Origin: a virus
Strand: one strand, 5' to 3'
IMG/VR virus record: IMGVR_UViG_3300002144_000193
Location: 1-32,573 of that record
Length of the DNA: 32,573 nucleotides
Below, piece after piece: positions 1 to 32,573 of the stretch. Below the pieces are notes generated by a model, which was not told where the DNA came from, did no database searches, and saw nothing but the letters and a program-made list of their open reading frames with translations. The position numbers and the translations under genes were made by a program. Each line of letters begins with the position of its first letter. The first letter of the stretch is position 1.

Positions 1-183
1 CGCCGCGGCCGCAACAAATACTTTAAGTGTTCGATTATCATCTTGTAGACTGTATCGGACACTTTCAAGTTCATCCAAGTAATGAACATAAGCACGACCA
101 GTTTGATCTATAACCTCAAGCCGATTAATGTTGTTCATTGCTGTCAACAGTTCTAAAGCTGTTAGTTCTTCACTGCCTGTCAT
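1..183 (-). CDS. Conserved phage hypothetical protein, C-terminus cut by window edge
   Basis: An open frame reads leftward from an ATG whose first four bases (ATGA) overlap the TGA stop of the upstream gene, which indicates translational coupling. The 61 visible codons begin MTGSEELTALELL and contain a segment of the type VIDQTGRAYVHYL followed by YSLQDDNRTLKVFV, resembling small uncharacterised proteins common in T4-like marine phages. No catalytic motif is seen. The frame is still open at base 1, so its end is unknown. It is the last visible gene of the leftward unit that begins near 2755. Function unknown. Confidence 0.6.
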   Translation of the reverse strand, partial: MTGSEELTALELLTAMNNINRLEVIDQTGRAYVHYLDELESVRYSLQDDNRTLKVFVAAAA

Positions 184-500
184 ACGATTGTACTCCAATC
201 GGTATCTTCTGGCATCAACTCAACTGTATCGCCAGCTTTCTCCTTGATCTGATTCCATATTCCAGCGTTATTCATTCTCAGGCGGTATTGTGATAGATGG
301 CACTGGTATACTGAGCCACTTTCTCCATAAAAATCCACATACTCTTCTCGGTATACCACTTTCGCAATGCCACTGTTCATTCGCCAACTGTCACCATCTA
401 GGTAACCACCACTCCATCCTCCTATCACTTTGTAGAAGGTATCTTGACCTGGTTGCATCATCTTTATAACTACCCAATTGTCTGGCCGGTATTCACTCAT
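180..500 (-). CDS. Conserved phage hypothetical protein (106 aa)
   Basis: The protein begins MSEYRPDNWVVIKM and is rich in aromatic and glycine residues (YKVIGGWSGGYLDGDSWRMN), resembling uncharacterised proteins of T4-like marine phages. I prefer the ATG at 498-500 to a GTG four codons upstream because AGGTGG lies 8 nt before that ATG. Its start overlaps the TAA stop of a 14-residue micro-ORF (TAATG), and its stop overlaps the start of the next gene (ATGA). It therefore probably depends on coupled translation in both directions. No known fold or active site is recognised. Confidence 0.75.
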   Translation of the reverse strand: MSEYRPDNWVVIKMMQPGQDTFYKVIGGWSGGYLDGDSWRMNSGIAKVVYREEYVDFYGESGSVYQCHLSQYRLRMNNAGIWNQIKEKAGDTVELMPEDTDWSTIV

Positions 501-544
501 TACTCTGCCCACCTCATGTTTGTTTGTGTCATCATTGAAAACAT
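500..544 (-). CDS. Micro-ORF, 14 aa, MxQTNxRWA family copy 1
   Basis: A 14-codon frame, MFSMMTQTNMRWAE, has a GGGAG Shine-Dalgarno 8 nt before the ATG at 542-544. It ends in TAATG, where the stop shares bases with the start of the 106-aa gene. Its core TQTN-M-RWA matches a second micro-ORF at 1109-1165, and both sit directly before a conserved hypothetical gene. The matching peptide, separate ribosome sites and stop/start overlaps suggest translated leader peptides or tiny proteins. Part of the DNA similarity reflects the downstream ribosome site AGGTGG being embedded in the peptide. Function unknown. Confidence 0.55.
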   Translation of the reverse strand: MFSMMTQTNMRWAE

Positions 545-563
545 GTCTACAACTCCCGATCTA

Positions 564-1112
564 TTAATCCCAAAGTCCTTCATAATATTTTCCAAACAGT
601 TTGAAGCCGTTTGTGATACGCTCTTGGTATGCCTTGCGCCCTTCCCAATCAATTTCAAAAGTATCGTTAGGGCCCTTAACCATTTCGGTCATACCTTTAT
701 GTTTGCCTTCAGTTAGTTCAATCCACTGAGTATCGTGTTCGCCTGATGTAAACTGTTCTTCCCAATCTTCATGTTTGCTCTCAAAGGCAAAGATCATTTC
801 GTCCATCACCCAGTCCCAACGCTCAAAGAACTTGCTGTCAGTCTCACCGTTTTTAGTGTATGCTGTTAGTTCTTTTTTAGTAGGCCGCAACTCGGTAGGA
901 ACATCTTCAGGGTACACATACGGAGAACCTTGTTTGGTCTCTTTGAGTTGCTTGAGCATTGGCAAAATAATATATGCAAGAGTATGATCCATACTCCACG
1001 TATCAAAGTTGTCAATACGAACTGATACTTTCTGTTCGTTTTTAATCCCCAACTTATATAGGAAGTTGTGATACCACCTATGAGTTGGATACTTGCTAAT
1101 TTTAATTTTCAT
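564..1112 (-). CDS. Conserved T4-like phage hypothetical protein (182 aa)
   Basis: The sequence begins MKIKISKYPTHRWYHNFLY and holds the segments QKVSVRIDNFDTWSMDHTLAYIILPMLKQL, in two stretches, and FFERWDWVMDEMIFAFE. This pattern recurs in uncharacterised proteins of T4-like marine phages. It is soluble, tryptophan-rich and acidic towards the C-terminus, with no signal peptide or membrane segment. The ATG at 1110-1112 is preceded by GATGAGG and overlaps the TGA stop of the 18-aa micro-ORF (ATGA), so translation is probably coupled. Function unknown. Confidence 0.8.
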   Translation of the reverse strand: MKIKISKYPTHRWYHNFLYKLGIKNEQKVSVRIDNFDTWSMDHTLAYIILPMLKQLKETKQGSPYVYPEDVPTELRPTKKELTAYTKNGETDSKFFERWDWVMDEMIFAFESKHEDWEEQFTSGEHDTQWIELTEGKHKGMTEMVKGPNDTFEIDWEGRKAYQERITNGFKLFGKYYEGLWD

Positions 1113-1165
1113 TCCTCATCACCTTTTAATAAACCAGTTGCCCACCTTATGTTTGTTTGTTTCAT
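1109..1165 (-). CDS. Micro-ORF, 18 aa, MxQTNxRWA family copy 2
   Basis: The frame MKQTNIRWATGLLKGDEE starts at ATG 1163-1165 with TGAGG 5-6 nt upstream. It ends in ATGA, overlapping the start of the 182-aa gene. Its first nine residues match copy 1 at 500-544 (xQTN-I/M-RWA). The end of the frame also contains the downstream ribosome site (GATGAGG). It lies between tRNA-Arg(TCT) and the next gene. Two similar peptides with their own ribosome sites make translation plausible; the role is unknown. Confidence 0.6.
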   Translation of the reverse strand: MKQTNIRWATGLLKGDEE

Positions 1166-1180
1166 CGTAACCTCATTATG

Positions 1181-1257
1181 TGGTACGCCCTAGTGGATTC
1201 GAACCACTGACCCACAGCTTAGAAGGCTGTTGCTCTATCCAACTGAGCTAAGAGCGT
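1181..1257 (-). tRNA. tRNA-Arg (anticodon TCT)
   Basis: A 77-nt cloverleaf. Acceptor ACGCTCT pairs with AGGGCGT. The D stem is GCTC/GAGC, the anticodon loop is CTTCTAA with anticodon TCT, and the T stem is AGTGG/CCACT around TTCGAAT. Discriminator A and an encoded CCA end are present. It reads AGA, a frequent arginine codon in AT-rich phage genes. Confidence 0.95.
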
Positions 1258-1288
1258 ATAATAACATTTTAACGTTCCTTGCTAATAG

Positions 1289-1362
1289 TGGAGCGGGTAA
1301 GGAGAATCGAACTCCTGTCTTTAGGTTGGAAACCTAAGGTCTTACCATTACACAATACCCGC
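1289..1362 (-). tRNA. tRNA-Gly (anticodon TCC)
   Basis: A 74-nt cloverleaf. Acceptor GCGGGTA pairs with TACCCGC. The anticodon stem is TTAGG/CCTAA with loop TTTCCAA (anticodon TCC), and the T stem is AGGAG/CTCCT around TTCGATT. Discriminator T and an encoded CCA are present. It reads GGA. It lies 31 nt from tRNA-Arg(TCT) on the same strand, so the three tRNAs here are probably processed from one transcript. Confidence 0.95.
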
Positions 1363-1393
1363 TCTTTCCGAAACTTCTAACTCTCTTTATAAG

Positions 1394-1470
1394 TGGCGCG
1401 GCTGAAGAGATTCGAACTCCTGACTTCCTGGTTCGTAGCCAGGTACTCTATCCAGCTGAGTTACAGCCGC
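1394..1470 (-). tRNA. tRNA-Arg (anticodon ACG)
   Basis: A 77-nt cloverleaf. Acceptor GCGGCTG pairs with CAGCCGC. The anticodon stem is CCTGG/CCAGG with loop CTACGAA (anticodon ACG), and the T stem is AGGAG/CTCTT with one G-T pair. An encoded CCA is present. An A at position 34 would need deamination to inosine by a host TadA-type enzyme to read all CGN codons. It begins 8 nt after the stop of the SH3-like gene and shares that transcript. Confidence 0.95.
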
Positions 1471-1478
1471 GGGCCTTG

Positions 1479-1898
1479 TTAGTCTTTATATAAGACTTGG
1501 GTAACATTTTTAATAACAAAACTGCGCCAGCCTTCTGCGTTGATATCGTAGACTGGTAAACTGTTATTAGGATTTTTAATTGTTCTTGCTGGCTTCTCTT
1601 CTTCACCTTCAGTGACGACCTTTGTAGGAAGTAATGTAGGGTTTAGAGTACAAGTCATTACTCGTACATCACCATTAAGTTTAGTGAACGTTACTTCAGC
1701 AGTCTTAGACTGTAGTTCATGTTTAAGAACTGTTCTGAATGTAGTCCAATCTTCATCGTTCCAATCTTCTACTGGTTGCAATGCTGTATCTCCTTTTCCG
1801 CCACCGCGGGTTGAGTCATGTGTAAGAACACCTGTTACAAACGAAACTTGGGTCTTTACATCGAAATTATTAATTTTATTTTCCATTTTTGCGTACAT
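1479..1898 (-). CDS. Small SH3-like phage protein (139 aa)
   Basis: The C-terminal half (AEVTFTKLNGDVRVMTCTLN, then a basic/proline linker, then LPVYDINAEGWRSFVIKNV) has the beta-strand pattern and closing WRSF-type motif of small SH3-barrel proteins of unknown role found throughout T4-like phages. The frame is open further upstream to 2000. I place the start at ATG 1896-1898 (MYAKMENKINN) because AGGA lies 5 nt before it and an upstream start would overlap the oxygenase gene. The extra N-terminal residues of the longer frame come from an AT-rich repeat. Function unknown. Confidence 0.75.
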   Translation of the reverse strand: MYAKMENKINNFDVKTQVSFVTGVLTHDSTRGGGKGDTALQPVEDWNDEDWTTFRTVLKHELQSKTAEVTFTKLNGDVRVMTCTLNPTLLPTKVVTEGEEEKPARTIKNPNNSLPVYDINAEGWRSFVIKNVTQVLYKD

Positions 1899-1911
1899 GT
1901 TTATCCTGTTA

Positions 1912-1940
1912 TTTTTAATTTTAATTTTAATTCTAATTCT
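1912..1940. repeat. Short TTTTAA-type tandem repeat
   Basis: About four to five imperfect 6-nt units (TTTTAA drifting to TTCTAA) fill most of the 46-nt gap between the oxygenase stop and the SH3-like start. The tract may keep the ribosome site of the SH3-like gene unstructured. No further role is evident. Confidence 0.6.
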
Positions 1941-1944
1941 GTTT

Positions 1945-2601
1945 TCAGATGGGCATCCAATGATTTCGCATTTGCGGAGTTTCATCTGCAATTTGACCAA
2001 AAGATTTATTTATAAATTTTGGATTCGCCATCAACAAAGTTTCACTAACGATATCAAATCCTATAGTAATTCTAGGGGAAGTTATATCTTGTTTAGGATA
2101 AGTCCTATGTTGATTATGATTCAATCCCATTACCATTAAATTATCCTGACTGGAAATATCTAGTTCTTGGCCATTATTAAATCGATAAGATGTTTTAGAA
2201 TCATGGGTGTCTACACAAAAGAATCCATGCCATGCTAAATCACGCTCTTGACCATGTATATGCCAGTCCCGATATTTGCCGTCATAAAATATATTATACC
2301 AGCATTGTATCCAATATCTTATTGGGAGACGAAACCCATATATGTCTGTTTGCACTTTATTAAAAAAAGTCTGAATGCTAAAATATAATGCATTTACCTC
2401 AGGTAAAGGGTGTAGCAACAGGTTATATGATGATCCTTCATCTAACGAATTATAAGTCCCTTTGTAATCTAATCTAAAGTCAGCCAGATAATGCTTATCT
2501 ACAACTGTTTCTAATTGAAACACGGATGCTTTCAATTTCTCTAAATTTAAATTGCAAGTAGTTGAATATAATCCATCAGCGTGTTTTAACATATTACTCA
2601 T
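1945..2601 (-). CDS. 2OG-Fe(II) oxygenase-like protein (phage type)
   Basis: This 218-aa protein resembles the phage 2-oxoglutarate/Fe(II) dioxygenase-like group (PF13759 type). The double-stranded beta-helix core runs from about residue 100 to 185. The visible motif is W-H114-I-H116-G, then WHGFFCVDT (the WSGVYYV position), H165-R166 as the distal iron ligand, and PRITIGFDI with R177 for 2-oxoglutarate. The first motif is HxH rather than HxD, as in that group. The substrate is unknown. The ATG at 2601 has no good Shine-Dalgarno and follows a roughly 150-nt structured leader. It is the first gene of the unit driven from 2755-2782. It is one of three unrelated-looking 2OG oxygenases in the window. 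Confidence 0.75.
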   Translation of the reverse strand: MSNMLKHADGLYSTTCNLNLEKLKASVFQLETVVDKHYLADFRLDYKGTYNSLDEGSSYNLLLHPLPEVNALYFSIQTFFNKVQTDIYGFRLPIRYWIQCWYNIFYDGKYRDWHIHGQERDLAWHGFFCVDTHDSKTSYRFNNGQELDISSQDNLMVMGLNHNQHRTYPKQDITSPRITIGFDIVSETLLMANPKFINKSFGQIADETPQMRNHWMPI

Positions 2602-2754
2602 AATTTAATTCTGTAAAAAGATTGAGAGCAAACAACAGTGCAAATCTTCAGACTTGCCTAGCCCTTCAGCGGACGCCAGCGTCTGCTCTCAAAAGGTTTA
2701 AGACATGCCCCCTAGCAATATATAGCAATTTACGTTGCGATGTCTTATGTGTCT
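2602..2754 (-). ncRNA. Structured 5' leader upstream of the oxygenase gene
   Basis: The roughly 150 nt between the promoter at 2755-2782 and the start at 2601 hold several complementary segments, read on the minus strand. An 8-bp pair joins 2740-2747 with 2699-2706. A 9-bp perfect pair joins 2684-2692 with 2622-2630 and is followed by a U-rich stretch (AUCUUUUU). A compact hairpin at 2668-2687 shares bases with the 9-bp helix, so the two cannot form together. This is the layout of an attenuator or other regulatory leader. I do not recognise a known riboswitch class. No protein frame with a ribosome site is evident here. Confidence 0.45.
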
Positions 2755-2782
2755 ATTATAACACCTCATATCAGATAATCAA
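2755..2782 (-). promoter_or_regulatory. Sigma70-type promoter with extended -10
   Basis: On the minus strand, TTGATT (2777-2782) is followed by a 16-nt spacer ending in TGT and a perfect TATAAT (2755-2760), giving an extended -10. Transcription should start near 2748. The -35 box overlaps the stop codon of the radical SAM gene. It would drive the oxygenase, the SH3-like gene, the three tRNAs and the small genes to their left. Confidence 0.7.
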
Positions 2783-4740
2783 TCGTTTTGGGCAAATACT
2801 TTAGCAAGTGTAGAAACAGTCCCGGCTATTTCGACATGTGCTTTGTTTGGCATATTACGTTGACGTTGAAAGATTCTAGTTGCAAATTCAACCAATGATA
2901 AGTTTTCTTCATGTGGTGTAGCATTTGTAAACGTATATGTTACTTGATTACGTAGTAACTCTACATCATTATTAATAAACTCATGTAAATTGTGCGTAAA
3001 TGATTTTGTTTCTGATACCAAATGTTTCTTTTCATAGTCAAAGTAACAGAAATCGTTGTACTCGCACAACTCTGCAAACAGATCAGCATCAAGTTGAGGC
3101 TCATAATAATCGTATACTATCTGTTTGATGTTGGTTTGCAACTGACCCACTACACACAATGTATTAAAGTATTGAAATTCTGCATGTTGAGTTAACCCAT
3201 ATTTAAAATTACCGGGAAGACCAGTATATACTTTAACAATTTCTTGCTCACATTCATTGTATGCGGCTTGGAGCATAGGATCAATCAATAGTAAATCTAT
3301 TACCTTTTCATAAAACTCCTTAAAGGATAAGGATAAATGTTTGCATGTAAATCTTGCAAACTCAGTAATTAAACCAGAGCCGTGTACTGTTGTAATTATA
3401 TTCGTAAACATGATTGCTTTAATGTGGTCATTAAATGGTAATGTGTTTGTTTCTACAACTATAGCAAGTGTTTCTTTAATCTCTGGACTATAATCATAAT
3501 TCTGGTTGGCAGTAATTCTGCTAGGAATAGTTTTTATACCATTTAATTTTCGTTGCAGTTTATTCAATTCTGTGTTCTCTAGTAATGCTGTTGGTTGAAC
3601 TTTAAAATTGTGATGCATACCAGATTCAAACAAATAATAAAAACCATCTTTCCAAGATTCAAGTGTTTCCATAGGAAGACCTAATATCATATCAACATCG
3701 TTTGATAAACCTGCGGCAGTACACTCTTTTACAAAATCTTTAACTTCATTGATGTCAAACTGATCACGTTTAATTTCTTTAAGAGTTTCGGGCGTGAATG
3801 TTTGTACCGAAATTGTTATACCGCTACGAATAGCATCACCTTTATTAGGTCTACTTAATTCTTTTGCGATGTTAATTATTTGCTCTCTGCTGTTTTTTGG
3901 CCAGTTCGGAACAATGTATTTAGGATAACCAGTAGCAATTCTTAGTTCACTTAAATACTTTGCTATTTCCATATCACGTTCATATAAAATTCCAAAGTTA
4001 GCATCATTGATATATAGTACTTCTATTTTATTTTTACTAAACCATTCTAATTCTTTTTTGACTGTGTCTAAATGTCGGACTCGAATTTTACTATAGGTCA
4101 GACTTCCCCAATCACAATATGTGCATTGGTACGGGCAACCTCTATTAGTGTCGATCATTCCGTCCCATTGAACGTCTGGGTATTTTTCAAAAAGAAAGTC
4201 GAATACACCTGTAGTGTAAGGACTAGGTAAATGTTCTAAGTTATTAATTCTAACAGTCGGTCCAGTATCGATAGCGTTACCATTGTCGTTAATAATCAAG
4301 CCAGATATTACAGACAAGTCTGTGTTAGAAATTCTAGCCTCTAATATATCTTTTAGAACAACATCTCCTTCTTGTTTTACTGCTACATCTATATAGGGTT
4401 TGTTTTGAAAAATCTTTGGATCACTGTGTTCTACTTCAGGTCCGCCAAAAACGATTAAACAATTTGGGAAGCGTTCTTTTATCTTCTCTGCTAGTTTACA
4501 GGTGTAGTTATAGTTCCAACAATAACAACTAAATCCAGCTACATCAATGTCTTCATATGAGTTAACTACTTCATCAATATTAAACCGCTCAACTTGTAAA
4601 TCTAGTAGATGATAATTTTGTTTAATCAAGTCGGAGTTTTGGCAGTTGGCCCACAAACAACCTATGGCATAGGGTAAGTACATTGCCTTCTTATTAATTA
4701 TCCAAACAAAACTTGCTTGTACTAATAAAATATTTTTCAT
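2779..4740 (-). CDS. B12-binding-type radical SAM protein
   Basis: A 653-aa protein with a cobalamin-binding-like Rossmann domain at about residues 1-140 (FSCYCWNYNYTCKLAEKI, LIVFGGPEVEH) and a radical SAM barrel from about 190. The 4Fe-4S motif is C202-PYQ-C206-TY-C209. The usual DxHxxG cobalamin motif is not seen, so the N-terminal domain may not bind B12. Family members methylate or rearrange unreactive carbons using S-adenosylmethionine; the substrate here is unknown. The ATG at 4740 has no Shine-Dalgarno and lies 6 nt after a TAAATA late motif (4747-4754). The gene also follows the phosphoesterase gene and could be read from the promoter at 5378. IscU, FNR and MetK elsewhere in the window could supply its cluster, electrons and substrate. 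Confidence 0.85.
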   Translation of the reverse strand: MKNILLVQASFVWIINKKAMYLPYAIGCLWANCQNSDLIKQNYHLLDLQVERFNIDEVVNSYEDIDVAGFSCYCWNYNYTCKLAEKIKERFPNCLIVFGGPEVEHSDPKIFQNKPYIDVAVKQEGDVVLKDILEARISNTDLSVISGLIINDNGNAIDTGPTVRINNLEHLPSPYTTGVFDFLFEKYPDVQWDGMIDTNRGCPYQCTYCDWGSLTYSKIRVRHLDTVKKELEWFSKNKIEVLYINDANFGILYERDMEIAKYLSELRIATGYPKYIVPNWPKNSREQIINIAKELSRPNKGDAIRSGITISVQTFTPETLKEIKRDQFDINEVKDFVKECTAAGLSNDVDMILGLPMETLESWKDGFYYLFESGMHHNFKVQPTALLENTELNKLQRKLNGIKTIPSRITANQNYDYSPEIKETLAIVVETNTLPFNDHIKAIMFTNIITTVHGSGLITEFARFTCKHLSLSFKEFYEKVIDLLLIDPMLQAAYNECEQEIVKVYTGLPGNFKYGLTQHAEFQYFNTLCVVGQLQTNIKQIVYDYYEPQLDADLFAELCEYNDFCYFDYEKKHLVSETKSFTHNLHEFINNDVELLRNQVTYTFTNATPHEENLSLVEFATRIFQRQRNMPNKAHVEIAGTVSTLAKVFAQND

Positions 4741-4746
4741 TAGTTG

Positions 4747-4754
4747 TATTTACC
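4747..4754 (-). promoter_or_regulatory. T4-type late promoter core (GGTAAATA)
   Basis: GGTAAATA lies 6 nt before the ATG of the radical SAM gene, inside the 3' end of the phosphoesterase gene. T4 late promoters (TATAAATA) start transcription about 6 nt past the last A, so the start would fall on or next to the AUG. Confidence 0.5.
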
Positions 4755-5349
4755 CATGAGAATTAAATTGAAGATTTTTGTCTTCATGTTTGTTGCTTCC
4801 GTTGCCGTTAATCATGCCCAATTTGCCACCTTGTGCTACAATTCTCTCTACCAAGTCTTCAAACTCAATTGGTTTCAAGTCTGTGTGTTCAGCAGATACG
4901 CACAAGAATCTAGGGTCAACCTGATGACCACCATACCTCATCACTTTACCAGCATGTAGATGACCATGTACGTTACACCCAAATCTACCCAACTGATCAA
5001 CATGTATTGGTATGTGAGTGAACACTAACCCGTTCGTTACATGACAACCTCTAACATCTTTAAAGACTTCAACGTACTTGTTTAACTTCAAGTTGTCGTG
5101 GTTACCTTTAATCAGTATTTTGATGCCATTCATCTGCTTGACTTTATCAAGTCCTCGTTGATTGAACGCAATATCACCTAACATGTAGACTTTATCCGTC
5201 GGTTTGACGAGTTCGTTGTGCAATTGAACCATTGCATCTTCCATATCCTCTACTGTATCGTACTGACGTAACTTATTGCCGGCCGCATCTGTGAAGTTCA
5301 CAATCTTGTTGTGACCGAAGTGTAAATCTGCTATGAAAAACTGTGCCAT
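4750..5349 (-). CDS. Calcineurin-like metallophosphoesterase
   Basis: This 199-aa protein carries all the motifs of the superfamily in order: D8-L-H10 with FGH, GDIAFN (D59), KGN-H84-D85 (the GNHD motif), H112 in FTHIP, and VHGHLH near 128-132. It would bind two metal ions and cleave a phosphomono- or diester. Short stand-alone members of this type are common in phages, and their substrates are mostly unknown. The C-terminal tail after residue 180 is low-complexity and polar. It is the first gene behind a consensus sigma70 promoter, so early expression is likely. The radical SAM gene follows after 9 nt. Confidence 0.85.
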   Translation of the reverse strand: MAQFFIADLHFGHNKIVNFTDAAGNKLRQYDTVEDMEDAMVQLHNELVKPTDKVYMLGDIAFNQRGLDKVKQMNGIKILIKGNHDNLKLNKYVEVFKDVRGCHVTNGLVFTHIPIHVDQLGRFGCNVHGHLHAGKVMRYGGHQVDPRFLCVSAEHTDLKPIEFEDLVERIVAQGGKLGMINGNGSNKHEDKNLQFNSHG

Positions 5350-5377
5350 TTTCTCTGTCTCTTTAATCTAAGTATCT

Positions 5378-5406
5378 ATTATACACTTTTTTAACCGACA
5401 TGTCAA
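5378..5406 (-). promoter_or_regulatory. Perfect-consensus sigma70 promoter
   Basis: On the minus strand, TTGACA (5401-5406), a 17-nt spacer and TATAAT (5378-5383) match the consensus exactly. Transcription should start near 5371, about 20 nt before the phosphoesterase ATG. A perfect host-type promoter suggests immediate early expression. Confidence 0.85.
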
Positions 5407-5411
5407 CACCT

Positions 5412-5419
5412 AATAAATA
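5412..5419 (+). promoter_or_regulatory. T4-type late promoter core (AATAAATA)
   Basis: AATAAATA matches T4 TATAAATA at 7 of 8 positions and ends exactly 5 nt before the ATG of the nucleotidyltransferase gene. That spacing puts the expected +1 on the A of the AUG. No Shine-Dalgarno is present. It would drive the sugar cassette. Confidence 0.6.
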
Positions 5420-5424
5420 TATAC

Positions 5425-6120
5425 ATGAATATATTAATACCAGCCGCAGGCCTTGGCACTAGATTCAAAGGTCATTACGACAGCCCAAAAAACATGATTG
5501 ACGTTAAGGGTGAGCCTATGTTGGTCGCATCAGCAAGAAGTTTGCGAATGGACGGGCCTGAACACTCATTCATTTTTGTTATACCAGAAAACGATCATAC
5601 AGTTGAGTTGAAAGAACGACTCACTACAGAGTTTCCTGGTTGTAGAGTACTGAACATAGCAGGAAAATCTCAGGGGGCGGCAGAAACAGCAGTATCAGCA
5701 CAAGGATTTTTCTCTGAAGATGAAGAACTATTGATTGCTAACTGCGATCAGATCATGGCATGGAGTGATGAATCACGTGATAAAATATTTGACAAGTTAA
5801 GAGAGTTTGATGCTGGTATTGTTACTATTAAAAGTGATGACCCTAAACACAGTTATCTCAACCTAGAAACAGGCGAGATAGTAGAGAAAGAAGTTGTAAG
5901 TGATCAAGCATTAGTTGGATTACATTATTGGAAGCACGGTAAAGATTTTACCCAATCTACTAGATTGATGATGCAATCTGGAAAAAGATCAAGAGGTGAA
6001 TATTATATCGGACCTACATACAATTGGTTCGGTGGTTCAGCGGGGTATTATGAAATAGAAGAGAACGAAATTCATTTCATAGGCACACCAGAAGACTTAC
6101 AAGCATACCTTGAAAAATGA
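5425..6120 (+). CDS. Sugar-1-phosphate nucleotidyltransferase
   Basis: The 231-aa protein opens with MNILIPAAGLGTRF, the nucleotide-binding signature of nucleotidyl transferases, followed by SPKNMIDVKGEPML (the KP/K-P-M-L position). The aspartate in IANCDQI is the likely metal ligand. Such enzymes join a sugar-1-phosphate to NTP to give an NDP-sugar. The neighbours (cupin, phosphomannomutase-like protein) make mannose or a related hexose the likely sugar, but this is inference. The start is ATG 5425, with no Shine-Dalgarno and a late motif 5 nt upstream. The stop overlaps the next start (ATGA). First gene of a six- or seven-gene plus-strand unit. Confidence 0.85.
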   Translation: MNILIPAAGLGTRFKGHYDSPKNMIDVKGEPMLVASARSLRMDGPEHSFIFVIPENDHTVELKERLTTEFPGCRVLNIAGKSQGAAETAVSAQGFFSEDEELLIANCDQIMAWSDESRDKIFDKLREFDAGIVTIKSDDPKHSYLNLETGEIVEKEVVSDQALVGLHYWKHGKDFTQSTRLMMQSGKRSRGEYYIGPTYNWFGGSAGYYEIEENEIHFIGTPEDLQAYLEK

Positions 6121-6437
6121 TTGTAGGCAAACTCAGCGATACTTATCGAGGTTGGGTTATTGGAGATTTCGAACCTAGTCTTCTCAAAACCAAAGACTTT
6201 GAAGTAGGTATACTCACTCATCTAAAAGGCGAACAGTGGCCTGCTCACTATCACAAGAAAGGCACAGAGTATAACATTCTAATCAAAGGCTCTATGAATG
6301 TATGCGACACAGAGTTATCAGCGGGTGATACGTTTATTATCGAACCCAACGAGATAGCAGACCCGACATTTTACGAAGACTGTACGATTGTCTGTATAAA
6401 AACTCCAAGCGACACCCAGGATAAATATATCGTATGA
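6117..6437 (+). CDS. Small cupin-fold protein
   Basis: A 106-aa single-domain cupin. The first metal motif is HYHKKGTEYN near residues 42-51, then ILIKGSMNV and SAGDTFIIEPNEIADP as the second half of the barrel. The final histidine of the classical motif is replaced. The position between a nucleotidyltransferase and a phosphomannomutase-like gene suggests a role like the cupin part of type II phosphomannose isomerase or a sugar epimerase/isomerase, though it could be a sensor. It overlaps both neighbours by 4 nt (ATGA). Confidence 0.7.
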   Translation: MIVGKLSDTYRGWVIGDFEPSLLKTKDFEVGILTHLKGEQWPAHYHKKGTEYNILIKGSMNVCDTELSAGDTFIIEPNEIADPTFYEDCTIVCIKTPSDTQDKYIV

Positions 6438-7180
6438 GTGCAAAATTTCTATTTGATGTTGACGGTGTGCTATGCGACCGAGGCCAACCTATCAATGATC
6501 AGTTTAGATGGTGGTTAGAAGATTTTTTAATAGACAAAGAATATTACCTAGTCACTGGTTCTCCAAGAGAAAAAACAAAAAACCAAATAGGCCAGCTACT
6601 AGCATATGGGTCTAAGATTGGATACCATTGTTTAGGCAATTCTATCTGGACTGAGAATGGGTTTGAGGTTGTTATTAATCAGTTCACGTTTTCAGAAAAC
6701 GAGTTTAGTCATTTAAAAAGTTTCTATATACATAGCATGTATCAAGCAAAACAAGCATGGGAAGACGTAATTCAATATCGAAGCGGAAGTTGTAATTTTT
6801 CATTTGTTAAACGTGGGGCAAGTATAGAAGAAAGACAGTCTTACATAGACTACGACAGTCTCTACCATGAAAGAACAAATTTTATTACACAACTAAATGA
6901 ATGTTTTCCTAGATTTGATTGTTATTTAGGAGGCGATTGCAGTGTTGATATTGTATTACGAGGCGCTAATAAAGCACGAATCCTTAATGAGACCGATCCA
7001 ACAGGTACAATTTATTTTTTCGGAGATAGATGCGATGAGTATGGTATAGATAAACCGTTGTATGATATATTGCATCACTTCAAGGAAGACCAAAATGAAT
7101 TGTATGACACCCATCCTTTTAAAGTCACTGGTGGGTACAAAGAAACTTGGGAGATACTAAAATCGCTAAAGATATTATAA
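6434..7180 (+). CDS. Phosphomannomutase-like HAD protein (eukaryotic PMM type)
   Basis: The 248-aa sequence follows the eukaryotic phosphomannomutase (PMM2) family along its whole length: FDVDGVLCDRG (nucleophile D), VTGSPREKTKNQIG, a TENG segment, CNFSFVKRGASIEERQSY, then GGDCSVDIVLRGANKARIL and IYFFGDRCDEYGIDKP (acid motif). The family interconverts mannose-6-P and mannose-1-P. The second aspartate of DxDG is present. Bacteria normally use an unrelated alpha-D-phosphohexomutase for this step, so the type is unusual. With the adjacent nucleotidyltransferase it would form a mannose-6-P to NDP-mannose route, which is inference. It overlaps the cupin gene by 4 nt. Confidence 0.75.
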   Translation: MSAKFLFDVDGVLCDRGQPINDQFRWWLEDFLIDKEYYLVTGSPREKTKNQIGQLLAYGSKIGYHCLGNSIWTENGFEVVINQFTFSENEFSHLKSFYIHSMYQAKQAWEDVIQYRSGSCNFSFVKRGASIEERQSYIDYDSLYHERTNFITQLNECFPRFDCYLGGDCSVDIVLRGANKARILNETDPTGTIYFFGDRCDEYGIDKPLYDILHHFKEDQNELYDTHPFKVTGGYKETWEILKSLKIL

Positions 7181-7641
7181 CATACATTGCACACAGAGGC
7201 AACGTAGATGGACCTAGCGAATTAGAGAACCATCCAGATCATATTGCAAAAGCACTTGATCTAGGGTTTGATGTAGAAGTTGATGTTAGAATAGTTGATG
7301 GAGCAATGTTTTTAGGACATGACGAACCTAAATATGAGGTAAGTCAAAAGATACTAATGAGTAGTAACATTTGGTTTCACTGTAAAAACATAGAAGCATT
7401 AAAATACATGACAGACAACTTTGGTTCTAATAGACTAAATTATTTCTGGCACGATATTGATGATTACACGTTGACAAATAAAGAGTATATTTGGACTAGT
7501 CCAGGATTCGATCTAACTGATCGTAGTATCATGGTAATGCCAGAACTAGCACATGAAGATTGGTTAGCATATACAACTAAAGCAAAATGCTTTGGTATAT
7601 GTAGTGACTATGTACAATACATAAAAGAGGCCAGAGCATGA
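7147..7641 (+). CDS. GDPD-like phosphodiesterase-family protein
   Basis: The 164-aa protein has the front-half motifs of the glycerophosphodiester phosphodiesterase barrel: AHRGN, VEVDVR (ExD) and FLGHDEP (HD). It continues with WFHCKN, YFWHDID and ICSDYV, a pattern seen in short GDPD-like proteins in glycan gene clusters. It is shorter than typical GDPDs. The reading frame opens with TTG 7147, inside the end of the previous gene; no ATG lies before the AHRGN motif, so the start is uncertain. A role in removing or transferring a glycerophosphate-type group on a glycan is a guess from context. Confidence 0.65.
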   Translation: MGDTKIAKDIITYIAHRGNVDGPSELENHPDHIAKALDLGFDVEVDVRIVDGAMFLGHDEPKYEVSQKILMSSNIWFHCKNIEALKYMTDNFGSNRLNYFWHDIDDYTLTNKEYIWTSPGFDLTDRSIMVMPELAHEDWLAYTTKAKCFGICSDYVQYIKEARA

Positions 7642-8456
7642 GACTCGTAGGCGTAGGCGATAGTTGGTGCTGGGGTGCAGAGTTAGTAGATCCAATTGAA
7701 GAGCCAACACCGATTATGAATCTACCTGGTGGTGGATTTGAAAGGCAGTCTAAACCCGTTAACATTGACTTTCGTCTTAAAAACCGTTATATTAATAGAC
7801 TAGCAGATAAATTTGATGCTGATGAACTAGTAGACTTGAGTAGCCCTTCGTTATCAAACGATGCGATAGTGCGTAAATTATTTGAGTGGCTAGTAACAGA
7901 AGGATACTTATCAGGTAGAGACACAAGTGACTTGTTTATATCTATTGGTTGGACAAGTCCAGAACGCAGAGAGTTTTATTACAAAGAACAGTGGGGAGAG
8001 GATAATTGGTTGCCGTTTGGACCTTGGTCAATGGATCAGGACCACAACAATAAAGACATTGATCAGTTTATGCGATTGTACTTTGATAATTTTTGGAATG
8101 AAGGCGAATTTATACATCGCTGGATTCAACAACTGTGGCAGACAGAACACATATTAAAAAACTACGGCATTAAGTATGTTATGCACCAAGCATTCTATCA
8201 TCACCATGAAAAAATGATCTATGATTGGGACGATGAAGCATACGAAGAGAATTTTAACAAGATTACACCTGGAGATAAAATGTTCTGGGAGTCATTAGAT
8301 AGCAAACGCTTTATCAAAGACACTACAGCATGGAAACACATGTTGACCAAAGGTACTGCTGAAGAAGTCTTTGTTGTATTTCACCCTAGTGCTGAAGGAC
8401 ACAAACACTGGGCTAACTATATGTATGACTACTGTAAAGAGAATGAATTACTATGA
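7638..8456 (+). CDS. SGNH/GDSL hydrolase-like protein
   Basis: The 272-aa protein begins MRLVGVGDSWCWGAE, with GDSW as the block I nucleophile motif. It ends with FHPSAEGHKHWANYM, matching the block V region that carries the catalytic histidine. Between them are long aromatic-rich segments. SGNH proteins act as esterases or acetyl-transferring/removing enzymes on glycans. In this cassette, O-acyl editing of a sugar is plausible but unproven. The start overlaps the previous stop (ATGA) and the stop overlaps the next start. Confidence 0.7.
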   Translation: MRLVGVGDSWCWGAELVDPIEEPTPIMNLPGGGFERQSKPVNIDFRLKNRYINRLADKFDADELVDLSSPSLSNDAIVRKLFEWLVTEGYLSGRDTSDLFISIGWTSPERREFYYKEQWGEDNWLPFGPWSMDQDHNNKDIDQFMRLYFDNFWNEGEFIHRWIQQLWQTEHILKNYGIKYVMHQAFYHHHEKMIYDWDDEAYEENFNKITPGDKMFWESLDSKRFIKDTTAWKHMLTKGTAEEVFVVFHPSAEGHKHWANYMYDYCKENELL

Positions 8457-8638
8457 CAGATAAAAAGAAAGGTAAGAATAAACCAGCAGTAGGTGACTAT
8501 ATCGTACACCGGGAGCCCTCGTTTAGTAGATCACATGAAGGTAAGATTATACTTATGTTAGCAATGCAGTTTGTATACAAAACACCTGATGGGCAAGAAC
8601 GTTTCTGTTTGTTCTCAGAAGATTGGAATCATAAATAA
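8453..8638 (+). CDS. Small conserved phage protein (61 aa)
   Basis: A basic N-terminus (MTDKKKGKNKP) is followed by VGDYIVHREPSFSRS and FVYKTPDGQERFCLFSEDW. The pattern is that of a small beta-barrel protein of unknown function known from T4-like marine phages. The start overlaps the SGNH stop (ATGA). Its last codons carry the CATAAATA motif that precedes the next gene. No catalytic residues are apparent. Confidence 0.65.
   Translation: MTDKKKGKNKPAVGDYIVHREPSFSRSHEGKIILMLAMQFVYKTPDGQERFCLFSEDWNHK
8630..8637 (+). promoter_or_regulatory. Possible late promoter core (CATAAATA)
   Basis: CATAAATA overlaps the stop of the 61-aa gene and ends 3 nt before the next ATG. That is closer than the 5 nt seen elsewhere, so it is a weaker example; it may be partly fortuitous because it contains the stop codon TAA. 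Confidence 0.35.
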
Positions 8639-8640
8639 AA

Positions 8641-9501
8641 ATGAAAGTAGATCACATTGCAGTTATACTAAGAGGACATGTCAGAACCTGGCACTATATT
8701 TGTCCAATGGTTTTTGATTTCTATGATAGTATCGCAAACAATGTTGATTATTATTTTATTACCTGGGAAAGAAGTAATACTGATGGTGTCGTAGAGACTT
8801 TTAAACACCAGAATCTGGTACACTTTCAAATTGTTTCACCTGAAGTGTGTGATACTGAATACTATAATAGTTTCACAAGTCCTGCATTTATGGGAGCGTT
8901 ACTTCTCCCTCATATCAGAACTACAGAAAAAAAATTAAAAAACAATACAAAAAAATACGATATCATATTTGATTCAAGGCCTGATGTGTTGCCGGAGAGA
9001 GTAAAGATAATACACGGGGATAAAGCAGGAGAATACTTGCCGTTTATCTTACCTGAAGAAAACACTGTTAATATTACAGGAGTAGAAATACATAACAATC
9101 AGATTGACCCAGTACATTGTACAAAAGGTCAACTACCTGATGTTGCAATACAAGACTGGTTAATAATGTTTACAAGTGCAAGTTTTGAACACCTCATTGA
9201 AAGATACATTTTACGAAATGCATTAGCATCCCATGATCTGCCCGGTAGTCAAATACAATATAGGCAATGGATCGAAGAACACAACGTAAACCTTTGTACA
9301 ATGGATTGGATAAATTGTGATATGATAAGGCCTTCATGTTTTGAAGTTGGTTGGGAGTCCAGAAATGATTACTCTACTATTATTCAATATTCGAAGAAAT
9401 GGCTAGAATTAGATTCAGAAACGAAAACAGAATTGTGTACTAAGTACGGAGTTTCGTTGTCTGACTATGTAGATACACCGTCTCTTACCTGTAAGATTTA
9501 A
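8641..9501 (+). CDS. Possible glycosyltransferase-like protein
   Basis: The 286-aa protein starts MKVDHIAVILRGHVRTWHY and includes VDYYFITWERSN and YDIIFDSRPDVLPER. This arrangement, with an N-terminal alpha/beta strand and an RxDV-type acidic motif, recalls uncharacterised glycosyltransferase-like proteins that occur in capsule and viral glycan clusters. I see no decisive DxD motif, so the assignment rests partly on context after an NDP-sugar pathway. It has no Shine-Dalgarno. Its 3' end overlaps the convergent metallopeptidase gene by 17 nt. Confidence 0.45.
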   Translation: MKVDHIAVILRGHVRTWHYICPMVFDFYDSIANNVDYYFITWERSNTDGVVETFKHQNLVHFQIVSPEVCDTEYYNSFTSPAFMGALLLPHIRTTEKKLKNNTKKYDIIFDSRPDVLPERVKIIHGDKAGEYLPFILPEENTVNITGVEIHNNQIDPVHCTKGQLPDVAIQDWLIMFTSASFEHLIERYILRNALASHDLPGSQIQYRQWIEEHNVNLCTMDWINCDMIRPSCFEVGWESRNDYSTIIQYSKKWLELDSETKTELCTKYGVSLSDYVDTPSLTCKI

Positions 9502-9931
9502 GTATCTCTTCCATCAACTTCGGTTGTTTGTCTGCTACATCTGCTTCCCAAGGTAACCTTAAATAGTCAGTGTACATCATCTGTGTAACATCTACTTCAT
9601 AAGTCTGTTTCTCCCAAACATAAACTCCAGCATGAGTAATCATTAACTGACCTATGTGCATTTGATGCAAGTGTATTAATTCATGCACGAGAGGAATCAT
9701 TATATCATTTATCTGTAAATCTTTGTTGAGTCTTATCTTTGTTTGATTCTTGTAATCAATTAATGTATCTCCGTAAGTATGCGGAGCCATAGGAGTAAAT
9801 TCTATACTGACAGACTCTGGTAAACTTAAGAGTTGTTCGACTTTATCGCAAATTACCTGGATTAATTTACATTTGTCTGATTCTTCGTAGCACAAAACAT
9901 TGGTTTGGACGAATTTAAAATTTAATTGCAT
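9485..9931 (-). CDS. HExxH zinc metallopeptidase-like protein
   Basis: The 148-aa protein contains H83-E84-LI-H87-LHQMH, a gluzincin/SprT-like zinc-binding helix, after a beta-rich N-terminal half. The third zinc ligand may be H92 or an acidic residue in YEVDVTQ; this is not certain. It could cleave a phage or host protein. The frame is open to 9946 (GTG), but I choose ATG 9929-9931 because it lies 4 nt after a TAAATA late motif and the upstream codons are the promoter itself. No Shine-Dalgarno is present. It is divergent from the gene at 9959, only 27 bp away. Confidence 0.7.
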   Translation of the reverse strand: MQLNFKFVQTNVLCYEESDKCKLIQVICDKVEQLLSLPESVSIEFTPMAPHTYGDTLIDYKNQTKIRLNKDLQINDIMIPLVHELIHLHQMHIGQLMITHAGVYVWEKQTYEVDVTQMMYTDYLRLPWEADVADKQPKLMEEILKSYR

Positions 9932-9935
9932 ACTG

Positions 9936-9952
9936 TATTTACTCACTAAATA
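9936..9952. promoter_or_regulatory. Back-to-back divergent late promoters
   Basis: TATTTA (9936-9941) and TAAATA (9947-9952) form an inverted pair separated by 5 nt. The minus-strand AGTAAATA ends 4 nt before the peptidase ATG (9931). The plus-strand ACTAAATA ends 6 nt before the hydroxylase ATG (9959). Both genes lack a Shine-Dalgarno, so both transcripts would be nearly leaderless. Confidence 0.6.
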
Positions 9953-9958
9953 TACTAT

Positions 9959-10594
9959 ATGGCTACATTGACAGACTTTATAACAAATTGGGGAGAAGTT
10001 GTAGAACTTGATTTCCCAAAGATGGATTTAAACAGAGTGAAAGATATCTGTGATAAACATCCAGGTTGGAAGCCCTATCAAGGTCACAAACAACCTAACA
10101 ATCGTTTTGGTTTGAGTGTGACTAGTTTAGATGGTCAATTCAGCGGAGATCCTGACTTAAACAGTTTAAGAGAGTGGTATAGGTTACACGGAGAATCATA
10201 CACAGAAGGTGATTTTAAAACACGAACAAATGTCTGTGCATTGATTCCAGAGTTAGACCAGTTTCTAAACTTTTGGGGACAGAACTTAGGCAGAACACAT
10301 TTTCTAAGATTAGATCAAGGTGGATTCTTTCCACCGCATAGAGATAATGGGGCAATTGTTGCTGTGCCTACGTTTAGAATCATGGTACCGATATACAACT
10401 TCGGCATTAATGACATGAAGTGGATACAAGAAGAAAAATTACTAAGGTTTGATTTAGGGGCAACATACTTTGTTAACACAAGCAGACTACATAGTCTTTT
10501 TAGTTTTGTTGACAATTGTTTAATGTTAGTCTTAAATATCAACACAGATGAACATATCTTAAACAAAATGGTGAAGAAAATTGTCGCAATTTAA
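9959..10594 (+). CDS. Aspartyl/asparaginyl beta-hydroxylase-like 2OG oxygenase
   Basis: In this 211-aa protein, FFPP-H127-R-D129 gives the HxD iron motif and TSRLH178SLFSF gives the distal histidine. They sit in a jelly-roll with MVPIYN and LGATYFVNT, as in the aspartyl beta-hydroxylase-like clan. A likely 2-oxoglutarate ligand was not pinned down. The substrate is unknown; protein or amino-acid hydroxylation is typical of the clan. The ATG lacks a Shine-Dalgarno and follows the divergent late promoter. It overlaps the PP-loop gene by 14 nt, and the two probably form one unit. Confidence 0.7.
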   Translation: MATLTDFITNWGEVVELDFPKMDLNRVKDICDKHPGWKPYQGHKQPNNRFGLSVTSLDGQFSGDPDLNSLREWYRLHGESYTEGDFKTRTNVCALIPELDQFLNFWGQNLGRTHFLRLDQGGFFPPHRDNGAIVAVPTFRIMVPIYNFGINDMKWIQEEKLLRFDLGATYFVNTSRLHSLFSFVDNCLMLVLNINTDEHILNKMVKKIVAI

Positions 10595-11594
10595 AGCATT
10601 CTACAACGACTGGCTAGATGTCAGTGGCATGGCGGCCGGTACTGGAGAAGACCACAAAGTTAATTTAACTACGGAGTTTTTTGAAAAGTTATATCCATAC
10701 AGTGATACAAAAACAAAACAATGGCGCATTAATGCCGCTAAACGTTGTGCAGAATCGTTAGGTCAATTCCCAGCATTGTGTTTCAGTGGTGGCATTGATA
10801 GTCAAGCGATGTTACAATGTTGGTCTGAGGCAGACTTATCAGCCCATGTGATTATCTTTAATTTTAAAGACGGATTGAACAAGCAAGACTGTGAACACGC
10901 TAAAGCATATTGTCATACATGGGACATTCCATACAGAGAAATAGAATTTGATGTCGTATCATTTCTCACCAGAGATAATGTAGACATGACAACTAAGTAT
11001 GGGAACGTTAGTCCACACTTCAATACACATTATCGATTCGTAGAGATACTAACACATATGGGTTACACTGGGGTGTGCTTCGGTGGTCAGGCACCAGATA
11101 GAAACTGCGGAGAGTATGGAGTTAACTTTACTAAAGTTCCTTATTACTGGGCTACATGTGCTGATAAGTTTGACATTGCAGTTCAAGGAAGTTTTTTAAG
11201 TTTCAGTCCTGAGTTAGCATGGGCAATTACTTTATCTACTCCTGATATTAAAAATTTAGATTACAAGAACAACAGTACTGCTTTGCGTGAGTATGATGCA
11301 TTAAAGGCAGTCGAAGCAGAAAAGTATGCGGCCAAATTAATTGGCTATAGACGAATCGGATTTGATTTAATGCCACAGCCGCAAAAGTATACAGGATTTG
11401 AATTAGTTAAAGACTATTTTGAAGAACAAACCGGTGATGGTTGGGCATTTGAAAAACGATTTAGACATCCGTTATGTAGTATGGATGGGGGAAGGTATAA
11501 CAACGATAGCCATGCATACAAAGTTCAGTTAGATAATGATCAACACAAGGCGTTAGATGTTATCTACCTCAAGCACTTTCCCTCTAGCGATTGA
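10581..11594 (+). CDS. PP-loop (N-type) ATP pyrophosphatase-like protein
   Basis: The 337-aa protein has the P-loop-like signature FSGGIDS at residues 68-74, followed by VIIFNFKDGLNKQDCEHAKAYC in two stretches. This matches the adenine nucleotide alpha-hydrolase/asparagine synthetase fold, which adenylates a carbonyl substrate. The C-terminal half (from about 190) is not recognised. The start is TTG 10581, supported by GAAG upstream and the overlap with the hydroxylase gene; the next ATG would remove 16 residues. Amide or thio-modification of a substrate also hydroxylated by its partner is a possibility, not a finding. Its 3' end overlaps the convergent gene by 42 nt. Confidence 0.7.
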   Translation: MSQFKAFYNDWLDVSGMAAGTGEDHKVNLTTEFFEKLYPYSDTKTKQWRINAAKRCAESLGQFPALCFSGGIDSQAMLQCWSEADLSAHVIIFNFKDGLNKQDCEHAKAYCHTWDIPYREIEFDVVSFLTRDNVDMTTKYGNVSPHFNTHYRFVEILTHMGYTGVCFGGQAPDRNCGEYGVNFTKVPYYWATCADKFDIAVQGSFLSFSPELAWAITLSTPDIKNLDYKNNSTALREYDALKAVEAEKYAAKLIGYRRIGFDLMPQPQKYTGFELVKDYFEEQTGDGWAFEKRFRHPLCSMDGGRYNNDSHAYKVQLDNDQHKALDVIYLKHFPSSD

Positions 11595-12374
11595 CCCTCT
11601 GCCAGGATTAGCATATAACTTGCCTCCCAAGAATTGAACAGACTTTTCTTGGTTAGTTGTTACCCACAATCTGTTTGCCCAATGAATACAGTACGGACTT
11701 GTCACTATCCCTTCTAATCTAGTGTCTTTTAATGGGTTAAGATGTGTCACTAGTATTTGATAATGCTTTGCATTTACTTCAAAGTTTCTTATATTAGTTT
11801 CTTCTATTTCAAATCTTTCATTGATCCACTCGGGAGTTGCCCACACTGGATACTCACTGTACAATTTAAAAGGCAGTTGTTTGTTTATCTCATCTAGTTC
11901 TTCTGGCTTATCTCTACCCAAAACACCTGTGCATATGTTAAGATAAAACCACAAGTCTTTCCAATTATGTGTGGGTCTAACTTTAGGAAAACCAAATGTT
12001 GGCCAAACTTGAATTGTTTGTCCTGTTTGTAATAAGATCGTTAGTCCGTCTTTAGATCGAGGGTCTTTCCAATGTAAGTTCTTTGGCCAATCATCACTAT
12101 TTTGAATTCTTGCAGACATGTTATCTTCAAGTTCCCAGGTATCTTTCGGCATATAAGTAAAATATGTTTCATACCACCCGAGATTAAGTACAAATTGTAC
12201 GTTAGGATATTTTGTAGTCAATTCAGTAGCGTACAGCATAGTACGTTTAGCATTAACTGATATATTACCGTTAAATATAACAAGATCAACTTCAGGAAGA
12301 TTTAGGTCAGCGAACTCTGTGGGTTCATTGAACCCATACATAAGATCGTGTATAACGTGAACTTTAAAAGGCAT
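11553..12374 (-). CDS. Degenerate metallophosphoesterase-like protein
   Basis: The 273-aa protein keeps the layout of calcineurin-like phosphoesterases but not their metal ligands. VIHDLMYGF stands where DxH should be, LVIFNGNIS where GDxxD should be, VLNLGWYE where GNHE should be, and VTHLNP and LYANPGRGS at the C-terminal motifs. It is therefore probably non-catalytic or has changed chemistry. The frame extends upstream to a GTG at 12401, but I choose ATG 12372-12374 (MPFKVHVIHD), which lies exactly 5 nt after GCTAAATA. It is divergent from the subtilase gene and overlaps the PP-loop gene 3' to 3'. Confidence 0.6.
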   Translation of the reverse strand: MPFKVHVIHDLMYGFNEPTEFADLNLPEVDLVIFNGNISVNAKRTMLYATELTTKYPNVQFVLNLGWYETYFTYMPKDTWELEDNMSARIQNSDDWPKNLHWKDPRSKDGLTILLQTGQTIQVWPTFGFPKVRPTHNWKDLWFYLNICTGVLGRDKPEELDEINKQLPFKLYSEYPVWATPEWINERFEIEETNIRNFEVNAKHYQILVTHLNPLKDTRLEGIVTSPYCIHWANRLWVTTNQEKSVQFLGGKLYANPGRGSIARGKVLEVDNI

Positions 12375-12379
12375 ACTGA

Positions 12380-12398
12380 TATTTAGCGGGGATAAATA
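12380..12398. promoter_or_regulatory. Second back-to-back divergent late promoter pair
   Basis: TATTTA (12380-12385) on one strand and TAAATA (12393-12398) on the other are separated by 7 nt. The minus copy (GCTAAATA) ends 5 nt before the ATG at 12374. The plus copy (GATAAATA) points to the subtilase gene about 100 nt away. Confidence 0.55.
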
Positions 12399-12453
12399 CA
12401 CTTATAATTAAACCCACTGCTTTTTACTAGAAAATACAATATCGTAAAGCAAA

Positions 12454-12461
12454 GATAAATA
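12454..12461 (+). promoter_or_regulatory. Late promoter core (GATAAATA) for the subtilase gene
   Basis: GATAAATA ends 39 nt before ATG 12501. The expected start near 12467 would give a short leader containing GGAG 9 nt before the ATG, a conventional arrangement unlike the leaderless genes nearby. Confidence 0.55.
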
Positions 12462-12500
12462 CATACAGTAGTAGCAAACAAAACATTGGAGCATACAAGC

Positions 12501-14291
12501 ATGAGTATCAGAGTAACATTTGACAGTGATGAGTCAACGGTCGCCTTCGCCGCAAAACACGGTTTACCGACACCCATCGGAAACAGTTTAGACGCTAGTT
12601 TTCATTTATTAGAGCAGGCAACGAAGGATGCAACAGTTTCAGTTGTTGCTCAAACAGACGATTCCGAACATGTATTCTTGGTTAAAGGCACACAATCTGC
12701 TATTGAACAACATGCTACTGTAGTAGCTGATTTAGGGCACGGTTGGTTTAAAGTTACATCAACTGCTGGTGCTGAATTGGCTAAGGTAGTCGATGCTATT
12801 GACGTTAACAGTCAACCAATTGAATACTTAGCAGTATCTAATATTACAACCACCTCAATTACTGCATCTGCTAATCTCCCTGAATCTACTGCAGGGCAGT
12901 GGGCACGAATTCGTGTTGCAAGTCAATATAGACCGTTAATTACTTCATACTCAATGCATGACACAAATGCTTTGTCAAAACCCGAATTATATATTATGGA
13001 CTCTGGGATTGACTTTACTCACCCTGAATTTGATGATGCTAACTTAGTTAAAGAAAACTTTTACGCACTTCCTGCGTTTAACGGTGATTATTCAGATCAA
13101 AAAGGTCACGGAACAGCAGTAGCGGCCATGGCAGTAGGCAAAAATTTAGGCATCACATCTCATTGTACACTTCGAAATGTTAAGATTGGCGGAGTAGTAG
13201 GCGGCGAAGATTATAATGCTAACTTAATCGAAATATCTGAGGCAATCGATGCTATCGTTGCAGAAGTTACAGCAGATCCAAACAAAACACGAATCGTTAA
13301 TATGTCATGGGGCATGGCTCGTTCAAGTTTCTTAGACGATAGAGTTCAAGGTTTAGTCGATGCAGGCGTGACTGTTATCTGTGCGGCAGGAAATGGTGGA
13401 CAAGACGTTGAAAATGTTAGTCCAGCAGGAATAGACGATGTTATTACTGTTGGTTCTATTGACAAATACGATATCCCATCTGGTTTCAACAACATCGCTC
13501 CTGGAGACTCTGGATTAACAACTGCAACTGGTTTAAATTTAGATATCTTTGCACCTGGCGAAGGTATTTTAGTTGCACATCCAGCTGGATTAGATGATTC
13601 AGGCATGCTTGGCAATCAAGGCGGACTGTACGGGGAAGCATCAGGAACATCTTTTGCATCACCACTAGTTGCTGGTATTGCAGTAGTAATAGGGTCAATG
13701 AATTCTTCTGCTATATTCTTTGACGAGATCAAAAGTACAATCCTTACGACTAGTACTAAAAATGCGTTGTTGTTTGAAGACGATACTTTTTCTGAGAATC
13801 AAAACGCACTAGCATATGTCTTTACTGCTGACCCCAACGCATCTTACAAAGACAACAACATGGTTTCATACATAGGCGTAAGTACCGGACAAGACCCTGA
13901 GGAAGAAGACATAATTGCTGATTTAAACTCTGCTCTGTCTATAGATTCATTCGTTGAGTTATACCCAGATGATGTTCCAGTATACAGCATTACGTGGAGC
14001 GACAGTGCTATTGAAGCAAAATACAGTCCTTACGTAACAGTTGATAGTGCTACAGGCATCGTTACTATTTCTCCAGCATCAGGACTTGTTTTACCAGAAG
14101 GAACACCTTTAGAACAAGTAGAATTTACCGGCAAAGTTTCAACATCAAAAATTACAATGACCACATCAACACTGTTATATTTTAATGCTAACATAGATTA
14201 CAAAGATACACAAAACTCTGACATAACACTTGCATTAACAGATGTTAACAGTATTAGTTTCTTTGCATACTGGTCAAGTAACATTAAATAA
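12501..14291 (+). CDS. Subtilisin-family (S8) serine protease
   Basis: The 596-aa protein has a complete S8 triad: D167 in MDSGID, H203 in KGHGTAVAAMA and S384 in GEASGTSFASPLVAGIA, with oxyanion N298 in CAAGNGG. Roughly 160 residues precede the catalytic domain and could be a propeptide. About 170 residues follow it, ending in a beta-rich region (YVTVDSATGIVTISPASG) like an Ig-type domain. No signal peptide is seen, so it may act in the infected cell or on the virion. Start ATG 12501 has GGAG 9 nt upstream. T4-like phages normally use a different fold for prohead processing, so this may be an added virion protease. Confidence 0.88.
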   Translation: MSIRVTFDSDESTVAFAAKHGLPTPIGNSLDASFHLLEQATKDATVSVVAQTDDSEHVFLVKGTQSAIEQHATVVADLGHGWFKVTSTAGAELAKVVDAIDVNSQPIEYLAVSNITTTSITASANLPESTAGQWARIRVASQYRPLITSYSMHDTNALSKPELYIMDSGIDFTHPEFDDANLVKENFYALPAFNGDYSDQKGHGTAVAAMAVGKNLGITSHCTLRNVKIGGVVGGEDYNANLIEISEAIDAIVAEVTADPNKTRIVNMSWGMARSSFLDDRVQGLVDAGVTVICAAGNGGQDVENVSPAGIDDVITVGSIDKYDIPSGFNNIAPGDSGLTTATGLNLDIFAPGEGILVAHPAGLDDSGMLGNQGGLYGEASGTSFASPLVAGIAVVIGSMNSSAIFFDEIKSTILTTSTKNALLFEDDTFSENQNALAYVFTADPNASYKDNNMVSYIGVSTGQDPEEEDIIADLNSALSIDSFVELYPDDVPVYSITWSDSAIEAKYSPYVTVDSATGIVTISPASGLVLPEGTPLEQVEFTGKVSTSKITMTTSTLLYFNANIDYKDTQNSDITLALTDVNSISFFAYWSSNIK

Positions 14292-14318
14292 AATTATAAT
14301 ATGATCAATCTGTGTATC

Positions 14319-14326
14319 ACTAAATA
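14319..14326 (+). promoter_or_regulatory. Late promoter core (ACTAAATA)
   Basis: ACTAAATA ends exactly 5 nt before ATG 14332, with no Shine-Dalgarno between. Predicted +1 is the A of the start codon. Confidence 0.6.
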
Positions 14327-14331
14327 TAGAT

Positions 14332-15114
14332 ATGCAGATTGAACATATTACTAGAAATAAACCAAACAAACACTGGTCTACACAACACTCGTTGGATGCC
14401 TATGTCTACAAAGACGTATATTCTGATGCTATGTATTCTCAAATCGAACAAACTGTTCTTTCGCAACTAGATACTACCAACACATCTACCTACAAAACAC
14501 ACGGGACTTCTTTTTCGCATCAGAACAAAAAGTTTCACGTTATCTCACATAAACAAAACGACAGAAATCAACTAGTCGTTTATGATTTGACATTTGAAAA
14601 AGACTATTGGCATCAAACTAAAGATACGATACACGATTGGTCCTGGCAACATCTAAGAACTAACATTCACCCGTTATTCTATCGTCATTTAAATATACTT
14701 AAAAATTTAGAGCCTTTTGCTGACGAACCTGATGCATGGGTTCCGTATCGTTGGCATTTTAACTATAACACTTATACTAAATATTTGGCATTACACACAG
14801 ATATGGCTAATACATATTTTAATACACCTAGTTCGCATACTGCAAGAGCAAGGTCTGTAACATTTTATCTACATGATTATGTAGAGAATGGAGGCGGTGA
14901 GTTTTATACATTAAATGGCGACTTTGTTTACCGACCTAAGAAAAATGAAGCACTATGCATCAATGGCAATGGAATAGTACACGGCGTTAATTCACATATG
15001 GGCATTGATGGCAAACCACGATTAGCGTTTACTGTGCGTTGGGCCCACAAAGGCGATTTGTACTTACCCGGACATCCAGATAAAACATTATATAATTTAG
15101 GATTACCTACATGA
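14332..15114 (+). CDS. Prolyl-4-hydroxylase-like 2OG-Fe(II) oxygenase
   Basis: This 260-aa protein carries the iron triad H155-T-D157 (LALHTDMAN) and H217 (GNGIVHGV), with R230 (KPRLAFTVRW) as the 2-oxoglutarate ligand. RARSVTFYLHDYVENGGGEF is the typical core strand pair of P4H-like enzymes. The N-terminal 130 residues are unassigned. The substrate is unknown. It begins with a leaderless-type start after ACTAAATA and overlaps the GNAT gene by 4 nt (ATGA), so the two are translated together. Confidence 0.8.
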   Translation: MQIEHITRNKPNKHWSTQHSLDAYVYKDVYSDAMYSQIEQTVLSQLDTTNTSTYKTHGTSFSHQNKKFHVISHKQNDRNQLVVYDLTFEKDYWHQTKDTIHDWSWQHLRTNIHPLFYRHLNILKNLEPFADEPDAWVPYRWHFNYNTYTKYLALHTDMANTYFNTPSSHTARARSVTFYLHDYVENGGGEFYTLNGDFVYRPKKNEALCINGNGIVHGVNSHMGIDGKPRLAFTVRWAHKGDLYLPGHPDKTLYNLGLPT

Positions 15115-15629
15115 TATGTTATAAACGAATTACTTGGGAAGAAATTCTTCCTATTTGGGAAGAGCATTTGACAACAATGTCTACTGAACCGACTAGTGCT
15201 ATGTGCTTTTTCTTAGGAGATGATAATCAGCCGGCGTATGATTTAAAGAATATGCAGTTTACTCCTACATTTTGGGGTGCATTTCACAATGATAAATTAG
15301 TAGGTGTAAATTCTGGACACATGTGTGTAGACAGATTGTACAGATCACGAGGGTTAGTTGTCTTGCCAGAATATCGTGGTCTAGGCTTAGGTCAAAAGCT
15401 ATTAATGAAGACAATAGCACAAGCAAAACAGGAAAAAGCAATAGTATGTTGGAGTTATCCAAAACTAGACATTCTACATACTTACATGTCGGTGCATTTT
15501 AGTCGAAAAAATCCATACTTTAACTTCCTAGATATGGAAACGATAGAGACATTAAATACTAGAGCGGCGTATATCATAGACGAAAAGGGCATAGATGCCT
15601 ATCACAAAGAATATTATAAAAAAGTATAA
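15111..15629 (+). CDS. GNAT-family N-acetyltransferase
   Basis: The 172-aa protein contains FWGAFHNDKLVGVNSGHM (beta strands of the GNAT core) and VLPEYR-GLGLGQKLL, where R89-x-x-G-x-G is the acetyl-CoA pyrophosphate-binding motif A. A C-terminal segment (DILHTYMSVHFSRKNPYF) provides the later strands. It would acetylate an amine on an unknown acceptor. The start overlaps the oxygenase stop; together they could install two modifications on the same product. A terminator hairpin follows 28 nt after the stop. Confidence 0.8.
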   Translation: MICYKRITWEEILPIWEEHLTTMSTEPTSAMCFFLGDDNQPAYDLKNMQFTPTFWGAFHNDKLVGVNSGHMCVDRLYRSRGLVVLPEYRGLGLGQKLLMKTIAQAKQEKAIVCWSYPKLDILHTYMSVHFSRKNPYFNFLDMETIETLNTRAAYIIDEKGIDAYHKEYYKKV

Positions 15630-15657
15630 TTATACGCTACTTTTTGAATTTTAGGAA

Positions 15658-15677
15658 AAGCCGTTTTTACACGGCTT
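15658..15677. terminator. Bidirectional terminator-like hairpin
   Basis: AAGCCGT (15658-15664) pairs with ACGGCTT (15671-15677) around a 6-nt loop. T-rich sequence follows on both sides. It separates the convergent GNAT and speD genes. Confidence 0.65.
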
Positions 15678-15681
15678 AGTT

Positions 15682-16065
15682 TTATGATTGACTAACTTGA
15701 TGTAGACCGTGTTCTCTGTCTAAAAATTTCCATTCAACTTTGGTGGGTTCCCATTCTGCTAATTCTGCAAAGATTAATTCTTTGTCAAATGGTCCGCATG
15801 TGTATACGTCTAATTGCACGAGTGCAGGGTTGGCTTCGTCCCATACATGAATTGCAATGTGACTAGTTTCGATAATGACAACTCCGGTTACACCCTTGTT
15901 GCCTGGTACGTCTACGTATGCTGTAATAGGGCCTTGGCAAACTTTCATGCCAATCTTATCTACTAATTGATTTAACCAACCATGAACCCAACTTGCGGTC
16001 TTAGGCGGATTGTTTACTTCTGCACGAATAATTAAGTGTTTGTGTTCAGGTACTACGACTGACAT
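15682..16065 (-). CDS. speD: S-adenosylmethionine decarboxylase (prokaryotic SpeD type)
   Basis: The 127-aa length fits the bacterial/archaeal SpeD class. IIETSHIAIHVWDE holds the self-cleavage site before S68 (which becomes the pyruvoyl group) and H73 in the ESH-xxx-HTW pattern. LDVYTCGPFD contains the conserved catalytic C90. The enzyme decarboxylates S-adenosylmethionine to feed spermidine synthesis. speD is a known auxiliary gene in marine T4-like phages. ATG 16065 has AAGGAG nearby, and a CATAAATA late motif lies about 60 nt upstream. No spermidine synthase is in the window, so the product would go to host enzymes. Confidence 0.88.
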   Translation of the reverse strand: MSVVVPEHKHLIIRAEVNNPPKTASWVHGWLNQLVDKIGMKVCQGPITAYVDVPGNKGVTGVVIIETSHIAIHVWDEANPALVQLDVYTCGPFDKELIFAELAEWEPTKVEWKFLDREHGLHQVSQS

Positions 16066-16124
16066 TATTATCTCCTTCTTGTTAGTTTTATAATAATATG
16101 CCTAAAGTACTCAAGGCGTCACTG

Positions 16125-16132
16125 TATTTATG
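16125..16132 (-). promoter_or_regulatory. Late promoter core (CATAAATA) for speD
   Basis: CATAAATA on the minus strand predicts a start near 16119 and a leader of about 54 nt with AAGGAG before the speD ATG. It abuts the terminator of the upstream gene, which insulates the two units. Confidence 0.5.
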
Positions 16133-16139
16133 ACGAAAA

Positions 16140-16170
16140 AAAAGCACTGTAAAATATCCACAGTGCTTTT
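16140..16170 (-). terminator. Rho-independent terminator
   Basis: An 11-bp perfect stem (AAAAGCACTGT at 16140-16150 with ACAGTGCTTTT at 16160-16170) encloses a 9-nt loop. On the minus strand it continues into a run of eight T, so it ends the outer-membrane protein transcript. Confidence 0.88.
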
Positions 16171-16187
16171 TAAAGTGTGAGTCTGTT

Positions 16188-16844
16188 TTAGAATGTATAA
16201 ACGTAGTTTACAAATAGATTGTCTTCGTCTAACAGTCCAGAAGCATCATCGGCAGTAAAGTCAGTATAACCAACTTTAACTGTTCCCTTAAGAGCATCAA
16301 AACTTTTAGAGATTGCCCAATGTGTTCCTTGTCCTTCTGCATCACCATACGCCATGTCAACAACTTTTAACAAGCCTGTTGAAAATTCTGTATAGTCAGA
16401 TGCTTCGTCTTGTCCCATATAATGAGCCACTGTAACACCTGCTAGTGTAGCAGAAATTAGGATTTCTTCATAGTCTAAAGATGAGTTTCCGCGGTATCCG
16501 TAGTCTATATAGGCTACATTAAAACCAACGTGCTTCCAATCTTTTTTGAGGCCGACAACAGTATCGATTTCGTGTTCGGCTTTACCGTCACCAAAATCAA
16601 CTTCTGATACCCAAGCACTTGCGTATACACCACCTATAATATCAGCATCTATTGATGCAGACAATACGTGATTACCTTCGTGCTGTGAGATTCCTCTGAA
16701 GACATAATCTGATCCTATGCCAACACTGCCACTAAATGTGGATGCGTTGACTCCGTTTGCAATACAAACTAGTGATAATGCTATCACTAATTTAATTACG
16801 TTGTCAAAATGATCTTTTAAAAGACCTTTAAGTTTCTCTAACAT
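16188..16844 (-). CDS. TorF/Gcw_chp-type putative outer-membrane porin
   Basis: The 218-aa protein has a basic N-terminus, a hydrophobic segment at about 17-30 (VIKLVIALSLVCIANG) and a likely signal peptidase site after NA near residue 34. The mature part starts with FSGSVGIGSDYVFRGISQ, the signature of the Gcw_chp (PF09694, TorF-like) family. It continues as alternating amphipathic strands and ends NLFVNYVYTF, an aromatic C-terminus typical of beta-barrels. It would be exported to the host outer membrane. ATG 16844 is preceded by AAGGAG and AAGGAAAT. It follows a one-TM gene by 58 nt and is closed by a strong terminator. A phage copy suggests envelope alteration during infection. Confidence 0.8.
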   Translation of the reverse strand: MLEKLKGLLKDHFDNVIKLVIALSLVCIANGVNASTFSGSVGIGSDYVFRGISQHEGNHVLSASIDADIIGGVYASAWVSEVDFGDGKAEHEIDTVVGLKKDWKHVGFNVAYIDYGYRGNSSLDYEEILISATLAGVTVAHYMGQDEASDYTEFSTGLLKVVDMAYGDAEGQGTHWAISKSFDALKGTVKVGYTDFTADDASGLLDEDNLFVNYVYTF

Positions 16845-16902
16845 ATTTCCTTTCTCCTTGCGTTTAAAACAATTGTTATTATTAAATAAGATGGGTTAGT
16901 TC

Positions 16903-17052
16903 TTATTTGCGGTTGGTATTTTTAGAATTAGAAGGTGATCCTGATCCTGATCCTGATCCTGATCCGCCAACTTTCTTATCTTTTCTTTTTTTCATTACGA
17001 AAAAAATGACCGCGCCGACAATAACTATTGCGAGTATTGTTTGAAAATCCAT
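16903..17052 (-). CDS. Small one-TM protein with Gly-Ser linker (49 aa)
   Basis: The frame starts MDFQTILAIVIVGAVIFFVM, a single hydrophobic helix of about 16 residues with a very short N-terminus. Then comes a KKRKDKK cluster, a (GS)5 run and a polar tail ending NTNRK. GGAGG lies 7 nt before the ATG, strong support for translation. The basic stop-transfer cluster suggests the N-terminus outside and the tail in the cytoplasm. The size and charge recall small phage membrane proteins such as holins or inhibitors, but no family is recognised. The next gene downstream is the porin-like gene, probably in one operon. Confidence 0.75.
   Translation of the reverse strand: MDFQTILAIVIVGAVIFFVMKKRKDKKVGGSGSGSGSGSPSNSKNTNRK
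16937..16966. repeat. GATCCT hexanucleotide tandem repeat
   Basis: Four GATCCT units and one GATCCG encode the (GS)5 linker of the 49-aa membrane protein. Unit gain or loss would keep the frame and only change linker length. Confidence 0.9.
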
Positions 17053-17077
17053 ATAATTTCCTCCATTAAATTTTCGG

Positions 17078-17104
17078 TTACAGAACTACTGATTGCAATT
17101 CCAT
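17078..17104 (-). CDS. Possible leaderless minicistron (8 aa)
   Basis: ATG 17102-17104 begins MELQSVVL and stops at TAA, 26 nt before the 49-aa gene. It lies exactly 5 nt after GGTAAATA, the same geometry as the leaderless genes in the window. The coding assignment rests only on that arrangement; it may be a leader peptide or chance. Confidence 0.3.
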   Translation of the reverse strand: MELQSVVL

Positions 17105-17109
17105 ACTAA

Positions 17110-17117
17110 TATTTACC
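17110..17117 (-). promoter_or_regulatory. Late promoter core (GGTAAATA)
   Basis: GGTAAATA on the minus strand precedes the 49-aa membrane protein and porin-like genes. The rest of 17118-17204 is AT-rich with imperfect TAGTA repeats, and I see no gene in it. Confidence 0.5.
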
Positions 17118-17204
17118 GTTTTTTGTGGTGTTAAAGTAGTATCATACAATATATAGTAGTATATTATTACTTATTAATTGGGATATAGGAAAGAAATTTC
17201 AAAA

Positions 17205-17936
17205 TTAAAAAGTATTGAAATCGACAAATGCTTTTTCAATTACATATTGTCCTTGTTCTCGGTTTGACCCTTCTGTCATGCCCATCTCTTTACACCAATC
17301 AACTACATCATAATTGAATTGTAGATTGCCACATGCCATAACTCTATCATCTTCTTTTAAGAATCTAAAGTTAATTCTTTCATCACCTTCTCCTGTAACA
17401 AGAGCAGTGTATTCAAGTTTGTCTTTGAGTATTTCATGGATGTCTGGCTCTGTATCTGCGAACGCATTCTTTAGTTCATCATAGTAAGCCAAGTCTTTAC
17501 TGTCTCTCACACTGTGAACTAAGTGTATGTGATCAAATCGTTCTATGATATCAAGGTCTTTGATTGTTGACATGAAGGGAGCAAGACCAGTGCCAGTTGC
17601 TAACAAAACTAATCGTTTGCCACCATCTGATAAAAAATCATTGCGTAATGTTCCTGTACACTTAGGCAAGAGTAGAAGTTCATCACCTTCTTTAGCGTTT
17701 GCTAATTCGTTAGTAAGAGGGCCTACATTCTTAATGCTTAGAAACTCTAAGTAGTCAGCCCAAGGAGGACTAACAATGCTATATGCTCTAATAACATTTT
17801 TACCATACTTAACACTCTTAAGGCCGATCATCGCAAACTCACCAGAGTTAAATTTGAATGAATCACTTCTAGTTGTTCTAAAACTAAAAGTTCGATCTGA
17901 CCAATGTGTTACTTTTGTTATCGTTTCTTTTAACAT
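17205..17936 (-). CDS. fpr: Ferredoxin/flavodoxin-NADP+ reductase
   Basis: The 243-aa protein has an FAD domain with R50-AYSIVS (FAD binding) and IKNVGPLT. The NADP domain has LLATGTGLAPFMSTIKD near 111-127 and MACGNLQFNYDV. The C-terminus QGQYVIEKAFVDF matches the conserved end of bacterial Fpr. It moves electrons between NADPH and ferredoxin or flavodoxin. In a phage it could support radical SAM chemistry, Fe-S assembly or ribonucleotide reduction (inference). ATG 17936 has TAGGA upstream. It is downstream of tRNA-Leu in the unit driven from 18458. Confidence 0.9.
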   Translation of the reverse strand: MLKETITKVTHWSDRTFSFRTTRSDSFKFNSGEFAMIGLKSVKYGKNVIRAYSIVSPPWADYLEFLSIKNVGPLTNELANAKEGDELLLLPKCTGTLRNDFLSDGGKRLVLLATGTGLAPFMSTIKDLDIIERFDHIHLVHSVRDSKDLAYYDELKNAFADTEPDIHEILKDKLEYTALVTGEGDERINFRFLKEDDRVMACGNLQFNYDVVDWCKEMGMTEGSNREQGQYVIEKAFVDFNTF

Positions 17937-17954
17937 AAATTCCTATACATAATA

Positions 17955-18041
17955 TGGTACGAGTGGCCGGACTTGAACCGGCACAATATTTCTATCGAGG
18001 GATTTTAAGTCCCTTGTGTCTACCAATTCCACCACACTCGC
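17955..18041 (-). tRNA. tRNA-Leu (anticodon TAA)
   Basis: An 87-nt class II tRNA. Acceptor GCGAGTG pairs with CACTCGT (a G-T first pair). The anticodon stem is GGGAC-side/GTCCC-type with loop containing TAA, followed by a long variable arm and a T stem GCCGG/CCGGC. CCA is encoded. It reads UUA, a codon favoured in AT-rich genomes. Its 5' end directly follows the stop codon of the 69-aa gene. Confidence 0.93.
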
Positions 18042-18251
18042 TTAATTTTGTTTACCCCATTCAAGTTTTTCTTCTAGTGCGACTTGAACACCGTGTATGT
18101 AATCTCTATCTTCTTCACTTAGCACTTCCCAAGCAAAGGTAACTTTGTCTAATAAGTCTGTTACTTTTTCAGGTTCAGCAAGATGTTCGTTTGCTTCCAT
18201 GATGCGTTGTATCTCATCCATTCTCGCAGTCAACTTTTCTCGTAATTTCAT
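18042..18251 (-). CDS. Conserved T4-like phage protein (69 aa)
   Basis: A highly charged helical protein beginning MKLREKLTARMDEIQRIMEAN and containing KVTFAWEVLSEEDRDYIHG, a pattern I associate with short uncharacterised proteins next to tRNAs in T4-like marine phages. GAGAG lies just before the ATG. Its TAA stop is immediately followed by tRNA-Leu, so tRNA processing would trim the mRNA right at the stop codon. Function unknown. Confidence 0.8.
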   Translation of the reverse strand: MKLREKLTARMDEIQRIMEANEHLAEPEKVTDLLDKVTFAWEVLSEEDRDYIHGVQVALEEKLEWGKQN

Positions 18252-18270
18252 AGACTCTCTCTGTAGTAAA

Positions 18271-18344
18271 TGGTGGAGAATAAGAGAGTCGAACTCTTAA
18301 CTGCTCCGTGCAAGGGAGCCGTGATCCCATTTCACCAATTCCCC
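18271..18344 (-). tRNA. tRNA-Ala (anticodon TGC)
   Basis: A 74-nt cloverleaf. Acceptor GGGGAAT pairs with ATTCTCC and includes the G3-U70 pair that marks alanine tRNAs. The anticodon stem is GCTCC/GGAGC with loop CTTGCAC (anticodon TGC), and the T stem is AAGAG/CTCTT. CCA is encoded. Confidence 0.95.
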
Positions 18345-18350
18345 AGAAAT

Positions 18351-18426
18351 TGGAGCTCGGAACAGGAATCGAACCTGCGACCTGAGGTTTACAAAACCCC
18401 TGCTCTACCTACTGAGCTATCCGAGC
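18351..18426 (-). tRNA. tRNA-Thr (anticodon TGT)
   Basis: A 76-nt cloverleaf. Acceptor GCTCGGA pairs with TCCGAGC. The anticodon loop is TTTGTAA with anticodon TGT, and the T stem is GCAGG/CCTGT around TTCGATT. CCA is encoded. It is the first gene of the tRNA/FNR unit. Confidence 0.95.
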
Positions 18427-18457
18427 GTTTACAATCATTGTCTATTATTTAGATCAA

Positions 18458-18485
18458 ATTATAGCATACAAAATAAATTTGTCAA
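18458..18485 (-). promoter_or_regulatory. Strong sigma70 promoter for the tRNA/FNR unit
   Basis: On the minus strand, TTGACA (18480-18485), a 16-nt spacer ending TGC and a perfect TATAAT (18458-18463) give a consensus -35 and an extended -10. The predicted start is near 18451. It would drive tRNA-Thr, tRNA-Ala, the 69-aa gene, tRNA-Leu and probably the reductase. Confidence 0.85.
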
Positions 18486-18500
18486 CGACATGTTTTCCCA

Positions 18501-18508
18501 AATAAATA
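18501..18508 (+). promoter_or_regulatory. Late promoter core (AATAAATA)
   Basis: AATAAATA ends exactly 5 nt before ATG 18514, and no Shine-Dalgarno is present. The predicted transcript begins at the AUG. It is divergent from the early tRNA promoter 16 bp away. Confidence 0.6.
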
Positions 18509-18513
18509 CTAGT

Positions 18514-19068
18514 ATGGATCAACAATCATTCTCTCACGGACAAACACAAAGCAAACTTTGGCTATGCGAAAACATAGAACCATTGCTACCAAATAATGCA
18601 GTTGTTGCAATATTAGGGTGCTGGTATAACATGTTAGGTTTTATGCTTATAACTCGTAACCAAGACTACTATCAGCATGTCTTGGGCTTAGATATCGCTT
18701 CAGAAGCGATTACAGGGGCTAATACGCTGTGTGAAGGGTATATGTTTGGCTATGGCACTACAAAGATTAATAACAAATGTGCTGATGCAAACACTTATAA
18801 TCTACAAGGATATAATGTAGTAATTAACTGTAGCACAGAGCATATGACTAACGAATGGTTTGACAATATTGATCCAAATGCACTTGTCTGTTTGCAAACA
18901 AGTGACCATGATAACCAAGAAGAACCATGGTTAATTAGTAATCCAACCAAGAGCCTAGATGAGTTTGTCGCAAAGTATCCTATGCGAGAGATATTATATT
19001 CGGGGAGTAAATTCTTCCAATATCCAGATGTCAGTTATAATAGACACATGATTATTGGAAGAAAATAA
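18514..19068 (+). CDS. SAM-dependent methyltransferase-like protein
   Basis: A 184-aa Rossmann-type protein: VVAILGCWYNMLGFML at about 31-45 is the motif I position, VLGLDIASEAI supplies the acidic residue after strand 2 (D60), and YNVVINCSTEHMT is the motif IV position. The N-terminal helix-rich segment MDQQSFSHGQTQSKLWLCEN is typical of small class I methyltransferases. The glycine pattern of motif I is weak, so SAM binding is not certain. The frame opens upstream at 18490, but ATG 18514 fits the late promoter spacing. It ends back to back with the convergent peroxiredoxin gene. Confidence 0.6.
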   Translation: MDQQSFSHGQTQSKLWLCENIEPLLPNNAVVAILGCWYNMLGFMLITRNQDYYQHVLGLDIASEAITGANTLCEGYMFGYGTTKINNKCADANTYNLQGYNVVINCSTEHMTNEWFDNIDPNALVCLQTSDHDNQEEPWLISNPTKSLDEFVAKYPMREILYSGSKFFQYPDVSYNRHMIIGRK

Positions 19069-19656
19069 TTATAAAGTACAACCACCGACTTCACGTCCAG
19101 CTGGTGTATTCGCACATGCTTGGATAGCATCTAACACTCGTAGAGTCTCTTGTGCTGATCGTCCTGTGCTTAGATCGTTTACAGTAACATGCTGAATTAC
19201 ATTGTGTGGGTCAACAATAAAGGTAGCACGTAAACATGCTCCTGCAGGATTAAAGAAGATACCTAACTGTCTGCATAGACTATAGTTATGAACTTCACCA
19301 CCATCGCCCATGTAACTTCGTTGAGTATCTGCAAACTGATTATGTTTGATTTCTCGCAGACCAGGATGTTCTTTCTGCCATGCTAGTTTACAAAATTCAT
19401 TATCAGTACTACCTGTCAATAAAACTGTGTCTCTACTTTCAAATTCATCATTTAATGAATCATAATCTATGATTTCCGTTGGACAAACAAATGTAAAGTC
19501 TTTTGGATAGAACATTAGAATCTTCCATTTACCTTCAAAAGATGTTTCATTAATCTCAAAGAACTGATCTGTGTCTGGTTGACCTGGTTTAACCCCTGTT
19601 ACTTTAAACGGTGCTAGTTTATCACCTACTGTTTTCATTCCTGCGTTACCTGGCAT
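19069..19656 (-). CDS. 2-Cys peroxiredoxin (AhpC/Prx1 type)
   Basis: The 195-aa protein has the peroxidatic site DFTFVCPTEI (C58), then GACLRATFIVDP and HVTVNDLSTGRSAQETLRVLDA, all typical of the Prx1/AhpC group. C193 in the closing GGCTL is a candidate resolving cysteine. It reduces hydrogen peroxide or alkyl peroxides and needs a thiol or AhpF-type reductant, probably from the host. The frame extends to an ATG at 19683, but I choose ATG 19656 (MPGNAGMKTVG) because AGGAG lies 8 nt upstream and the longer start overlaps the late motif at 19685. Confidence 0.92.
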   Translation of the reverse strand: MPGNAGMKTVGDKLAPFKVTGVKPGQPDTDQFFEINETSFEGKWKILMFYPKDFTFVCPTEIIDYDSLNDEFESRDTVLLTGSTDNEFCKLAWQKEHPGLREIKHNQFADTQRSYMGDGGEVHNYSLCRQLGIFFNPAGACLRATFIVDPHNVIQHVTVNDLSTGRSAQETLRVLDAIQACANTPAGREVGGCTL

Positions 19657-19684
19657 TAATAATACTCCTGTGTGTATGCCCATG

Positions 19685-19692
19685 TATTTACA
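19685..19692 (-). promoter_or_regulatory. Late promoter core (TGTAAATA) for peroxiredoxin
   Basis: TGTAAATA on the minus strand predicts a start near 19679, giving a 23-nt leader with AGGAG before ATG 19656. This conventional leader contrasts with the leaderless neighbours. Confidence 0.5.
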
Positions 19693-19698
19693 CTAGTT

Positions 19699-20715
19699 TT
19701 ATCGCATAAAAATATTTTTTAGAGTTTGAGGCTGAATTATTTTTTTAATCTTCCAAACGTCTTCTCCAGAAAATGGCTTTTCAGTACAAAGCGAGACTGT
19801 AAATTTATAGGTTCCAGCTTTAGACAATTTAAAGAAAGTACTCCATTTCCATGGCGGTGCACCATCTTTTAAATGTAATGTTTTATCAGTAGAAGATATT
19901 TTATTATCAATTGCTACTGTAACTTGTTTGTCTTCATCTAAATGTATTTCAAATGACACATCATCTGGTAAATGGTCTTTGTTTATGCTAACAATATCTT
20001 TTAGTGTTTGATCTGGTTTGATATCTACCGCATTCAGTTCGGCATATATTTTAAACGAAGGCATGAAACCAGTATGTTGGATGATTGGTCTGGGACGAAA
20101 GGCATCGGCATGAGTTGGGTTCCTATCAAAATTTAGCAATGCTTCACTAAACTTAGGAAGCAACAATGCGTCTTCATCTAGCATATTATGTTTGACAGGC
20201 TGTGTTACTTGATCTTCTACTTCGCCTGTTACAAGATCAAAGTGTGAGTTCCATACATGTACGTCACAATGTAATCGATCAGGTATACTGATAGCATCGT
20301 CTTTAAAGAACTTATGTTTTGCACAGTTCTTCCAAACTGTATATTGTCCTTCGTCAAACAATGATTCTCCTACTAATTCACTAACCAAAACATCAATCGA
20401 TTGTTCTGGTATCATGTCTATGATTTGTTCGTTAGGGAATCTTCCAGTGATTACTTTGAATTTAGATTGATCGTAGCAACTTTCTAGTGCGAATTGTGCT
20501 ACTTTAGCAGATTGTTCTATTTGTTCTACTGCATAAACGAATTTAGCACCATGTTCTAGTGCGTATGCCGCAAGTAATCCAGTGCCTGAGCCTACATCAA
20601 GTACTACTTTGCCCTTAACATGCTTCTTTAATGCATCATAAAAGAACTGATTTCTCAACTTATCGTTAAGCATTGTGACATATAGACCGAAAATTCTTTG
20701 ATTTAACTCTATCAT
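19699..20715 (-). CDS. Protein arginine methyltransferase (PRMT)-like protein
   Basis: The 338-aa protein has a class I SAM domain with VLDVGSGTGLLAAYALEHGA (motif I, about 38-57) and AVEQ (end of strand 2). SELVGESLFDE, with E113 and E122, has exactly the spacing of the PRMT double-E loop. Near 287-298, PPWKWSTFFKL sits where PRMTs have the THW loop, with T-H replaced. The C-terminal half is a beta-rich barrel-like region, as in PRMTs. These enzymes methylate arginine in proteins; the altered THW loop leaves this unproven. The frame opens with TTG 20730, but ATG 20713-20715 fits, 4 nt after GAGTAAATA and without a Shine-Dalgarno. Confidence 0.72.
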   Translation of the reverse strand: MIELNQRIFGLYVTMLNDKLRNQFFYDALKKHVKGKVVLDVGSGTGLLAAYALEHGAKFVYAVEQIEQSAKVAQFALESCYDQSKFKVITGRFPNEQIIDMIPEQSIDVLVSELVGESLFDEGQYTVWKNCAKHKFFKDDAISIPDRLHCDVHVWNSHFDLVTGEVEDQVTQPVKHNMLDEDALLLPKFSEALLNFDRNPTHADAFRPRPIIQHTGFMPSFKIYAELNAVDIKPDQTLKDIVSINKDHLPDDVSFEIHLDEDKQVTVAIDNKISSTDKTLHLKDGAPPWKWSTFFKLSKAGTYKFTVSLCTEKPFSGEDVWKIKKIIQPQTLKNIFMR

Positions 20716-20719
20716 GTTG

Positions 20720-20727
20720 TATTTACT
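20720..20727 (-). promoter_or_regulatory. Late promoter core (AGTAAATA)
   Basis: AGTAAATA on the minus strand ends 4 nt before the PRMT-like ATG at 20715. The same AGTAAATACA string precedes the metallopeptidase ATG at 9931. Confidence 0.55.
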
Positions 20728-20826
20728 CAATATTTTTTCTGGAAATTAATTTTTAGGCATATATACTTATAGATGTCACAAAAAAGACACACAAGCGACA
20801 CACATGTTACAAGGAGAAAATAACAC

Positions 20827-20919
20827 ATGGTAAAAAAAATATACAAAAAATTTCACAAATTAATGAAGTCCGGCAGAATCTACAAAGTCTGGAACAAAAC
20901 AATAATAGTAACTAACTAA
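20827..20919 (+). CDS. Basic 30-aa peptide
   Basis: ATG 20827 opens a 30-codon frame with AAGGAG about 10 nt upstream. The peptide has eight Lys and one Arg and no Asp or Glu (start MVKKIYKKFHKLMK), so it is strongly cationic and may form an amphipathic helix. Its stop overlaps the convergent SGNH gene by 8 nt. The 96 nt between the PRMT-like gene start and this ATG hold only AT-rich sequence. It could bind nucleic acid or membranes, or inhibit a host protein; nothing decides this. Confidence 0.55.
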   Translation: MVKKIYKKFHKLMKSGRIYKVWNKTIIVTN

Positions 20920-21850
20920 GCGTTATTACGTCTTTAGTAATTTTACTATAAAAATAGTCTGATACCATTTGATTAGCCATTTTACTCATATGCCTATAAT
21001 CTCTGTTACGATAAAAATATGATTTGCATTTTGGCTGTATCTGTTTTAAGAAGAAATATCTATCTACATCACTTAACATATTATCTAGGTTGTTGTGCAT
21101 TGCTAGTTCTTGGTACATAGCATCTATTGTTGGCCATGTAGAATTGGATTGAAGCACATAATCTTGTTGAATTAAAAGTTTGAAAATATCATATGGTATA
21201 TCTGCATAATTAAACTGTATATCTTTTATATATGCGTGTGCATCTGGGAAATGACTAAACAAAATCTTTTGCATATCCATATCCCAACACCACGGCGGAA
21301 TAAATGCTATCTCGGAACCTATAGGCCATTCATAGGATTTTAGAATATGTATTTTTTGTTCAGTAATGTTAGCGTTTGCTAGTTGATCTGCTGTCGTACC
21401 GCCGTGTAGATTAAACATACAGAATGTATGTTGAACGTCAAAGTACTTTCTCATTTTATCTACGATAAGATGATATGATTCTGGACCGAGTCCATCGACT
21501 CCACCATTAAGAACTGGGATATTGGGAAATTTTTCTTGTAATAAACTAGGCCAACTGTGTTCCAATGGACCACCAACATTCACAGTGAAACTATCGCCGA
21601 TCGCTAGTATAATTTTTGCTTTCTTGCCATCTTTATTGAGAGATTCATAGTCATAGTCAGCACGAAATCCCCATGAATTAAATGTGTATTGAAAGTCTTT
21701 TACTGGATGCAGTTGCATGTATGCACTATACCATGGCATTTTCATAAACATCAAGTCCGATGCACAATAGTCCACTGTTTTGTTTCTAAAGTGAAGTAAT
21801 TGTCTCCAGAGTTTTTTAGGCAAACCGAATCCCTTAGGGCTTAAATCCAT
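20912..21850 (-). CDS. SGNH hydrolase-like protein (second copy type)
   Basis: The 312-aa protein has FNSWGFRADYDY, then ILAIGDSFTVNVGG (block I, serine in GDSF), LNGGVDGLGPES (block II/III region) and, near the C-terminus, YRNRDYRHMSKMANQMV, where the D-x-x-H of block V appears. This matches phage and bacterial SGNH proteins linked to glycan deacetylation or acyl transfer. It is distinct from the GDSW protein at 7638. ATG 21850 has AGGA 5 nt upstream. It follows the DUF1289 gene by 24 nt and probably belongs to the iscU unit. Confidence 0.75.
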   Translation of the reverse strand: MDLSPKGFGLPKKLWRQLLHFRNKTVDYCASDLMFMKMPWYSAYMQLHPVKDFQYTFNSWGFRADYDYESLNKDGKKAKIILAIGDSFTVNVGGPLEHSWPSLLQEKFPNIPVLNGGVDGLGPESYHLIVDKMRKYFDVQHTFCMFNLHGGTTADQLANANITEQKIHILKSYEWPIGSEIAFIPPWCWDMDMQKILFSHFPDAHAYIKDIQFNYADIPYDIFKLLIQQDYVLQSNSTWPTIDAMYQELAMHNNLDNMLSDVDRYFFLKQIQPKCKSYFYRNRDYRHMSKMANQMVSDYFYSKITKDVITLS

Positions 21851-21874
21851 TTCTTTCCTGTTCTTGCAATTTTT

Positions 21875-22039
21875 CTACGTCAGTTTCCGGACTCGGGACT
21901 TCAGTGTGTTCATTATAAGTAATCGTTTTTTGGTCGAGTAGCATAGCCACTCTGCGATTTCGTTGCTGGTTCGACCGCAGCCTTTGCATAACCCTTCTAC
22001 TATTTGACATTGTTTAATACATGGTGATTCAATGTGCAT
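21875..22039 (-). CDS. DUF1289-family small cysteine-rich protein (54 aa)
   Basis: The 54-aa protein begins MHIESPCIKQCQIV, with GLCKGCGRTSNEIAEW next and a basic helical end. This is the DUF1289 pattern SPC-x3-C-x6-C-x2-CGRT-x2-EI-xx-W. The four cysteines (C7, C11, C18, C21) could hold a metal or Fe-S cluster. The ATG lies inside the end of iscU (11-nt overlap), so translation is coupled, and a link to Fe-S metabolism is suggested by position only. The family has no established function that I know of. Confidence 0.8.
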   Translation of the reverse strand: MHIESPCIKQCQIVEGLCKGCGRTSNEIAEWLCYSTKKRLLIMNTLKSRVRKLT

Positions 22040-22421
22040 CCTTTAATTGTTTACGTTTATAATCATTAATTGCAGATTTGATAGCATCTTCCGCTAGTAC
22101 CGAACAGTGGATCTTGACTGGCGGGAGTGCGAGTTCTTCTGCAAGTTGAGTGTTTTTGATTGTGAATGCTTGTTCGATTGTTTGTCCTTTGACCCATTCT
22201 GTGAGGAGACTACTTGATGCAATAGCAGACCCGCACCCGTATGTTTTAAACTTAGCATCTTCTATGACTCCCTGGTCATTAACTTTAATCTGTAATCGCA
22301 TCACGTCTCCGCATGCAGGTGCGCCTACCATCCCTGTCCCTACAGTGATGTCATTGTCATCCATGACACCGACATTGCGTGGGTTTTCGTAATGATCTAT
22401 TACCTTATCACTATAAGCCAT
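22029..22421 (-). CDS. iscU: IscU-type Fe-S cluster scaffold protein
   Basis: The 130-aa protein is a close full-length match to bacterial IscU: YSDKVIDHYENPRNVG, APACGDVM with C37 and D39, YGCGSAIASSS with C63, and HCSVLAEDA with C106. The three cysteines and D39 bind the nascent cluster. LPPVK at 99-103 is the HscA chaperone recognition site, so it should fit the host Isc machinery. The start is ATG 22419-22421, three codons inside a longer frame. Its ribosome site is inside a 9-bp hairpin overlapped by an 18-aa leader frame. No iscS is present in the window, so the host cysteine desulfurase would be needed. Confidence 0.95.
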   Translation of the reverse strand: MAYSDKVIDHYENPRNVGVMDDNDITVGTGMVGAPACGDVMRLQIKVNDQGVIEDAKFKTYGCGSAIASSSLLTEWVKGQTIEQAFTIKNTQLAEELALPPVKIHCSVLAEDAIKSAINDYKRKQLKDAH

Positions 22422-22467
22422 GAGTATCAACTCTTGTTGATACTGCGTTAATCATCGTCTTGCTCAT
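22411..22467 (-). CDS. Leader peptide overlapping the iscU start (18 aa)
   Basis: The frame MSKTMINAVSTRVDTHGL starts at ATG 22465-22467 with AGGAG 8 nt upstream. It stops at TAG (22411-22413), 9 nt inside iscU in another frame. Ribosomes on it would melt the hairpin at 22423-22444 that covers the iscU ribosome site. The ribosome site is the best in this region, so translation is likely; a regulatory leader role is inference. Confidence 0.55.
   Translation of the reverse strand: MSKTMINAVSTRVDTHGL
22423..22444 (-). promoter_or_regulatory. Hairpin at the iscU ribosome-binding site
   Basis: AGTATCAAC and GTTGATACT form a perfect 9-bp stem with a 4-nt loop, ending 1 nt before the iscU ATG. The purine-rich AAGAG that could serve as a Shine-Dalgarno is in the loop and stem. 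This should hold down independent initiation on iscU. Confidence 0.65.
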
Positions 22468-22490
22468 ATGCTCGACTCCTGTGTCTAACT

Positions 22491-23621
22491 CTATTTAGTC
22501 TTAGATTTTTTCTTTTGTATGTTTGTAGGAAACAAATTAACTTGTTCCCAAGGTAGATAATCTTTGCCAAAGTGACCATAGTTTGTAGTTGAAGAATAGA
22601 TAGGACTGAACAAATCAAATCTGTCAATAATTCCTTTAGGTGACAAGTCTACATTTTCTTGTATCCACTTAGTCAAGTCTCTACTATCCCTATCACTTTC
22701 TACATAAACACTTGTTGGTTGCTCTACGCCAATTGCGTAACTTAATTGAATTGTAGCCCAGTCTGCTTTACCAGAAGCAACTAGATTCTTAGCAAGATAC
22801 CGAGCCATGTATGCGGCTGATCTATCTACTTTAGATGGGTCTTTACCAGAGAATGCACCGCCACCATGAGGTGCCATGCCGCCGTAAGTATCAACAATGA
22901 TCTTACGACCAGTTAAACCAGTGTCTCCGTCAGGGCCGCCTATTACAAACCTACCTGTTGGATTGATCAGGTATTCAGTCTCAGCATCAATCAATTCTGC
23001 AGGTACTACTTGTAATATAATTTCTTTTACAGTAGATCGTACAGTGTCAATGTGAACCTGATCCGAATGCTGAGTCGAACAAACAATTTTTGCTATGCGT
23101 TTAATAGTGTTGTCATTGTTGTACTCAACTGTTACTTGACTTTTAGAATCTGGCTCTAACCATGGAACAAGGACTTGTTTTCTTACACTAGTTAATGCTT
23201 CTGTGATTCTATGAGAATAGTACAGAGGCGCAGGCATGTAGTTTTCTGTTTGATTACATGCATAGCCGAACATGAGTCCTTGATCTCCAGCACCAAACTT
23301 ATCAGTTCCTAATGCAATATCAGGACTCTGTCCATGCATCAGATTAGTAACATTCAAGTTCTGCCAATGAAATCCTTCTTGTTCATACCCGACATTTTTA
23401 ACTACTCTGCGTACTAAGTATTCAATATCCAAACTGTCAATATGACCTTTATATTCTCCAGCCACAATAACTTGATTTGTTGTGACTAATGTTTCACATG
23501 CACATCGTTGTGATGTGTCTCGGTATTGCATAAAAGAATCAAGGATAGCATCACTGATAGCGTCTGCTATTTTGTCTGGATGTCCTTCTGATACACTTTC
23601 GCTAGTAAAAAAATAACTCAT
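22491..23621 (-). CDS. metK: S-adenosylmethionine synthetase
   Basis: The 376-aa protein is a full-length MetK: TSESVSEGHPDKIADAISDA (ATP/Mg site), GAGDQGLMFGYA (signature 1), and APHGGGAFSGKDPSKVDRSAAY (signature 2, phosphate binding). The length is close to the roughly 380-aa bacterial enzymes. It condenses methionine and ATP to S-adenosylmethionine. It has its own sigma70 promoter (23648-23676), so it is probably made early. With speD, the radical SAM protein and two methyltransferases in the window it suggests that the phage raises its own SAM supply. ATG 23621 has AAGGA about 11 nt upstream. Confidence 0.97.
   Translation of the reverse strand: MSYFFTSESVSEGHPDKIADAISDAILDSFMQYRDTSQRCACETLVTTNQVIVAGEYKGHIDSLDIEYLVRRVVKNVGYEQEGFHWQNLNVTNLMHGQSPDIALGTDKFGAGDQGLMFGYACNQTENYMPAPLYYSHRITEALTSVRKQVLVPWLEPDSKSQVTVEYNNDNTIKRIAKIVCSTQHSDQVHIDTVRSTVKEIILQVVPAELIDAETEYLINPTGRFVIGGPDGDTGLTGRKIIVDTYGGMAPHGGGAFSGKDPSKVDRSAAYMARYLAKNLVASGKADWATIQLSYAIGVEQPTSVYVESDRDSRDLTKWIQENVDLSPKGIIDRFDLFSPIYSSTTNYGHFGKDYLPWEQVNLFPTNIQKKKSKTK
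22492..22499 (-). promoter_or_regulatory. Late promoter core (ACTAAATA) for the iscU unit
   Basis: ACTAAATA overlaps the metK stop codon region. A start near 22486 would give a 19-nt leader with AGGAG before the leader-peptide ATG at 22467. Confidence 0.5.
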
Positions 23622-23647
23622 GTTTATGGGGTTCCTTATAATAGTAT

Positions 23648-23676
23648 ATTGTATATTACTATTTAGAAGATGTCAA
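23648..23676 (-). promoter_or_regulatory. Sigma70 promoter for metK, with embedded late motif
   Basis: On the minus strand, TTGACA (23671-23676), a 17-nt spacer and TACAAT (23648-23653) make a strong host-type promoter. The spacer contains CTAAATA (23660-23666), so the same region might also serve as a late promoter. Confidence 0.75.
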
Positions 23677-23695
23677 GTGGTAGGATAAAAAAGTT

Positions 23696-26600
23696 TTAGA
23701 GCAGGTCCCAGCAATCACAATTGCATAGAATAACTTGTTCTATCGCTTGGTCCACTGTCACACCCGACGGTTGAATTGTTCCACCAATGTAATTTGGATT
23801 TAGATTAACAGTTTGAGAATTTTTAGGAACAACACGGCGTATGATTAGTGGATTTCCAACAACGGGGTCACCGGTCCGCGAGGATCCTGATCCTCCAAAG
23901 TAAGGATTACCGCCTCCACCTGGAGGAGAAGTGCTTCCTCCACCTGGAAGAGAAATATCTCCGCCGCCACTGCCGCCAGCACTAATTCCACCGACACCGC
24001 CACCGCCGCCACCGCGAGATCCACCGCCACCACTTGGGATGCCAGTGCCAAAATCTGTTCCGTCTATAAACACATTTTCAAAGCCCGTCTCCATCTCAAC
24101 GACCCACTGAGTCGGAGTTGCAACATCGGTTATTATGTCAGTATAATCTCCTGGTACAAGATCAGAAACAGGATAGAAATAAGGAGGATCGTAGAGTCCT
24201 TGTGGTTGTACTACTGGAGGTCCCGATGGACCTGGATTAACAGGGAATGCAGGGATAGTCCATTCTTTGTCAACGAAGGGATTTTTTATCCCTTCGTTAG
24301 CACCATCTACAGTTCCATTAGTGGCAAGAGTTGTTTTTAGTTCGCCTGTCATCTTATCATCAAGATTATTATTCAATGGAATACCACAGTTTGCTAATCT
24401 TGCTTGATTGCGTTCTTGTCTCATCATTGCAATTGCTGATTGCCCTGTGGCACAGAATCTATCTACAATCATTTCTATTGTTTGTGCTGACATATGAGGA
24501 CGTGTGTCTTGTGCTAATGTAGGAATAGAATCAACAAAGGTAACGACAGTACCAGTAGAACTTACAAACGGGCTTCTCGGAACTTCGACTGGATTAAGAG
24601 CAATGTATCTAGTACGTTGCTCTACTTTAAGTTGTCTTCCTAGTACGTCCCATGCAGTGTTTAAGTTCTCTACGCCTAGAGGATATGCTACTTCAGGATC
24701 AACAATGTTTGGAATCTCATCATTTGCTTGATCAATGTAATCTTGTATAACTGTATTGAAATTAATACTTCCGCCATTAACTCCGTTCGTTGCAAAAGCG
24801 TTGTATGTAGGACTAGGTGGTGTTTCAATAGTAACAGTTGGTATAGCGTTACTGATATTATCTGTTCCAGTACTTGTTAACGTAACTGTAGTAATTCTAC
24901 CATATGTGTTGTCTAGTAATAGACCAGTAGCGACATCTACACCGCCGCTGTTAGCATCATCTCTATCCACACTTGCTGTTGCAGTTGCATTAAATGTCCC
25001 TGTACCAGAAAGTGTAACAACAGGGTTCGGAGCTCCTGCTCGGCCATAGCCTCCGCCCGAATTAGTAATAGTAAATCCAGTGAGAGTATATGGTCCGGTG
25101 CCTGTGTATGTGGGCGTAATAACAGATGCTTTCCAAGTTACTGCTAGATACAACTGTTGATATATCGTAGCAAGAGTAGACTCGCCGGCTGCCTGTGACG
25201 CACCTGTTCTGTTAATGTTGTTAAAGATCAGTTGCCACGCATAAGGCAATCCTGACATACACCCAAAGAAATCTGAGAAAGTAAATGTGCCTGCATAACC
25301 ACTACCTTGTGCTAATTGCTTTGGTACTTCTTTTTGTAAGTCTGTGTTAATAGGTTTGGCTAGTTCAGCTCCGACAGTGCCTGTGCCATCAGCACCAGCG
25401 CCGTTGTTCTCGTTAAGTTCTAATCCTTTGAAACAATTGAGTCTAAGAGGGTCTAACTGTGTAATATTCGTAACTTGTAACATTGCATATCTAAATGCAC
25501 CTGCGGTAAGACCTGTATTCTTGGGTACACAACCTAACAAATAAGAATCAAACCCTTCAGGAATATTTACACTTGTTGTTTCTAGCACGGAGTCTCTAAT
25601 TGGGGGAGTTCCTTCACAAACAAGAGTTCCAACTCTTTGCTTGACTTGAACACTATCCAAGACACTATTGATTGACCCTGTAGGTGCACCAGTGCTTCCA
25701 TTGTTGTATATTAAGTAGTATGTTTTACTATTAGTCGGCAATCCCAGTTCAGCATTGTATAATGGAACTGTCATACTTGGCCATGATGTAGGGAACAAAC
25801 GTTGTACATCGAGGCAATCTGCCAATGTTCGCAGTTGACTTAATGTTGCAACATTTGGGTCTGTGGCTACTCTGCTCATACTAGCAGGAGACAACGGACC
25901 AATACAATTTATTAAGTTTTGACCAAATACTAATAAGAATGCACCGTATATTTTTTTCTCTTGTGTTTGTGTTATAAAATCTATGTTTCCTGATGATATT
26001 CTAGCAATTTCATTAGCAGTAAGTCCGGCCGCGGCAAGTGATAAATTTAAGTCGGTTGTGACGCCGCCGCCATCATACAATTGTTGTAACAAGGTAGACG
26101 GGAAGCCAAACCTATCTAATCTTCTAGGATCAAACAATTTGCCTAGATTTTCTAGGTCCGTGCCAAACGACTGTAATGATAGATTTACTCCTGCAACATC
26201 AGCAGTAATAAGATCATTCATGTTACTAAAAGACCCTTCACCGAATGTTTGTGCGTCTTCAGACGCATACACAGGGGGATTTATTCCGTTTATATAACCT
26301 TCTGCTTGTAAGAAAGAATTACAAAAATCTTCGTATCTAGGTTTTAGTTCTGTTGGTGTCTTACCGTGCCAGTTAAATTCGTTCCATGCTTGTAGTGCAT
26401 GAAGTCTTATGTAACCCCATTGAGTTACACCTACGTTAGGATCAGTGACATCGTTGTACGGATCCCACCATGTAGCATTCTGTTGTTGATCAACGTCACC
26501 TGTTTCAGAATAGCCTGCGTTTGCTGGTCCGTTTGTGTTTCCATACTCGTATGCTTTTGATGCGGTTGGATCAGCATCGTCTGTCCATACACCCGACGGA

Positions 26601-26917
26601 TCTTTGATTACATACGTAGGGGGCATTGAGTTGCCCAGTGCATAGCATTCGTTGTTGTTACCACTGATTGATATGAGATTTTTATATGTTTGGTTTGTTA
26701 TACTTGCGCCATATAGATTAGTATAAGCAGAGTTGATAGACCACGTTAACATACGAAGTACAGTGTTGTTGACTAGTCTTCCAGGATAGTAAGACGCATT
26801 AACTTTACTTTTACCCATATAGAGTTCAGCATGTTTGTTAATTTCCAAGCAATCGTTAAGCAGAATGCCTGCTAAAACGTTTTGACCTAATGGACTTTGC
26901 TTTCCTGAATCTGCCAT
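23696..26917 (-). CDS. Giant glycine-rich virion structural protein (1073 aa)
   Basis: The protein is large, soluble and low in Lys/Arg for its size. A central region at roughly residues 600-700 has strand repeats of the type FTITNSGGGYGRAGAPNPVVTLSG with ATASVDR, seen in phage tail-fibre and baseplate proteins. A linker of mostly glycine and serine lies near residues 950-1010. It ends with a compact Cys-rich tail (ILCNCDCWDLL). I infer a structural, probably baseplate or tail-associated role because it is the last gene of a late unit starting with a PAAR gene immediately upstream. ATG 26917 has AGGA upstream. No enzyme motif is seen. Confidence 0.75.
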   Translation of the reverse strand: MADSGKQSPLGQNVLAGILLNDCLEINKHAELYMGKSKVNASYYPGRLVNNTVLRMLTWSINSAYTNLYGASITNQTYKNLISISGNNNECYALGNSMPPTYVIKDPSGVWTDDADPTASKAYEYGNTNGPANAGYSETGDVDQQQNATWWDPYNDVTDPNVGVTQWGYIRLHALQAWNEFNWHGKTPTELKPRYEDFCNSFLQAEGYINGINPPVYASEDAQTFGEGSFSNMNDLITADVAGVNLSLQSFGTDLENLGKLFDPRRLDRFGFPSTLLQQLYDGGGVTTDLNLSLAAAGLTANEIARISSGNIDFITQTQEKKIYGAFLLVFGQNLINCIGPLSPASMSRVATDPNVATLSQLRTLADCLDVQRLFPTSWPSMTVPLYNAELGLPTNSKTYYLIYNNGSTGAPTGSINSVLDSVQVKQRVGTLVCEGTPPIRDSVLETTSVNIPEGFDSYLLGCVPKNTGLTAGAFRYAMLQVTNITQLDPLRLNCFKGLELNENNGAGADGTGTVGAELAKPINTDLQKEVPKQLAQGSGYAGTFTFSDFFGCMSGLPYAWQLIFNNINRTGASQAAGESTLATIYQQLYLAVTWKASVITPTYTGTGPYTLTGFTITNSGGGYGRAGAPNPVVTLSGTGTFNATATASVDRDDANSGGVDVATGLLLDNTYGRITTVTLTSTGTDNISNAIPTVTIETPPSPTYNAFATNGVNGGSINFNTVIQDYIDQANDEIPNIVDPEVAYPLGVENLNTAWDVLGRQLKVEQRTRYIALNPVEVPRSPFVSSTGTVVTFVDSIPTLAQDTRPHMSAQTIEMIVDRFCATGQSAIAMMRQERNQARLANCGIPLNNNLDDKMTGELKTTLATNGTVDGANEGIKNPFVDKEWTIPAFPVNPGPSGPPVVQPQGLYDPPYFYPVSDLVPGDYTDIITDVATPTQWVVEMETGFENVFIDGTDFGTGIPSGGGGSRGGGGGGVGGISAGGSGGGDISLPGGGSTSPPGGGGNPYFGGSGSSRTGDPVVGNPLIIRRVVPKNSQTVNLNPNYIGGTIQPSGVTVDQAIEQVILCNCDCWDLL

Positions 26918-26926
26918 TATGTTATC

Positions 26927-27205
26927 CTATGGACAAAAAACATCTGGACTGCCGTCTTTGATCTTATGGCCGCAATCATTACCTGAACCTACTCTGAGTA
27001 CTGCGACACCTTCTGCAAACACAGTTGGACTACCTTCTGTAGTCTTGGCCGCTTTGTGTGGCATCTTATCTGGTTTGGGGTTGTGAGGGGTTATATCACT
27101 GACATGTAAGCCTACTGCTATGCCATTAGCAAACACAGTACCGGCGCCACGTTTAATCGCACCACCAGCATCATTCTTGTCATCTTTGCGGCTTAATTTA
27201 GCCAT
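26927..27205 (-). CDS. PAAR-like tail spike tip protein
   Basis: The 92-aa protein carries two PAAR-type glycine motifs: RGAGTVFANGIAV and GSPTVFAEGVAVLRVGSGNDCGHKIKDGSPDVF, in sequence. PAAR proteins form the sharpened tip on the central spike of contractile tails (T4 gp5.4 position) and bind a metal through His/Cys residues; C and H in NDCGHK are candidates. The N-terminus is basic and charged. It lies 9 nt before the giant structural gene and has AGGA before its ATG. Confidence 0.85.
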   Translation of the reverse strand: MAKLSRKDDKNDAGGAIKRGAGTVFANGIAVGLHVSDITPHNPKPDKMPHKAAKTTEGSPTVFAEGVAVLRVGSGNDCGHKIKDGSPDVFCP

Positions 27206-27211
27206 GTAGTT

Positions 27212-27520
27212 TTATCCTAATACTATTTTTTTGTCTGGTACTTTTATACCTGTTGTTGCTTCTCTGTACTTGTCTCTGATTGAAGTCTCAGTTTCAGCAA
27301 AGAGTGAAACACTACTAGTATTTAGTGTTACGGATAACTGCGGATCGTTGGTGAACATACTTGGGATAAGTCCCATGCCCTGAGGTCCAGGAGCACATGA
27401 AACAGGGTGTTCAATGATAAAATTATCATTGTCTGTATTAATTACTTTCGCAATTAGTTCTTCACCACTGCTTAGTTTAAATGTGTAAACGGTATTCTTT
27501 TTGCAGTCTGCTATATTCAT
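27212..27520 (-). CDS. Small Sm-like phage protein (102 aa)
   Basis: The N-terminus MNIADCKKNTVYTFKLSSGEELIAKVI followed by FIIEHPV has the strand-turn pattern of Sm-like barrels. The middle part (GMGLIPSMFTNDPQ) and the end (SIRDKYREATTGI) resemble uncharacterised proteins of T4-like marine phages. GAGGGA precedes the ATG. Its place between the glutaredoxin and PAAR genes suggests late expression. Function unknown. Confidence 0.7.
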   Translation of the reverse strand: MNIADCKKNTVYTFKLSSGEELIAKVINTDNDNFIIEHPVSCAPGPQGMGLIPSMFTNDPQLSVTLNTSSVSLFAETETSIRDKYREATTGIKVPDKKIVLG

Positions 27521-27521
27521 C

Positions 27522-27746
27522 TTATCCCTCTAATTTTGATTTTAATTCAGTAAATCCACCAACATATTCTTCATCTAAAAAGATTTGAGGAGCAGTACGA
27601 GCATTAGGTACAACTTCTAACAAGTCTTGTAGTGTGTAACCATGTCCAATCTTTTTTTCTTCAAATTCAATACCCTTTGCTTCTAGCAATTTTTTTGCTT
27701 GATCACAATAAGTACAATTATCTTTACTCCATACTATTGCTTTCAT
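27522..27746 (-). CDS. Glutaredoxin
   Basis: The 74-aa protein MKAIVWSKDNCTYCDQAKKLL has the CTYC active site, then NARTAPQIFLDEEYVGGF with the cis-proline TAPQIF and glycine pair. Glutaredoxins reduce disulfides at the expense of glutathione and serve as electron donors to class I ribonucleotide reductase, encoded just upstream at 28324-31776. I start at ATG 27744-27746, which overlaps the previous stop (TAATG), rather than five codons earlier. Expression appears coupled to the exported protein gene. Confidence 0.92.
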   Translation of the reverse strand: MKAIVWSKDNCTYCDQAKKLLEAKGIEFEEKKIGHGYTLQDLLEVVPNARTAPQIFLDEEYVGGFTELKSKLEG

Positions 27747-28243
27747 TATTCGTCCGCCCAATCTTTAGGTCCTGTTGTAATTACGACTGAATTAAAAGGC
27801 TCTGATTGTGCTTTAGCAAAATCTGCTGTATACTTCCAATTATTACCTGTATAGTGTACAGATTCTGTAGGATAACCTTTGTTACAATCATTATCACATG
27901 TTACATGTGCTGAATTGTCCCAGTAACCATATGTCATTGCAAAATTACCGTTGGCTGGATCAGCCTTATCTACTGATGTAGGTGGAGTAATGTAACATGT
28001 AGTCACTGTTCCTGAAGGGTCATGTGTGTTAGACTGTAAGTTTGCAGTTTCACCTACAGCAATAGTAGTTGTAACATCTTTCTTGTCTACTGCATATGTT
28101 TGGTTACAATCAAATGATTGATCGCTTTTGTTGGTTACTTGCAATCCTAATGTAACTGGATCTGATCCAACGTTGTTATTATATCCTACGAATACTAGAA
28201 GTAGTGCTACTGCCACTACCACAATTAATACTATTTTTTTCAT
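27746..28243 (-). CDS. Exported or membrane-anchored protein of unknown function (165 aa)
   Basis: The N-terminus MKKIVLIVVVAVALLLVFVGY is a basic residue pair plus a hydrophobic helix, either an uncleaved anchor or a signal peptide without a clear cleavage site. The rest is a polar, Thr/Asn-rich domain with cysteines in FDCNQTY, TTCYITPP, VTCDND and CNKGYP that could form disulfides in the periplasm. No family is recognised. GGGGA lies before the ATG, and ATTAAATA (28282-28289) is a likely late promoter. It heads the operon ending in the giant structural gene. Confidence 0.7.
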   Translation of the reverse strand: MKKIVLIVVVAVALLLVFVGYNNNVGSDPVTLGLQVTNKSDQSFDCNQTYAVDKKDVTTTIAVGETANLQSNTHDPSGTVTTCYITPPTSVDKADPANGNFAMTYGYWDNSAHVTCDNDCNKGYPTESVHYTGNNWKYTADFAKAQSEPFNSVVITTGPKDWADE

Positions 28244-28281
28244 TTTTTAAATATCCCCTTTTGTTAGTTGTGTTATCTTTA

Positions 28282-28289
28282 TATTTAAT
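28282..28289 (-). promoter_or_regulatory. Late promoter core (ATTAAATA)
   Basis: ATTAAATA on the minus strand predicts a start near 28276 and a leader of about 33 nt that includes GGGGA. It would drive the exported protein, glutaredoxin, Sm-like, PAAR and giant structural genes. Confidence 0.5.
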
Positions 28290-28323
28290 ACGATTTGTAG
28301 CAGTCAAATAATATTTCAGTCGC

Positions 28324-29424
28324 TTACAACTCAGGAAGAGCGTCATAATCAAGTGATTCTGACATGACACCGATTACATAATTGGTTGATTCGTTTTCTT
28401 GTAAAGCAGTTTGTTTCTTACTAGTGTCGCTGTGCTTGTTGAACCAAGGGATAGGACTTACTTTAGAAGCGGGAGAATTGTATTTGATGCCGATTGCTTT
28501 CAATGATTCTAATGCTGTGTAGTCTACAAAGTCTTTTAGAATGTTTGCGTTTAGTCCGATCACCGGTCCTTTCTGAAACAAGTAATCAGCCCATTCTTTT
28601 TCTTCTCTGATAACATCCATGTACAATTGATAGACTTCTTGTTCACACTCGTCTTGGATTGAATGAAAACGATCATCCTCTTTAATGACTTGATTGATAA
28701 GAAATGCAGTCCAACCTTTATGCAAAAGTTCATCTTGTAAAATCAACGAGATAATATTACCATTGCCCATAAAGATTCTGTTCTCTACCATTGCTAATGA
28801 TGTAGCAAATGATACCATGAATCGCAATGCTTCTAATGCATAACTTGCGTGTAGGGCTAACCAAATTGCTGTAAGATGCTTATGTTCATCAACCCTTTTA
28901 CCAAGTTCTTTCTTACAGTTAAGTTGATGTAAGGTTTCATAGTAGCGTCCAACACTGGCTGCCATATCAGCAATTTCTTGTGTGTCATGGATAGTATTAA
29001 AGATGTCTTTAGGGACATTGTAAATATTTCTGATAATGTGACTGTAGGAACGAGAGTGAATATTAGTCTCAAAGAATGACCAATTATACATCAGTGCTTC
29101 TAGTTCAGGTAGACTCACAACAGGAGTAAAGACTTGTACAGGGCCTCTGCCTTGTAGACTATCAAGGGCGGTCTGTCGTAACAGGTTACTCGTAAAGATG
29201 TGTTTAACAGCGTCTGAGGCGTCTTTGAAGTCGCTTGAATCTTTAGTCAGACTAATCTCTTCTGGGATCCAAAAGAATCCCCTTGCTGTTTCTTCAAAAT
29301 TTGCTATCTTACTATACTTGACTTCTTCAAATCGTTGGATAGTGACTGGGCCAGCAGGATCCAAGAACATCTTTCTGTTCAAGTAATCTGTCTTGGTTGT
29401 TAAATCGTATTGTTCTTTGCTCAT
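28324..29424 (-). CDS. nrdB: Class I ribonucleotide reductase, beta subunit
   Basis: The 366-aa protein matches NrdB along its length. Metal ligands are D88 (ALDSLQGR), E119 and H123 (FFETNIHSRSY), E in MVENR, and E/H in QDELLH. The radical tyrosine is Y127. The C-terminus ESTNYVIGVMSESLDYDALPEL keeps the tyrosine used for radical transfer and the tail that docks on NrdA. The spacing between E119 and H123 is one residue longer than ExxH in E. coli NrdB. ATG 29424 has AAAGGA upstream and follows nrdA by 9 nt. It supplies deoxynucleotides for phage replication. Confidence 0.96.
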   Translation of the reverse strand: MSKEQYDLTTKTDYLNRKMFLDPAGPVTIQRFEEVKYSKIANFEETARGFFWIPEEISLTKDSSDFKDASDAVKHIFTSNLLRQTALDSLQGRGPVQVFTPVVSLPELEALMYNWSFFETNIHSRSYSHIIRNIYNVPKDIFNTIHDTQEIADMAASVGRYYETLHQLNCKKELGKRVDEHKHLTAIWLALHASYALEALRFMVSFATSLAMVENRIFMGNGNIISLILQDELLHKGWTAFLINQVIKEDDRFHSIQDECEQEVYQLYMDVIREEKEWADYLFQKGPVIGLNANILKDFVDYTALESLKAIGIKYNSPASKVSPIPWFNKHSDTSKKQTALQENESTNYVIGVMSESLDYDALPEL

Positions 29425-29433
29425 GCTATTCCT

Positions 29434-31776
29434 TTATAATTTACAAGATTCACAATCATCGTCTTCAAATGATGAATCAACATCATTATTAACATATGCT
29501 TGTGCGATTTGGGCTAGTTCAACTTCATGTCTCTTTACACCAGCCTTGTTAATAAGACTATAATAGAAAGTCTTCAATCCCCAACTGTGAGCCTGCATTA
29601 GATTTTTAGCAATCAATGTTGTAGGTACTTTTTGTTCTGGGAAATGTGCTGGATTATAGAATGTATTTGTTGAAATACTTTGATCTACATAGGCCGCTAA
29701 CACTGACGCAGTTTTAAGATATGCGTCACAATTTTTTTGTTCCCACATTAACTGATAAGAATTTCTTACACGTTTGATATGATAGTCTGGTACTACTTGT
29801 GTTAGTGAACCTGCTTTACTTTCTTTAACAGAGATTAAACTCATTGGCATTTCAATACCGTTTGTTGAATTGATTACTACACTTGATGATTCTACAGGAG
29901 CAATCGCCATTAGAGTTGCATTTCTAACACCATGCTCTTTCATCTCTGCTCTAAGTGTTTCCCAATCGCATTCTGGCTTAAAGTTTGCTAGTTTGTTAAC
30001 CCCTTCTGCTCTACGCTCCCAAGGAAAAACTCCTTGTCCATACCATGTTTGATCACTGTTGCCACACTTGCCTCTTTCCTTTGCCAACTCTACTGTTGCT
30101 TCTGTTAAGAAGAATGCTTGATGTTCCATCCAAGATTTAACATCTTGTAGAGCATCTTTGTCGCCATATTTGTAATCACGTTTTGCATGCCAGTATGCTA
30201 AATTAGTTACACCGATGCCTAACGGGGAGATTTCATCGTTGCTTAGTTTACTTTGAATCGATAAGAAGTCTTGGTAGTCTAGGATGTTACAAAGACTGCG
30301 TTGTAGTATACGACATGCTCTACGCATGTCTTCAGGGTGTCGGAAACTGCCCCAGTTGATCGATCCGAGTGTACAGAGAGCAATACGTCCCTTATCGTCA
30401 TCTAATCGCTTAAAAGACTTCGTAGGCAGTAATATCTCACAGCATAGATTACTTTGATAGATTGGATCTACTTTGGAATCAAACGGTCCTTGATTCATTA
30501 CATTGTCAATATAGACTAGGTAGATTCTTCCTGTGTCTGTTCTTTCTTTTAGAATACCAGACCTAAACACTTCTTCTGCTGACATTGTTTTCTTACGAAG
30601 TTTACGACTCTTTTCATATTTTACATAGAGTTCTTCAAATAAAGGCGTGTCTGAGTAGAATGCTTCGTAAAGATCAGGTACTTCGTTTGGATCAAAGAAT
30701 GTAATGTTCTCTTTGTTCTTAAATCGTTTCCAAAAGAACGCAGATAGAACAACACCATAGTCCATGTGTCTGACTCTTGTTTCATCTGTGCCTTGATTGT
30801 TTTTAAGTACGATTAGATCATCAAACTGAAGATGCCAAATAGGATAAAAGACTGTAGCACTCGCATTACGAATACCACCTTGTGAACATGAACGCAAATC
30901 TCCGAACCATTTCTTTAGAAAGGGTATCATTCCCGTATGCATGATCTCTCCGCCTCTTATAGGCGATCCTAGGGGTCTTAAACGCCCTATTTCAAGACCT
31001 ATGCCTGCTCTTTTACTTGCGTACTTAGCCATCATCTCACCAGAAGCAAAGATGCTGTCTAAGTCATCATCACTCTTAATAAGAACACAAGAACTAAACT
31101 GTTTAGTAGGCGTACCGAGTCCAGCAAGTACAGGAGTTGCTAGTGTAAACAGTCCTTCACTCGCACATTGATAGTATTCTTTAATGTATCTCATTCTTGC
31201 AGAGGCAGGTTCTTCTTTATGAAAAACAGTAGCCGCGGCAACCATGTATCTTACTTGAGGAGTCTCATAGATTTGCCCCGTTGATCGATTACGAACAAGA
31301 TACTTGCCAATCATCTGTTCTACTGCGGCATACGAGTATGATTCATCTTTGGCGTGATCGATGATACAATCCATCTTGTTCCATTCGGCTTCAGAATACC
31401 ATTCTAGCAAATCTGAAGTGTATAGACCAGTCTCTACGTTTGTTTTAACGATTTGGTAAAGAGATGGCGGAGTATAACCACCGTATACATCTTTACGCAA
31501 CATAGATAATCGTTGTTTACCTGCTACATATTGATAATTAGTGTGTCCTATTTCTGGATTCTGTTCTACATCAATAAGATCAACAATAGCACGAAGAGTA
31601 AGTTCGTCAATCTCTCGTGTGGTGATTCCGTCAAAGAAATGAGGCTGAGATGTGATTTCTATCATCGATTGTGATACATCGGACACGCCTTCACATACTT
31701 TTGCTACCTGGGCCTGCCATTTTTCTAAGGCTAAATTTTCTACACTGCCAGACCGTTTGGTAACTTTAATATTCAT
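29434..31776 (-). CDS. nrdA: Class I ribonucleotide reductase, alpha subunit
   Basis: The 780-aa protein matches class Ia NrdA: an N-terminal segment with VTKRSGSVENL, the active-site cysteine pair in QFSSCVLI and IALCTLGS, the N-x-C-x-E site in QSNLCCEILLP, and the YY radical pair in LKTFYYSL. The tail ends CESCKL, with a closer CxxC than the CESGAC of E. coli, and is the part reduced by glutaredoxin or thioredoxin. Two ATGs are adjacent (31779 and 31776). I prefer the second because AGGA is 5 nt from it. The gene is preceded by an (ATTTT)5 repeat. Confidence 0.97.
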   Translation of the reverse strand: MNIKVTKRSGSVENLALEKWQAQVAKVCEGVSDVSQSMIEITSQPHFFDGITTREIDELTLRAIVDLIDVEQNPEIGHTNYQYVAGKQRLSMLRKDVYGGYTPPSLYQIVKTNVETGLYTSDLLEWYSEAEWNKMDCIIDHAKDESYSYAAVEQMIGKYLVRNRSTGQIYETPQVRYMVAAATVFHKEEPASARMRYIKEYYQCASEGLFTLATPVLAGLGTPTKQFSSCVLIKSDDDLDSIFASGEMMAKYASKRAGIGLEIGRLRPLGSPIRGGEIMHTGMIPFLKKWFGDLRSCSQGGIRNASATVFYPIWHLQFDDLIVLKNNQGTDETRVRHMDYGVVLSAFFWKRFKNKENITFFDPNEVPDLYEAFYSDTPLFEELYVKYEKSRKLRKKTMSAEEVFRSGILKERTDTGRIYLVYIDNVMNQGPFDSKVDPIYQSNLCCEILLPTKSFKRLDDDKGRIALCTLGSINWGSFRHPEDMRRACRILQRSLCNILDYQDFLSIQSKLSNDEISPLGIGVTNLAYWHAKRDYKYGDKDALQDVKSWMEHQAFFLTEATVELAKERGKCGNSDQTWYGQGVFPWERRAEGVNKLANFKPECDWETLRAEMKEHGVRNATLMAIAPVESSSVVINSTNGIEMPMSLISVKESKAGSLTQVVPDYHIKRVRNSYQLMWEQKNCDAYLKTASVLAAYVDQSISTNTFYNPAHFPEQKVPTTLIAKNLMQAHSWGLKTFYYSLINKAGVKRHEVELAQIAQAYVNNDVDSSFEDDDCESCKL

Positions 31777-31785
31777 CATTGTCCT

Positions 31786-31810
31786 ATTTTATTTTATTTT
31801 ATTTTATTTT
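31786..31810. repeat. ATTTT pentanucleotide tandem repeat (5 copies)
   Basis: Five exact ATTTT units (AAAAT on the minus strand) span the last codons and stop of the 147-aa gene and run up to the nrdA ribosome site (AGGA at 31782-31785). Copy-number change would alter the end of the upstream protein and the gap to nrdA. Confidence 0.9.
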
Positions 31811-32242
31811 CGTAAGTAACTCGTTGATATCAATTTTTTTGATATTAGTAAAGGTATCCAGTCGTGTATTTAATACTGACTGTGGCCAGTAATTCAATAC
31901 ATATTTTGCGTTGTCCACTACGACTAATACCACATCAACGTTATTATAGTCGGTTGCTGACAATAAGTCAACATCTTTTATACCCAATAACGACAAGGTG
32001 TAAATTATACCCAATGCTCTAGCATAATAACAATAGGTGTTATCGTGTAGTAATTGCCATGGTCCTGGCCAGACTTTCATATCATGTATATGAAGATAGT
32101 ATGCATTTAATGGACATTGTTGCCAAAAGGCATCAACATCTACACACATTTTTTCTAGCGTTGTGTCTGCTAGAGTCTGTCTTAAAGTAGACCATTCTGA
32201 GAGTCTTTGTTCGAAGGGCATAGTGAAAACATTCATACACAT
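31799..32242 (-). CDS. Conserved phage hypothetical protein next to nrdA (147 aa)
   Basis: The segment VWPGPWQLLHDNTYCYYARALGIIYTLSL, in two parts, resembles an uncharacterised family often found in T4-like marine phages. The C-terminal half (VDVVLVVVDNAKYVLNYWPQ) is a beta-strand-rich region. It has no membrane segment or enzyme motif. The start is ATG 32242, though inner ATGs at codons 3 and 8 are possible because no clear Shine-Dalgarno is present. It precedes nrdA in the same unit, and its stop lies within the ATTTT repeat. Confidence 0.75.
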   Translation of the reverse strand: MCMNVFTMPFEQRLSEWSTLRQTLADTTLEKMCVDVDAFWQQCPLNAYYLHIHDMKVWPGPWQLLHDNTYCYYARALGIIYTLSLLGIKDVDLLSATDYNNVDVVLVVVDNAKYVLNYWPQSVLNTRLDTFTNIKKIDINELLTKIK

Positions 32243-32265
32243 ACTTATCTTTGATGAGGACTAGT

Positions 32266-32294
32266 ATTATAAATCATGCATAAGGAAAGAGCAA
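32266..32294 (-). promoter_or_regulatory. Probable sigma70 promoter for the nrdA/nrdB unit
   Basis: On the minus strand, a perfect TATAAT (32266-32271) lies 17 nt after TTGCTC (32289-32294). The -35 match is weak and falls inside the terminator hairpin. A start near 32259 would serve the 147-aa gene, nrdA and nrdB. Confidence 0.5.
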
Positions 32295-32310
32295 CTTTCG
32301 TTGCTCTTTC
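32285..32310 (-). terminator. Rho-independent terminator after the fibre-like gene
   Basis: An 11-bp perfect stem (GAAAGAGCAAC with GTTGCTCTTTC) closes a 4-nt loop that reads GAAA on the minus strand, a stable GNRA tetraloop. A U-rich stretch follows. It separates the fibre-like gene from the nrd unit. Confidence 0.8.
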
Positions 32311-32357
32311 TATGTGACGCCTTGCAACATCACGGTTCTAAGGTAGTTAGAATTAAA

Positions 32358-32573
32358 TTAGCATCTACCGACTAATACCTCACATACTCCGTCTGGTGTC
32401 ATAGCACCTTGTGGATCATAAGCAGTAATTGCTTTACCGATAATAGTACCTGGTCTCACAGTATCTGGGTCTGCCGCACAACCGAATCCTGGCATCTCAG
32501 AAGAAACAATCAAGTCTCCTCTGTGTACTGGTCCGATAACTTTACATGGTACACGTCCGATCAATGCTAGTTC
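32358..32573 (-). CDS. C-terminal end of a phage fibre/structural protein (partial)
   Basis: The frame is open at the right edge of the window. The 71 visible residues read ELALIGRVPCKVIGPVHRGDL, then a glycine/proline-rich region with GTIIGKAI and CEVLVGR. This GRVP-xK-V-xG-x-V-x-x-GD pattern is typical of C-terminal domains of tail-fibre or neck-collar proteins in T4-like marine phages. The gene start is outside the window. A terminator follows 48 nt after its stop. Confidence 0.65.
   Translation of the reverse strand, partial: ELALIGRVPCKVIGPVHRGDLIVSSEMPGFGCAADPDTVRPGTIIGKAITAYDPQGAMTPDGVCEVLVGRC

Follow-up and report, generated by a model that had tools for sequence, protein, structure and literature searches.

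The window analysed here is a stretch of 32,573 nucleotides of viral DNA (IMG/VR record IMGVR_UViG_3300002144_000193) in which the earlier note had picked out ten TAAATA hexamers, hereafter boxes, lying a few nucleotides 5' of an ATG, and had read them as late promoters of leaderless mRNAs. All ten boxes are present at those positions, and every gap given between box and ATG is exact. They are listed here with two further promoters of the window.

4740..4752, minus strand: B12-binding radical SAM gene; TAAATA, gap 6, ATG 4740; ambiguous
5414..5425, plus strand: sugar nucleotidyltransferase-like gene, predicted leaderless; box 5414-5419, gap 5, ATG 5425
8632..8641, plus strand: ATG 8641; TAAATA, gap 3, the box overlapping the stop of the upstream ORF
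9931..9959, both strands: divergent pair, predicted leaderless; ATGs 27 nt apart, boxes 9936-9941 (minus) and 9947-9952 (plus)
12374..12385, minus strand: predicted leaderless gene; box 12380-12385, gap 5, ATG 12374
14321..14332, plus strand: predicted leaderless gene; TAAATA box, gap 5, ATG 14332
17052..17115, minus strand: predicted leadered late-type promoter of a 49-aa ORF; box 17110-17115, predicted +1 at 17104, Shine-Dalgarno GGAGG, ATG 17052
18503..18514, plus strand: predicted leaderless gene, TAAATACTAGT-ATG; gap 5, start at 18514 and not 18490
19656..19690, minus strand: predicted leadered late-type promoter of a peroxiredoxin gene; box 19685-19690, 23-nt leader with AGGAG, ATG 19656
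20715..20725, minus strand: methyltransferase gene; TAAATA, gap 4, ATG 20715; unsupported as leaderless
23621..23665, minus strand: predicted leadered late-type promoter of metK; box 23660-23665, 33-nt leader with AAGGA, ATG 23621

Rfam matches in the window are to tRNAs only. The small gene at 27212-27520 has no tblastn match in the phage collection, and the ferredoxin-NADP reductase-like gene, searched as a clue to the host, matched nothing in genome_contigs.

It is the position of the hexamer that is enriched, not its abundance. Across the window TAAATA occurs 38 times against 45.6 expected, and overall enrichment was dropped as an argument. Ten boxes lie 3-6 nt 5' of an ATG that opens at least 60 codons, whereas circular shifts gave a mean of 0.46 and a maximum of 5 in 20,000. 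This set contains a box absent from the earlier ten, at 6434(+) with a gap of 6, which has a Shine-Dalgarno sequence and an overlap with the preceding gene; a leaderless start there is improbable. When starts were picked blind to the motif, in the window together with four relatives, TAAATA at gap 5 came first in enrichment among all pairings of hexamer and distance (26 observed versus 2.1 expected), outranking the Shine-Dalgarno hexamers.

Six sites, at 5425(+), 9931(-), 9959(+), 12374(-), 14332(+) and 18514(+), are convincing as predicted leaderless starts because their orthologues keep TAAATA 4-6 nt 5' of the same ATG while the spacer varies; the same test of orthologue upstream regions produced two hits among control genes. 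At 12374, 14 of the 19 distinct upstream regions of homologues retain the box, in 11 cases at gap 5, and none has a Shine-Dalgarno sequence; at 18514 it stands at gap 5 in five of six. The divergent geometry of 9931 and 9959 is conserved in several distinct relatives, with the box at gap 5 in 6/6 homologue upstreams of the former and kept in 14/28 of the latter. The 14332 box recurs in 6/10 upstreams, again with no Shine-Dalgarno sequence; orthologues lie at 120119 in relative G001 and 34363 in G004, and a search of viral_contigs with 14332 itself gave no relatives. The 5425 box is kept in seven of 26 distinct upstreams, six of them at gap 5, with counterparts at 5628 in G003 and 44751 in G004. 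Conservation at 5425 and 9959 is only partial over wide distances. Three of these starts, 9931, 12374 and 18514, had been moved earlier to fit the motif, and the moves are borne out by orthologue N termini that begin at the same place; those of 18514 begin MDxxSFSHGQTQSKLWLCE right at that ATG.

The other sites of the original ten fared differently. The ATG at 17104(-) opens just eight codons and had been misread as a gene start; it is followed by GGAGGAAATTATATG and the 49-aa ORF from 17052(-), so that the box is better taken as an ordinary leadered promoter. Neither 8641, whose box is conserved in 0/4 orthologue upstreams, nor 20715 (0/1) is supported by conservation, and the 88%-identical orthologues L082-L084 share the ATG of 20715 and have no box. 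For the radical SAM gene at 4740 no homologue was found among the fetched loci or in viral_contigs; the upstream gene (5349-4750) ends with the TAA of this box, and translational coupling is therefore possible.

The box resembles the late promoter of T4. TAAATA with a fixed gap of 5 fits the T4-type core TATAAATA at -13 to -6, the span published for the T4 box (PMC2988020), and in this register, at the most common gap, 5 nt, +1 falls on the A of the AUG, as the earlier note had proposed and as the sequences strongly suggest. Gaps of 4 and 6 also occur and would leave +1 and AUG one base out of step. In boxes of the clade to which the window belongs, position -12 is mostly A, whereas -13 is variable with A preferred. 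No -35 element was found in 43 gap-5 sites, columns -38 to -30 holding at most 0.18 bits. The base at -1 is initiator-like, being a pyrimidine in 25/25 clade sites and in 14/15 sites of SAR11 phages, compared with 56% and 43%, respectively, at starts with a Shine-Dalgarno sequence. Such a sequence is present at two of 60 TAAATA sites with gaps of 4-6 versus 424 of 942 other starts, and the clade's start codons at these gaps are 47 ATG versus five GTG or TTG. In the same genomes TAAATA also precedes Shine-Dalgarno-bearing genes at gaps of 16-45, in a promoter-like manner. In the clade, T4, cyanophages and KVP40, leadered sites show a peak of pyrimidine-purine (YR) steps at the sixth base, which is again the predicted +1; no clear peak was seen there in the leadered sites of SAR11 phages.

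Counts over whole genomes bear out the earlier note's expectation, the architecture lying far above chance in relatives. Gap 4-6 and gap 16-45 boxes number 41:48 in the clade and 19:55 in SAR11/OM43 phages, versus 3:223 in nine control phages (Fisher, 6e-23 and 3e-10). In the start set examined, T4, KVP40, Syn9 and S-PM2 have no TAAATA site at gap 4-6; cyanophage P-SSM2 has three, all exactly at gap 5. The layout, which is probably leaderless, characterizes a large aquatic group of T4-related phages, whereas T4 and most studied relatives are without it. A blind scan of IMG/VR found about 100 divergent gene pairs with two back-to-back boxes in 26-28 bp, with both frames open in 46/59 and 53/59 distinct hits; in a box-less CAT-N26/28-ATG control the corresponding values were just 0.4% and 1.3%.

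It had been suggested that accessory genes are leaderless and structural genes leadered. This division did not survive comparison with relatives and SAR11 phages, where the box-ATG layout is found at DNA end protector, head closure, baseplate, tape measure and tail tube genes. In SAR11 phage HTVC008M the gap from box to RefSeq start is exactly 5 at late structural genes, among them those for the baseplate wedge and for DNA end protector and head closure, which form a divergent pair; the architecture is therefore not limited to accessory genes. The presence of the box at such genes, together with its T4-type core, is in keeping with the late timing predicted for this phage.

We consider it likely that the boxes are late promoters of the gp55 (T4-like) type whose position makes transcription begin on the A of the ATG. 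Host RNA polymerase with a phage gp55-like sigma would recognize the TAAATA box alone, with no -35 element, and initiate at the sixth base past its last A. If this base is also the first of the ATG, the product would be a leaderless mRNA, on which translation would begin at the 5'-terminal AUG with no Shine-Dalgarno sequence; ordinary leadered late promoters would coexist in these genomes. Because such a promoter needs little DNA, two could fit back to back in the 26-28 bp between divergent starts. A gp55-family sigma gene (phrog_12791/phrog_234) adjoins gp47 in relatives G001 and G008; it is absent from the 32.6-kb window fragment. The other two factors of the T4 system that the earlier note had suggested looking for, the gp33 co-activator and the gp45 clamp, are found in HTVC008M and Mosig, and family searches gave no member of either in the clade records, which are incomplete.

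A different reading assigns the box to translation, as an A/U-rich S1-binding element or start-site enhancer on leadered mRNAs from promoters further upstream. Initiation without a Shine-Dalgarno sequence can indeed be assisted by A/U-rich stretches 5' of the AUG, but such an enhancer requires neither an exact gap nor a pyrimidine at -1, and divergent pairs 26-28 nt apart would need a leader starting inside the opposite gene. The promoter-like use of the hexamer at gaps of 16-45, the only use made of it by T4-type phages lacking the architecture, makes this reading improbable.

Slightly less probable still is a start-abutting promoter read by the host primary sigma (extended -10 type), which would make the genes early or constitutive. 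In its favour, a number of bacteria commonly have leaderless genes with a -10 element spaced in this way, and several genes of the window are accessory genes that need not be late. However, the box has the sequence of the T4 late core, TAAATA, rather than TATAAT, the -35 region is featureless as described above, HTVC008M carries the box at virion genes, and gp55-like genes are present. Coincidence between a common A/T-rich hexamer and chosen start codons, for which the shifted starts and the unremarkable overall count might speak, is refuted for the set as a whole by motif-blind starts, orthologue conservation, circular shifts and the independent collection scan, although it likely accounts for 8641 and possibly for 20715.

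The gp55-type reading likely extends to a widespread late programme of marine and freshwater T4-related phages, SAR11 phages included, in which the promoter is fused to the start codon, structural and accessory late mRNAs are leaderless, and two promoters share 26-28 bp between divergent genes, their transcripts possibly being mutually exclusive at initiation. If so, a sizeable share of what abundant aquatic phages express late is initiated without a Shine-Dalgarno sequence, TAAATA-N5-ATG should serve gene callers as a start signal, and phages of slow-growing, genome-streamlined hosts offer a system for asking why virion genes have leaderless mRNA. Pelagimyophages were the subject of a published attempt to predict middle and late promoters, which failed (PMC7029224), perhaps partly because boxes stand directly before start codons.

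Compared with known systems, the proposed promoters share with the T4 late promoter (gp55 sigma, gp33 co-activator, gp45 clamp) the core, the lack of a -35 element, the predicted start and, in relatives of the window, a gp55-like gene; the T4 box, by contrast, lies 16-45 nt upstream of the start, mostly with a Shine-Dalgarno sequence between, and the clade differs further in its preference for A at -13 and in that its fragmentary records yielded no gp33 or gp45. The cyanophage late promoter NATAAATA of S-PM2 and Syn9 has the same core motif (PMC2984593), but these phages are leadered. In phiKZ, too, a late promoter motif (TATG) overlaps the transcription start, yet it is read by a phage multisubunit polymerase and its +1 is the G of TATG (PMC4666361), so it is not an AUG-leaderless design; identity with phiKZ-like promoters was dropped on both counts. 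Bacterial leaderless mRNAs, for example those of mycobacteria, likewise have a 5'-terminal AUG and no Shine-Dalgarno sequence, but they arise from host promoters, whereas a phage late sigma system is proposed here.

Ten TAAATA boxes (the core of T4-type late promoters) lie 3–6 nt before an ATG with at least 60 codons open in the window, a 32,573-base fragment of the virus record; 20,000 circular shifts averaged 0.46 such boxes and never gave more than 5. The motif overall is not over-represented there (38 found versus 45.6 expected); the excess over chance lies in placement before ATG, not in abundance. The ten boxes listed in the earlier note and their gaps (nucleotides between box and ATG) are all exact in the sequence. 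A further site, 6434, absent from that list, has a Shine-Dalgarno (SD) sequence and overlaps the preceding gene. The listed start at 17104(-) was a misreading and is rejected: the frame open from that ATG spans just 8 codons, and the real ORF starts at 17052. From 17104(-) the predicted transcript would extend over 52 nt before reaching GGAGGAAATTAT-ATG at 17052, where an ORF with a hydrophobic N-terminal stretch and a GSGSGSGS tract begins:
16903-17052, minus strand: 49-aa ORF with a good SD, behind a leadered box (17110-17115)

Relatives were collected as contigs with orthologues of the 9959 gene, including four large records (G001, 128 kb; G002, 92 kb; G003, 67 kb; G004, 71 kb), each with a gap-5 maximum in the ATGs that follow TAAATA. 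When each greedily chosen ORF was started at its most upstream ATG, a crude choice yet blind to the motif, TAAATA at gap 5 ranked first among all hexamer-by-gap combinations, above SD hexamers (26 observed versus 2.1 expected, P ~1e-19). P values overstate independence because some starts are orthologous to one another; despite this, the direction is the same in every record. In G001, ATG 56498(-) (L157), 4 nt after TAAATA, opens a 5,499-codon frame. G001 96234(+) and G004 11064(+) share a conserved 6-codon ORF, MLKRQI, 5 nt after a TAAATA box.

Retention of the box among orthologues, counted as distinct upstream sequences, varies by site; the test covered the sites below, and 4740 had no homologue among the loci retrieved.
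9931: 6/6
18514: 5/6
12374: 14/19
14332: 6/10
9959: 14/28
5425: 7/26
8641: 0/4
20715: 0/1
6434: 1/5, with an SD in 4/5

Control window genes, nrdA, nrdB, PAAR and metK among them, have a box at gap 3–7 in 2 of ~200 upstreams. The box and its distance persist across orthologues, while spacer sequence and flanks diverge. Some starts had been moved to fit the motif, but at 9931, 12374 and 18514 the orthologues have exactly the chosen ATG as their first codon, which removes that worry for these three.

The T4 register, with which three signs agree, places the predicted transcription start (+1) at gap-5 sites on the A of AUG. The T4 late box spans -13 to -6 (PMC2988020), so +1 would be the base after a 5-nt gap, here that A. 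A pyrimidine precedes the ATG at 25/25 gap-5 sites in the clade (window plus relatives) and 14/15 in SAR11 phages, versus 56% and 43% of SD starts, respectively; column -1 holds 1.13 bits and columns -2 to -5 little information. At leadered sites, where TAAATA lies further upstream, pyrimidine-purine steps are most frequent at the sixth base past the box; this holds for the clade, T4, cyanophages and KVP40, while SAR11 phages show no clear peak. Box-abutting sites use ATG nearly exclusively and have an SD in 2/60 cases, versus 424/942 other starts; no -35 conservation was found at them. Gap-4 and gap-6 sites would need a one-base shift of +1 or a one-base leader.

The strongest anatomical argument for leaderlessness is the spacing of divergent pairs. 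In the window, 27 nt separate ATG 9931(-) from ATG 9959(+) and hold two boxes placed back to back, a layout found again in several distinct relatives and, at 26 nt and with different genes, at the DNA end protector/head closure pair of the SAR11 phage HTVC008M. Two blind motif scans of IMG/VR (CAT-N5-TATTTA-N4 or N6-TAAATA-N5-ATG) each gave 59 distinct sites. Both frames are open at 46/59 and 53/59, counting frames that run off the contig, versus 0.4% (CAT-N26-ATG) and 1.3% (CAT-N28-ATG) of pairs on the same contigs that lack the boxes. Genes at these pairs include DNA end protectors, head closure proteins and head-tail adaptors. A separation of 26–28 bp leaves no space for a leader and SD, unless the transcript begins within the opposite gene.

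Late timing was examined through gp55, the T4 late sigma, its co-activator gp33 and the clamp gp45. A gp55-like gene (phrog_12791/phrog_234) is present, adjoining gp47 in relatives G001 and G008, with ~40% protein identity to gp55 of Pseudomonas phage PA5oct; family searches of the relatives' fragmentary records did not find gp33 or gp45. In T4, virion genes of the kinds listed below count as late genes. In HTVC008M (RefSeq starts) each begins exactly 5 nt after TAAATA:
16007, minus strand: tape measure
18916, minus strand: DNA end protector
18943, plus strand: head closure
19456, plus strand: tail tube cap
31132, plus strand: baseplate wedge
49760, plus strand: baseplate wedge initiator

The proposed split between leaderless accessory and leadered structural genes therefore fails. 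The CsgF, 2OG oxygenase and cyclase genes of HTVC008M likewise start exactly 5 nt after TAAATA.

Sites with gap 4–6 versus gap 16–45
Clade: 41:48
HTVC008M, Mosig (SAR11) and Melnitz (OM43) together: 19:55
P-SSM2: 3:37
Nine control phages (T4, KVP40, S-PM2, Syn9, Cr30, Atu_ph07, PBECO4, X1, PA5oct; some in part only): 3:223

Unlike the clade, T4, KVP40, S-PM2 and Syn9 have no gap 4–6 sites. These counts place the architecture in two distant branches, the Kyanoviridae of SAR11/OM43 and the clade that includes the window, with a gp55 nearest to that of jumbo phages; the data are compatible with either convergence or ancestry. In SAR11 phages (HTVC008M, L268-L271 and L192-L195; Mosig, L261-L267) the most enriched start-proximal hexamer is TATATT at gap 0, with 16 observed directly before ATG versus 0.55 expected.

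In the literature searched, leaderless late mRNAs were nowhere described for T4-related phages, although papers outside it may exist. Prediction of middle and late promoters in pelagimyophages 'was unsuccessful' (PMC7029224), and 15 late promoters were counted in Melnitz, in passages silent on leaders (PMC9004378). The AR9 paper describes phage transcripts as often leaderless (PMC5312081), so leaderlessness is not in itself a novelty.

Other features of the window include a subtilisin-like protease ORF with TTGGAG after the nearer of its two boxes:
12486-14291, plus strand: subtilisin-like protease ORF, TAAATA boxes upstream at 12393 and 12456

A cluster of host-like metabolic genes at 16188-23621, assigned mainly by reading translations, comprises porin-like, ferredoxin-NADP reductase-like, peroxiredoxin, methyltransferase, IscU-like and MetK genes. 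An SD and a short ORF (~17 codons, within 22410-22470(-)) come after a box at 22492-22497(-); the ORF overlaps the iscU-like start and possibly encodes a leader peptide.
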